Assembly: GCA_002118135.1 (NCBI GenBank)
Contig: BDIU01000320.1
Coordinates: forward strand, 1-64,000
Origin: Trebouxia sp. TZW2008
Lineage: Eukaryota > Chlorophyta > Trebouxiophyceae > Trebouxiales > Trebouxiaceae
Direction: 5' to 3'
DNA: 64,000 nucleotides
The translations under genes were made by a program, and so were the position numbers. The notes under the pieces were generated by a model. It saw only the letters and a list, made by a program, of their open reading frames with translations, was not told the DNA's origin and did not search any database. Of the stretch, positions 1 to 64,000 are shown piece by piece. Each line of letters starts with the position of its first letter. The stretch's first letter is position 1.

Positions 1-1
1 T

Positions 2-175
2 GGCATGGCAGGCAGGCCAAAGCCCATCCGCAAATCAGTGGCTGTAGACCCCACGATGGTACTGCAGCAGGCTGGGGTTACCATCTTGCCAGAGGCCCCA
101 AGCGACGTTGCTGCCTCAATTGTAGATGCTGCTGGGTCTACTTCAATGGCTGTTGATTCCAATGCTAACGCTTGA
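2..175 (+). CDS. C-terminal exon of an unidentified gene (partial)
   Basis: An open frame enters from the left edge and ends at TGA 173-175. The 57 visible residues contain a basic patch (GRPKPIRK) followed by an acidic, alanine/serine-rich tail (LPEAPSDVAAS) and look like a disordered C terminus. The frame fits and the sequence after the stop is non-coding and AT-richer. No domain is visible, so no function is assigned. Seen: frame and stop. Inferred: that it is a real terminal exon. Confidence 0.5.
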   Translation, partial: GMAGRPKPIRKSVAVDPTMVLQQAGVTILPEAPSDVAASIVDAAGSTSMAVDSNANA

Positions 176-599
176 GGTTGCTTTCCGGTTATTTCTTTAC
201 AACACAAACTTTTTTTGCTTATCGTGTTTTGTATTTGTTGTTGCTCATGACTTACAATGATACAATCACACAACTCGGTTGATTGAATTAGAGTTTGCCA
301 CTTGTGGCACATGCGATTAGACTTGTTGTCTAGCTGAAGCATGTAAAATTACTCTCTCTCTCTCTCTCACAATCTGCTCAGCAGTGGTAACTCGCTGTTC
401 TTTGAAGCTCGGCTGCATCCGCGGTGACATCGAGCTTGCGAGAGCGATGTCTGCGATGGCAACATCATGTGTGTAGCGCAAAGGACATGGAACTAAATGT
501 CATATACACAATTTGAGCCATGTACACAGCGGCACACACCTGTAAATAGAGCTTAGCGGACACTAGGCCCGAGCGTTTGAGTGCACTGACACCGCAAGC
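176..599. other. Intergenic region with a (CT)n tract
   Basis: This is the 3' flank of the first gene and the 5' flank of the kinesin gene. A (CT)n tract lies at about 351-368, preceded by CATGTAAAATTA. That segment (about 297-370) is a copy of a short repeat found again at about 38858-38935. No ORF of interest. Confidence 0.5.
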
Positions 600-3500
600 A
601 TGAGCATCGGGACAACAGAGGCCGCGCCTGGTGGCGCAGAGTGCGTCAGGGTTGTGGTCAGATGTCGACCACTGAACAGCTCAGAAGTCGGCGATGGTCG
701 CCAACGGATTGTCAGCATGGATGCAGACTTGCAGCAGGTATCTCAAAGTTTGTCATACAGCCGCGCGTGCGAGCTTATCAATAGCAACACTTGTCACGTC
801 TGATTACAGGTTGTGGTACAAGCACCTGGTCAGACAGGGGAACTGCCAAAGACCTTCACCTTCGACAATGTTTTCGATTGGAACAGCACGCAAACAGCTG
901 TGTACAACGAGACAGCCAAACCGATTGTGGACAGTGTTCTGGAAGGGTACAATGGCACAGTCTTTGCCTATGGTCAGACTGGGACTGGCAAGACACACAC
1001 CATGGATGGCGGTGCTGGCGACACAGAGCGTGGAATCATTCCCAAAACCTTTGATCAGATATTCAACGCTATTCAGGCATGCAACAATAATCTGAAATGA
1101 CTTTTGCGGCTCAAATCTTGCTGCGACCTACAGCAGCACTTGCTTTTATGATCTCTGTTGCCCACTGTTACCACCCTCATCCCAAAGACTTTTGCTCATC
1201 ATCACATAGCAGTAGACCTGGCACATTGGCATCACTACAGCACAGTGCAGCACAGCGCAGCACAGCACACATGTCAGTCTTCACATCGACACTCACAAAA
1301 GCCACCACTGCTTCACAACATTGTACCTTGTTTTCTACTACCAACAGAGCATGGCACACAAGTCTGCCCTTACATTGCTATTCACAAAGACCACCATGCT
1401 ATTTGAACAGCTGTTTCACAATGTGACCTTGACGACTGCCCAAACATGACCTTAAGTGGTGCAATCTCCAAGTGTGAGCTTTACTGCACAACTCTGGAAA
1501 TAACCAGCTGCAACTCCAGCACCAAATATCAGAGCCGCAACAATTGCTGGTGCATGCCAGCTTGCTGGACAACAGTATGTTTCACGATTGCGTGAGTGGC
1601 TTTTGCTGCACAAATGTAAATTATCAAGCTGCAACCTCAGCAACAGCATCAGCTTGCTGTAGCTCAGGTATCAGAGCAGCAGCAGTTTCTAGTGCGTGCC
1701 AGCTTTCTGGAGATCTACAATGAAGAAGTGCGGGATCTGCTGAGCAAGAACCCCAAAAACAAGCTGGACCTGAAGGAGCGCAAGGACCAAGGAGTGTATG
1801 TGAAAGGCCTCAACAGCTTTGTTGTCAAGTCTGTGGCTGAGATCACAAGCGTGCTGGAGGTAAAGCAACTGTATGCATTTATGTTAAAGTAACCATTGAT
1901 CACAGTAGAAGTGACTCTAGCACTCAATGTTGAAAGAGATCATGACTCATCAATTAGTGTGTTGTAGTTCCTTCTTTCTGTTGCTGATGATGCAAGCAGC
2001 TGCTACATTCACAGTCTCGCTTTCTCAATGGTTAAATGTGCCAGCAAAGCTTTACGGTACAGTAGTTGCATGCAGCTGACCTTTGTACTATTCAGATGTT
2101 CTACTTACAATTTGCTTGCATACAAGCGTCTCTGCATACAATCTACACAACAATCGTGTGCATTTGTTGTCCTTGTTGTGCACAGCACTGCAGCAATGTA
2201 GCTGTCACAGCAGACTGTGCTCAGGACAGCATTGACCGCACAATGCAGACCCGCAAGCTTTCTGAGTCACAGGGCAGTGTCATGCAGCCTGCACGCTTGC
2301 GCCATTTGTGTCACCGCAGGTTGGCAAAAAGAACAGGAGCGTAGGTGCAACGCTGATGAATCAGGACTCCAGCCGCTCCCATTCCATCTTCACCATCACA
2401 GTAGAGAAGCTGCAGCAAGGAGAAGGCCAGGTAGGCTCTGCCACCATATTGGTTACTTGATGACTGACGTGGTGTACTGTATTTATCCCTGACAAAATCA
2501 GCATCAAAACACACAAGGACTTGCTATGGACCGAGTGGCGGCTTGCTTGATCACACATCAATGGCGTTTTGAGGGGATGGGATGTCCATGCTACCAGTGA
2601 AAGAGTCTTCTAAACAGGGCTGCAATCCTGTGCAGCTGAACCTTGCTATAACAGGGCAGCGGCCAGATCAGGGTGGGCAAGCTGGATCTGATAGACTTGG
2701 CTGAAAGGCAGAGCAAGACTGGAGGTATAAGACAGAGGCTGAACAAAGCTGCCAAGCTTGTGCTGGACCTCCATCATGAACAAGGCTGCAATTCTTCACA
2801 GCTGAGCCCTGCTGTTTGCAACAGGGCAGCGGCCATGTAAGGGTCGGCAAGCTAAATCTGGTGGACCTGGCAGGCAGTGAGAGGCAGAGCAAGACTGGAG
2901 CCACAGGGGACCGCCTGAAAGAGGCGACTAAGATCAATCTGTCTCTGAGCGCCCTGGGAAACGTCATCAGCGCCCTTGTGGACTCCAAAAGTGGGCACAC
3001 GCCATACAGAGATTCAAAGCTCACCAGGCTCCTGCAGGTGAAATCCGTGTCTGTTGTGTCTTGAGGAACCAGTTGTTTCCAAAAGCTTAGCAAAAGCTTT
3101 TTGCATGGCCTTGTTGGTCAACTGCACCTGTGACAAAAGCCAACCCATCTATCATGCAGCATCGTGTCATCCACAGTCTCTGATTTCATAGCTGAACATG
3201 GCAAGCATGGTCAAGATCATGCATTGATGTCTACAATTGCTGATTGAGACTTTCACTGTCTCAAGTTCCTGTAAATCTGTGCAAGTCAAACGGGCTGCCG
3301 CAAGACACGATGTAGAGACATCGTCAATGTTGGGGCTGCTGCTGCTGCTGCTTGTGAGCAGGATATCAGAGCGCACATTTTTTTGTGTTCCCTGAACAAT
3401 GTCAGGTTATGCAGCATGCAGTAGCTGCTTGAAAATTGAATTGTGGAAGCGCACAATGTTTCTCCTTTCTCTAGAAAGGAGACGTGGTATGCGAGACTCG

Positions 3501-6500
3501 AAAGCGGTGGGACAAATGCGGTGCCAAAGCACACCTTCTCATGCCTTCAAAATGTGGTGAATCGCACTGGTATGATGGCTGTTGGATACTTATGAGCTGT
3601 TGAGATGCTCTGTACCTTGTCTTTCATGTGCTCAAACTATGTACATACACCACAATTTGTACTGTGTGAATGGCTGACAGGACTCACTTGGAGGCAACAC
3701 AAAGACAGTGATGATTGCCAATGTGGGCCCCGCTGACTACAATTACGATGAGACCATTAGCACGCTGCGCTATGCCAACAGAGCCAAGAATATCAAGAAC
3801 AAGCCTCGCATCAATGAAGACCCCAAGGTAAGCAGTCTGTTCTCTGAAGCTGTTATGGACACTGTCAAGCACATTCTGCAATGAACCTATTTGTCTCACG
3901 CTGGAATCTCAGTGTGGTGTGCACACTTGTTGGAAGAAATGGCACATTCAGAGTCACGTCACAGCATACTGCTCAATGTTGGCTTTCTGTAAGTTCCATA
4001 CATGTGACACTTTCCATCAATGCTATGTGATTTGTGCTCACCAATTTCACACACAATGTGCACAGCTGGTGATGCGTCAGTGCAGCCAGCCACATCACAG
4101 CCCTCTCAACCTGTCCTGCTCAGGCTCAAGCCATAAGACTTCCTTGGACAACACTGACAAGCGGATTAGTATCATCTGGTCACATGTTTTACCATGTACA
4201 GGATGCAATGCAAAGACGGCATCAGAAAGAGAGGAACTTCAACAGAGCATGCATTCTGTGTGTAGGATGCAATGCTAAGAGAATTCCAGGAAGAGATCCT
4301 GCGGCTGAAGGCAGAACTGGACGCCAGCGCTGCACAGGCACAAGCACCACTTCAGCCCCTGGAGCAGCAGGTCCAGCGCATTGTGGAACGGCCTTTAAGC
4401 GCTACAGAGATTTCTGCCATGCGGGCTCAGATGGAGCAGGAGATGCAGCAGGAGGCGGTTCAGCAAGGAGAGCCTTTGGGGACTGACACACTCAAGCGAG
4501 TATGTCCTTCCTTATTCTGCTGTTGTCCTTTGCTCTGCGGACTAGTTCACTTTTGGGCATGCCACGCCTGATGCTGCTATCATGATTTAACCTGCCACAG
4601 GGGGTTGAGCCATGGGTGTCGATGCACTCAAGCAGGCATGCCAGCTTTGATCCTGTGATTATCATTTGATCTGAGCACTGTTGCCGTCAAGCTAGTACAG
4701 AATGCCTTATGATACGGTTTGCCTTGATTCTGCTCTGTTGCATTCTCTTGAGGCTGATACAATCACGCAGGTATGCCGTGTGTAGTCCAATTGTGTGCTG
4801 ATCTGTGTGCTCTGCTCTGACACTGCTCATGGGCTGTCACTGTCAGTCTGGGGTTTGGCAAGGGTGCGCTTGGCACACTCTGCTTTTGCATGCTGCTGTA
4901 CACTGCAACCGTTGACAAGGACCTCATCTCCCTTCATGCACAGTCAAATGGTTCAGGACAGCACAAGACTGAACTGGTTGGTGACAGCTGATTGTTCTAC
5001 TGTAGTAGGTATTTGGCTGAGCCTGCTGAGCCTGTCTGGCATACTTTAGAACTAATGAATGGAGGTACAGCCAGGCTGCATGCATGTGGTCAAGCTGCAC
5101 TTCAATCGAACATCATGAAAAAGCCTATGCAGAAATGTCTGCCTGGCGTATGTGCAGGTCCATGAGAAGGCTCAGCGCAAGGCAGAAGCTGAGGACAGCA
5201 GCTGTCATGCAAGCACGGCAGCACGCACCATCACACTGCCTCCCATAGGCAGGATCTGGCAACAAAGGCTTTGCTTGACTGACTGCGCGACCGTTGTGTG
5301 TGTGCAGGTTCATGAGGAGGCTCAGTGCAAAGCAGAAGCAGACACAACAGCTGTCATGCAATCCACAGCAGCCCTGCTGCATGCCAGTCACTGCATCATG
5401 ATGCCAGCTAGGTCTCAGCGTCTGTCTGATGTTTGTGTGCAGATCCATGAGGAGGCTCAGCGCAAAGCAGAAGGCAAGACAGCAGCTGTGATTCAAGCCT
5501 GGTAGCTTACACCATCACTTTGCCTTGTACCGGCAAAACATGGTGCAGCAGGCTACGTCTCACTGACCTTCTGTCTGATGCATGCATGCAGGTCCATGAG
5601 GAGGCTCAGCGCAAGGCAGAATTTGAGGCGGCAGCTGTCATGCAAGCCAGGCAGCATGCCTGCAGCCCTGCTGCATTCCCGTCGCTGCATCATGAAGCCG
5701 GCTCGGTCTCAGCATGTATATGATGCCTGTGTGCAGATCCATGAGGAGGCTCAGCGCAAAGCAGAAGCTGAGGCAGCAGCTGTAATGCAAGCCAGGCAGG
5801 CTGCTGCTGGAGAAGCTGCGCGCATGGCGGCTGCAGCGGAGCAGCGCGCCTTGTCAGTCCACCAAATACAGGCACAGCAGGAGTCTGAAGCCAAGAAGAG
5901 GTACAGTGACTTCTACCGCTTCAATCACCGGAAAAAATTGTGCTTACACCAGACTGTCTTGATGATTGAGTGGTGCCACTGCAGTCACAACCCACTGATT
6001 GGTTTCCAATTGCATTGTCCGGGCATCAAGAATGTCTTTACATCAAGTGTCCCTACAAAGAGAAATTACTGTACCTTGCGCATTCACATTTGTTACTGGG
6101 TGAGTTTTGATCCACTGCCAAGTGTGCAGATGTATGCTGAAAGATTGACAAGCTGTGTCACATTTCAGGCAGAATGTTTTTCATGACATTGATTGTATAA
6201 ACCCCCTGTTGGGTCCCTAAAAAGTTGCTTTGCCTGAGGTTCTGTGATCCCCTGTTGGGTTCCCAAGCTGTTGAGTCTGGGTCAAAACCGTTGAACCTAA
6301 GTTGTGAAATGTAAAACCAACTTTCAAATGGGAAACTTGGGAGGGGGAAAGGGACAACAAGGTGGCCCAGGCGGCCCTACCCACTCTGGCCGTCTGTCAA
6401 GCAGAAGCACCTGCTAGGTAAAATGAACTGATTCTTCTCCTTTGGGGCTGAGCTGGAGCCTCATCTGGTGGCATTGCAGCCCAGGGGGAGGCCCAGGGGG

Positions 6501-9500
6501 TCTTACACACCCTGCCCCACTATGAGCATGAAGCACCTTCAGCTAACCCGCTTCAAGTCTTCTTCAGGGGCAAGTTGGAGGCCCAGGGGGGTATGTCCGC
6601 TCTGGCCCACTATCAAGAAGAAGTGCTCAGCAGCCATCCCTGTGCGATGCTTTTTCTTCAGGGCTGAAAAGGAAGCACAGCTGGCAGCTGTGGGGAGCAA
6701 GTTGCTGCAGGGGAATGCCCGGGGGGGTCCTGTCTGCCCTGGCTCACCGTCAATAGGAAGTGCTCAGCAGCCATCTCAGTGTGATGCTTCTTCTTCAGGG
6801 CTGAACTAGAAGCACAGCTGGCAGCTATGGAGAGCAAGGTGCTGCAGGGGGAGGCTCAGGGGGGTCTATCAGCCGTGGCCCGCCGCCAAGAAGAAGTACT
6901 CCGCAGCCAGCAGGAGCAGCTGCAGCGGCAGCGTAGCAAGGAGGGCGCCAAGCTGCGCCAGATTGCTGATATGGAGGAGGCAGCTTTGATGGCCCAGGGC
7001 AAATATTCTTCTCTACAGGCAAGCAGTGTGCACAAAAAGCCTGGCAATCTTTGAGCCCTGGATGTGTGGATACTTGAGCTATACCTGGGCCAGAAATAGG
7101 TGCTCAAGCCAAACACTAGCTTTGTAAGGAGGACGCTAGGCTGTGCCAGGTTGCTGACAAGGAGGAGGCTATGTTGATGGTCCAGGCAGATAAGTTTCCC
7201 TACAGGCAAGCAATGCATATAGGAAGCCTGGCAATCTCTGAGCACTGGATGTGTGGATACTTGAGCTATATTTTGGATGGGCCAGAATCTCGTGCTCAAG
7301 CTGAAAACTAGCTTTGTAAGGAGGGCGCCGAGCTGCACCAGATTGCTGACATGGAGGAGGCTGTTTTGATGTCTCAGAGCAAATATTCATCCCTACGGGC
7401 GAGCACTGCGCGCAAGCAGCCTGGCAATCTTCAAGCACTGGAATTTTAGCCAAAATTTAAAGCTCAATCCAAGCACTAGTTTCATGAGGAGGGCGCCCAG
7501 CTGCGCCAGATTGCTGCTATGGAGGAGGCTGCTTTGCTGGCTCAGAGCGAATAAAGGTTTCTGCAAGCAAGGACAGCACGTCAAATTTTGCTTTTGTCTG
7601 ACTCAGCTTTGCTGCCGTTGAGATTTACTCATGGCAAAGCAGCTGCTGGGTCCTCATCATCTTAGCTTGCTGTTTGAGCAGTGACCAAAGTCAATGACTG
7701 ATGCAGGAGGAGGCAGAGCAGGTGACCAAGAAGCTGCGCAGGCTGTGGCTGAGGTTTATAGAAGCCAAAGGGCCATTAGACAGAGCATTGCTGCTGTATA
7801 CACCACGATTATGATGATGATGATGATTGTTGCAATGACTCATGCAGGAGGAGGCAGAGCAGGTGACCAAGAAGCTGCGCAGGCTGTGGGTCAAGTACAC
7901 CAAAGCCAAAGGGGAGCTGGATGGGGCGTGGGGGGAATGGGCCGCTGAAAAGCAGGACATGCTGGACAGCGTGCGCATGCTGCAGCAGCAGCTTACGCTC
8001 AAGGACCTGGTGATCCAAGCATTCCTGCCTCCTCAAGACGTGCAGAAGGTGAGCAACTGGTTCTGTCAGATGTCATGAAGGTTGCTCAGTTTCTCAATGC
8101 ATTGCTGTTCAAGTCCTCAGCCAAGCGGTCAACTTACATATTGTCAGGACAGCGTGTGAATGCTGCTGCAGCAGCTCACGCTCAACCCGGTGATTCAAGC
8201 ATTCCTCCCTCCTCAAGACGTCCAGAAGGTGAGATCTTGTTGCTATATGACGTCTCGAAAGTAATATGACTGCTTACTCCTCTGAGCAATAGTATCAGGC
8301 TCCTCAGCACAGCTGAAAAGGTATGGATTAAAGGGACAGCGTGCGCATGCTGCTGCAGCAGCTCACGCTCAACCCGGTGATTCAAGCATTCCGCCCTCCT
8401 CAAGACGTTCAGAAGGTGAGATCTTGTTGCTAAATGATGTCTTGAAGGTGGAATGATTTCTTACTCCTCTGAGCAATGGTATCAGGCTTCTCAGCACAGC
8501 TGAAAAGGTATGGATTAAAAAGACAGCGTGGGCATGCTGCAGCAGCAGCTCACAGTGAAAGACATGATGATCCAAGCATTCCTCCCTTCCCAAGGCGTCC
8601 AGAAGGTGAGATCTTGTTGCGAACTGGTGTCTTGAAGGTGGAATGAATGCTTGAAATTCAGTGCAAAGGTGACAAGCTTCTCAGCACAGCTGCAAAGCTG
8701 TGGGAACATTGTGCACATGCTGCAGCAGCAGCTCATGCAGCAGGACCTGGTCATGTAAGCGTTCTCGCCTCCTCAAGATGTTTAGAAGGTGAGCGCAGTT
8801 GAGCCATCATCATTTGCCAGCTCCTGCCATGCCAGACAAAGATGCCTACATGCAAGCTTACCAATGGCAGCAGAGTGGGAGCTGATGGAGATGTGACGAA
8901 ACTCTTAAAAGTGGACAAGTAGTTATAGTTCTCAGTACAATGGTGCTGAGCTCCCCAAGACAACTGTCAAATTCTTCATGGTGGGAGACAGCCATGCATA
9001 CTGCAGCAGCAGCAGGAGACTTCCCTCAATGGCCTGGTCACGCTGTCCTGACCCCCACAGAATAAACCGAGGGTGCTACCTGTCAATGGTCAGCAAGCAA
9101 ACAGTCCATTTCTTGCTCAATGTGCCGCACCTGTTTTGCTGATGCATGAAGCAGCAGCAGCAGCAAGTCACACCATCTGCTTGTGTAGGCTGACACTCAC
9201 AGCACATCTTGAGTGCTACTCTTCAGTGCTACTGGTGGTCTCCACAAAAGCAAACAGACTAGGTGCACTGAGCAAGCAAACGAAAGGCAGCATGTGTGGC
9301 AGCTGCGATCTAGCTGGGTTTAAGCGATGTTGTGCAGCTGCCCCACATCACAAAATTCTGACTCCTGTGCAGTGCCTGAGCTCTTTTGGAGGTTGGCGTT
9401 GCTTGGCGACGCACTGCTGATGCTGAAGTATGTTGGCTGTCACATCTGGCATCATGCATAGAGCCCAAGCTGTGCACATGGAATCTGCCCAGCAGGAGAT

Positions 9501-11184
9501 GCACGAACAACTGTTCACTTTGCACAACAAGACGTTCAGCTGCTGCACACAGGTCATGGACAGGGCTCAGTGGGATGAGGAGCAAGAAGTGTGGATGCTG
9601 CAGCAGCTGCCAAAGCAGGTGGCCAAGAGACCCATGAGTCAAGCCCACCACAGGCGGCCTGTCACTGCCTACGCCCAGGCTGCAGTTGCTTTGGGAGATC
9701 ACAACCCACGCTACAAGACTGACAACATCTTGGCGCTGGCATTGGACATGCCTGACCGCACCACAGCTGACTATTCTGGCAGTGCCATTCATACCCAGGT
9801 ACAGTTTCGTCTTGTGACAAAGAAAGCAAGAACTCATTGGACTCATAGCGATAGTCAGTCAAGTCTCTACAGGCGACCTGTTACTGCCTATGCCCAGGCT
9901 GCAGTTGCTTTAGGAGATCACAACCCACGCTACAGGACTGACAACATTCTGGCATTGGCGCTTGACATGCCAGACCGCACCACAGCTGACTATTCTGGCA
10001 GTGCCATTCACACCCAGGTACAGTCTCCTCTTACAATAAGGAAGGCAAAAATTCATTGAGATAACGGTCAAGCGCACCACAGGCGCCCTGTCAATGCCTA
10101 TGCTCAGGCTTGGGGTAATCACAACCCACGCTACAAGACTGACGATATCTTGGCGCTGGCATTGGAGATGCCTGACCTCACTACAGCTGACTATTCCGGC
10201 AGTGCCACTCACACCCAGGTACAGTCTCCTCTTACAATAAGGAAGGCAACAACTCATTGAGATAACAGTCAAGCCCACCACAGGCAGCCTGTCACTGCCT
10301 ATGCTCAAGCTGTAGTTGCTTTGGGTGATCACAAGCCATGCTGCAAGATTAACAACATTCTGGCATTGGCGTTGGATATGCCACATGGTACCATAGCTGA
10401 CTATTCGGGCAGAGCCATTCACGCCACGCCGGTATACTCCCTTTGCCCATGACCGACAAGTGCAGCTTGAAACATGTACAATGTTTTCTTGATGTGATGA
10501 CTGCATTTGCGTCCAAGATGGTCGTCCAAATGGAGAAATGCCACCGCAGTCAGAACGTAGAGATGGGTCCCAGTTGCATTGTCCTTACAGCAGAGTATCC
10601 GCTTGTATCAAGTGTCCTGTCAGGACATTACTGTGTGGCAGTTCAGTTACTTATGTGAAGACACTTGGCAGACAACCGTGTATAAGGATGTCACTTCCTT
10701 CCATGCTCAATATAAACAATGGAGTATAGCACAGGACTGAACTGTTTGGCGACAGTTGACTGCTCCATTGCGTATCTGATTGGGCCTGCTGAGCATGTCT
10801 TAGAAAATAATATAAAAAAAAGTCTACGCCGTCAGGCGTCATAACGGGAGCCTCTGTTTATAGAGGCAGCCCGGATTTATGTCTAGCACATGTTCAGTGA
10901 CAATTTCAATGATGACCATTACACATTTCAACACATGTGCTAGAATGATGACATCTAGAATGCAGAAATGATGTGAATGTTGTGAAATGCAGGCAACTTT
11001 GAATGCAGCATTTGGCAAGGGGCATCAAGGCACTGTCTTCTTTGACAATCAGAATCAGCAGCAAGTCATCCTCATGGATGACCTCACACTAAAGGCACAG
11101 ACTGCACAGTGGCCTAGCACAGCGGCCCGGCCCCCCGCTGGCCCCAGAAGACCCCCCTCAGCAAGAGGGCGACCGATTCATTGA
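600..11184 (+). CDS. Kinesin-2 motor subunit (KIF3/FLA8-FLA10 class), 12 exons
   Basis: Plus-end microtubule motor of the heterotrimeric kinesin-2 that drives anterograde intraflagellar transport. Exons read: 600-737, 810-about 1076, 1683-1859, 2320-2430, 2825-3037, 3681-3827, 4266-4499, 5737-5900, 6799-7018, 7848-8048, 9553-9798, 10993-11184; phases agree and give about 769 aa. Motor motifs in order: [12 protein letters not shown]-loop [22 protein letters not shown], switch [12 protein letters not shown], switch II VDLAGSE, then [15 protein letters not shown] before the neck. Exons 7-10 encode a Gln/Ala/Glu-rich coiled-coil stalk. [13 protein letters not shown] near the C terminus resembles the KIF3B-type tail. 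Donors after exon 2 and exon 9 appear to be GC (CAG|GCATGC, CAG|GCAAGC), the first being uncertain. Introns contain many degenerate exon copies, listed separately. KIF3A- versus KIF3B-type assignment is not settled. Confidence 0.9.
2655..2770 (+). pseudogene. Relic copy of kinesin exon 5 (switch II exon)
   Basis: This segment in intron 4 is a degenerate copy of the start of the exon at 2825-3037. It includes the acceptor context ATAACAG|GGCAGCGGCCA and the frame [21 protein letters not shown]. The Gly-Ser of the switch II motif DLAGSE is missing through a 6-base deletion, and the copy ends before the rest of the motor core, so it cannot replace the real exon. Copy distance is about 170 bp. 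Confidence 0.8.
4906..5045 (+). repeat. Dispersed repeat family A, copy 1
   Basis: About 130 bp in kinesin intron 7. The core reads GACTGAACTGGTTGGTGACAG ... GCCTGCTGAGCCTGTCTGG (given in two pieces). Related copies occur at 10676-10803 (+), 15221-15290 (-) and 60190-60265 (+). There is no coding frame; it looks like a short interspersed or MITE-like repeat. Confidence 0.6.
5156..5736 (+). repeat. Exon-echo array B: four copies of kinesin exon 8 start
   Basis: Four degenerate copies of the beginning of exon 8 (real exon 5737-5900) start at about 5156, 5309, 5441 and 5590. Each carries TGCAG plus a version of (I/V)[11 protein letters not shown]...AAVMQ. Spacing is about 130-153 bp, and each repeat includes the upstream intron sequence with its branch/acceptor region. 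Several copies remain open for 20-30 codons but lack a good donor. The last copy is the full exon. Confidence 0.85.
6446..6798 (+). repeat. Exon-echo array C: degenerate copies of kinesin exon 9 start
   Basis: Copies of CTTCAGGGCTGA...GAGG-CCCAGGGGG begin at about 6446, 6566 and 6657, before the intact exon start at 6799. Spacing is roughly 90-140 bp. The copies retain the acceptor (CTTCAG|GGCTGA) and the AELEAQLAA coding core in decayed form. They fill most of intron 8, together with unrelated sequence at 5901-6445 in which I see nothing else. Confidence 0.75.
7120..7556 (+). repeat. Exon-echo array D: copies of kinesin exon 9 end
   Basis: Three copies of the 3' half of exon 9 (real 6941-7018) start at about 7123, 7319 and 7488. 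They preserve AAGGAGGGCGCCAAGCTG..., the frame EGA(K/E/Q)L(R/H)QIADMEEA, and in two copies the downstream CTACAG|GCAAGCA or a close variant, so the GC donor was duplicated too. Spacing is about 170-195 bp. The last copy ends in a stop (AGCGAATAA). Confidence 0.8.
7703..7785 (+). repeat. Partial echo of kinesin exon 10 start
   Basis: About 75 bp upstream of exon 10 nearly duplicates its first 60 bases (GCAGGAGGAGGCAGAGCAGG, then ACCAAGAAGCTGCGC), including the ATGCAG acceptor. It lies about 145 bp before the real start at 7848. A short ATG/GAT microsatellite (7808-7827) separates the two copies. Confidence 0.8.
8150..8795 (+). repeat. Exon-echo array E: four copies of kinesin exon 10 end
   Basis: Copies at about 8150-8229, 8333-8416, 8518-8607 and 8705-8790 repeat the end of exon 10 (VRMLQQQL...VIQAF.PPQDVQK) together with the donor AGAAG|GTGAG and about 100 bases of following intron. 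Spacing is about 185 bp. Copies 1 and 2 read LNPVIQAF in place of LKDLVIQAF. Copy 4 carries TAAGC within the frame. Identity declines with distance from the real exon. Confidence 0.85.
9862..10438 (+). repeat. Exon-echo array F: three copies of kinesin exon 11 end
   Basis: Three copies of the [20 protein letters not shown] ... [12 protein letters not shown] segment (real 9650-9798) occur at about 9870-10017, 10081-10218 and 10284-10432, at periods of about 205 bp. Copies 1 and 2 keep HTQ|GTACAGT donors. Copy 1 is almost intact at protein level, but its acceptor CTACAG|GCGACC would shift the frame. Copy 3 is more decayed ([12 protein letters not shown]) and has lost the donor. Confidence 0.85.
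10676..10803 (+). repeat. Dispersed repeat family A, copy 2
   Basis: This copy in kinesin intron 11 shares AGCACAGGACTGAACTG and GGGCCTGCTGAGCATGTCT with the copy at 4906-5045. Intervening sequence is alignable by eye with small gaps. Confidence 0.6.
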
Positions 11185-11728
11185 CCTGCCGTGCATGACT
11201 CTCAGCCTAGAACGCTGAATTTTTGCACAGGGCTCGCCATTGTTTTGTGTCAACAGGTGCTTGGTTGGGGTTTCTGTGTGATGTGTGCTTGGCAACTGGA
11301 TTCAAATGAGGCAATATGGTGTGTGTACTTCGGCTCATCTGTCACAGCGTAGACTAGCAATGCTGGGTTTGCTCTTGACATTGTTTATGCATTGTGCCCA
11401 ATCTTTCTGTTCTGACTCAGTGCAGCTTCGCTTTTTCAACACTACTTTGACTTACATTACTATTCATTGACATACAGAGACATGAAATGCACAGTGCCAA
11501 AACGTGCTACACAACTTCTGTGGAGCATTCATCCAGCTTGCATGCGCGTAATGCCTAGGACAGCCCAACGCTCATCTGGAACGTCAACCCTTCAACTGAT
11601 AAGCAGGAAATAGCAACACACATATCCCAAACATACAAAAGCTGTTACGCTCAACACACAGCACAGCACAACTTGTACAAGCTGTAAAACACACCGTCTC
11701 TCGCGAATCTGAACCACAGCACCCGTCA
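11185..11728. other. Convergent intergenic region
   Basis: This lies between the kinesin stop and the mannanase stop. It probably holds both 3' UTRs. I see no conserved ORF, repeat array or RNA gene. Confidence 0.4.
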
Positions 11729-14700
11729 TCATGTTTCCGACACTTCTGAAGAATAGTTGAAAGCTGCAGCTGCAGACCTGCGAGCAACACAAGCAGCGTC
11801 AGCAGATTGCAGCACTGCACAATGCAACAATCCGTTTGGAGGCACAAGATGATGCCCAACGTGGTCTCCCAGTCGTCCTTATACAGCCAAGATCCATTGG
11901 TTGGAGGCTGCTGGTGATGCTCACGGTGCTGAACAGCACAATGCATCAGCCCATGTGTACACACCTGATGATGCTCAACAAGTTATTCCAGCTGTCCAAA
12001 TACTGCCAAGATCCACTAGCCAAAGGTTACAGATGATGCTGAAAGCAGTGTTGCAGTACTACACAAAACAACGTTGCATAAAATCACACCTGATGTTGCT
12101 CAACGTGGTATTCCAGCCATCCACATACGGCCAAGATTCATTAGCTGGGGGCTGCTGATGACTAGCATGGTGCGGCAGCCAATGTGTGCACATCCAATAA
12201 TGCGCAAGGTACTATTCAAGCACTGTACAATGCAACAACCCATATGGACGCACCTAATGATGCTCAAAGTGGTGTTCCAACCATCCACATACGGCCAAGA
12301 TCCATTGGCTGGAGGCTGCTGATTGCGCCGCTGAACACATGCAAGCGCCGCATCAAAGTTTCTGAACTGGGCATTTTGGGCAGTTATGATGCCCTGCTGC
12401 AGCACTGTGTAACTCGGCAGCGGCTGAGGCACTGCTGTGGCATTTTCTGTTGGGTAGATCTCATATCCATCGTAGTCTGGGTATGTTGGCGATGACAGCA
12501 TCCATACGCAACTGCCTGCAGAGCATCGTCCATGTTCGAGGCACTGTACAGCAGAGCTTTCAGTGCTTATGCGCAGGAGTCACAGACCTGACTCAACGCC
12601 GCTTAGCAAACAGTTGTATCGTCAAAGATGTGACACATGCCTGACTTTCAAGCTAGATGGCAATAAACAAAGCAGTGATGTTCTGCACACATGCTGAGCT
12701 GCAAGCATGCTCTCGCTGACAGCGTGAGGGGCGTTTGCTTGTTGCATGGGATGCAGTAATTTGTATCCAAGCTTGCTTGGAGAGCCTTGCAGGCAAGCAA
12801 AGCAATAGCTCTGACAACGGCGCCACCTGTAGTGACTGAATACAAGCTGATAAGTGTACGGGGCCGGCACATGCATGAGCAATGTCCAAATACAGCACAA
12901 ACCACCTACTTCAATGAAAAGACAGAGAGACCAAGCCAAATGGCCAGGAAAGCATAGAGGTGGCAGGGGAGGATGAGGCTGGAGCAGTGTCCAGCAACAG
13001 GGGGTGCAGGGTTCGATGCAGGGGGCAGGGGGTCCAAGAGATTGAGGTGGTTGAGGTTGGGAGGCTGACCAGCAACAGAGGCAGTGGTGTTCTGCAGCAG
13101 ACCATAGATCAGCTGCAGGCCCTCATTGCGCTGCGCAATTGGCCTCTGTACGTTGAACTCATCCACTAGAAGTGGCTTGCCTGCTGCTGTGGTCAAGTTG
13201 AAAACGCTTTGCATCTGCAGCACACGTGCATAGAGTAAGCTGGAGCATGAATGGGTTGGAGCCCTTGATTGTGCTGTGCAATTGGCCTCTGTATGTTGAG
13301 CTCATCCACTAGAAGCGGCTTGCCCGCTGCTGTGGTCAGGTTGAACACGCTTTGCATCTGCAGCACACATGCTTGAGCAAACCTGAACCAAATATGCTGC
13401 AGCATCAAACCATGTCACGAGCATCATTGGTGTTATGAAGCTGTTGTGCATGCTGCCATCACATGGCATGGAAACAGAGTTGACTGCACCCTGTACAACT
13501 CTGCACACGTAGCGAATCAGCACATGCACTTGTTGAATGCACCATAAACAAAGGCTGACAGCCCAAACGGCCTCATCCTGATGCACATTCTTGCCTGGGT
13601 TCGAAGAGCCTGGGTCCAGTAAGGGGCGACTGTTGGGTACACATGCAGACTGGCCAGGTCAATGTCAGGAGTTGCAATATTGCGGGCGTAGTCATTGCCA
13701 TTACAAGCTGGGTCATACGGTACTGAGGTAAACGGAGTGTAGTAGCCACTGATGTTCGAATTGATTTGTAACCTGCGTCCAGAAACAACACAACCATTGT
13801 CAGGTCAACGCTCAACTGGTGCTGAACTGACATAGCAGCCTGATTGGGCTTGTCAGTTGTGAGATACGCAACATGCAGTGCATCGGCAGCATTAGCACAT
13901 GAAATCAATGACAATGACAATGAAGCGTTTAGTATTGGCCAAGCCTGACGCATGAAGCTTGCAACACGTGGAGCTGGATGTAACAACACTGTTTCTGCAC
14001 ATCAGTCGCCATGCTCAGCTTGCATTGCACACACGCCACTGACCTACGGCTTGGCTCAAGCTCAATATGAACAGCAAACACAGCAACCCCTGTTACCGTT
14101 TCACAGACAAATGCTGTGCAAATGAGTCCCTGCGGCAAATGAGTCACTACTGGACCAGAACAATCAGCTGTATCAGAGAAGGCTGAAACTGCAGATGACC
14201 AGTCATAGGGGATCTACACTAGCTACTAGGCAAAGATCTGGCAGCTTGTAAACATAGGGGTTTTGTGATATACATCATGCAGAACGTTGGCAGCTTACAG
14301 TTGCGGTGTTGAGGTGCCAAACAAGCCCGCTAGGCCAGTGTATATCAAATGATTGGAATCTATGGACCTCACATAGCTTGACGCTAGCTCTAGCCATGCC
14401 TGCATTCACATGAGAGGCTGTACGTCACACTCTGACCAGATATCATGGTACAGACCAGACATTATAGGCAATATGTGGCATCAACTTTGCCACAAAGGGA
14501 TGTGTGCAAGATGATGTGCATGATGCAATTCTACCCCAAGTCAGTCGGCATATACTGCAGAAGCAATTGGTCTGGGACAGAGCACAGTCGCATAAAGAAG
14601 CACAGGGCCACAATACTTGCACTTGTTGTGTTTCAACTGAGGCAGTCATAAGGTGCTCAACACATGTGTGATAGCACACAGTCTGGGACAGAACACAGTT

Positions 14701-16261
14701 CACTGGCAAACAAGACACCGCAAAACTTGCAAAACCATGGCCAAGGACATGCAGACCAATGTGACAACATGCGCATTGTCTCTGATGCAGCAGTCAGCAT
14801 GTTCAAACCTGAAGTATATCACCAGAATCATCACCGGGGTTGCTGGGCTCATTTGCAATGTCCCATGCCAGGATTGTCGGGTCGTCGCGGTACAAAGTCC
14901 CTGTTAAGCCGTTCTTGCGCAAAACGATGGCAGTCACATAGTCTTTGTACTGTGCCTGCAGAAACGACAAAAGGATTGTGTTCTGACATCTGCCAATGGC
15001 ATCAGCACCTGCTGCAGTTGAGATAGCATGCAACAGTGTTGACTTGGAGACCAGATCATGATGTGTCGTCCGTTAATGGCTTCAGCACATACTGTAGCCA
15101 AGATAGCATACATCAGCCGTGGAACTGTGTGTAAAGTCAGCACAACAGCCTTTAGCCTGTTTACTGCACAGCATGTGTAGCATGGTCGTTCATTCATTTC
15201 ATTCTTTCATTCATTGTAAATGTGGGCTAGGCAGGCTCAGCAGGCCCATCAAGGTATGTACAGAAGCAATCAACTGTCTCCAACCAGGTCATGTTGGGTT
15301 ATATATTTACATTTGTAGCATGATGCATGTTGACGTGTCAGACATTACCTGAATGCTGGTATCGGTGTAGAACTGCTGTACATTGCCTGAGGCATTTCTC
15401 CATGTGACATACTGCTGCATGCCTCCATAGTCAGGCTGCATCAGAAGACAACCGCCTTTCAATCTAAGCATCATGAGTACATGAATATGCAGAGCAGCCC
15501 CTGTCTTGAATGCCGGACACGTGCAGCATGCTGACATTGCAGCATTCGCTATTGCTGTTTGCGTCAGCAGTACACATGCGTACGGCAACAAACTCATGCA
15601 ACAAGGTATGAGAAAGGACACACTGAACAGACAAAGCATTGTAGCAATGAATCCAAACACCTGATACAGAGCTGCGTATGTCATGCAAAACGTGCTGCTT
15701 GTCACATCCCCGGGACTAAGTGACAATGCTTGCTGGCTGAGAAGCAACTGGATACTTACATAGTAGTTGGTCAATGTCAGGATGAGCTTGATGCCATATG
15801 CCTGTGCTTGACTGACAACATAGTCCAATCCTTCCCTGCAGTTGCATTCAAACAAGTTGACATGTATCATCACATCACACAAACAGATTACAAAACCGAG
15901 CATGGGTGCTAGGTGCGCATGTCCCAAGTTCTGTCATGAAGCATGCAGTTCGTAAAGGCTTGCTGTCTGTACTTGCTTTGTGCTTTCAGGTACATCAGCT
16001 ACGAATGCAGACTGTGTGAGCCGTCTCAGCCTGGCTCAGAGCAGTGCTCTGCTTTTGACCAGAGGCAGGAAGGCAGGCAAGCAGCCAGGAAGGCAGGCAG
16101 GCAGGCAGGCGGGCAGGCAGGCAAGACAGCACGTGAGCAAGCAAACAAGCAACTGACAGCTGCAAACAATTCTGACCTGAAGACTGAAGTATAAAGTTGG
16201 CCTGCCTGACGTTGCAGAGGGAAAGAGGTGGTGTTGCCATCATTGGAAGGCCGCCAGGTAT

Positions 16262-16321
<60 letters not shown>

Positions 16322-17296
16322 TGGATGACAACATGCACCAAGCCCAAGCTGTGCGCGGTGGTGATCTAGCAGCTGCAAGCATGTCTGACCTGAAGATAGC
16401 AGCATCCAGTTGGCCTGCCTGAGGTTGCAGAGGAAACGCGGTGGTGTTGCCATCATTGAACGCCCAAGTGCGGAGGACTGTCAGGCCCAAACTCTGTGCA
16501 GCTTGAAAGACGTCTGTCACCTGGCAAAGGCATAGTGGCATTGTGAGATCCAGCATGAATTGGTAACTAGCCATGCCCTGCTGTATAATTATGGGCAATT
16601 ATGTCCCTTCCCTTCTCTCTTGTGATCATGGGCATTTGCTGTGCATGAGGCACTTATGTTTCTTCACTTGTTCACTGTGATTTTGGGCAGTGGCTGTATT
16701 GAAGCTGATAGTTTGCAGATGTTGGGCGCAGCAATGGCAGCACATGATATTGGAAAACCTCACTCAAAAGTTTTCAGATGAAGCCTATCAACTAGTATCT
16801 TAAGCAACCACACAGTGCCCACCTGTGAGCGTGTGCTGTTGTCTGAAGCCTTCTGCATCAGGTAGTAGCAGTTGCCTCCAGTGAATTGGTAGGTTCGCCC
16901 ATTGAGCTGGAGCTCACTGCCGTTTCTGACCACAAAGCTGCAATGAAGGAAGCCATGAGCTTAGCAGCATGTGATAAGGCAGTACTTTGCCTGCTGGGCA
17001 GGAGCATAGCTGCTTACAGCACACCTGGCTGTAGTGTTTGTGGTGTTGCTGGCCTGTTGACTGCTCAAGTAGCTTTGGCCCAGGTCGCTGCTGATGCCTG
17101 CGATATTGATGGTGCCTGCAAGCGCAGCAACAGCTTCGCAGTTTGCTGTTTGCACCATGCAGTGCTTGACGTTGCGTGCGCAGCCGATGTTGACATCGCT
17201 CCTGCCTGAGCTGGCCTGTTGAAGCTGGCGTTTCCCATACGCGCAGCTAAGTGCAAAGAACAGCGCGATCAGAATCTGCCCCGGACCCGCCCGCAT
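11729..17296 (-). CDS. Secreted GH5 endo-beta-1,4-mannanase, 11 exons
   Basis: Predicted mannan-degrading glycoside hydrolase family 5 enzyme of the plant/algal MAN type. Start ATG 17296-17294 is followed by a signal peptide (ILIALFFALSCAYG). Exons after exon 1: 16823-16937, 16390-16520, 15760-15835, 15349-15435, 14809-14955, 14299-14399, 13595-13772, 13070-13214, 12254-12515, 11729-11777; phases match throughout. Motifs in order: FVVRNGSELQLNGRTY, LRTWAFNDGN, DYVVSQAQAYGIKLILTL, catalytic acid/base in WDIANEPSNP, YVRSIDSNHLIYTG, SLHVYPT, nucleophile region KPLLVDEFN, WMLSSPTYPDYDGYEIYP. The donor after 13595 is GC (CAG|GCAAGA). The exon 1 donor is unresolved. Acts outside the cell, possibly in wall remodelling or mannan use (inference). 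Confidence 0.88.
11835..12160 (-). repeat. Exon-echo array: three copies of mannanase exon 10 end
   Basis: In mannanase intron 10, copies at about 12080-12160, 11960-12030 and 11835-11910 repeat the end of exon 10 (real 12254-12320, PPANGSWPYVDGWNTTLSII) and its donor region. Spacing is about 120-165 bp. Copy 1 reads out of frame and copies 2-3 have substitutions in the Trp/Gly-rich core. Confidence 0.8.
12516..13069. other. Mannanase intron 9
   Basis: The frame of exon 9 stays open past its donor (GCTG|GTCAGC) to a stop near 12906 and ends in a hydrophobic stretch. The excellent match of the downstream exon 10 shows that this read-through is intronic. No repeat array seen. Confidence 0.6.
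13226..13396 (-). repeat. Duplicate of mannanase exon 9 (copy A)
   Basis: Copy A reads HIWFRFAQACVLQ then MQSVFNLTTAAGKPLLVDEL; copy B (13070-13214) starts at MQSVF and has LVDEF. Copy A carries the 5' part that GH5 enzymes normally have (a W/F-rich helix) but Leu in place of Phe after the nucleophile Glu, and no strong donor. Copy B has the good donor. Both are in phase 0, separated by 11 bp, so normal splicing cannot use both. Confidence 0.75.
15221..15290 (-). repeat. Dispersed repeat family A, copy 3
   Basis: Read on the minus strand: ACCTGGTTGGAGACAGTTGA, a spacer, then GATGGGCCTGCTGAGCCTG. Closest to the copy at 60190-60265. Lies in mannanase intron 5. Confidence 0.6.
16070..16322. repeat. 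Microsatellites: (GGCA)n and (AAGC)n
   Basis: A GGCA-type tract (about 16070-16125) and a near-perfect (AAGC)n tract (about 16261-16320, 15 units) flank the exon 3 echo. Long ORFs through them (KQAS or ACLL repeats) are low-complexity artefacts. Confidence 0.9.
16170..16250 (-). repeat. Echo of mannanase exon 3 end
   Basis: A copy of NDGNTTAFPLQPQAGQLDAAIFR|GTCAG reads here as NDGNTTSFPLQ...QAGQLYTSVFR|GTCAG, about 215 bp downstream of the real end at 16390. Simple-sequence tracts lie between and beyond the two copies. Confidence 0.85.
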
Positions 17297-17660
17297 TGCG
17301 CGAGGCGACGGCTGCGCTGACGCAGTCTGAAGTCGACTTCCGGAAGGACCTCGCTGTCAGAGCTGTGCGGCGATTGGATGGGCTGGAAAAGCAGTCGAGC
17401 AACAGTCCCACAATGATGGCGCGACGATCCGGATTGACCGACAAAGGCGGTCGCGCGATCCTGTGCCGCGTCCGCTACAAGTGCACCTGCTTGCACCGAA
17501 ACCAGTTGGATGACTTCGTCTTGCATGTGACTGTACTAAGTGTAACCGTGTGATGAAGAAGACGTTCTGTTAAAAATGCAAAGCCGAAAGCATGCCATAG
17601 CACAGCAGTAAGTGGTAAAAGATACAAGTCGCATACAGGCTCTGTCATCAATCAGAAACG
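17297..17660. other. Upstream flank of the mannanase gene
   Basis: GC-richer stretch with overlapping open frames on both strands (17251-17553 plus, 17269-17526 minus). Neither shows a domain. Probably the promoter and 5' UTR of the mannanase gene. Confidence 0.35.
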
Positions 17661-17850
17661 TCCCTGAATTTGGGGGTCTCTGGGTCTTTGGAGATCTGCA
17701 CCCGTATAGAGTCAAGACTTGTCTATAGCGATGTGATTATACACAGTTCCGGGTAACTTTGCCTCCCTGCAGAATCGTACAGATTTTTTGCCTTGCACAT
17801 CTGCGTGTATCTATACCTTGCTATAGATCTGTATGGGTACAGGTCTGTGC
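17661..17850. repeat. AGATCTGCA-type repeat, left copy
   Basis: Contains GGGTCTTTGGAGATCTGCA followed by degenerate TATAGATCTG units. On the minus strand at about 35830-36190 lies a related block (GGGTCTTTGGAGATCAGCA, then many AGATCTGCA/ATAGATC units). The two are in inverted orientation outside the arms of the 15.4-kb unit. Confidence 0.6.
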
Positions 17851-18459
17851 ATATATATATATTTGCTTCACTGACCACTGACACTAGGGTTTTTCCAGTG
17901 TCTGTCAGAGTTATGTCATGGGGCTAGGGTTCTGGGGTGAGTAAACGTGTAGTCATGTCCCTGGATTCTGAATAGGGTGATTTTTAATAATGAAAATCAG
18001 GTCAGGGTTTCATCATGCGGGTGCTGAGCTGGTTCTGACCCTAAATGCAGAAGCATGAGAGAGCATCCTTTAGTCTTCTTCTGCTGCTAGTACTTTACGC
18101 TGAACTGCAACTCTGTAACGCCCAACTTATACACTTTTTACACTTTTTGATGAGAGAGATAGAGGTAGAGAGCAACAGGGGCCCCAGGATGAACGATTTC
18201 TGAAACATGTAACAAGTGTATAGGTGCACTATTATGTAAGGCTTATTTAGTACCCTGGGTGGTAAGGGTGCACCCCAACCCCCGCGCGCGTGACCCCCAC
18301 TGCTTGAGCGGGGTAAGCCACCCCCGCCCGTAAAAACTTTTCTAACAAAACTCAATGTAGATCAGTCAACTCGCCCTCTGAGTGCAGTCACGCTGAGCTC
18401 AATACGCAGAGCGTGCAATGATTGCGCGCAGGCCGCGCAGTGAGCTGGCTCTGATGCCG

Positions 18460-19481
18460 AATTCGAAACGCCTGAAGAGACAGGCAAACAGATTGCATAA
18501 TGCATGCTGCATTTACTGCATGACGGCACAGTTTGCAAAGGCAGGTAAGACCAGTGCTTGCCTTTTAGCTCAGGTCAATCACTCCCTCAGGCAGCACAGC
18601 ATTGGCATAGGCTAAGGCCTGCAGCAAGGCATCTGCCATGTTGTCCTTCTTCCTGGCTGTTCTCCAGGCATTCATGACCTCCTTTGATTGAGCTGTGGCC
18701 TTGAGATATTGGACGACTGTGGCCTTTGCAACCCTTTTGTTGAGCCGGGTTCGCTGCTGCGAGCTTAGCTTCACGGCGTGGGCAGCCACGTCGAGGTGCA
18801 GGCGAGCTTGCTTGGCCAGTGCTGTGTCCTCCCAAGACTGAAACTTGAACCTGAGGCTGTCCGGGAAGGGGACTCCGTGCAGCTCGTACTTGTTTCTGGG
18901 GGGCATCAGATACACCTGTTTGCCTCTGCCAGCGAAAAGCCCCTCCAAGTTGGCCTCAACCCTGCCGGCTTGGAAGTTCTTGGTGCCAATCTGACGCTCG
19001 ATGACAACGGTGGAGTGTGGCTGGCTGTCCAGCCGCGCAGCAAGGCCTAGCAGGTCCGGCATGTAGGATCCGTCCAGCTTGCTCACGGACTCAACGCCCC
19101 AGGCCAGGATGCGGCTGCCGTGGGTCTGCAGCACGACGTACCCCAGGTTCCTCAGGCCGACGTCGACGCTGAGCACGACAGGCATGGCTTCGAGCGGGTG
19201 AGGACGGGACGCAGGGTGTGCGATGCAGGAGGCCTGCACAGCAGGAGCCGTGCGGCGGCATGGCCGCGTCAGCGCCCGGCAGGCCGGCAAATTCGGGCGA
19301 CATTGCAGCGCAGGGGGTGCTCGCAAATGTGCAGGCAATGCGGCACCCCCTGAGCGCAGCGAGTCAGGGCGGTAAGTACTGGGGCTGCGGAGGGGGGCCA
19401 CGTGGGGAGCGGGGCGCAGGGACGCAGCGTCCCTCAGGAGACGGCCTCACCGTCCCACGGCCCCCCAGACCTTGGAGACCG
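18460..19481. other. 1,022-bp block present only in the left arm
   Basis: The left arm runs ...CTCTGATGCCG, then this block, then TAGAGTGCT..., whereas the right arm has the two parts fused (CTCTGATGCCGTAGAGTGCT on its minus strand, 32611-32630). CCG stands at both ends of the block (18457-18459 and 19479-19481). It is GC-richer than its surroundings and contains the resolvase gene. Either it was inserted here with a 3-bp duplication, or it was lost from the right arm between CCG microhomologies. Confidence 0.85.
18565..19401 (-). CDS. Holliday-junction resolvase, Ydc2/CCE1 (RuvC-fold) family
   Basis: Intronless ORF of 278 codons. Residues 73-278 form an RNase H-fold resolvase: SVDVGLRNLGYV with Asp80, VVIERQ with Glu135, KKDNMADALLQALAY with Asp253 and Asp257. 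These are the four acidic residues expected for Mg-dependent cleavage of four-way junctions in the family shared by fungal mitochondrial Ydc2/CCE1 and poxvirus A22 enzymes. Residues 1-72 are rich in Arg, Ala, Pro and Ser with only two acidic residues, compatible with an organelle transit peptide. The alternative start is Met73. The whole gene sits in the block found only in the left arm. Whether it serves host mitochondria or the mobile unit is unknown. Confidence 0.85.
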   Translation of the reverse strand: MAPLRSPSTYRPDSLRSGGAALPAHLRAPPALQCRPNLPACRALTRPCRRTAPAVQASCIAHPASRPHPLEAMPVVLSVDVGLRNLGYVVLQTHGSRILAWGVESVSKLDGSYMPDLLGLAARLDSQPHSTVVIERQIGTKNFQAGRVEANLEGLFAGRGKQVYLMPPRNKYELHGVPFPDSLRFKFQSWEDTALAKQARLHLDVAAHAVKLSSQQRTRLNKRVAKATVVQYLKATAQSKEVMNAWRTARKKDNMADALLQALAYANAVLPEGVIDLS

Positions 19482-19761
19482 TAGAGTGCTAGTGTAGAAG
19501 CTGCAGTGGCTGGGCGCACAACCCACAGAAGTTGGGCTAGAACTCAGCTTGAAAATGACATGATTATGTTAGTAATGTTGAGGATGACATAATCCTGGCG
19601 TTTTCTGCGTGCAGTGACACGTGGATCTGAATTTGTTTAGATTATGATTGTTTTTTCTGTATGCTGCCCATTGTCAAAGCATACATGACAGTGTAATCGC
19701 GATCATGCTCGATGATGAGGTGCAATGCTTTATGTGGACAACAAATTCAAATGCAAGGGAC

Positions 19762-19998
19762 TCAAGTTTGGCTACTTCCTCTCATGGCTGCATCAAGGTA
19801 TTGATCCATATTGAAACCAGTGTTGCTGAAAAGTAACATTGCCATAGAATGCAGCTGACTTGGAATTTTGCCAAACTTTTGGTAAACATGCACAAGGCTG
19901 AAAGAGATCGACAGATATTCAACCTTCCTTGCACATTTGAGCAGGTGCATGCAACACGATTGCTGAGTGAGTTTTGTTTCATGATGCCTCGTCAACAA
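19762..19998 (-). CDS. 78-codon ORF conserved in both inverted arms (left copy)
   Basis: Open frame with identical length in the right arm (32104-32340, plus). The protein is basic and Cys/His-rich at the start (MLTRHHETKL...SCCMHLL). The two copies differ at only two residues that I see (Val/Ile, Asn/Ser) plus silent changes. No family recognised. It may be coding, or simply reflect high arm identity. Confidence 0.3.
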   Translation of the reverse strand: MLTRHHETKLTQQSCCMHLLKCARKVEYLSISFSLVHVYQKFGKIPSQLHSMAMLLFSNTGFNMDQYLDAAMRGSSQT

Positions 19999-20261
19999 AA
20001 TTAGGCCAAACTACCAATCACACAAAGCGTAAGCCAGCCAAACTCTCTTGGCATACGTGCAAGCGCTCTGCCATTTCTGACCGTCCTGTGATGTCCCTCG
20101 CAGCTAGTGGCCTGAAACAATGTGTGGGCAGTCTGGGTGAGCTCCTCGTTGCCGCACTGCTGCAAATACCTATGTACAGCAATCACATTGGGAACACATA
20201 CAAGGCTGCATTGCAAGTATTGCTCAGCAGGATCAACGGCTTACAGCTGTGAAACCCACCA

Positions 20262-22862
20262 TCATATGGTTGACAACAGTAGCGCAGCAAACCTGGGGAC
20301 AGGGACATCAGACGTGTCAGCTGCCATTAGCCGTGCATATGGTCTTGATAAGGCCTTGTTGATACCCATCTCTTTGCTGTCCATGATGATGGTGACACCT
20401 TGCTCTTGACATAGCTTGCAGGTGAACAAGTCATCATAGTCCATGTCAAGGGTTTGCATAAAAGCTTGCAGCACTCTTCTGCACCATGCAAAAAGCCTAC
20501 ATGTTCTATCAGTCTTGGAGTTGTATCAAAGCGTTCACGCTGAGCTGCATCAAAGTGTTTACGTGCAAAGTAACCAGTCAAGCGTTACACAATGATCAAG
20601 ATTCGGGTTGCAACTGCGCAAGTGCCAGCATACCTATATGTTCCACGGCTCAGCAGCTGACTCAAGGCGGTATCTGCATGTCTACATCTATTGAGCAAAC
20701 ACCGATAATGCAAGCTGAAGGAGATTTTGCCTCCACACATGCTGTCCGCATGATCAAACCCTAAGTCATATGTGATTAAATAATGATTGGAGAAGTTGAA
20801 GACACAGTCTTCGTTGCCTTGGTATAACAACCGTCAATTACAAGCGCTGCAAGCCAGAATGATCAGACTCAGTTGTGGCCTTGCAACAAGCCCCTGCCCA
20901 GCAAAATGACGCAATCAAAGGTCGCTTTTGTAGCTGTGAGGAGCTGACCTGTCTCAACAGGGCCGATAGAAAACGTCAACCTGCTGTACTGATGCCAGCC
21001 CAATTAGCTGCCCTCGTTTGACCTTCTGCCACAGGGTGCCCAGCATGCCATGCATGTCCGCAGCGACACTTCTGCTCTGCATCTGAAGGCAAAGGCAGGA
21101 CACAATGGCAGCACTTGCCATGAGGATCATGCTCATTGCAGTGATGACATCTTGGTAGCAGACCACCTACTGAACAAAGTAGAGTATCAGCTGTTGCAAA
21201 AAGACCTGTCTGCCTTTGATTGATGCGGTGTCAAGTGTCATCAGTGGTGATGCAGCAGGAATACCTAATGTTCCGGCGGCGTGCTGTTGAAGGATCGGGT
21301 GACTGAGATCAGGAGCAATCTTGATCTGAGATACAGGCAGAATGCTGGTACGCTGCTCAGAATATGTTTGCTGTAGATCTGCATTCATGGAGGCATGCTC
21401 GTTGTATAGGTGCATGCCCTCGAGCTCAGCAGCCAAGTCAAACAGTATCTGTTTCAGTGCTGCCTACAGCCTGCTCTGTCAAGTGTACCTGTAGGTTGCT
21501 CAACCATTGAGATGCTGTCAAACAATGCTCACACTTAAGTCTCCTGCCTTTTGAGCGGCAGCTGGGGTCTAGACAGCTAATTACTTGATCCTTTGTTGAC
21601 CCCACCACTGAACAAGGCCAACCAGCTGCGTTTGAGCTGGCAGATAACATGCGGTCCTTGGCTCTCAAGCTGCCACTATGAATCAAGACCACTAGATTGT
21701 CATCCAGTGTGACATCGCTGGCATCTACATGCAATTCTGCATTGTCAAGTGACAATGTTTTAACTGCTCATGTGCTGAAAAATAGCTGAGTGCCTCAGCA
21801 TGTATGCAAGGCTTCATGTGCTGCTGGAACTCTGCAACAGAGTAGAGTCCTCAGCATTGAAGCCAAACAGTGCATGAATGAGCTTGCATACCTGATGCAT
21901 GATAGGACGTAACTAAACACACCTGCAAAAGTGCCCCTGGCTTCAACACCAAGGCTGATAACTGTGTCCACTGTGCTTTGCATGTCCTCACATGTGCAGA
22001 GGTGTACCATATGGCCAACAGAAGCTGCGTCTGGCTCATCAGCAAATGCCATGGGGACGCACAACACATGTTCCATTGCTTTGTCCTAGCATAAAGCACA
22101 GCAGACATTTGAAAAGGCGGCATGGCATTGTATGGAGGAATTGCAGCTATTTTGAGATTTGCTGTAGATCCTGTCATCTATATTGTCCTCGCACAAACTA
22201 TTTCTTCTACTGAGCAACAAGTAATGCAATTTCCTGCTGTCATCAAAGATGAATCGTGGGATGAAGCCTCATTTACATTGGCAAATACCATCAACAAGTA
22301 TATAACGGGCTTCTGGTTATCTTGGAAGGCAACTGGTTTGGCATTCCGGAAGACTTGCTATTTACAAACAATCTATGAAGGTCTCAAATATTGGCTTGAG
22401 GGTGGGTTTACCTGCAAGGCATTCTGACTGTCAAGCTTGGGGGACGCAATTGCAATGCACTGTGCACCCTGAACATTGCTGCTGACAGCAATGCAACGCT
22501 CCTGTGCTCTCGAGCAGACACATGTCTTCATGAAGTTTTGTTGGCTGCATAAACAACAGCAAGCCAAAAGTGACATAAGGGCAACGTGTAACAATCGTTG
22601 CGACTATGAAATTTCAAGAGGCATGCGCCCTTGCTGCTGATAGGCCTGTGTTGGCAGGCTCATGAAAGCCCTGTGCATCGCTGCTGTTACTTGCCCTGGT
22701 GGGGCGGCGAGCAGGTCGCCTGAAAGCTGAAGCAGGTGTAGAGACTGGACGTTTTCTGCTGTGACGAGACGTATTGTTGGCTGCATTCGGTACGCTGACG
22801 CGCACAGGCTCGGTGGGCGAACGGATTTTGGGCGGCATTGCTGAAGCCGAGAAGCGTTTCAT
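20262..22862 (-). pseudogene. KDZ-transposase-like gene, truncated at the left arm
   Basis: Several exons with good splice sites read leftwards: MKRFSASAMPPK... (22862-about 22690, possible GC donor AGG|GCAAGT), 22413-22549 (TCVCSRAQERC), about 21922-22080 (HMVHLCTCEDMQ), about 21489-21755 (HVDASDVTLDDN, CLDPSCRSKGRRLKCEHC), about 21240-21460 (MHLYNEHASMNADLQ), 20585-20830 (VFNFSNHYLITYDL) and 20262-20480 (FTCKLCQEQGVTIIMDSKE). The paired Cys-x-Cys and Cys-x2-Cys clusters followed by an ITYDL-type segment resemble the N-terminal half of Kyakuja-Dileera-Zisupton transposases. The catalytic C-terminal part is absent: the frame runs into the arm at 20295 and stops at 20262. Family call is from memory of motifs; moderate to low certainty. 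Confidence 0.45.
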
Positions 22863-23803
22863 CTTCTCGCTGTGCTCGTTGATCACTGCATGATGCGAAG
22901 CATCAAAGGCACTCAGGGCAGAGCTGCCAGCATCCCAGCGAACCGTGGACAAGCAAAGCAATCATCTCAATCTGCAAATGCGCCAACCAAAGAGCCCTGT
23001 AGTGACAATTGGGCTGCAAAAGTACCGAGACTTGCTCATACTGTCACAGTACGAGTCTTGTACTGTAATCCATGCATAGGTGCACGTGCGCCATACTGTA
23101 AGATGCTACTTTACCCACTTGCTCAACATGGTCAGCTGGTTGTGTTCCTGCTCGTGCTTGCCATTGACGTGAAGCCCTTTTGTGATGCACCGCTGCGTCA
23201 TTAGCCCCTTTTGCATCTGTTGATGCCTTACATAATTTTGGGCACTCTGTCGGTGTTGCTGTGCATGAAGCAAATGTTTTCCGTCTGTATCTGTTCCCTC
23301 GTGGAGTTTTAAGACTGGGCGATTTTGCAACATGTTTGCAGCTGCAGTCATGAATGGCATCATTTGTTGTGTCATCAAGCATTGCATTGTTAGTCGTAGG
23401 CAGTGGCGTGTCATGCCTGATTTGCATATGTAGGACATGCGTGCAGAGCGTGCTAATGGAATGCCCCAATGGCCTTTGGACTGTGGATCGGACATGCGCA
23501 ATTTTGATATGTCGCAGTGTGTTTCAGCACCAGCATCATCTTCATACAGTCCAAATGAAACATCAGAGGTATTGATAACAAAAAAGAGGATCATCTACTC
23601 AGAATTCATACTGATGTTTCAAAAAGAATAGCAGAATTTTTCAACGTGCTGTGTGAGGCGGCCTAAAATTTACCGCATTCAATGCATCATGAGTTGCTCT
23701 AAAGGAGCGGTCTTTTGTGTACTTGCTGCAATGGTTGCAAACCATTATGAACACCAACTTGATGTCAACACATGCTTCACCAATGAGTGTTTACTCATAT
23801 ACA
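22863..23803. other. Interior of the arm-bounded unit, nothing recognised
   Basis: Several medium ORFs occur on both strands (for example 23106-23594 minus, rich in His/Thr/Met), but none shows a domain or consistent exon structure. Confidence 0.3.
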
Positions 23804-24757
23804 TTACACTTCCATGAAAACAGCAGTCCCTGACCTATTGTCTACAAGTGGGACTGCAATCCATGACTGCCTGAATGCAAGACCATTGGGTGGAAAGCTT
23901 GTTCCACCCACAGCAAACATGATGCTATAATGACGAAAGTCTGCAATGCGAAGCGCCTCAAAATCTTGTCGGTCTGAAGAGTCCAAGTCGTCCGATTCTG
24001 CACTAAGCTCACAAAGCTCCTCCCACCTATTCTTTGCTTTGATCAACTCACTCTTAGCACTCTTGAGCTGTGCTGTCACATTATGCTTGGCCTCGCACAA
24101 CACAACATGCCGTTTGCCATTCAGTTCACCAACAACCACTCCATCAACATCACCTCTATGCTTGGCTGCAAATTGATAGTGTGACCTATGGACAATCTCC
24201 TTTGCCCCTTCCAGTAGATCATAGACAGCTTTTGTCACAATTGGCTCGAGAGCCAAAGAGTCTGCTGAGACATACTCATTCACGGCCTTCAAAGCTTTTG
24301 ACGGCTGGTCATACTTATCCTCCAAGTAATCAAGCCTCTTCTGAGTCTTAATATTGAGCTGTGTTGTCTGATCAAGCAGTGCCTCTAGAGTTGGGGACAC
24401 AAAGGGAAGATCTACAATGACACGTGTGTTGAGCCAGAACTCGCATCCCACGTCGTGAAGAGCACTTGTGAGGCTTGGTACGAAGACTTCGTACCCAAAT
24501 CGGACAAGCAGGCGCTGCAGGTTTTTTTGCTTCATCAAGTGAAAAATGCTTGCAAACTGCTTCTGGCTGAGCGTTCCCAGATAGTTATCTGTCAGATCCA
24601 GCGCAAGCGTTGCGCTCAACTCTGGCAGACCGTCAGCGAGCTTTTCGAACAGCGCCATGAGCAACGGGGGCTCGATGTAGTTCTGCCTCAGAGACCAAAC
24701 TTTCGCGGGGCTGGCAGCGACTGTTTTGCCTTCCGCCAACAGTTGAGCTGACGTCAA
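23804..24757 (-). CDS. PD-(D/E)XK nuclease-like protein
   Basis: Single open frame of 317 codons. The C-terminal half carries a restriction-endonuclease-fold signature: Glu171 in an upstream helix (LEPIVTKAVYDLL), then RGDVDGVVVGEL with Asp203/Asp205, then VVLCEAKHN with Glu222 and Lys224, followed by a helix rich in Lys/Glu. The N-terminal half contains LRR-like pieces (LSATLALDLTDNYLGTL). This layout (variable N terminus, REase-type C terminus) is like Crinkler-type and transposon-borne nucleases, but I cannot assign a family. It lies between a KDZ-like and a LINE remnant inside the arm-bounded unit. The intact frame contrasts with the decay around it. Confidence 0.6.
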   Translation of the reverse strand: MTSAQLLAEGKTVAASPAKVWSLRQNYIEPPLLMALFEKLADGLPELSATLALDLTDNYLGTLSQKQFASIFHLMKQKNLQRLLVRFGYEVFVPSLTSALHDVGCEFWLNTRVIVDLPFVSPTLEALLDQTTQLNIKTQKRLDYLEDKYDQPSKALKAVNEYVSADSLALEPIVTKAVYDLLEGAKEIVHRSHYQFAAKHRGDVDGVVVGELNGKRHVVLCEAKHNVTAQLKSAKSELIKAKNRWEELCELSAESDDLDSSDRQDFEALRIADFRHYSIMFAVGGTSFPPNGLAFRQSWIAVPLVDNRSGTAVFMEV

Positions 24758-25264
24758 CGACAGGACCTCTCCTCTTGAACCATAACGCGTGGCCTTCGGC
24801 TCAGGACCTGCGCCCCATCAGCGATGTCTGTCCAGCACGGTGCCCTCAGTTTACTTGTAAGTGCAAGTGCTTACCTGTGCCTGTCGCTGCCATAGCAAGT
24901 CCTTGGCGTCTTTGGCTCAGGGCTGCAGGCTGAATCTATCAGGTGAGAGGTCGACTGCAAAGGCAAGCATATGTCACTTGCAGTGAAGCGAGACAGAAAC
25001 CTGCCCAGGTGGACAAAGGAATCTGAGGGCGTTCTGATCGCTCTCGCCCTCTGAAGCTGCCCTAACACTGATGTGCATTTGACCTGGCCTCCGGGGAGGT
25101 TGGGAGCATCTCCACAACAACAGATCAGCTGCCATACTTGGCTACACCTCAGAGCTGGTACGCTGTATCAGAGCGACCTCAGAAATTCTGCGCCTTTACA
25201 CTTGCCGGCGCAGTGCGTGTTCTTTTCAACGCGGCACTCAGCACTGGCACCGCTTCAGAGGTTC

Positions 25265-25620
25265 GGAAGTCTTATTTGGTCCCCCCAATTTCAAGAGGGA
25301 GGATGTCACAGACACAGCCAATTACAGACCCTTTCCTGTGATTGTGCTTATCAGCACATAGTAAGCCAGCATCCTAGCCCAATGGTGTGCTGCACAGAGA
25401 GGCAGTAGCTGCGCTCCCCCACTCAGGCAGGTACTCAACCAGACCTTGGCACCATGCACCAGCCTTTGCCCAGCTCACTGAGTGACGCGAAATGCCGAGC
25501 AGCCCTTGTACCTCTGCTTTATGGACTTGAGTTTGCCTATGACAAGGTCCAGCGACAGGGTCTGTGGCAATTCCTTCAAAGGCTTGATTTGCTGGCAAAG
25601 TGCTCAGTGCTGTTCAGTCC
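25265..25620 (+). pseudogene. LINE-type reverse transcriptase fragment
   Basis: Decayed non-LTR reverse transcriptase. One frame gives DTANYRPFPVIVLIST (equivalent to the NYRPISLL block), with stops, then an A-x-IL-x-QW segment. A second frame gives LYLCFMDL and a third, one base shifted, LEFAYDKVQRQGLWQFL (the FIDLxKAYDxVxRxxLW block, catalytic Asp present). Frameshifts and stops show it is dead. No 5' or 3' end found. Confidence 0.55.
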
Positions 25621-26640
25621 TTGTGTGATGACTGCTTGCTGTCCACGTGACTTTGCGGCTCTGGCCACAGCCCCTCCATTAGACAGGGTTGCCAACTCAG
25701 CGCCACTCTCTTTGGCATTCTCATAGGAGCTTGCAGCTTTACAACAAGCTTGCCACCAGTCCTCCAATTTTACTGTTTCACTCGATTGTGCTTGAGAACA
25801 AGCATGATGCTTTTCATCATGGGACAAGGACCTTCAGTAGGTCAATTCTGCACGGCGTGGCTTCCGTTGGTCGTCACATGTTTTCAAATGATTAAACAGC
25901 GAGTGTTCTGTGTGCCGTCGTAGAGCTTGTACAGTAGACATTGCAAGATGTCAGTTTCTTTGATGGTGAGCTTTGAAATATTTTAGCATGAGCTGTCTGG
26001 GCAAGGCTTCAAGCCTTGGTCTTGCAAAGGTCAAGCTAGCTTGACCCAGCGCTGCACAACACAAGCAACCAAAGCGGGCTAGCCTTGAGAGCAATTGTGG
26101 CCTGCAAATTCCAGCATTGCAATCATGTTGCGATGTGAAGCAAGAGCTTGCAATGTGGACGATGGCTCTTGTGGGCAAGCTAATAAAGACAAACACAATC
26201 TGAGACCACAGGACCGGCGTGACCTATGTGCTGGCTTACGAGTGTAGACAAATCATGCAATCTGCTCAAGGCGCTCGCATTGACTTAGCTGCATGCTATT
26301 GCTGATGCTGCTGCTGCTGCATGCCAAATTCTCGGTTTTTGGTATGTCTTTGTGTATGTTCGTATGTGTGACTCCAATGTTGTTCTGACGCGCAGCTTTG
26401 TGCGCAATAGACTGTCAGGGCGGCAACATGCGTGAAACATGTGTCATGAAAACTAAGGCTGCATTTGACAGGATCTCCAAAAGTCAGCAGCATACCTGTG
26501 ACAAGTCTGCGCTTGTCAAGCAGTAACTTCCGTAAGTAGGGAGTGTTGAGATAACACTGGTGGTTGATGCGCAGGTCTGATAATCGGAAGAAGTGATGAG
26601 TAACCATCAGCATGTGTAATGTAGTGACGGTAATCCGTTA
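25621..26640. other. Sequence between LINE fragment and gypsy element
   Basis: The region from about 26300 to 26640 is probably the 3' LTR of the gypsy element (see below). The rest has no recognised gene. Confidence 0.3.
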
Positions 26641-27046
26641 CATTCGCCCCCTCTTGCAGAGCTTTTGGTTGTGATGATAAGAATACCATGAATTCAACCA
26701 TCAGATGCTGCTATGTCGTCACATAACAACATACTCCCCAGGATTGGTTTCTTGAAATGATCCATTTGATCGATCGATTGATTGGTTGATTGGTTGCTGA
26801 ATATTTGGTTTGTTAGACTGGATTCATTTTGTGATCCAAATCTTGTAACCAGCATCCATGGTATTATTGGAGCTGTAGCTCAATTGACGTGGCTAATCAT
26901 CAAGAGCTGATGTACTGGCGCTGTGCAGTACCAGCAAAGCATGAATGCCTGCTGTGAACATCTGACGCACCTTTCTGTGCAAAAAAGGTGTGTGCACAGT
27001 TCGAGGGTTTCAGCTACCCTGACGTCCTAATTCGAAGTGACTGAGA

Positions 27047-27541
27047 CTAGGCTTTGAGCCTTTTGCTAATAGGCCTGAGACTTGCGCGACCTCGACCTCG
27101 TCCGCGACCTGTACGGCCTGGTGTGTGGCCTTTACCTGGTGCAGATCGGGCATTGCGAGCACTAGGGGCCGACCCAGTGTCAGTTGTCTCAGACTGAGCA
27201 GCTTGCACAGCAGCTACTTCGTCCCAATACTCGTTCAGCGCATCCTGAGCATGTAGCTTTAAGGTCTTTTCAGGCTCCCAAGAGTACTCAGGGCCATAAC
27301 CTTTCCAGGATATGAGATACTTCATGTTAGGAGCACCTTTGGTCTTGCCAGGTGTGTGCTGCAGTATGGTTTGCAGTTCAAACTCCTCATCGCCGTCAAC
27401 CAGTACCATGGGAGGTCTGCTAATACCAGCACCATTGTCATGTGCAGGGCGTAGCATGCTCACATGGAAGGTATATGTAGACAGGCGGAAATGGTCAGGT
27501 AGTTCCAGAGTATAGTTGACATCTGAAATCTTTGCCAACAC
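27047..27541 (-). pseudogene. Gypsy integrase C terminus with chromodomain
   Basis: After the TAG near 27560 the frame continues with WLGPYAVLAKI and the HVSMLRPAH motif. A chromodomain follows (ELQTILQHTPGK, MKYLISWKGYGPEYSWEP) and a basic tail (GRTGRGRGRGRA). The chromodomain defines a chromovirus and normally targets integration to heterochromatin. Confidence 0.85.
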
Positions 27542-27559
27542 AGCATAGGGACCAAGCCA

Positions 27560-28928
27560 CTATGGTAAGAACTTGCGTACACCTCCAGACCTGAGAGTGA
27601 TGTTTCTACTGTTCAGCCAGACCATGTCACCAACCTGAAAGCGTCTTTCAGTGCGATGCTGATCAGCATACTTGCGCTGTCGCTGCTGGGCAGCCTCAAG
27701 GCATTGCTTGGCTTTGGCCAGTGCCTTTTCAATCTCGCCAATGTAGTCTGTTGCCGCAGGATCTTTGCTGGGCTTTTTGGCCAGATTTGCATCTGTTGGT
27801 GTTCTAGGATGCTTGCCAAAGTTCAGGAAGGATGGTGTATCCCCAATGCTTTCTTGGTAAGCGTTGTTGATGGCAAATTCTGCTAGAGGTAATAACTCAT
27901 CCCAATCACTTTGCTGTGGGCTGATGTAGTGCCTAATGAAATCTTCTAACACTTTGTGCATGCGTTCTGTTTGCCCGTCTGTCTGTGGATGATAGGCAGT
28001 AGACTTGCTATGCATAGTGCCAACCAGTTCACATATAGCAGCAATGAACCTGTTTGCAAACTCAGGGCCTCTGTCAGTGGTAAGACGCAGAGGTAGACCA
28101 TGTAGTTTCCATACTTTGTCAACAAATAGCTTAGCAATATCTTTTGCTGTAGATTCATTTTTGCATGCGGCAAAGTGAGTCATTTTGGTGAGCTTGTCAA
28201 CAATAACCAGAATAGCTGTGTGACCTTGCTTTGTCTTTGGTAGACTGACAATGCAATCTGCTGTTACATGATCCCATGCACCTTCAGGTACAGGAATTGG
28301 TTTGAGCTTGCCAGCAGGTNNNNNNNNNNNNNNNNNNNNNNNNNNNNNNNNNCTCTCGGATGTCATTAGACATTCCTGGCCACCAGTACATTCTGTGTAC
28401 ATTGTGGTAGGTTCTATGGTAACCCACGTGGCCTGAGTACTTGGCGTCATGCAGCTCATGCAAAACAGCATGTTTCAGCTTTTGCACATTTGGTATTACT
28501 AGTGCATCACCTGTGTAGTACAGACCCTGATACAGATCAAGTTGAGCTGTGTTACTGCTTTTCTCAAACCAAGGGTCTAGTGAGTAGCCTTGCATGATTT
28601 GAGCGAGCAGATCACTGTCAGCTTGAGCAGCTGCAGCATTTTCAACCTGAATGTCTGCATCATTAGCTGTGCTGTGTGTGACAGCAGCGAGCTGTGGCGA
28701 GGTCTGCTGAGCAGTGGTGGTCATTGGTGAAGATTGAAGCCTGACTGCTGCTAACACAATGTGTGCAACAAATGCAGGGTGTCTGCTCAGAGGATCAGCA
28801 ACATTGATTATGCCAGGTCTGTATTCCCAAGTGAACTGGAAGCGTGAGAGCCTCTCAGCCCACCTGGCTTGCCTGGGAGACAGCAGTGTTTTGGTGGCAA
28901 AGAAGGTGTTAGGGCTGTGGTCAGTCAC
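27560..28928 (-). pseudogene. Gypsy RNase H end and integrase
   Basis: Continues after the TAG with TDHSPNTFFA, LSPRQARWAERL and VADPLSRHP. It is followed by the His2-Cys2 zinc domain region (HDAKYSGHVGYHRTYHNV), an assembly gap, then the integrase core: TADCIVSLP, LTTDRGPEFANRF, and AYHPQTDGQTER with Glu. It stops in TAG at 27560 (KFLP-stop-WLGPY). Confidence 0.85.
28320..28352. other. Assembly gap (33 N)
   Basis: A run of N inside the integrase zinc-binding region. The true gap length is unknown. Confidence 1.
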
Positions 28929-28961
28929 AACTGTGACTTCAGCGCCATCAAGGTAAGACCT

Positions 28962-30972
28962 CTACAACTCCAATGCATGAATTACAGCCAGGAGTTCTTG
29001 CTCACCTACACTGTAGTTCTGCTCTGCTGGGTTCATGCGCTTGCCATCAAAGGCAATGGGTCTGCCATCCTGTAGCAAGACAGCGCCCGAGCCCACGCCA
29101 CAAGCATCGCAGATGACCTCAAAAGGTCTGTCCAGGTTTGGCAAAGCCAACACTGGAGCATTGCAGAGTGCAGTTTTGAGACCTGCAAAGGCAGTGTCAC
29201 ACTCAGCAGTCCAGTTGAAAGTGTCTGCCTGCTTTAGCAGCAGTTGCAAAGGTGCTACTAGGTTTGCCCAGCCCATGATAAACGTCCTGAAGTAGTTGGC
29301 AAGTCCCCAAAACCTTTGCAGGTCTTTCTGGTTGGTAGGCACAGGCCAATCCTTTACAATGGGAACCTTTTTGGGGTCTACCTGCAGCCCTTCAGCGCCA
29401 ACAACGTGACCAAGAAACTGCAGTTCTGGCTGAACAAACGTGCACTTAGAGAGGTTGGCATACAGTTCATTGTCTCTGAGCAGGTGTAGTACAATATTCA
29501 GGTGCTGGTAATGGTCTTCCTTTGTCTTACTGAACATGACAACGTCATCCAGGTAGACTAGAACAAACTTACCAAGTACGTCTCTGAGCATATCATTCAT
29601 GATATTCTGGAAGGTGCCAGGCGCATAGTCAACCCAAAGCACAGTACCTTGAACTCATACAAGCCCATAGGAGTGGTGAAAGCCGTCTTGGGCACATCTT
29701 CTGGTTTCAGTCTGACTTGGTAGTATGCTGACTGCAGATTTATGCTACTACAGTATTTAGCGCCCTCCAACTGGTCAAACAGATCATCAATGCGTGGCAA
29801 TGGATATCTGGTTTTCTGTGTTTGTGCATTCAGCGCTCTGTAGTCAATGCACATGCGCAAACCACCTGTTGCCTTTTTGATAAACAGCACCGGATGACCA
29901 TATGGGCTGCTGCTAGGCTGTATGTAATCTTTAGCAAGCAGTGACGCAATTTGACGTCTGAGCTCTTCTGTCTCAGGTCTACTGAGACGATAGCTCTCGA
30001 GTAATGGCGGCGGTTCACTGTTTTTGAGCGGGACGGTATGATAGACGTTACGTTCAGGTGGCAACTTAGCAGGCAGCTCAGCAGGAAAGGTATTTTTGTG
30101 CCTTTCAAGCAGTGTGCGCAATTTTGCATCGTCTAGAACAGAGTCAGCAGTTGCGGTGTTGACCTGTGCAGTAGGCGCATGTTGTGCATATGTGCTGTCA
30201 GATTCTCTGACTTGAACCAAGAACAGTTTATCATCATGTTCAAGGCCTTCTTCAAGATGCATAGCACTGACCGTTGGACAGACTATGTCTGCATCATGCT
30301 CTTGTGGCAGCAATGGGTGTTTGCGGCGAGCATGGTCAATGCATGTGAGACGCTCAGCAGCCAAGTCCATTTTACAATCACTGGACTTCAGCCAGTCTTG
30401 CCCTAGTATAATGTCAAATTGTTCTGACATGGGCATAACAAAGCATTTGATCTGAGCCTTGTATGACTGGACTTGCAACGGTACAACTGCAGTGCCTTTT
30501 GATATGACTGAAGCACCGCTTGGCATGGTGAGCCTTTATTATCTTGCTGCTGAATGTTCACATTCATCTTGGTCACAGCATCTTCTGATATTATGCTGTG
30601 TGTTGCTCCAGAATCAGCCAGGATCTTGACTGAAAGGGAGGCATTGTTCACTGCAAGCAAGCCAAGAAACACCATGATGAGGCTGTTGGAGCCTGGAGCA
30701 TTGATGTTGCCCTTTGCATCATAAAATGCTGATGTATCAAGGTGTTTGGCTTTTGCAGCATTGACCTCGTGAGGGTCTGGCATGACGTGGAATGGCACTG
30801 GAGTACCAATGTCAGCCAATGCATCAGAAGTGTTGGTAATATCTTCTGTGCTGAACAGTGTGGTTGATGCATCAGATGCAGGATAAGCAACAAGAGCATG
30901 GTCGTCGTTGACCTGTGACATTGCCTTTTGCTGGTTCCACTGGCGCCACAATGAAGAGATGTCTGCACCCAA
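28962..30972 (-). pseudogene. Gypsy pol: protease, reverse transcriptase, RNase H
   Basis: The protease motif is ILADSGATHSII. The RT has [42 protein letters not shown] and the WxxP/thumb region. In the first catalytic block the usual Asp is Asn (SINL in place of a KIDL-type motif), while YLDD is intact. RNase H starts at FEVICDACGVGSGAVL. The frame is broken between overlapping ORFs near 30526/30403 and 29642/29597, and ends in TAG at 28962 (LEL-stop-RSYLDG), where a Trp is normal. Confidence 0.85.
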
Positions 30973-30984
30973 GTCCTCCTTGCT

Positions 30985-31780
30985 CTACAAGGTGTAGCAA
31001 TTGTCCAGGTTGTGGCCGTCTTTGCAGCACAACAGGCAATGGTTTAGGTTGGGCCGAGGCAGTGGTGCTGCCTGACCTCTGCCAGGCTTTTGGCCTCTGC
31101 CAGGGTTTTGACCCCTGCCAGGATTTTGACCCCTGCCTACTCCCCTGCCACCCCTGCCTGGGGTAGGAGCAGCACCCCTACCCCTGCCAGTACCCATACC
31201 ACCCCTTCTGGTGGGACCGTAACCCTGGTTAGAGGACGTGGCAGCAGCAACAGCAGCAGCAACAGTAGGAGTGACCTGTTTGGCAGCATTGAGTTTAGCT
31301 TCAGTGCTGATTGCAGCTTCCATAGCCAACTCTAAATTCTGCATGTGGTCTAGGTCATAGTGGTACAGCATGGCATTGCTCACTTGGTCTGTTAAGCCAG
31401 CAGTAAACCATGTTGCCAGTGTGGTGCTATCGACTGGTGTGCCGACAGTCACACGGCTGTTCGTCTGCCTGAAAGCAGTGACATATTCCTCAACAGACAT
31501 TTTGCCCTGTTGGAGGCTTGGTAATGATGCACGTGCTTTAGCACTGTCACTTGGTTTGACAAAGCGTGCAAGGAACTGTTGTTTGAATTGTTCCCACGTG
31601 GCTATGGTAGGCAGTTTTGCCTCATGCCACCAGTCCTGAGCAGCATCCCTGAGGTATGTGGCTGCTTTGGCAACAGGATGTGGTTCATGCTCAGCATCAA
31701 CATATAGTGCAAAGCCATCAACCCATTGCAGGGCTTTAGGTCCATGCTCAGCAGCTGTGCCAGCAAATGTTTCAGGTTGT
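30985..31780 (-). pseudogene. Gypsy gag, N terminus missing
   Basis: The frame opens after an in-frame TAA near 31780 without an initiator and runs to 30985. It shows the retrotransposon gag core (AATYLRDAAQDWWHEAKL, TWEQFKQQFLARF) and ends with a basic Gly/Arg-rich region and one zinc knuckle, CLLCCKDGHNLDNC (C-x2-C-x4-H-x4-C). The N-terminal part of gag and the leader with primer-binding site are absent. Confidence 0.85.
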
Positions 31781-31806
31781 TAACAGGTTGTTTCAGCAGC
31801 AATGTT

Positions 31807-33223
31807 CAGGTTTGCTGCGCCACTGTTGTCAACCATATGATGGTGGGTTTCAAAGCTGTAAGCCGTTGATCCTGCTGAGCAATACTTGTAATGCAACCTT
31901 GTATGAGTTCCCGATGTCATTGCTGTACATAGGTATTTGCAGCAGTGCGGCAATGAGGAGCTCACCCAGACTGCCCACACATTTTTTCAGGCCACTAGCT
32001 GCAAGGGACATCACAGGACGGTCAGAAATGGCAGAGCGCTTGCACGTATGTCAAGAGAGTTTGGCTGGCTTACGCTTTGTAAGATTGGTAGTTTGGCCTA
32101 ATTTTGTTGACGAGGCATCATGAAACAAAACTCACTCAGCAATCTTGTTGCATGCACCTGCTCAAATGTGCAAGGAAGGTTGAATATCTGTCGATCTCTT
32201 TCAGCCTTGTGCATATTTACCAAAAGTTTGGCAAAATTCCAAGTCAGCTGCATTCTATGGCAATGTTACTTTTCAGCAGCACTGGTTTCAATATGGATCA
32301 ATACCTTGATGCAGCCATGAGAGGAAGTAGCCAAACTTGAGTCCCTTGCATTTGGATTTGTTGTCCACATAAAGCATTGCACCTCATCATCGAGCATGAT
32401 CGCGATTACACTGTCATGTATGCTTTGACAATGGGCAGCATACAGAAAAAACAATCATAATCTAAACAAATTCAGATCCACGTGTCACTGCACGCAGAAA
32501 ACGCCAGGATTATGTCATCCTCAACATTACTAACATAATCATGTCATTTTCAAGCTGAGTTCTAGCCCAACTTCTGTGGGTTGTGCGCCCAGCCACTGCA
32601 GCTTCTACACCAGCACTCTACGGCATCAGAGCCAGCTCACTGCGCGGCCTGCGCGCAATCACTGCACGCTCTGCGTATTGAGCTCAGCGTGACTGCACTC
32701 AGAGGGCGAGTTGACTGATTTTCATTGAGTTTTGTTAGAAAAGTTTTTACGGGCGGGGGTGGCCTACCCCGTTCAAGCACGGGGGTCACGCGCGCGGGGG
32801 TTGGGGTGCACCCTTGCCACGCAGGGTACTAAATAAGCCTTACATAATAGTGCACCTATACACTTGTTACATGTTTCAGACATCGTTCATCCTGGGGCCC
32901 CTGTTGCTCTCTACCTCTATCTCTCTCATCAAAAAGTGTAAAAAGTGTATAAGTTGGGCGTTACAGAGTTGCAGTTCAGCGTAAAGTACTAGCAGCAGAA
33001 GAAGACTGAAGGATGCTCTCTCATGCTTCTGCATTTAGGGTCAGAACCAGCTCAGCACCCGCATGATGAAACCCTGACCTGATTTTCATTATTAAAAATC
33101 ACCCTATTCAGAATCCAGGGACATGACTACATGTTTACTCACCCCAGAACCCTAGCCCCATGACATAACTCTGACAAACACTGAAAAAACCCTAGTGTCA
33201 GTGGTCAGTGAAGCAAATATATA
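31807..33223 (-). repeat. Right inverted arm
   Basis: Reverse complement of the left arm without the resolvase block. It contains the 78-codon ORF (32104-32340, plus) and a GC-rich segment (about 32750-32815) with CCCCGCGCGCG and a short internal hairpin (ACCCCGTTCAAGCACGGGGGT). Both arms also contain GGGTTTT near the outer end. The inner edge directly abuts truncated gag. Confidence 0.85.
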
Positions 33224-36200
33224 CACCACAAGACTGTAAGATTTTGCATGCAAGCGAATTTTATTGGATCTGTGTGGAGCAGAAGTATGCAGACCCCTGA
33301 ATCGGCAAATCGCTGCAGGACCGCATGAGTGCAGAGCTTTGCAAATTCTTGTCAGCTGACATAGCACCATATACAGCTGCTTCATAGCTCATGCATAGCT
33401 GCAATGTCAGATCAACAAAGGTAGTGATTACAAGGGAACTGACGCGCTATCCAAACCAATACACAAGTCCACCTGAGCCACATTGAAATTGCAAAGCAAG
33501 CAAGCATTGCACCAAGCAAGACCTGTAATCATAAGGTGAATCTGTGGGGACAGCTGATGCCCATGCACACATGTAAATAAGCAAACAATCAACACACAAG
33601 GGCTACAATCAGAGAGTGTGAGGCAAGCTGGAACAGAGCAGTATGACAACTAAGCCTGACATATAGTTGATATTGCTTCTTCTTGCCAAACGTGGATGAG
33701 CTAACATGTATCATCGCTTCCACCTGCACAGTGCAAAAGCAATAGTCAAACACAAGGCAAACCTTGATTGCTGCCCTGTTGACAACAGTATGCAGCAATT
33801 TGGATGCAAGCAGGGTGGTGAGAACAATATGTAGCAGTGCAATATGCTATCATGCTGATTCAATAGAGCTGTTTCAAGTCAACATGGAATAGGCTCACCT
33901 GTATGGGGTGCAGCAGGTCGAATCTCTAGACTCCTTTGCCTCAAAGTGCATATCACAATCACTGATTTCTATTTGTGAGGCATCTTGTTCAACTTCTCTC
34001 GTGCTGCTGCAACACAACATCCGTCAGCAAGCCATGTTGTAACAAAATCGCTGCAGATGTATGTCGATGCCCATTTCTGGCTGCAAAAACAAATCGCAGA
34101 AGGCTGCTGCGTACCTTGTAGTATCTAGCAGCAACTATAGTTGTGAGTCGTAAAACCTCTGATGGGCAGTGCTGTAGATTGGACAACTTGTGGTTGTCAG
34201 TCAACCAGATTGTCAATATCTGCTGCAAACATAATTCCCAGTTGATGACCGTTGTTGAGGTCAGCAGCTGTTGTGCACTGAAGCAAAACAGAAAGAGGCT
34301 CTTGACATGTCTTTCAGATAAGAGTAATGTGCACCAAACTAGATCTTTAGCCAAACGTATGCAAGCTTCACACTAGCAAAGCAGTGAAGAGGTCTGACCT
34401 TGAGGTGGGTGCCTCTGGCAATGGTGCTTGGACTCGCCATTGCAGATCTGATCAGGGTGCAAAGCTAGGTGAAGATGTCTGCAATGGTAGCTGTCAATGC
34501 CTTCATCCTGCACAGCAACAGGTGACAGTATTTCAAACTGATCCAGCTAGCTCTGCAAAAACATGGGGAACAAACAGGCTCTGCGCGTCTGCAGCTAGAA
34601 AACACCAGAACCGCTCATCTCGATGACTCGTTCAAGTGTGGCAGAACAATAGAATCAAGCGGTTGCAGCAGGGTCGGATGTAGTTTGCAACAGACTGATC
34701 GTTATGTGCAGTTCGAGAAGAACCCGACGGACACGCACGAAAGAAAACGCAGCGGTATCACTACGCACGTACAACTCTTGGTGCAACCGCATTCCCGCAG
34801 AGTTACCCGATCGCGAGGCTGTGAGCAGGTGACTTGTGTTTGCTTCCCAACTGTCAGCTTCAAAACGGTCAAGCAGTTGGGCCGGTTAGCCCTGCGCAGC
34901 TGTAGCCCTTACAGCCCAAGGATGCCTGTTATGACTGTCAGGGATTTGTTTGCTGACTGCACACAGCCTTTTCTGTGTGCGTCGTTGCAATGTCCCCGTT
35001 GGCCTTACCACGTGTTGGCAGAGTGTGACTTTGCCATCTGACAGCAGTTCAGCTGCATTTAGCCTAGTAGGGCAGCTTCTGTAAGGCACTGCCTGTCACA
35101 ATGTAAGGCGTTGCATGTCAATAAAACAAAGATGTTTGCATGTATCACTTGAAGCAAGGAAGATTGCTGGCTGTGTTGATTGATGATTGTTCAGCAAGCT
35201 TGTTCAGCATCTTGATACGTCATCACTTTCAGCCTTGTTGCCATGCAGGATAGAAGCAACTCTTGAACAGTTTTGCTTGACAACACGTTCAACCATCATT
35301 GACACCATTATGTTGTGTCATCCAGAGCTGCAAGCTCCAGCCCTCTGGAAAATCAGGGTGCATGCCACACTCACTGTCACAGCCAGACTTTGCACAAGCC
35401 TACAGCACAAATGTGCAAGAGTTATGCCATGTGACTATGAAATGTGACAGCCACTTGGCCAGCTGCGGTTGCTGATGCTGCCATACTTGCCAATCACCAT
35501 ATCAGCAAGCAGTCCTGCCCATAGTCGAAGCTGTTGATTTGTCTTGATACTGTTCTCCAGCAGGCACTACAACCCCTAAGGACACATCCAGGCTTGCAAC
35601 CAAAGTCCAATAGTCATGCTTGTTTCATAGCGTGACCGGTTTATCGATAGCTATGGCCCAGTGGCAGTCAACAATCTGCATAACATGAGCTATGAAGCAG
35701 CTATGAGACCCTGCAGGCCCCTGTGAAGCAGCTATAAGGAAAGTCAATCCATCCATGTCTGTGCGGAAATGCAATTGCAAAGATTTCTGAAAATCCACAA
35801 CTGGCAGAACTGCAAGGGATTCCTGCTGCTATGGACTTATATAGCTCTGTGCTGCACAGGTACTTGCTGCTGCAGATCTATGCAGATCTGTGCTGCGTGT
35901 AAACTTGTGTGTGCGGATCCACATAGATCCTTAGGGCCAGTTCTGCGCAAACACTTAACAGCCAGGATGTGCATAGATCTGTACAAGCATGTATTTGTAT
36001 AGATCTGCATTTTATAGATGTGCTTAGATTTGCACCCGCATAGAAGTTTACAACATGCCAGAATGTATTTCTGCACAGAGTCTGCGTTCTTACATATGTG
36101 TGCAAGTCTATACTTGCAGATCTGTGGAGATCCCTAGATCTGCTGATCTCCAAAGACCCACAGACCTCCAACTTTAGGGACAAAATGCTTTGCAGCTGGC

Positions 36201-37101
36201 ACTGAAATTGTTTTGCCGCGTTCTTCAATGAATAGAGCTACTAGTACTAGTCCTAGGGTTGCTGCAGGATGAACACATTTTTTTTCCTTCAATGCAATGT
36301 TCGTTAATGCAATATGAATGCCGCAGCTTTGTGTGGAGAACATGATGCTCTACGTCCACTCCGCAACCATCATGCAATCTGGTGTTGCATGGATCCACTG
36401 CAAGCAACCCAAGCCTGATAACATCAGCTCAAAAACAAGCATGTTACAGAACTGAGCTATTTCAAGGCTTCCTGATCAAACAAGTCAGCAAGCAAACACA
36501 TCAATTTCCTGCTTCTGTCTCTGCACATACGCTTGCATTATAGCTTCAAGGAAAGCATTCTCCTGACAAGCCAAAACCAAATTGGACAATTGAATGCAAA
36601 GTCCTAAAAGTGTTACTTCACCAAAACCACCTAACTTCAGCAATTTGCGTGGCAACTTGGACTCAAAGTCTATCAGATTGAACGTCTGCTCAATGGTGAT
36701 GCCTGAGCAACAACTTATTGCAACGCTGTGTAGTTTCAGGAAGCTGAAATGCATGAACAAGAAAATTGCAGCCTGACGTGGCACCCTAACAACATCACCC
36801 TGACAAGTCTGAGCGTATGCAAACATGCCTAATAAGCTAGCTGTTGCATGCCATCAGTGCTTGTCAAAAAGAAATCAGCGCTCTGAGGCACATTGGACAA
36901 GCTAGCAGGGAGGGCACACCCTTAGGATGAACGCCACCACGCCTTCTTTGCAGCTTGAGAAAAGAAAAGCTGTTTTATGACACTAGATTCAGCTGATTAG
37001 CATGCTGACAATGTGTCACACATGCAAAGCAGCAGCGCCTAGAGCAGCAAGATTGGTGTAGCTGGCATGCCATACCAAAGGCTCACACGATTGTATACAA
37101 A
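33224..37101. other. Mostly unidentified region right of the arm-bounded unit
   Basis: A possible small minus-strand gene reads MASPSTIARGTHLK (34440-34399, donor AAG|GTCAGA), then 34267-34115 (INWELCLQQILTIW ... VAARYYK, donor AAG|GTACGC), and may end near 34010. It is in phase but matches nothing I know. ORFs at 34685-35041 (plus) and 36485-36826 (minus) are also unrecognised. An AGATCT-rich repeat lies at 35830-36190. The rest shows nothing. Confidence 0.25.
35830..36190 (-). repeat. AGATCTGCA-type repeat, right copy
   Basis: Degenerate tandem units containing AGATCTGCA, ATAGATCTG and GATCCACATAGATC, roughly every 20-40 bp. They end near 36180 with GGGTCTTTGGAGATC on the minus strand, matching 17661-17700. 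Such clustered short motifs are typical of the subterminal zone of some DNA transposons. Confidence 0.6.
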
Positions 37102-37877
37102 TCAACCAGATGTGCTGGTTGACATTGTGCCCATGGATGTCGGCATGCTCATGCCTGGAGCTGATGCGCTCATGGGCATTGAACTGTCTGGGTATGCATC
37201 ATCACTCATGCCCATTGATGCTGATCCATTTGAGGCAAAAGGATAAGCGCCTAGCTCACCGCCTGGGTTGCCCAAGGTGTGGACCACAATCGTGGACAGG
37301 CCCATACTAATGTAGCTGCAGATCAACCACTACGTTAGTTTGCTGTGGTTGCAGCACTTTGACAGCAGCAGACTCAGCCAGCACTGTGTTTGGGTTGCAT
37401 GTCCTTGTCTCACCTGTCATACACAAACGATGGCGACAAGTGGTTTCCAAGGGGCAACAAAAAGGGTCCAAGCAGGTCATCGTGGGTCAGAGTGCCAGCA
37501 GCTACCAGGCCCTGTTCCATCTGGCTCATATTCGCAAAAGCTGTCTTTGTGAATACAGCTGCGACGTCGCCATGCTCGGTCTGTGCTCCGACATGGAGTT
37601 CGATGCTGTTCAGTCCGCCTACGTCGAAGAGATGGATCTCATAGTCCAAGCCGTCGTTGGAACTGTTCAAAAGCGCGTAGCCGGTGCCGACCGTGTTGAC
37701 CTACAGCGCACTTCAGCATGCGATATCTGTGGTATTCAAGATGCATCTGTGGCGCCGTTTGCGAGCACGTACCGGGCCCATAACCGTCCATGGCGAGAAC
37801 GTCGCGTTCACTGCTTGTGCATCGGCACCGCACATCAACAGAGCAACCGCCAAAAACACGATGCTTTTCACAGCCAT
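37102..37877 (-). CDS. Secreted CHRD-domain protein, 3 exons
   Basis: Exons 37773-37877, 37414-37700 and 37102-37315 join in phase (donors GTACGT and GTGAGA) to 201 aa. The N terminus is a signal peptide (MAVKSIVFLAVALLMCGADA). The body matches the CHRD fold found in chordin and many microbial secreted proteins: GTGYALLN, LDYEIHLFDVGGL, IELHVGA, GTLTHDDLLGP and the closing VVHTLGNPGGELGAY. The C-terminal 40 residues are a Met/Ser/Thr-rich tail. Function is unknown; extracellular or wall-associated by inference. Confidence 0.8.
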
Positions 37878-38939
37878 GTTGCAAATGCAAATTGATCAGA
37901 CAAGCGTCGTCGGTACTGTGCGACCGGCAGCGAACTTCGCCCCTTTCGAATGAGGCACTTTACGTTGCCTGACACGCGCCGGACTCGCTTTTTGAAAGGC
38001 TCGCACCAATGGAGTGAATGCATGAATTTTTATCGAGATGTAACGCCTCAGTGCTCCCTTGAAAGTTCTGAGCTTGAAGTCTGCTGAATGTACATTGACG
38101 AACCCGTTGGCACACTGTCAAAGACCATGCAAGACTTCTGCAGGGGTGTTGTAGGAAAGGTCTGCACTCTGCTGATACAACCATATTTTGTATGAGACCC
38201 TTTATTGTACAAATCCAACGCATCAAATTCAATGGACAGGCACCTGGCCCAGTGGTTCGTGCAGTATGACTCAGAGTGCATTTTGGCTCGGCTGACATGC
38301 AAGCCTGCCATGAAGGCCTACTGTGTAGCTACTATATATGTTGAACATCTGTACAGAAGATGAATCACAGCAGGCATGACACCGCTGGACTCCGTTTGCG
38401 CTCAATAGAAGAGAGTCAGCTACATGTAAGCCAGATCGTGTTAAAAAAAGCTCTGCCTATGCCAAGAGTTCCAATGCCCTTGACTGCAACGTCATAATTC
38501 TCTTGCACGTGAGGACAGTGACCTGGAAGTGTACCGTTGGGCGTTGTTTGGCATGCAAACAGCTTGCGACTAAACATAATCTTGCATGCAGCTGCCAAGC
38601 ACCTTGAGGTGCTGCAGCATCAGGATCACTAATTTGCCCACCACAGGAAACACACCTTTCACATAACCTAAACCAGCAATAACACAGTCCACGACGTCCA
38701 CAGCTTGACAGGGTCTTGATGACTGATGCATCTGACATGAGACTGCTGCTTTATTGGCAGATCTGAGACAACACATCTTTTTTTCGCGCAACATGATCAT
38801 TTGGGGGTGTTTCACTATGTCATAGACTGCCTGAATTTCATGGACATACAGTCGTTGCCACAGTGTGGCACATGTGATCAGCCTTGTTGGCTGGCTAAAG
38901 CATGTAAAATTATTCTCTCTCTCTTCTCTTACACTGATT
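37878..38939. other. Intergenic region upstream of the CHRD gene
   Basis: Contains the promoter of the CHRD gene and the 3' flank of the EDR2-like gene. The segment at about 38858-38935 (CATGTAAAATTATTCTCTCTC context) is the second copy of the repeat at 297-370. ORFs at 38048-38311 and 38570-38992 (minus) show no domain. Confidence 0.4.
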
Positions 38940-41900
38940 TTATGTGCCCTTTGGGTACACCTTATTTGTGTTGATATCAAGGTATGCCGCACTTTTCATG
39001 TCAACCTTAGTAAAGCGCACTGTCCCAAGAAGCTGCTCAGGCAGCTCTTGGTCTTCTCGGCCTTCTAGTACAATAGCCATGTCAATGATGAGGCTGGTGG
39101 TGACTGGGCTGACCAAACCAACAACTGACGCTGCTGCTCTGCTGCTGCCTACATCTACATCCACCTCAAAGTGCCCAGGCCCCCTACACGCAGAAGCAGC
39201 TGCGATTTGAATGTGGAATGTCTACTGCAAAAGTCACACAGTGTCCAATGTAACACTTACCGAGTGTATGTGTCAACATGATACTGCATATGCCACATAC
39301 CAGAAGGCTGCTGGCACTACACAAGCATGTGTCACCCCTTTGCATGTGCCACAAAGCATTAGGTTGCTGACATCAACAGACACAAGCTGGGTGTTGCAGG
39401 GCCTCAAATCGTTTGCTTTTCGGATGTCCCGTTGGCCTGATGACAGGCTCAAGCACTTTTGCTTCTAGCCCTGCTACAGTTTGATGCGACACAAACTTGA
39501 CGTTTGAGCACATTACACCAGCTGTGCAGCCTTGCACCATTTGCTTGCAGCCTTGCACCATTTGCTTCCAAGGCAAGCTGAGCATGCTTTGCAGCCTGAT
39601 GTGCAAGGCCCACTGACAAGGTGAAAAGGTGAAGGTGCCCACCTGTAGTAGCGAGTGGTCAGCTTCTTGCCCAGCAGGACTGGTGTGTTGCCAACCGCTT
39701 GCTTGATCACCCAAGAGCCTTTCACCACTGAAGGAATCAGCTTGAACATGCAAGACCGCCGCTGCTCTGCTTCCTTGTCATCACCAGCCAGAAACCTGAA
39801 GCAAGAGACAATGTGCAAAATACGCAAGCAAAGCCAAGGCTGCTGCATCTGATGTATTCACATCAGTTCCTGACAGGTAACATCCTACCTGATAGTTAGC
39901 CTGGGCAATTTAAAACCTGGCATGCACTGCTGCATTCAGAGGAAGCTGTCAAGGCAGAAAAAGGTTTCTCACCAACAGTAATTTTGTGACGATCTTTTGC
40001 ACCACATGCTGATGCAATGTTGGTAAGATGATCCTACAAGGGCCGGCAGTCGGCCTCTCTGCAATGTGTGTTGTCCAGCTTGCAACAAAGCATTGACACG
40101 CTTCAATGAGAGCTCTTGTGTGCTTCTTGCAAATCAAGAACATGATGTGAAGTACACACACACCTGGCACATGTGCTGGAGAGGTACTGTTATTATATCA
40201 TGTGAAGTGACGCTCAGAACAAGCCGGCCTGGCGGGATAGGACTTGGGCCACACACACCTAGCACATGTGCTGGAAAGTGTGACCATTCATTATTTGTAC
40301 TATGTTATTTATTATGTGAAGTGCACAGCTTACACAGGTGTTGTCCTGGTCAGGTGCAACAAAGCTGCAGGCAGCTCACCTGGCTAGGCAAAGGTCAAAG
40401 GGCGATTTGACCAGCTCAGAGTCTGAGTCAGCATCTGCCCCATGACCTGAGAAGGTGGGGGTGGCCTCCATGTGGGAGGTGGGGGTGTCAGAGGGGGTGT
40501 GGGGGGGTTTGGAGGGGTCGTGGGAGGGTTTGGAAGGGTCATAGTCTGCAGCCCACTCCATGGTGAGGGAGAGGTATGGTGGCCCTGGTACCATCAGCTG
40601 TACCACAAAGGTAAAAGGCGCTTTGCTATCCCTGCAAAGCATCACAACTTCTTTGCTTGCTGGGCTGGCAATTGCCCTGGTCTGAAGCCAGCGGCCAAAG
40701 CTGTGTAACAGTGCTTCAGGAGCGTCACGACATAGCATAACCCAAAACAGCTGGCAGCAATCATGCTGCTGCTGCTGTCTTGATGTGAAGTGACTCTCAG
40801 TGAAGGACAGGACATGAGCTGCAATGAGCATGAACAGGCCGCAGGCATGACGCTAAAATACGGGTGCAAACAGGCATGGCAGAATGATACTCTGTCACCG
40901 AGACCTACACCATGCACCATGGGGATTACTGCTTATGCAGGTGCAAACAAAATCAAGTCATAGAATGGATATCTTGGATTCGGGAACCTTGGTACGTTGG
41001 CAGATATGAATTGTGACTGCATGGGAAAGCAGGCAGGCAATCTGCCATGTCAGATTTCTCACACTCTGCCTGACAAAGTTGAGTGTCATTAATGGCACAC
41101 ATGCACAAACACTGCTGTGTTTGCATCATCTGTTCGATATCCCCTGAGATTTTCACTAGCATATCAGCATTGCAAAAGATTGGCTGCCGCTGTCTGGCAA
41201 GGATAGACTGAACAGATTATGCATGAAACATTAGTAGCAATGGCAGTAGATAGTCACGACTCAGCAGTGAGTACTCAGTCACCACTGCTGTGATTCACAC
41301 ACAACTGTCTTGATTTAGGACATGCGTTGAAAGACATCTTTCAGTCCAGGATGAAAAAAGACCAGACTGCTCATGATCAGCGCCTAACTTAATGGATGAT
41401 AATGTAGCCTGATAGCAAGTCATCAGCAAGGATTTGGCAGAGAACATCAGTAAGGCTTGTGGGTGCACCTAATGGCAGGCAGGTGCTCGGCTATATGCCA
41501 TGTGGGAGCCTCCACCTCCACCAGGTCCACACTGGCCAGCCCAAATACTGGCTCATCTGCCTCAATCTTCTTCTTGTCCTGTATGCACAACTCAATTGCT
41601 GTAATTTGAATTGTTGAAAGTTTACAGTGGGATCTAGCTTTTGCTTGCCACTTCAAGCGGATGCTGAACCTGGTTCCCACTTCATCATCTAAGCCAAACT
41701 CTTTGCCATACCTTGAGGTAGGTCTCAACACTGACCTTGTAGTCAGCAGCACTGAGACATTCTCATCAATCAGGATTCAGCTGTTGACCGTCCACCTCAT
41801 GCAGATGCTGGTCCTGGTCTTCTCTTCATCATGCAAGCGCACTGTTGCTTTACCTTGCGGATGAGCTGACACTGGACTTTGCAGCCAGCAGCGCGAGCAC

Positions 41901-44900
41901 AGCTACAGTGCTTGGCATCCAGCTTGCAATGCTCACTGTCATGCAAGTGCTGAATCTGGTCTCCACTCAACCATCTGTGCCACACTTTTGCCTTACCGTG
42001 AGCTAGGTCTGTCTTCTGACTTTGTAGCCAGCAGCACGAGGACAGCTACAGTGCTTGGCATCCAGCTTGCGATGCTCACTTTCATGCAAATGCTGAATGT
42101 GGTCTCCACTCAACCATCTGTGCCACACTTTTTGTCTTATCTTGAGGTAGGTCTGTCTTCTGGCTTTGTAGCCAGCAGCACCAGGACAGCTACAGTGATT
42201 GGCATCCAGCTTGCAATGCTCACTTGTATCCAAATGCTAAAAGTGATCTCTACTCAATCGTTTGTGCCAGACTGTTTGCCTTACCTTAAGGTAGGTCTGT
42301 CCTCTGACTTTGTAGCCAGCAGCACCAGGACAGCTCCAGTATTTGGGATCACAGGTGCCCAGCGCTGCAGGGGCTTCTGCCACATCAGGCCCTCCACCAT
42401 CGCCCTCTTCCCCAGCTGTGGCGACCGTCTCCCCCTCAGCATTCACGTGCTGCATCAGCGGCTGTGAGCTGCTGCTGGCATCTGCCACAAGGTTGGTGCG
42501 CACCGTTGCCAACCTGTGCAGGGCATTATGCAGCTGTAAGCTGCAGGAATTTCACAAGCTGCACACCATAAATGCGGCTGATGGTGGTGCCTGGCCAATG
42601 CTAATGTTTGTCATGCAACAGGCAGACAGAGACATTCTCATGCAGCTTGTCTTAGTGAGGTTGACGCGCAAAGTAAACGGCATCACATACTTAGTAGTGC
42701 ACGCCTGACAGTGCCTGAAATGGTGCTGTTTGCTGCTGCGTTCCCAAGCTGTCAGGACTGCCATGCTCATGCGCTGACAAGAAGACTATGCTTTAGCATT
42801 GATGTGCTCACTTGCTAGCCTGGAATGAGGATAGTGTAGCACTGCGCTCTACGCCCTTCCCTCGCACACACATTGTGGCAGTGCGCTCATACTTCTCTGG
42901 GTCATTCTGCTGGCCCATGCTGAAAGGCTTGACGGTGAACCTATCTTGTTCTACCTGCACAACATGCAAAGGCTGCTTACTTTGAGACAAAGCCAAGTCT
43001 GCAGCTCTGCTGCCAGGTAAGAGTCGTGTATGCTGTGCATGATGGCTGCAGAAATGCAAATGTCACCTTGACTTCAAGGAAAATGATGCACATGAGCATT
43101 GGCTTCAAAGAGGAGCTTGGAGCAACATGAGTCATCTTGGGACTGCTAAGAAGCATCAACAAAAGTATGTCAGTAACAAAGTCACATTTTCAATGACAAA
43201 CATGACCAACATGATGACTAAACAAATATGCAGTCTCTGAGGAACATGATGGACATGAGCACAGGCTTCAAGTAGGAGCTGTGAATGCCATACACAACGA
43301 CGCTGAATCAATGAGCTGTCTATGATTGACACAACAGCCATCATAATGAGCTGATAGGAGTGGTCAGCAACAGTTCAGGTATACTCCTTGCAGCACCAAG
43401 ACGCTTGCTTGATTTTCAACATCTCCTTGTCTCTGAGGATGACAGACACGAGCATGTGCTCCAAGCAGAAGCTTTGGGTGCCATGCAGGAAAAGGCGCTG
43501 TGGGTACAATCAGGCATTGAGACAACTCTGTCAACAGCAATGGCACCTTGCCACAAAGGAAAATGAGGCACACTCACCTTGTCTCTGAGGGAAATGACAG
43601 ACATGAGCATGGGCTCCAGGTAAGAGCTGTGGATGCCGTGCATGAAGGGGCGCAGCACCCAGCCCATGCGGCTGCGCTCACTGAGCCAGCCTCCCAGATC
43701 TAGCTTCAGCACCATGGTCACCAGGCACTCTGGGGACACCCCGGCCGCTTGGTACTTGGCTGACAATGGAGCAATGGTGAAGCCTGCAGACGCCATCTGC
43801 ATGCCACGCATCAGGCTTTACTGCCCATGAGCAGAGAACAGGGGACTGCCCCCCGGGTCCAGCTTAACAATTCAAGCAAGCACATCAGTCTGGGATCAGC
43901 TCTGTATGGCAGCTCAGCAGCAACACAAAGACATTGACATGCATCCCATTTTTGTGTGGGCCGTCGCTTCATGCTGCAGACTTACAGCTGGCGTACAGCT
44001 TGCAGAGCAGTGGCAATTCACAGAGGCTGGAACAAATGTCAGGCACATCCGGGTTGTTTGCCTCAGCTGCAGACTTGGGTGTCAAGCTTGCAAAGCAGAG
44101 CACGCATGATCATCACTCACATGCTTGCTATTGGGGGCTCTATGCCCCTGCTAGGTGCATGCAGAAGCCATGCACATTCCTGTAAAAAGCCATTTTTCAG
44201 AGCAGCGCTTAGGGACATGGTGCAGTAGGCAGGCCTGGGCTCTGCTGGACTACTGTGATCAGCTGCAGAGTTGTGAGCTTGAGCCTGGCAAGGCAGAGCA
44301 GCAGCGAGAAAGGGGAAGGGGGTCATATTACAATGAACGAACCTGGGCTCTGATGGGTTGCCACCAGGACCAGCTGGGAGCTGGCTCACTGGCTTTGCGA
44401 TGCTTGGTGCTGTGCAGCAGCACAATGAAGGTGCCGTCCTCTTCTTCCCTCCACATCTGCTGCAGCACCACCTCCCTTGGGGCACACATCTGCAGCAGAG
44501 TGTGGTCATCAGAAAGGAAAGGAAAGGAAAGGAAAGGGAAGGAAAGGAAAGGAAAGGAAAGGAAAGGAAAGGAAAGGAAAGGAAAGGAAAGGAAAGGAAA
44601 GGCCTGGAGGCGTCACGACAGGGCCCTCTGTGAAGATAGCAGCCCTGGGACCAACAAAAAGTGACATATGATAGCAGGAGCAGAGTCTCGTTCTGGCAGG
44701 TGTCTTGCCTTGTTCATGTACACTGTGAAGCAACATGTTTCACACAAGCCTCACTTTTGCTGGCAGGATGAGCTTGAAGTTGGAACATCCTGCCTGTGGT
44801 TTGCTTTGTTGATTCTCTTGGCGTGCAAGGTAGCGCATCATTTGTTCTCTATATCTGTGTATCAGCATTGAAACATGTTGCAGCTGCAGCAGGGATTTTG

Positions 44901-47900
44901 AAAGGCTGTGACTCCTATCTGTGAGCGCATCACCAATCAAAATGTTGTTGCATGCTGACATGGGCAAGTTGGTCCAACCCAGCAGGAACTGCAGGGCAAG
45001 TGTCCAAGCATAAATGGGGTATATGGCGCTTACAGTGAGTGCAGCATTGTTGGGCAGCACTGCGTCTTTGAGCTCTAGCCTCTCGGCAAGCAACAAAGCA
45101 AGAGCAAAAGTTTCACAGGGTTACAGCTGTTTGCAGTCAGCAGGGCATGTGATGCAGTGTCAAAGGGGTGCCTATAGTGTGTGCAGGACCATTGGGCGGC
45201 ACTGTGCCCTGCAGCATTTGGCTTTGGGCCTGCAACAGGGCAACAGCTTAAGCGTCTCATGGGAAGAGCTGACTATCGTACAGCTGGGCAAAATGTGAAG
45301 TGTGACAGGGGTGCTTACAGTGTTTGCAGCATCATTGGGCAGCACTATGCCTGTCAGCACTTTTCTTTGGGCATGCAACAGGGCAACAGCTAAAAAGTCT
45401 CGATGGTTCAGCTGATCCTCATACATCCAGGCAACATGTGAAGTATGGTAGGGGTGCTTACAGTGTGTGCAGCGCCGTTGGGCAGCACTGTGCCTTTCAG
45501 CACTCGACTCTGGGCATCTAGCACCTCCAAAACTTCCAGTCTGCTCAGGATCGGGGCATCCTTCCAGTCTGACTTCTCCATTAGCGCCTGTACATTCGCA
45601 CTCCAATTAGGGAGTGTTGCATTCTGTGTCTATGTCTGTCATGCAAGAGCGTCAATGAGAAGCATCTGAGTTAACAGGGACAGGTTGAGTTCCACGATGT
45701 TCCACATGAAATGGAGCAAACACACTGCAGCCTGCCATGCTCCCCATCAGCATCATGTGTGCCTGCCATGTCAAGTCGGCCTTAATGTGAAACTAACAGT
45801 TTCATGATGCCCCTCCTGCTGCTTTCTTGCAGTGCAGGTTCAGAGCATGACTATCAGCATGCCTTGTGCTTGTCTGGTGTGTCGCACCTTGAAGCAGGCT
45901 TTAGGGGTGGCCCTGACAACTGCTGACACCATGAAGGCTCCCCCCTCGCCTGACTGCTCCGCATGCTCCTGATACACTGCCACTCCATTCACATGCCGCA
46001 GGTTGGCCCACCTGGCCTTCTCAGCTTTCTGTGTGGACATCCTTTGCGCAAAGGCGCTTTGCGCAGTGTCATCTGCACAGGCAATACGGCTAGTGGAGAC
46101 CAGACAGTACACATCCAAGCACATCTGAGCTTGGGAGTCCTGTCTATGCTTTCTCTGCAATGGACTCTCTGCAGGACTGAATACATGTTTACACAGCAGC
46201 ATTGAGCCCCACTGCTTTTGCATATCTGCGCACATGCACTCTCTGAGGTTGGGGCTGGCTTGATCAGTTGCTGTGTGGGCGAAGCAGCTATAAGCTGTGC
46301 TGGCCTTTGGACAGCCCAATAGTTTCACTGGTCACTGTGAAACGCTCAAAGGCATGGCTACAGAAGTGGACAGCAGTGAGTTGAACGAGAATGCATCAAC
46401 ACTTGTCTATCAAATGAATTTCACACAGCTGTGCATGACAGGCATTTGGCAAGCCTGTGAGTCTTTGGCTTAGCAGCATGCAGAGCTGCCAGAAGCCAAA
46501 TGCATAGCCTGCCTTTCCAATCAAGTCAGCCGTGACGTTCCTTTCAGCGCATTCTAGCTAGGTTTTTTGATGGCGAGATCAAGCATGCGCTGCTCAACTG
46601 ATGTCTGCTCAGCTTGAAACAACAATAATCTGTGCAGCAGGCTGCATGCCTTTGCAAAGCCTTGCTCAGGCTGAACGCATGATGAATTTGCTGCTCCCGG
46701 GTGCCCTTATCAGCAGCAGCTGAGAGTCGCTGCATTGGGATTGAATTCTGCCTGGCAAGGAGACAATGATGTGTTTCGGCCTGTCTTGACAAGACGCTGC
46801 TTGAGGCCTCTGTTTGTGTTCCTGCTCAATCCAGTGCTTATCGCAACACTGATCTCTGTTGCTGGTGCTGCCGCTGCCATTGCTGCTGCCTCAGGGTTTG
46901 TTTTGCTACTCACATTTGAGGCTTCTGCTGCTGCATCAAGAATGATGACAGCTGCACCTTTGCTGCTGCGCAAGGGTGTATAGGACTGTTGCCAGCCATG
47001 CCTTGACCATGACAAGGTTTTGACCTATGCTTCCTGCGTACTTCTCAAAAAGCAATGGCTCACCTAGAGAGTTGAGCTTGGCAGTGAAGCTGCCGTTCAT
47101 GGACTCGCGGGTCATGCGCAGCAGGTCTGCATGGTGCTCTGTTTGCCCTTTGGCTGCTGCTTGAGCTTGGCTGTTCAGCAAGTTCTGCATCAGCAGCAAC
47201 AAAGCAATAGTGTCTTGACAAGATCTTGTACAGTTGAATTGTCTTTGCATAGCAGCAGGACAACTTCTCTACTGGAAATGCTAGTCTCAGGTGTACACCC
47301 AGAGATAGCTTTTACTTGAGCTTGTCGACGTTGTCACGGATGCAATCGCAAAGCACAAAGGGAGTTGAGCATGCTGTCTTTGATGCCAGCTCAAAATGCG
47401 CAAAGCTCTTTCTGAGACAAGTGTGTGTTGCGGTGCCACAAGAGCTGACTCCAGGATATGAAACTAGTGGCACATTCATCTATACAAGGAACACCCATTG
47501 GCAAGCCTATCCTTGCCTTTGGAGTGTTTGCAGTTGAGCTGCCTTGGGGCATGTGTGCACCTCAGAGTGTGCAAGTGCTTGAAATGCACACCTTTGCAAG
47601 ATTGCTGTGGTCCAGAAAAGCTTCTGAGCCTGGTGAGCTGGTGGGCGTCAGATTGGCTGATGACAAGGCCCTGTCGCGCCCCAGAGGGCTCTCACCCCGT
47701 CCAAGAGGGCTGTCTTGAAAGGTGGTAGTGGAGGCAGAGCGTGTTGCCAAGTCTGTGCTGATGTGTCGTCCAACCATGTCTGTGCCCAGGTTGCTGATCG
47801 CTTCTCTCAGGGCTTCTCGCCATTTCTGTGCCTCTGCCTCTGTCTCACACCCTAGCTTCAAGCCATCCTTGCCAAACAGGTGAGAGCTGGGGCTGTGCAC

Positions 47901-48540
47901 CGTGAAGTAATGCTGCACCATGCAACAGCGCTCAATGTCAAGTTGCTGTTGCAAGAGGCATGGCTGCAATTTTTTTGACCGCAAATCTGGCTCACATCGT
48001 CTCGAAATTGGCCGTGCCTTACGTGAATGTCTTTGTAACATCGCTAGACTGTTTCCAACAGAAACTTGCGTCACAGACATTTGATGCCTGTTAGACAGAT
48101 GCCAGTTGCATCCGCTCAAGGGAAACATGTTTCAGCTTTCTTTGCTAGTGCTGCAATGTGCTGCTGCCCTAGTGCACACACTCAGTACTGCCAATGTGCT
48201 TGAGCAGGATTCAAGAATGCTGAAAGCTGCGCTTTGTATTGTCAACAAATTTAATTGCATTCAGAGTGCACTGTCTGCATGTGATCAGAAGGTTCGCACC
48301 AGCTGCAGGCGGTCATAGTGGCCAGCTGCCAACGCCCAGATGGTGCTGGTGTGCTTGTTCTGCACCATGAACTCCTTGGACTTGATTTTGCTGAGCTGAC
48401 AGCGAGAGCTCAAGGGCCAAACTTTGGAAGGCTCCTTTGAGTCCTGCTTGCGGAACGTGGCTATGCTGTGGGGAAACAGAGCTGTCCATCGTCGATTGGT
48501 GATCCCGGTCACCACTCCACTCTCTCGGTACAGTATACCT
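38940..48540 (-). CDS. EDR2-like protein: PH - START - DUF1336
   Basis: Lipid-binding regulator of the plant ENHANCED DISEASE RESISTANCE 2 type. Exons read: about 48300-48540 (PH start, ILYRESGVVTGITNRRW), 47592-47912 (PH end, EAEAQKWREALREAI), 45888-46072, 45462-45587, 44343-44489 (START: APREVVLQQMWREEEDGTF), 43578-43796 (SPECLVTMVLKLDLGGWLS), 42812-42954, 42285-42513, 41469-41578, 40380-40631, 39643-39795, 38940-39183. The 12 exons join in phase from 46072 onward. DUF1336 is clear: HIAEHLPAIRD, PFTFVVQLMVPGPPYLSL, FKLIPSVVKGSWVIKQAVG, VDVGSSRAAA, ELPEQLLGTVRF. An exon between the PH and START parts (about 46550-46980, Ala/Ser-rich) is likely but unresolved, as is the first exon (about 48550-48760). 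Confidence 0.85.
40060..40345. repeat. Two-copy tandem repeat in EDR2-like intron
   Basis: ACACACACCTGGCACATGTG, then GCTGGAGAG, and later TATCATGTGAAGTGACGC recur about 110 bp further on as ACACACACCTAGCACATGTG and TTATGTGAAGTGCAC. Non-coding. Confidence 0.6.
41711..42210 (-). repeat. Exon-echo array: four copies of the exon ending at 42285
   Basis: Copies near 42138-42207, 41994-42063, 41853-41922 and 41711-41764 repeat the end of exon 42285-42513 (YWSCPGAAGYKVRGQTYLK|GTAAGG), reading for example HCSCPGAAGYKARRQTYLK and HCSCPRAAGYKVRRQT. Spacing is about 143 bp. Each copy includes about 70 bp of intron. Copies become less similar with distance from the real exon. Confidence 0.88.
43075..43480 (-). 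repeat. Exon-echo array: three copies of the START-end exon
   Basis: Copies near 43425-43480, 43237-43290 and 43075-43125 repeat the end of exon 43578-43796 (SSYLEPMLMSVISLRDK|GTGAG), for example EPMLMCIIFLEVK and ACAHVHHVPQR. Spacing is about 160-190 bp. The oldest-looking copy is the most distant. Confidence 0.82.
44230..44300 (-). repeat. Echo of exon 44343-44489 end
   Basis: GCCTGGGCTCTGCTGGACTA followed by GATCAGCTGCAGAGTTGTGAGC is a partial copy of the end of the neighbouring START exon (CCTGGGCTCTGATGGGTTGC ... CAGCTGGGAGCTGGC), 111 bp away. Confidence 0.6.
44516..44602. repeat. (GGAAA)n microsatellite
   Basis: About 17 units of a GGAAA pentamer, with one interruption (GGGAA), just upstream (in gene orientation) of the START exon at 44343-44489. 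Open frames through it (KERKGKERKG or FPFLS) are artefacts. Confidence 0.95.
45030..45390 (-). repeat. Exon-echo array: three copies of exon 45462-45587 end
   Basis: Copies near 45311-45385, 45171-45240 and 45030-45090 repeat the end of exon 45462-45587 (SRVLKGTVLPNGAAHT|GTAAGC), for example VLPNDAANTVS and VLPNNAALTVS, with the donor-side GTAAGC preserved in most. Spacing is about 140-146 bp. Confidence 0.85.
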
Positions 48541-48549
48541 GCTTGCAGC

Positions 48550-49192
48550 AAAGCAAAGCCTGTACATCCTCACAACAGGTGGAGCATTGCTGCTTCAGGT
48601 CATACGTGCACCAGACTATGCTCTCCATTTCATGGCGAGAGCGATCGGCACACGATCAAAGCATGCTGCGTCAGAGTGTCGTAGACAGGCTGAAGTCAAA
48701 CCTGCAAGGATCGGCTCAGCGCGCATCTCAGCCGCGAGCTCCGGTGGCAATGACGCATGCTCTTTGGTAGGCTTCCTACCTCTTTGCGACATGCTGCCTT
48801 ATTGCAGGAAGCTAACGTCAGGGCATGATTCACATAGCGTAGGCAGCTGCTGCTTCCTTCCACACTGACAAGTCAGATTCTAAAACGTCAAGCGTTTTGG
48901 GGATTTGAACTGGGGCTATCTTCCTCCCGAGCAACCGCAAAAGCCAAAAACAAACCCCTGACGTTAATACACACCGGATCTGAGCGCGCAGGGTTTTGCA
49001 AAACCCTAGAAAATTTTGAACTTTCAATTTTGTTAGGGGAGTTAGGGTGGCTATAGGGTTTAGGGTTTTAGGGTGTTTTTGCGTTTTGCAACAGAGGGTT
49101 TTGGGATCCGGTGTGTTTTAACGCAGGGGAAAACAAACGCTCCGGAACAGAATCCGTGCAAAGCGTTTTTGCACAAGCTTACGACAAACAAC
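48550..49192. promoter_or_regulatory. Divergent promoter with foldback and telomere-like motifs
   Basis: Lies between the 5' end of the EDR2-like gene (-) and SURF2 (+). At about 48946-49145 an imperfect palindrome has arms around CGTTAATACACACCGGATC (about 48962-48980) and its complement GGGATCCGGTGTGTTTTAAC (about 49104-49123). Between the arms lie AAAACCCTAG and, at 49050-49075, TAGGGTTTAGGGTTTTAGGG, matching the plant TTTAGGG telomere unit. Telo-boxes are common in promoters of growth-related plant genes; the hairpin could also be a MITE. Confidence 0.6.
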
Positions 49193-50329
49193 ATGATGGA
49201 CCCGGCTGTCATCACGCTACTGGAGCAGCACAAGGCTTTCCTTTCGCTGCAAGACAATGGCCGCATTTTATGCAGCTTAAACCAGCATAGCCTCCCAGCG
49301 AATCGTCAAGCTCTCGAAACCTTCCTTAAGTAAGGCCCGCTCTATGCGCTGTACCTTTGGCAACGCACACAAAAGGCATCATTCAAGTGACAAGTGCTGC
49401 CACTGCAGCGGCAAAAAGTATGCACAGTTGAGAAGGAAAGCAGAGGAAGCACAAAAGCTTCAAAGCTATGAACCCTTTTTGCTGCCGTCAAAGAACTTCC
49501 CGTAAGTAAAGCGGCTTTGCTTGTAAGTTGATACATCACGGGCAACAACAGGCAAAGCACAATATCTGTTCTGTGCAGGGGCCAGCTCTATTGCTCACTC
49601 ACCTGTCAGGTTATGGAAGCAAAGCTTGACACAGTCAAAAAGCACATGAGCGGCAGACGCTTTACCTCAGCCAAAGGTGCAATGCTGCAGTCATGACGCC
49701 CGTGTCCTATTGTCTATGATTAGCGCTGACAACCTTTGGTTGGTGCAGATGAGTTTGAACATGACAACAGAGAGCTTATGGAGGAGCCAGAGCTTGAAAC
49801 CAGCGAAGAAGTAAGCATTGTGCTGTGTCTGCTGCAATAGCCTCAGCATGTCCATGCACACTGTATGCATCTGCATACAAGTCATGAGCACAGGGCACAG
49901 GTCATGCAGTAAGCCATTTGCTGCTGGCACAGGCTCAGCAAGATACGCTACAAGAAGCTGATGACAGTCCAATGAACATGGAAGAGGACATTGTCCTCAA
50001 CGGTAACAATCCAGAGGAAGCTATGCTTGATGGGCTGCCTGATGGTGAAGTCAGCATTGTAGCAGTTGAACCTGCTGTGGAAATCCCTACAGCAGCGCCT
50101 GTTACAGCTGGCAGCAAACGCAAGCCACAAGACAGCAGTATACACAAATTCCCAAGGTGTGTGAGCAGTTCTGCTTTTGTGCAATGTGATCCTTTGTGCT
50201 GACAGTATACTTGCAGCTCACTGGCATGCCTCTGTATGCCTGCATGCTGCGTTCACGTTTGTTGTCATGGGGTGCAGGACAAGGGGAAAAACTGGCAAAC
50301 GAAGGGCTAAAGCACCTGCCAAAACATGA
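49193..50329 (+). CDS. SURF2: Surfeit locus protein 2 homologue, 6 exons
   Basis: Exons 49193-49329, 49409-49501, 49579-49676, 49749-49810, 49933-50156 and 50278-50329 join in phase to 221 aa. The order of motifs matches SURF2: an N-terminal helix and RILCSLNQHSLP, then NGKKYAQLRRKAEEA, SYEPFLLPSKN, GQLYCSLTCQVMEAKLD and HMSGRRF. An acidic middle (EFEHDNRELMEEPELETSEE, then a second acidic exon) and a basic C terminus (KTGKRRAKAPAKT) follow. SURF2 is a nucleolar/nuclear protein linked in animals to the 5S RNP and ribosome assembly. The first of two adjacent ATGs was used. Introns are short and show no exon copies. Confidence 0.88.
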
Positions 50330-51416
50330 CAATTTCTATGATCATGCAATCTGCTCATGTGCCTCAGTGCTACTGTGAGACATGCAGCAGCCGCATCAAT
50401 GTTGCTGCTGGCACTGATTTGGCTCTTATGGTCTCTGGCACCAAAAATTGACATTGAGATTGCAGCAATCATGTGCATGATGACAAGATGTGTTGAGCAC
50501 TTCATTTAGCTCAGGAATCTGCGTCATGTGGTATGTGAGAATATGGTGTCAAGGACGCTGGATCTGCCAGTACAAGGCAACTCGCTGTGCCTGATGTTAG
50601 ATGCCCTACATCCTGCTGCTCCATGTGGCACAAGCCGCGCTGCTATCATGCCGTTGGATTTCACTTTGTGCATCCCAATAATGTGTGAGATAGTGCTGAC
50701 TTTGAGTATGCACATATTGTTGATGATAAGTTGTTATGAATGAAGTGCTAGTGTTGTAGAGGTGCAAGATGGCTCGGTTTAGGCATTGCTGTAGTGCGCA
50801 GTTTTAGCGCACAGGGTTGATAATTGGCCATAGCAGATCCCTTTTCATTCAGCTAACAACGTGTGAAAGATTGATGTGCACGCTTCAATGTATATGTCAA
50901 GACGATGCAGTGAATAGAGTGCTTGCTGAAGTATCCAATGTTGACAGAAACGCAGCCTCTTAAGTCCAGCCTGGTGGCAATCAGCACTTTTCATGCGGAC
51001 ATGCTAGGTAAAATATCAAATCAAGCTGAGGCACCAGGCAATGTATCAGATAAAGGCAGAGCGTCTGAGAAGTCGACAGCAGATGCCTGACTATCAGCTT
51101 TTCAATCTCAAGCCGCAAGCGAGACAAGCAGTCCCAGAATTTGTCAATACACTGCAGACTGCGACTTAAGAATAAAGCACATTGCATATCGGACCATGAA
51201 AATGCTATCTGGAGCACACAACTCACATACTCGAAGGGTAGCAGCACAATCTGGAAATGTGACCCTGATATCCAGTTCTCCTGGGTCACATACTCTGCCC
51301 CTGACAGAAGAGATGAAAATGTACAGAGTATCAGCTGAGGGCAGACGTGGATGAGACTTGATTGTCATGAGCAAAGGACCAACTGGGTGTGCAATCTTGA
51401 AAGTTCTGTGCAAGGG
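50330..51416. other. Convergent intergenic region
   Basis: 3' flanks of SURF2 and of the RRM gene. ORFs at 50528-50743 (plus) and 51144-51413 (minus) show no domain. No repeats seen. Confidence 0.4.
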
Positions 51417-54400
51417 TCAGTAAGGTCCATGGCGTGCATTGTGGGGGAGGAGTGTACGTCGCCTGGGGCCATAGGAATCAGCGCGAGGCAGATCTGGGAT
51501 CTGTGCGATCAGATGAGGCTCCATCAGCGGGATCTGCATCACTGATGGAGCCTCACCAAAATTATTACCCGACTGATCAGGACGTCTGGCACCCACACTG
51601 GGGTTGAAGTCCTGACTCCTAGGCTGTGCTTGCAACTGCAGTGGCGGCTGTGTAGGATTGCCTTGTCCCAGTTGCTGCGTCAGCCCCACACTGCGTTGTA
51701 CAGGGCCTGATGGCAGCAAAAACGCGCTGGTACCATCCAGATGATTGCTGCTGAAGTTCAGCATGGGACCAAAAGGCTGCCCTGGCTGTGGATGCTGAAC
51801 AGCAGAAACCTGATGCCCAGGCTGAGGACCTAATGCCGCCTGCTGCTGCAGAAGGCGCTGATGACTGAGTTGGGCATACTGAGCATTGCTCAGGCCATGC
51901 AAGTTTGACGAGAACTCAGTTGGGGTGTGTAAGTTGGCAGCACGGGCCATGTCACTGGACAGAAGAGCCTCTTGCACGTGAGGTTGCAGCAAGCCAGCTA
52001 CCAAGAATGGAAGGTCTTGATGAGGCGTCGCTGGCAATTGACTAGGTTGCTGAGTTGCTGATCTCTGAACATACTGTGCATGCTCAAGTGCTTGCTGACT
52101 CAGAGCCTGCTTGGCAAAAGGCAGTTGCTGAGCTGACTGCTGCTGACCCAATTGCTGATGGCTGAGCTGTTGCTGACTCCAAGCAAACGCGGAGGGGTGC
52201 AAGGAGGCATCATCTAGGCTGTAGTTCACCTCACCACCAAGGCCCGTGAGTGGGCCCAGAGGGTTGTCGCCTCCCAGAGTGGGCAGACCCTACACGACAA
52301 AAATGCCCTGTTACTCATCTGCTGAAGGCCAGCAGAACACACTACAGGAGTCAGCACTGCCACACACTGTACACAGGTAATCAGCCTTGATGACATGAGC
52401 ATGCAATCCCTGAAACATGGCAGCTTTGATCCACTTGAATGTTACATGCTATGTGACCTTTCATATATGCTGCATGCATGCAGTAACCACCAGGCTTTTT
52501 GCTTGCTGAATGAGAGTCACTGCATGCTTGAGGTGAGCATCTGCTGCCTGTGCCAAACAGAAAACAGGCATCATGACAGCCATGCCCAAAGCTGGGTTTC
52601 AAAGTCTGAGTATAAAATCTCTTCAACGAGTGAGCGGATGAATGTCCAAAGCACAAGGCTTACCTGTTGGTGACTGAGCATAAGATTTTGAGCGCCCAGA
52701 GCTGAGAGGTTGGCCTGTTGGGCTTGCGCGCTGGCTAGCTGAGGCAACAGCCCTTGGAGGCTCAGGGCAAAAGGGTGAGCAGGCTCAATGTCCTGAAACA
52801 TCCTCTGCAGCTCTTCCCCACCACCAGACACTTGCTGGTAGTGGGCAATCCTATCTGCTGTCATGGAGATAGAAGCGACTTGATACCCACTGATTTCCCT
52901 ATTGCTTTGTGCAACAGCCTTCTCTGCAGCCTGGAAGCAGAGGGGCGCATTTGCATGGTGTACATCACAAGGACACACAGAATCGGTACAGAGGAAAACC
53001 CGTAGCACACACCAGAACATGTGGAATCAACTCAAAACAGCACAAATAGCTCAGAAGCGGAACCCAGAATGGCAGAACAATTGTCGGATCTGTAGCAGCA
53101 CAGGAATAAAATTGGTATTATTCCTGATCTTTGATGTACTACAATGGCAGAACAGCAGCACAATCTTGACACAAAGGCATCTTAACAGCCATGCCAACAA
53201 CAGGCTAAATTATGCATGCAAGCAGAAGCTTTGCCTGTGAAATTGCAGAAGCTAGAGGGCCACTGATGCTCAGGCAGGATGCAGCTGTACACTGCAGTGC
53301 ATTGAAGGACAACTGGCAAAAGAGTGTTGGCGTTGGCATGGTGGTGACAGCACCTTCTGTGATGCAAAGGTGACAAAACAGAATGGTCGCCTTCGTCCAG
53401 TTGCCCGCTCCTTAGGAAAGTATACATCTTCAACCTGAAGGAATAAGCAGCACATCAGTGTCATATGCAAGCATGAATGCACATTGTACAACATGCCGGA
53501 CAAGCAATAATTATGACAGTTCGATGTTCATCTGCACTTTCTAGCATACATTGCTAGGTGCGTGTACGCATATCATAAGTCCTGTTGCGCCAGGCTGCCT
53601 AGTCTTCAGGCAAGTCTTTCCTCGCCAAGCAAGCAACAATGACAGCCACAGACTGAATGGTGACAGACTTTGTTGCACATCCAAGTCCAAACATTGCTGT
53701 GCAGGCGCGCACCTTGCCCCATTTGCTGAAGTACTTTCTGACCATGGTCTCGGAGACAGCGTTAGGAATGCCCCCCACATAAATCCTTGGTCCAGCGCCT
53801 TGCGGAACACTAGACCTTGCTGCGCCAGCATCAGCAATAATAGTTGGATGAATTTTACTATCGCTGCCAGTACCTGCACCCCAACAGCAAGAACAGTTTG
53901 GATGGATTCAGCTTTCCTTGCCTGGACCTGCAAGCCATACAGCAAACTGCACACGACCACAATTGAGATCACATTGTGCTCAGCACAACAGCTGCAAATG
54001 CACCCATGCTTGTGCCCTCAGCACAAAGGATGCAAATGCACAAAAGTGTCTGGCAAATGCAATGAGCTTAGCATGCCTTACCCTTCATGAGATCTCAGAC
54101 TGTGTACCACAGAAGGAATGTGTACGGGTCCTAACATCTCAAACACTGTGTGGCAGTCATGCAGGCTGGATAGACAGCATACCTAGACCTGGCAGCGCAG
54201 TGCTGCCACTTGGTGCATCGAGTGAAGAATGGCCGCCTCTTTGACGTGAGACACCGCCTAACAAGGGGACAGTGCTAGTGGGTGGTGTGGACTGGGATCT
54301 GCCAGGTTCTGTGGCGGTAGGTAGGTGCAGAGCAGGGCGGGGACCAGCACGGTTGACTCGTACTGTCTTGCCGCGTATGATATGCTCATCACCAGCACCA

Positions 54401-55095
54401 AGCTGTGCCACAGCAGAGACTCTTGTGAGCATAAGTAACGGCACAAATAGCATTACAAGCAGGCATGTGCATGAGTGATCAACAAGCAGACCAAATCCAG
54501 AACTGTGCTGGCATAGGAGATGCAAATCAGACAAATCTGCTTGCAGACAGCTTGAAGAGGAGTGCAGAGCTTCACAGAAAGACATGATTGGCGGGCTGAA
54601 TGGATGCCTGATTACTGCTGAAGAAGACACCACTGAGGCAGAAACAGAGACAGGTCACAGGAGGCACAGAAGTCAAGAACAGATTGGCAGATCACTTACT
54701 GCTGCACTCAGAGCATCAGCTGATTCAAAGCTTGCAAATCCATACCCCTTGCTTTGACCATCACTGCTCACCAAAAAGCCAGACTCAGAAACTGAATTTG
54801 CTGAACTGTGCTGAGCCATGAATTGTGTAACACAGACAGGACTTACAGTCCCTTGGGGAGGTAGATGTCTGTGACTCGGCCAAACTGCTGCAGATACGTG
54901 TATAGATGATCTTCGGAGAGCCCTGGACAGTGCCTGAAGGAAAGCAGACCATTGAGCCAGCATCGGACTGTCATCGCTTGACACAAAATGCACTCGAGCT
55001 TGCCAGGACGCAGCAGAAGCACACATCACTCAGCGCCAAGGTAGGGCAGCCGTAGGAAAGAATGCTCACATGTACAGCCGGTGCTTGCCCGGCAT
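51417..55095 (-). CDS. Two-RRM, glutamine-rich RNA-binding protein, 8 exons
   Basis: Exons 55070-55095, 54847-54933, 54700-54763, 54189-54402, 53713-53819, 53354-53434, 52664-52930 and 51417-52289 join in phase to 572 aa. RRM1: RLYMHCPGLSEDHLYTYL, VTDIYLPKG, RNP1 SKGYGFASFE. RRM2: PRIYVGGIPNAVSETMVRKY, VEDVYFPKE, RNP1 RRRPFCFVTF. A Pro/Ser-rich linker separates them. The last two exons are rich in Gln, Leu, Ser and Pro (LSHQQLGQQQSAQQLPF), a low-complexity, possibly condensate-forming tail. Overall like hnRNP A/B- or Musashi-type regulators of mRNA; no closer assignment possible. Confidence 0.85.
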
Positions 55096-56494
55096 CCTAT
55101 GTGTCTGTGCTCGCCAAGCTTCAGGTGCTGACGCTTACAGTGCATGAACCCGCCGGCGCTGCCAGCGCCGAATCTTGGTAGCTCACAACAGCTGCAATGA
55201 CTTTGTATGCAAAATTCACAGCTTTTGCGCGGCGACTTATCCTGACGAGTAGGATCTCAAACAAAACACCGCCCTTCGTGCCGAAGTTGGGAGCTCAGAC
55301 TGAGGCTGCCACCTACTGCAAAGTGTTTCCCGACAATACGCATGCATCGAGATACCGCACAAAGCAAAAGCTGCACTCATGCACGATTTGGACTTGACTA
55401 TCTCGCAACCTGCCGTCTTTTGCCCAGCTAGGGCTCGATGATGTGTTCGCCTCAGGATGATCACGTGCCTCATGGCAGCTCTAAGCTGTAAACTGTAATG
55501 CCTGCATGCAAAGCATGGCTTCTGATTGAACTCCAGGCTTGCCTGTTGACAATTCTGATTTGGGCCACTGTGCGGCCTGTGTAAGGTCTGCGGTGGCCAG
55601 CTGCAGCAGCAGCGAGTATGCTGCTTTGCGCAGATGAACATTGACTGCATCGGTCATGATCACTGCAAGCAAGCTGTCTTTTGGGCAAGTTTGTTGCTGC
55701 ACATGCAATGCTTGTAAGTCAGCAGACATGGAGGCTTGTGACCGTGATGCCGGCCACTGATTTTGCCGAGCAAGACTTCCCATCATGATTGCAGCACAGC
55801 ATCTAGCAATGCTGGCCAATTGCAAGTGGCAATACAATTAGCGAATGCGGATGTACAGTCGTCCTATCCACTGTTGTCACTTTGGATAACACCGATAAAT
55901 GTTTATGATCGTCCTGTACTGCATTGGCGGGAGGGGCAACAGCGCCTTCATGTCAAACTTGAAGATTTCCAATGCCCTTGTGTCCTTGTGCGTCATTCAC
56001 ATGATCACTGTAGAAGTTGGCAGCGATGACATTGAGAAAAGAGTTGCAATCACAAATGGCAAGGCCTGCCAAACTGAACAGTCAGTCATGCAGATTTCAA
56101 CCCTGGTATACCCCGAATACCATCATGCCAAGGCATCATGCCAACAACGTGTAGCACCAAGCATGGCTGAAATTTGGCTCTCAAGTTTGCAGTGAAGCCC
56201 CGCTAGCATTGCATCATGAGCTAAAGCATGTAGTCTGAGTAGCCCTAGTGACGGCTGCAGAGTCAACCATGAAGCAAGTACACTTGCAAGCAGAGCTCTT
56301 GCGCTGAGACAGAAGCTCTTAAAGGATTGCCATCTGAGACTCAGCGGCATGAATATGCAAGCAGCCAGTTGTCATCGCTCTGGATACGTACGGACGCACT
56401 GCATGTCTGACTGATCATAAGAGTCTGCTGTAGCAGCTCCAGCAAGCAATTCTGCACAGAGCATTCATTGCCTGACCCGACTCAGCGGTTCACC
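55096..56494. other. Divergent intergenic region
   Basis: Between the RRM gene and the SCI1-like gene. Contains a short GC palindrome (GCCGGCGCTGCCAGCGCC, 55151-55168). ORFs (55237-55650 minus and others) show no domain or splice pattern. Confidence 0.4.
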
Positions 56495-58298
56495 ATGACA
56501 GACGTTGCAACTCGTGACGATGTTGCTCGAGCAAGCGCAGTCTTCACAAGGGGCGCAATGGACGCTCCAGACCTGCGAGGGGACTCCATGGTCACAAAGC
56601 ACCTTGAAAAACTTCAACAACAGAAGGAAAAGGACGGCTTTGCGAAGATGCAAGCACTGCACCCAAATATTGGACCTACAGTTTGCGCGATGGCCTTGGA
56701 AGAAGCAAGCTGGGAGACCGACGTTGCGGATCAGCTCCTGAGTCGCTTTGAAGAGGAACAGAAACAGCAGATAGCTACTCTGCTTCAGGTGAAGCTATCG
56801 AGGCTTGTCAACCATACCTCTTGTTGATTGGCAGCGCCTGTCCAAGCCCTCTGCAATACACAAAGCATGAGAGCCCAGCGTTGCTATGCTGTGCTCTGCT
56901 GAGCATACAGCCTGAAGAAGCTGGTACTGCAGAGGAAGGCAGCATTGATCAAGGGCTCAGCTGCAACGCAAGGCCGACCTGTGCAGCGTCAAGCGTCAGA
57001 TCCAGAGAACAGCAAAAAGCGCAGACATTCAAAACATGACAAAGAACACCACAAGCGGCACAAGCATACCAAAACAAAGGATTCAGCCCAGGTGCAGTCT
57101 GCATTCAGGCATCTGATCACCAAACTATCAACTCTATGTTCTGCTGCAGACTCTGTATGCAGTTTTGGCCAGCTTTCTGCCCCAAGTTCACTGCTCTGTT
57201 ATAAACAGAATTCACCGCATAATCACAAACAGACATCACAGTGCACAGTCAAGGCAGCTTGTCCTTCTGCTTGGGCTGAAGAGTTGTGCATGGTGAGTAC
57301 TATAGTTGCCAATTTATGATCACAGATACACATCACATTGCGCAGTCAAGCCTTCCAGTCGTGCTGAAGAGACATGTATGTTGCCGCAGGAGGGCATTGC
57401 TGGCCATGTTGCAAGCGATCAATATGGCAAATTTGGTATCATCAGGGAAGCTGACCTGGCAAGCAAAGTTAGTGAATTTCAGCAATGGGCCACAGAGATC
57501 AAGAAAGTCAATGTGGAGGCTCTGGCAAAATGGGAAGAAAAGGAGCTCTTTGCAGAATTCATGGAGGATTACAACACTGGGACTCTGCCCCACAGAAAGT
57601 ACTATGATCTCATGGCATATGCGCAAGAGAAGGCGCTCAGAGCTGCAAAGAAGGGCAAGGACGCTGGGGTGAGTCTTGTAGCTCTTGACAGCATGCTGCA
57701 CGTATTTTCTTGCAGCTGTAGTTGCCTTGTGTAGCACAATGTTGCAACCAGTTGGCAGACCTTCATCAGCCGCTGTTGTGCACAATTGCTCTCATTACGA
57801 CACGCCATGATGCAGACTGCATTACCTATTGTGCAATAGCATGCAACGCAAGCATGACTTTAGCAGCTGAGGTACAGTGTTGTTGCATGCATACCATGCT
57901 TGTGCTTTTGCAAGCGCATCCATAGCTTTGCAGGCATATCGAGTGCTTGTCGTCTGTGCAAGACATGTCATGTTCACCTGCACAAAGGAATGACATATGT
58001 TGCTTGGTGTCTGTTGCAGAAGCTTGAAAAGACTGTGTTCAATGATGAGGAGCAGCGACGCCGTGAGATTGCAGTCATGCGCGCTTCAGACCAGCAAGAC
58101 AGACTGAAGCAAGCATACAATGAGCTGAAATACACAGCGCCAGACAAAGCTGCTGACATGCGAGAGCAGGACTTGCTGCGCACACAAATGCAGATGGCTT
58201 ACCGAACTGGTGATCATGACACTGCCAACAAGCTTGCTGAGCGGCTTAAACCAGACGCACAAAAGGAAGCAGAGGCAGCAAGAAGGCCTGATGTCTGA
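56495..58298 (+). CDS. SCI1-like nuclear protein with KHKR-rich region, 4 exons
   Basis: Exons 56495-56788, 56918-57091 (acceptor choice uncertain), 57390-57668 and 58020-58298 join to 341 aa. The N terminus (LHPNIGPTVCAMALEEASWE) resembles a UBA/CUE-like three-helix domain. Then follow a basic KKRRHSKHDKEHHKRHKH segment, the conserved block GKFGIIREADL ... FQQWATEIKKVNVEAL ... ELFAEFMEDYNTGTLPHRKYY, and a charged coiled-coil end (NDEEQRRREIAVMRASDQQD). The GIIRE block is shared with plant style cell-cycle inhibitor 1-type proteins and their uncharacterised eukaryotic relatives. Probably nuclear; mechanism unknown. Confidence 0.7.
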
Positions 58299-59927
58299 GG
58301 TCATATCTGCCTTGAGGTTGCAGTCAGCACGCCTATTCGTCAGGTGTTATGTGCATATCATGTGACAGTTATTCTGTGTGCTCAGGGAGTATTGACTGGA
58401 ACGTGACTGGGTTGCTGCTTTTTTTGCACATAGCTGCTTCTGTTCAGAGTGCCATTGTTTTTGGTGGTATGCGTTTGCACCTAGCAATTGCAAGTGTGCA
58501 CGTTGGGGAGCACAATTGCACTTGATTCTGGGCTTTCAAACTAGCTGACAATTGTGCCATCATGCATGTTGTCAACTGTGTTGCTGACATGCATTTTGGC
58601 TGGCAGTGCTACATGTAAATTGTGTGAGTTGGTTCGGGCACTGATCCTGTGCCAAGTTACAAGCGGATCTGAAAGTATTTGTCGGTATGCTGGGATGCAA
58701 ATTACGTGACCATGCAGCGCAATGAACGCACAGCCATGCACCTGTGTTGTCACTGCTCTTGATACAGCCTGTAGCTTTTGCCATTATCTCCCCAGACGCT
58801 TTGTTACAATCAGATGTCATAGAACCATAAGTGGCACAGTCGTGAGAAATATGTCGTGACGATGCATTTTCCATCATGCAAACTTAGGCAGTCAAGATCA
58901 ACACAGTCAGCATGCTCATGCATTGCCCGCTATGTCTTAGCGCAAAGGTTCAATTGGGCTCATATGTGCCCCTGTGCTAGCTGCTAACACACTCAGTTGG
59001 ATACACAGACAGAGTTGTCAGTAACCTGGGTAGATCTGCATGTGCAGTGACAAACTTCAGCATGCTCATGTGGGTGATGGCACAAAATAAAACTTGCACG
59101 AAGGGCAGAACTGCAACCCAGCAAGCATTGCACAAAGGCCATGAACACACCAGAAATTGCACCATGCATTGAGAATGCTTTGACAATACTCACCCTTGTC
59201 GCCTGTTGCAAACTGAGAGCTCTAACTGTTGCAAACAGTTAGAGCTCCCTTAGCAGGGAGTACATGCTGAGTTTGGAAGCTGACATCTGCAGGAGCCTGT
59301 TGTACAGTAGGACAAAACCCTTTGTGATTTTGTGTCCTGGTGAAACAGATGTGACCCAGGACTTTGCAAGGCACCAAGCCGACAGCTACAGGGTTTGGCT
59401 ACAGGATTTGGGGATATGGTTAAGGCAAGGATGGCAGAGGCAGACGTTGATGGGCACAGGAACAGGGACAGGGACAGGTTCAGGCGCCCAGGAGTGGATC
59501 AAGGTATGCACCAGGAACTGGGTTAGGGGTGTATCAGGCCACAGGTACTGGTGGCTTAGTGGCTAGGCAAAGGGTCAGGTTCAATGGGGAAGGACTGAAG
59601 GAAGGACTGAGATGGGTGCCTGTGAGGCCACAGCACACTTCAGGCTGCACAAACAGTTACACCAGAATAGTTTGGTGTTGCCAAAACACAGCAGAATAGT
59701 TTGATGGCCAAAACAAAGCAAGCACAAAGAAAGGGACCACACCCAATACGAAAGCTGCTGTACAGTTTGTGATGTTCAGATCAAAACATCAGCACCTATA
59801 CCTGGATGGAGCAGACCAGATGTGACGCACTACAGGGTAAGGGAGGTGTGGCTACGGTAGCATTGACTACTGCAAAGCTGGATGAAGGAATGAAGGTATT
59901 TGCAGCATCACTGGAACAGCACCCCGT
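58299..59927. other. Convergent intergenic region
   Basis: No gene recognised. A plus ORF at 59264-59566 runs through a GGGACA/GGCACA low-complexity tract (59452-59480) and is not convincing. A perfect short hairpin lies at 59217-59247. Confidence 0.4.
59217..59247. other. Perfect 14-bp stem hairpin
   Basis: GAGCTCTAACTGTT, loop GCA, AACAGTTAGAGCTC. No T-run follows on either strand, so it is not a simple Pol III terminator. Could be a 3'-end RNA structure or a small foldback. Confidence 0.8.
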
Positions 59928-61605
59928 CTACTTGATGTTCTTGGCTCGCTCAACAAGCAAGCGCCGCCCATTCCAGTCTCTCCCATCCAGATGACGAATG
60001 GCCTGCACATTCACAAAGCTGTGTCAGCTGTGCAGGTGGCATTGCAACCAGAAGTAGACTTTTTGTCAGCTCATGCTCAACTCGCGAGTACGGAGACACT
60101 AGGCCAAGGGCACATGCAGAGATGCTTGAAAGACTACTGTCTGCACAGATCTCTCCATGCTCCCCATGCGGCATGGAAAAATTATGTCAGCACTTCACCA
60201 AACTGATTGGAGACAATTGATTGCTCCAGTAAATGCTCAGATGGGCCTGCTGAGCCTGTCTAGCATGCAGGTGTAATGAGTGATAATGATGAAGCAACTT
60301 GGTGCAATACAGTCTCACCCTGTCAACATCATCGTCATTCTCCATGATCAAAAAGCCAAAGCCTCTGGACTCGCCACTGCGAGGGTTTCTGACAATGCGT
60401 GCTTCTCTCACAGGTCCATACTTCTCAAACTTCTTCTCCAGATCCTGCTTGTGAACATGAAGCTGAATCACAAGTCACAATGACACTCACACTGACAATG
60501 AACTGCTACCCATGCCAGCACAAGCGCTTGATGCGTGGCTTGATTCCCATGTGAAACTCACATGCTAAGCCTTATGCCCAGACTAAACACATGCACGAGA
60601 TTAGCGTTGGCTTCACACTAACCCCCTGCTGGGTCCCTGTCACAGTACCTGGTTGTTGACTGCTCGTTGGCAGGTATGACATGACAAATAGTCTGTAGTA
60701 CTGCTGCGTACATGTAGGGCCGAGTCTCATGATGGCTTACCCTTTCATTTATGATGAAGTTCAGGCCAGCAGCAAACAAATGGAGACCAGTTGTGGGTGG
60801 GGGCCTGCGTGAGCGTGGGGGTGACCTGTATCTAGGTGGTGGGAAACGCTCACGTATTGGAGACCTGCATATATACATGCATCAGTTCAGCATACAAATC
60901 ACTGTTCATTGACTTGATAGAGGGGGAAATCAGGTAGTGCATTAGCATGATGGAACAGTGAGAAGAGTTAGTGCAGAACATGCGCAACGAGTAGTGATCT
61001 GACCTGCGCCTGTATCTGTCCCGGTCACCATAGCCATAGCGGTCTCTGGAGCGGCTGCGGGACCTGCGCCTGTAGTCTCTGTCTCTGCTGCGACTGCGGC
61101 TGACTCTAGCTCTGCACACAGGTTTGGGTCAGCAAGCTGAAGTGAGCCATACAAGCACTTGAAAAACCAAAGAGCAGTTTGAGACTGACAAAGATGTTGC
61201 ACCTTGAGCGAGACCTTGACCTGTCTCTGGATCTTGAGCGAGGTGACCTAGAACGATATCGTTCTCGAGATCTGGACCTCGAACGCAATGGGGACCGTGA
61301 CTTAGATTTGTCCCGCTGCACGTGTCAAGACAAAGTCAAAGACTATACTTGGGATACATTGTACACAGTGCCTCCGAAGATTGGATGCCCAGGGAAGCCG
61401 CTTTGAAATCACGTACCGCAGGTGATCTCACAGGAGACGCTGGGTCCGGGGACCTAGACCTATCTTTCACTGGTGATCTTGACAGCGATCTGGCGCGCGC
61501 AGGTGAGGCTGAACGGCCTCTCGAAGGTGATCTGCTGTCGCCCCTGTCACCGTTAGTGGCATCCATAGGCTCAGCTTCAGGTCTTGGGGAGCCGTCGTCT
61601 GACAT
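59928..61605 (-). CDS. TRA2/SR45a-like splicing factor, 6 exons
   Basis: Exons 61417-61605, 61203-61315, 61004-61111, 60741-60864, 60319-60444 and 59928-60002 join in phase to 244 aa. The first 130 residues are an RS domain (RSRSRSRERYRSRSPRSRSR, RYGYGDRDRYRRR) passing into a Pro/Arg stretch. One RRM follows: RNP2 LHLFAAGLNF, then ERDLEKKFEKYGPVREARIV, RNP1 SRGFGFLIM and HLDGRDWNGRRLLVERAK. RS before a single RRM is the transformer-2/SR45a arrangement. A nuclear alternative-splicing regulator. Ends right after the RRM, so the second RS domain of animal TRA2 is absent. Confidence 0.88.
60190..60265 (+). repeat. Dispersed repeat family A, copy 4
   Basis: AAACTGATTGGAGACAATTG, spacer, AGATGGGCCTGCTGAGCCTG, in the last intron of the TRA2-like gene. 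Nearest to the minus-strand copy at 15221-15290. Confidence 0.6.
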
Positions 61606-61923
61606 GTTTTGTAACAAGTCAGCACAGGGAGGGTTTAGAGCTTCACAAGAACATTCGTGGGGTTGATGCCACCAGATGCGCTTTCAAGATCTGTTTACAA
61701 ATCAGCGCGTCGCTAATGGCAATGGCTTGATGCACGGCTCTTGTTGGGGCCGCCTCCTGCAGAGGCCCTGGGGTAGGCGCTCCGAAGCCATTTTGACTTA
61801 TCGATATCTGCTTGCTCACAGACAGTGGCACACCCACATCGCCATCATGCCTTGTCATTGTGCTCAGATGCAGAGTGCTCAGCTGATTGCTCAACAGAGC
61901 GGTATCACGTTTCAGGTGCGTTG
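61606..61923. promoter_or_regulatory. Divergent promoter region, TRA2-like / PAM68
   Basis: 318 bp between the two start codons. An open plus-strand frame (61676-61924) could be an upstream exon or 5' UTR of PAM68; no motif decides. Confidence 0.4.
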
Positions 61924-62333
61924 ATGAGCACCAAGCTTCTCTGCGAGGAAGCTTGGACTGATCATAAACTTGTGTCGCAGCAACGTTTGACCAGACTACC
62001 GAATCGAGGGCGCGTTCACCGTTCAGTCCGAGCTGAATCGAAGGGTTTTGGTTCAAATGACAAGCAGCAATCTAAAGCACAGCAACCGAAGGTATCTGAT
62101 TGTGCTCACTCAAGCAGCAGTGCAGGTGCTGTCGTGCAGGCAACCTACTGACTTCTCGCTTGCCGATTCACTTGATTTTGAAGCATGCATTGTGACCATG
62201 CCGTCAGTTGCTTGGAGCTAAAAAGTACATTACCATCCACATTCTGACGAAGTGCTTGCAGTATGTAGCTGAGCAAGCGCGGCACAGTTGCATCTAGACC
62301 AGATGCACGACAGCCACAACAACAACAGCGGCC

Positions 62334-62369
<36 letters not shown>

Positions 62370-62926
62370 ACTGCAGTCTGAGTGGCAGCCTGGGTCCCCG
62401 CCTCAGAGACAACAGGAATCAGAAGAAGTCCCTGAGATTGTGAATGTGCGAATGCTGAATCGCATCATTACTTTCGCCGGCGTTCCCAGCTTTATTGGAT
62501 TCTCCTCGTTTCCATTGTTCTGGTATCTACAGGTGCGTCCACTTGCGTGATGCTGCATAGGTTAAATGTCAAGTGTCAGTTACAGGGTAACAGCATGCTG
62601 TCACATCATAAGCTACAGCATGCCATTTATGCAAGATGTTGCTGAATAAGCTGGTGATGCCAGATGCTGCTGCATAAGATGGTAGGCGTGACAAACTAAT
62701 TGTCATCATGCAGGTGAAGCAGCATTTAGAAATCCCAAATTGGGTAGTGTTTATTACATCGATTTTGTTGTTTGGCGGTGGGTTTTTTGGAATTTCATAT
62801 GGCATCCTCAGCGCTAGCTGGGACCCCATGCGTGAGGGCAGCAAACTTGGCTTCACAGAGTTCAAGGCAAATCTACCCTTGATCATCGATCGAGTAAGAG
62901 CTGGAGGTGGCAAAGGACGAGTTTGA
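61924..62926 (+). CDS. PAM68: PAM68, photosystem II assembly factor, 3 exons
   Basis: Exons 61924-62091, 62269-62532 and 62714-62926 join in phase to 214 aa. The N-terminal part (RLPNRGRVHRSVRAESKGFG) is basic, hydroxylated and plastid-transit-like. A glutamine tract from (CAG)n (about 62331-62368) precedes the conserved domain. Two membrane segments follow: IITFAGVPSFIGFSSFPLFW and VVFITSILLFGGGFFGISYG, then the family signature GILSASWDP ... REGSKLGFTEFKANLP. PAM68 is a thylakoid membrane protein that helps early PSII assembly and insertion of chlorophyll-binding subunits. Exon 2 uses a TAG acceptor at 62266-62268, since earlier sites leave an in-frame stop. The exact start is uncertain. 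Confidence 0.88.
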
Positions 62927-63917
62927 ATGCAAGCTTTGACTTTGTGTGTTATTGCCATGCACTACAAGGCATTTGCCGACATATCAGCACACTTTGGTTG
63001 GTTTGAAGTTCAAAGTTTGATTTTTGCAGATTGTAGCAGTTTTAGTGATTGCCACATATGATTAGTGTTGTATTTACAAGTGGAGACAGATGGAGGCGTG
63101 TTTTCAGGGCTGTAATGCTGTCAGGAAGCTGAGCTTCTGCATCACCTGTGATGCCTTTAAGACAGCGTATGTTTGGCTACAGCAGTGGAAGGGCTTAGCA
63201 GAAATGCAGCTACAATGAAGAAACTTGTTGCCTTGCAGTAAGCTCTGGCCCCTTGGTTGTGCGACCAGCATTACAATGCTATCTGCATGTCAACAACCGT
63301 GTGCAAATGACACAGCAGAAGCGCCACTACCTATATGAACCCCTCACAGCAACATGAAACCCACTGTAGCTTATGAGAGACAAACAAACATAGCTGTGAT
63401 GACCACAATGAACACCATCGTATATATCATCACATGTTGTGCCAACGCACATGAATTGGCAACATAACATGATGATAGAGAGTTTGCAAGCAGCACGCAC
63501 CTGCAGCACTCAGTCAGACAGCAAGCAACACTTCTAACTACCTACAGGCCAGCTGTGAAAGTGTTTGGGATCTGTTTCACAGCTTACAGGTTAACCGAGT
63601 TGCTGCCAGAGACCCTCAAGAAGCTGCTTGAAAGCTAAAATCCAAAATTGTCTGAAATGCTTCTGTTGCCAGCCACATGCACCTGGCAAGCAGAAGTCTG
63701 TGCCACAGCTATTGAAACCGTGCTGCAGAAGACTGCAGAATAGCCTATGCTTTACTGATCAGCTGTGCAGCTCAGCATGGTCCCCAGCGCAACAGTCAAG
63801 TACAAGTTGCCAATACAATACTAATCTCAAGCTGATCTGCTATCTAAGGACGCCATGTTCATCACTGCCTGGGATCTTTGGTCAGCTGAGTATAATCAGC
63901 TACTGGCTGCGCTGTGG
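62927..63917. other. Convergent intergenic region
   Basis: Holds the PAM68 3' flank. A short plus frame 63592-63639 (LTELLPETLKKLLES, stop TAA) after CTTACAG looks like a terminal exon, but I cannot find partner exons. Nothing else recognised. Confidence 0.3.
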
Positions 63918-63977
63918 CTAAGAGCCCATGTCTCTGTTGGCCTCATTGACAAGCTTGGTGAACACGCTGTCTGGATT
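63918..63977 (-). CDS. Last exon of an unidentified gene (partial)
   Basis: After the acceptor TTCTGCAG (minus strand) the frame reads NPDSVFTKLVNEANRDMGS and stops at TAG (63920-63918). The rest of the gene lies beyond the window. No domain is visible. Confidence 0.45.
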   Translation of the reverse strand, partial: NPDSVFTKLVNEANRDMGS

Positions 63978-64000
63978 CTGCAGAAAACAACAAGCAAGGT

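Follow-up and report, generated by a model that had tools for sequence, protein, structure and literature searches.

Exon edges are tandemly repeated within adjoining introns

Decaying tandem copies of exon edges are a real and widespread feature of this genome of a lichen alga, Trebouxia. The window, i.e. the 64,000-nt stretch of DNA analyzed here, is part of a Trebouxia genome assembly (68.5 Mb, 527 contigs) and contains a 33-base gap. Within it, such copies, hereafter echoes, lie in the genes for a kinesin-2, a GH5 mannanase and an EDR2-like protein, for which the following models were used:

600..11184, + strand: kinesin-2 gene, 12 exons; exons 1-11 give an open in-phase translation with junctions placed against Trebouxia P0001, the last exon was placed by tblastn and gene finder
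Kinesin-2 exons 1-6, + strand: 600-737, 810-1076, 1668-1859, 2320-2430, 2825-3037, 3681-3827
Kinesin-2 exons 7-12, + strand: 4266-4499, 5737-5900, 6799-7018, 7848-8048, 9553-9798 (or 9553-10017), 10993-11184
11729..17296, - strand: GH5 mannanase gene, 12 exons; translates to exactly the same 490 aa as P0138
38943..48792, - strand: EDR2-like gene, 14 homology-supported exons, from tblastn with P0121 and P0122

Kinesin-2 exons 1-11 align gap-free at every junction with P0001 of Trebouxia sp. C0005, a protein with one copy of each exon; Pfam, run on one piece of the kinesin tail, returned no family. The EDR2-like exon model is in line with P0121, and the relatives of this protein carry PF01852 and PF07059.

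A sequence-only reading had proposed that at least eleven exon edges of these genes are repeated two to five times, each unit carrying exon end, splice site and some intron. Against the homology-checked models, local copies were found at 13 of 70 internal edges (a 14th, the kinesin exon 3 acceptor, being a weak case), with arrays of a functional edge plus one to four echoes spaced 119-219 bp apart. Self-comparison of the window bore out the composition of the unit, the copies being collinear with the edges:

1527..1711, + strand: kinesin exon 3 acceptor, weak echo 142 bp upstream (43 bp; AA at the echo, AG at the acceptor)
2613..2932, + strand: kinesin exon 5 acceptor edge 2825, one echo 2655
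5069..5807, + strand: kinesin exon 8 acceptor edge 5737, four echoes 5592, 5443, 5308, 5158; AG kept in all
6350..6909, + strand: kinesin exon 9 acceptor edge 6799, echo 6662; further upstream copies more degraded and unscored
6930..7580, + strand: kinesin exon 9 donor edge 7018 (GC donor), echoes 7205, 7398, 7566
7692..7913, + strand: kinesin exon 10 acceptor edge 7848, echo 7707
7964..8794, + strand: kinesin exon 10 donor edge 8048, echoes 8228, 8415, 8605, 8788; GT kept in all
9637..10425, + strand: kinesin exon 11 array, functional copy to 9798, copies 9871-10017, 10081-10218 and from 10282
11801..12323, - strand: GH5 exon 11 donor edge 12254, echoes 12090, 11965, 11846, all GT and skipped in the transcript
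13100..13403, - strand: GH5 exon 10 acceptor edge 13214, echo 13357
16157..16464, - strand: GH5 exon 4 donor edge 16390, echo 16177
41628..42350, - strand: EDR2-like exon 10 donor edge 42285, echoes 42141, 41997, 41854, 41712
43063..43653, - strand: EDR2-like exon 8 donor edge 43578, echoes near 43426, 43230, 43067
44991..45517, - strand: EDR2-like exon 6 donor edge 45462, echoes 45319, 45176, 45034

Arrays were delimited by self-comparison with tight extension; looser BLAST fused arrays into a 2161-bp alignment. For EDR2-like exon 8 and kinesin exon 3, echo positions were set by hand from self-comparisons, and edge mappings at 6932, 6853, 7989, 7889 and 43223, which came from merged or weak alignment, were dropped. 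The resulting 32 scored echoes do not include the fourth kinesin exon 11 copy or the degraded copies that lie distally at kinesin exon 9. A usable splice dinucleotide is present in 27 of the 32.

In their exon parts, echoes become less similar to the functional edge with distance, as had been suggested (23 concordant vs 6 discordant pairs, p=0.0052), and the nearest echo is best or tied in 7/8 arrays. The gradient is weaker in the intron parts (19:9, p=0.077; nearest echo best in 4/8 arrays). Outside the spans of the three genes, where the sequence-only reading had noted short-intron genes without echoes, arrays cover 0.3% of the window.

Echoes fit neutral decay and are mostly unusable as exons

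Leaving aside kinesin copy 9871-10017, intron mismatch between copies amounted to 0.273, which, taken as 2t, gives t=0.137, while codon positions 1 and 2 averaged 0.141 and position 3 0.241. This pattern fits echoes that would decay freely beside an exon constrained at positions 1 and 2. Splice-dinucleotide bases were kept at 59 of 64 sites, with 55.2 expected from t (p=0.11).

One reading of such intact signals is that echoes are retained for a role in splicing, whether as decoy sites, as alternative ones or as mutually exclusive exons. The usable dinucleotides point in this direction, as do the scores of many echo sites, which are level with those of the functional splice site. However, use of 30 of the 32 echo sites would cause a frame shift or a stop, leaving two that would yield an exon open and in frame; of 261 codons with changes, 170 are altered nonsynonymously, and the codon-position mismatches fit neutral decay. 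Moreover, the spliced GH5 transcript contains each exon once and no echo: it uses the outermost exon 11 donor (score 4.0) and skips the three GT echo donors, two of which score 6.5 and 7.0. New introns between copies were looked for in the three genes and none was found, their junctions fitting homologous proteins without a copied exon segment in between. Retention for splicing is a quite improbable account of the arrays as a whole.

Also in its favor is kinesin copy 9871-10017, which is open and in frame; of its codon changes relative to functional exon 11, 12 are synonymous and 1 is nonsynonymous. The two copies that follow have, in total, 20 of each (Fisher p=0.008 vs 9871-10017), with decay even across codon positions, and synonymous changes outnumber nonsynonymous ones in 6 of the 31 other echoes. 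By its codon changes, copy 9871-10017 therefore looks coding-constrained, a likely exception among echoes. The earlier suggestion that echoes supply spare exons fails for 30 of 32 sites and perhaps holds for this copy. In a recount of the exon 11 array, six sites part copies 1 and 3 from 2 and 4, two part copies 1 and 2 from 3 and 4, and three further sites have three or more states; given this recount, a history in which the array grew by dimers would appear weaker.

Tandem arrays are spread over sampled contigs

To gauge the spread of arrays, we surveyed a sample of 24 10-kb stretches (240 kb) on 20 contigs. Direct local copies accounted for 38.0 of the 240 kb and inverted copies for 2.65 kb; 0 and 0.5 kb were covered in Markov resamplings. 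After merging, the sample held 64 direct and 5 inverted arrays, compared with 0 or 1 in the two Markov resamplings. Since direct arrays far outnumber both inverted and Markov ones, chance is excluded as their origin. At least one array occurred in 23 of the 24 stretches. Pfam, applied to pieces of four predicted sample proteins, identified SIS, HAD hydrolase and alpha-amylase in three and no family in one.

That arrays lengthen introns, as the sequence-only reading had supposed, was borne out: 25.6% of the three genes' intron bases belong to copies beyond the first unit, as do 13.6% of the intron bases predicted for the sample.

Two further origins were weighed. Location in introns, together with splice sites, could suggest that the copies belong to a mobile family with dispersed members, introners for example. 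Yet the units contain the neighboring exon's own sequence, and three of them, searched across the 68.5-Mb genome, matched within their own array only, with limited sensitivity (one unit search returned just one of its array's other copies); we regard this origin as practically negligible. Fragmentation of the assembly and the gap within the window might point to an assembly artefact, but most copies are 10-30% divergent, and divergence of this kind does not arise when a single sequence is misassembled; an artefact is very improbable.

Preference for exon edges depends on the null

Exon edges as a preferred site of duplication are not established. A process targeted at edges would start duplication repeatedly there, for instance through transcription-linked breaks or splice-signal sequence, and several counts favor it. 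An edge is part of 15 of the window's 16 arrays (5.5 expected); for edges of the three verified genes, the count is 14 of 16, with 4.8 expected even under a whole-array null, although this null also extends over stretches free of arrays. The two purely intronic arrays of these genes lie at 14974-15116 and in a simple-repeat stretch at 16068-16320. In the sample, 52 of 80 edge-or-intron arrays include an edge, where a one-unit null expects 46% (p=0.0005). With exons masked, 32 of 53 in-gene sample arrays end flush at an exon, compared with 46-47% under the one-unit null (p 0.025-0.035) and 2.9 arrays if intronic arrays were placed freely.

These counts are offset by others. Among all 98 sample arrays, the 52 with an edge (57 vs 33.0 expected prior to removal of copied exon calls) exceed the 31.7 of the one-unit null but lie close to the 51.1 of the whole-array null. 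The excess comes from arrays of more than 2.5 copies (23/32, expected 38% under the one-unit null, p=0.0001), for which the whole-array null expects 24.4 and leaves no excess; the verdict on all-array enrichment thus depends on the null chosen. Two-copy arrays of the sample lack a clear excess (29/48 edge-or-intron cases, expected 51%, p=0.12). A coverage test found 13 of 70 edges against 17.4 under a shift null, i.e. no enrichment, although this test is biased against edges because the echoes themselves sit in introns. Furthermore, edge arrays remain detectable for longer because exons are conserved; upon exon masking, all five of the two-copy edge arrays in these genes drop out of detection for the kinesin-2, GH5 and EDR2-like loci. 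Taken together, we consider edge targeting rather unlikely.

Array periods modulo 3 were distributed 17/18/17 for edge arrays, 7/11/10 for intronic arrays and 7/0/1 for arrays inside exons, and exon-only arrays numbered 8 where 17.5 were expected. Sample exons were predicted by a self-trained gene finder, which calls too many echoes as exons (27 kinesin exons vs 12 homology-supported).

Frequent small duplications as the probable origin

The arrays probably result from frequent small tandem duplications that arise largely regardless of exons, with edge-spanning copies being harmless, decaying neutrally and growing into arrays. The tandem arrangement, the spread over sampled contigs, the neutral-like decay and one transcript in which echo donors are skipped are observed. 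In the proposed sequence, duplications with units mostly of 100-170 bp would be frequent in this Trebouxia genome. One that spans an edge would do no harm because splicing would stay with the copy still attached to the remainder of the exon, and the other copy would turn into intron and decay. Arrays would build up as the unit on the exon side, or several units together, duplicated again, and duplications inside exons would survive mostly if their length is divisible by three. The conserved exon may then act as a ruler against which old edge copies stay recognizable, so that edge arrays stand out.

At the DNA level, break or nick repair followed by unequal exchange may be responsible; this mechanism, like the order and timing of events, is inferred. 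Four near-complete young two-copy pairs gave alignment lengths minus period of -4, 6, 7 and 14 as a measure of junction microhomology, too few to choose a repair route.

In none of 109 arrays did the best pair of copies reach at least 95% identity. A steady process would yield such pairs, and their lack, which could reflect either a past burst or the collapse of young copies in the assembly, counts against the explanation.

A possible but doubtful scenario is that small tandem duplications arose in a burst in this Trebouxia lineage, perhaps in connection with break repair after drying, and that the lineage has since been quiet. The gain in intron length would range from about a sixth in the sample to a third in the three genes, thousands of intact-looking splice sites would be ignored if the sample is extrapolated, and an occasional copy, perhaps in the kinesin-2 tail, would have turned coding.

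Serial tandem duplication is an underrated route of intron growth that needs no mobile elements. It leaves decoys of graded age, in the form of strong splice sites apparently ignored by the cell, which are useful for testing how the correct edge is chosen. Gene finders, including the one used here, call echoes as exons, and Trebouxia gene models may therefore hold phantom duplicated exons.

Comparison with known systems

Tandem exon duplication and mutually exclusive exons also involve neighboring exon copies, some with intact splice sites. In contrast, most Trebouxia echoes are partial exons unusable in frame, and coding constraint appears in one copy only. Intron gain by tandem duplication likewise spans an intron-exon edge and copies splice signals, but there a new intron arose, in one case, whereas in Trebouxia existing introns are lengthened and the duplicate edge is skipped, in many arrays.

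PMC8355091 describes how breaks with 3′ overhangs give rise to small tandem duplications, with CST-Pol alpha-primase involved, in mammalian cells. As in Trebouxia, short segments are copied side by side, there at broken ends; the Trebouxia units are mostly larger than the under-100-bp insertions of that paper's introduction, and the pathway was shown in mammalian cells. Among the best literature matches listed, no title concerned such arrays in Trebouxia, and the words 'exon' and 'tandem' occur 0 times in two Trebouxia genome papers (PMC12712428, PMC11523091) and an Asterochloris paper (PMC6652019).

With direct adjacent copies whose source is the neighboring exon plus intron, the arrays classify as tandem genomic (internal gene) duplication. 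Internal gene duplication (Gao and Lynch 2009, as cited in PMC4974935 and PMC2809761) likewise occurs within genes and can include introns along with exon sequence; compared with what these citing papers relate, the Trebouxia copies, up to five per array, have mostly become extra intron rather than new exons or introns.

Gene models of the three genes

Trebouxia is a green alga found in lichens, and the assembly under study comprises 68.5 Mb in 527 contigs. In size and composition it is like the six Trebouxia genomes (63–74 Mb, ~50% GC) covered in PMC11523091. Over the part searched, its kinesin-2 most resembles Trebouxia proteins, those of sp. C0005 (86%), C0009 (73%) and A1-2 (71%), which places the organism in this genus. 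The kinesin-2 exons were read off the sequence and then joined, every phase fitting, and exons 1–11 aligned to the C0005 protein (P0001) gap-free at the junctions. GH5 mannanase exon edges were placed by tblastn, and the resulting translation is identical to the GH5 protein P0138 across all 490 aa. We infer P0138 to represent a spliced mRNA from this species or from a strain nearly identical to it, because its longest contig, at 1,873 bases, falls short of the 5.6-kb gene. The EDR2-like model comprises 14 exons supported by the homologues P0121 and P0122; an extra predicted exon (46781–46930), being without homology support, was excluded. P0123, a C0005 protein, joins an EDR2-like protein to a part resembling, by eye, the predicted gene at 54584–59840 (window 38943–58292). 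It is probably a fused gene model, suggesting that the two genes are neighbours in C0005 as well.

Four of the 35 introns in the three verified genes carry GC instead of GT donors (CAG|GC), the two in GH5 agreeing with the P0138 transcript, and a self-trained gene finder, itself seeded with kinesin, used GC at 63 of 521 donors. GC-AG introns normally make up about 1%, against which the share here looks high. The window also holds a retrotransposon-like stretch, containing its sole run of N (33, at 28320–28352), and an ORF matching families that we take to be Holliday-junction resolvase-like.

Features in the window
1077: GC donor
7019: GC donor
17205: GC donor
13594: GC donor
27560–30535, minus strand: retrotransposon-like stretch (integrase core 27560–28474, reverse transcriptase 29597–30535)
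18565–19446, minus strand: ORF, Pox_A22 above cut-off; Ydc2-catalyt weaker, below cut-off

Exon-edge copies decay with distance and are skipped in a GH5 transcript

The sequence-only reading had described tandem exon-edge copies ("echoes") whose similarity falls with distance, and both observations held. A local copy was found at 13 of 70 internal exon edges (BLAST E ≤ 0.01); with a weak 14th edge, 32 echoes were scored. Across these, exon parts matched the functional copy at 82.3%, intron parts at 66.4% (gaps counted) and splice-dinucleotide bases at 92.2%, with a usable dinucleotide retained in 27 of 32. Exon-part similarity dropped with distance (23 concordant versus 6 discordant pairs, permutation p = 0.0052), intron-part similarity less clearly (19:9, p = 0.077).

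The GH5 transcript joins donor 12254 to acceptor 11777, skipping three intervening GT echo donors, although the gene finder weights score the used donor at 4.0 and the echoes at 6.5, 7.0 and 0.4. In all three gene models, the edge in use is the outermost of the set and adjoins the main part of the exon. This choice is consistent with splice-site recognition across the exon, one transcript leaving room for minor isoforms.

Tandem arrays are widespread and lengthen introns

Twenty-four 10-kb stretches on 20 contigs (0.35% of the genome) contained 64 merged arrays of direct copies lying no more than 1 kb apart, which take up 38.0 kb of the 240 kb, as compared to 5 inverted arrays (2.65 kb) and to 0 and 1 arrays in third- and fifth-order Markov resamplings. 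Split by shared segments, the sample yields 98 arrays, spread over 23 of its 24 stretches, and the window yields 16, with a median period of 135 bp (quartiles 100–169; all 114 arrays). Their load varies widely, from 0 to 12 per 10 kb (variance-to-mean ratio 2.4, p = 0.0002), so genes differ either in how exposed they are to the process or in how well they tolerate it. Among sampled loci, L017 carries 12 arrays, L018 and L025 carry 9 each, and L011, L012, L029 and L031 carry 0–1. The proposed intron lengthening was borne out, array bases beyond the first unit accounting for 5,030 of the 19,628 bases of intron in the three genes and for 18,648 of 137,579 in the sample.

Arrays often cross exon edges

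Sample exons were placed by the small self-trained gene finder, which in places takes echoes for exons (27 kinesin exons versus 12 supported); 22 of 381 predicted exons were removed as local copies of longer exons. Near-duplicate segments occur in the predicted proteins of loci L016, L018, L024, L025 and L026, and probably reflect echoes that the finder took for exons. Gene models published for Trebouxia may contain the same error.

An edge falls within 52 of the 98 sample arrays; of the others, 28 lie in introns, 8 in exons and 10 between genes. A null placing single units at random, with extra copies removed, expects 31.7, 37.3, 17.5 and 11.5, respectively (edge share 52/80 versus 46% expected, p = 0.0005), whereas dropping whole arrays onto the present sequence predicts 51.1 edge arrays. 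Among two-copy arrays, defined as those of no more than 2.5 copies, 29 of 48 include an edge, versus 51% expected from single units (p = 0.12) and 26.7 from whole arrays; for larger arrays the figures are 23 of 32 versus 38% (p = 0.0001) and 24.4. The window shows an excess under both nulls (15/16 versus 5.5; 14/16 versus 4.8), to be read with caution as both spread across array-free stretches.

After exon masking, 32 of the 53 arrays in sample genes and 7 of the 10 in the window ended flush at an exon; therefore, arrays truly cross edges. The sample share slightly exceeds the 46–47% expected (p 0.025–0.035). In the verified genes, edge coverage lies below that of gene interiors (13/70 versus a null of 17.4), in a test biased by counting echoes as intron. 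Under masking, most of the multi-copy arrays in the three genes remained detectable, and the five two-copy edge arrays were lost. A conserved exon acts as a ruler, keeping old edge copies recognisable and so favouring their detection. Overall, edge crossing is frequent, which unit sizes such as these make unavoidable in short-exon genes; a preference for edges beyond this is no more than possible.

Echoes appear to drift, with a possible exception in kinesin exon 11

Leaving out kinesin copy 9871–10017, the intron parts mismatch at 0.273 (343/1257 aligned sites), or t = 0.137 if both copies drift at t. Codon positions 1, 2 and 3 mismatch at 0.158, 0.123 and 0.241; a freely drifting echo next to an exon invariant at positions 1–2 would give about t at those positions, where 0.141 was seen, and a higher value at position 3. 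Changed codons were nonsynonymous in 170 of 261 cases, and dinucleotide bases were retained at 59 of 64 versus 55.2 expected (p = 0.11). Together, these figures give no sign of echoes being retained for use as a class. Synonymous changes exceed nonsynonymous ones in 6 of 31 echoes (5592, 5158, 8228, 8415, 13357 and 12090; each with counts of 5–7). The idea that echoes supply spare exons could hold for two of the 32 (10017 and 16177), which would extend the exon in frame without a stop, and not for the other 30.

Between functional exon 11 and copy 9871–10017, 12 codon changes are synonymous and 1 is nonsynonymous, versus 7:7 and 13:13 for the next two copies (Fisher p = 0.008). Copy-unique changes at codon positions 1, 2 and 3 number 0, 0, 2 in the functional copy, 1, 1, 3 in the 9871 copy, 2, 4, 2 in the 10081 copy and 6, 5, 5 in the 10282 copy. 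Kinesin 9799–10017 is in frame and open; judged from sequence, exon 11 may extend to 10017 here, lengthening the tail by 73 residues. C0005 and A1-2 kinesin-2 have a single exon 11 copy. At six sites, copies 1 and 3 share a state that separates them from 2 and 4; two sites pair 1 with 2 and 3 with 4, and none pairs 1 with 4 and 2 with 3. Since the six sites fall within 25 bases and intron parts group otherwise, dimer duplication and exchange between copies are both likely.

Age and origin of the arrays

None of 109 arrays had a best pair at least 95% identical; 5 fell at 90–95%, 11 at 85–90%, 32 at 80–85% and 29 at 75–80%. Simulated duplicates were recovered in 12 of 12 cases at each age to 30% divergence and in 11 of 12 at 35%, so steady activity should leave many pairs of recent origin. 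Duplication has either slowed, or near-identical copies were collapsed during assembly; such collapse would hide mainly the youngest pairs and hardly accounts for the scarcity at 85–95%.

Whole-genome searches with three units found no dispersed copies among the matches listed, all lying in the unit's own array, of whose other copies one search showed just one. Adjacent copies, the lack of a dispersed source in these searches and little extra homology (four young pairs) point to break or nick repair and later unequal exchange, although the ends of the units have decayed too far to settle the repair mechanism. Selection would filter the duplications afterwards: inside exons, the period is divisible by three in 7 of 8 arrays, a partly circular count as exon calls require open frames, and outside exons they spread evenly across the three remainders. 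For the repair route proposed in Trebouxia, the break repair described in PMC8355091 offers a comparison.
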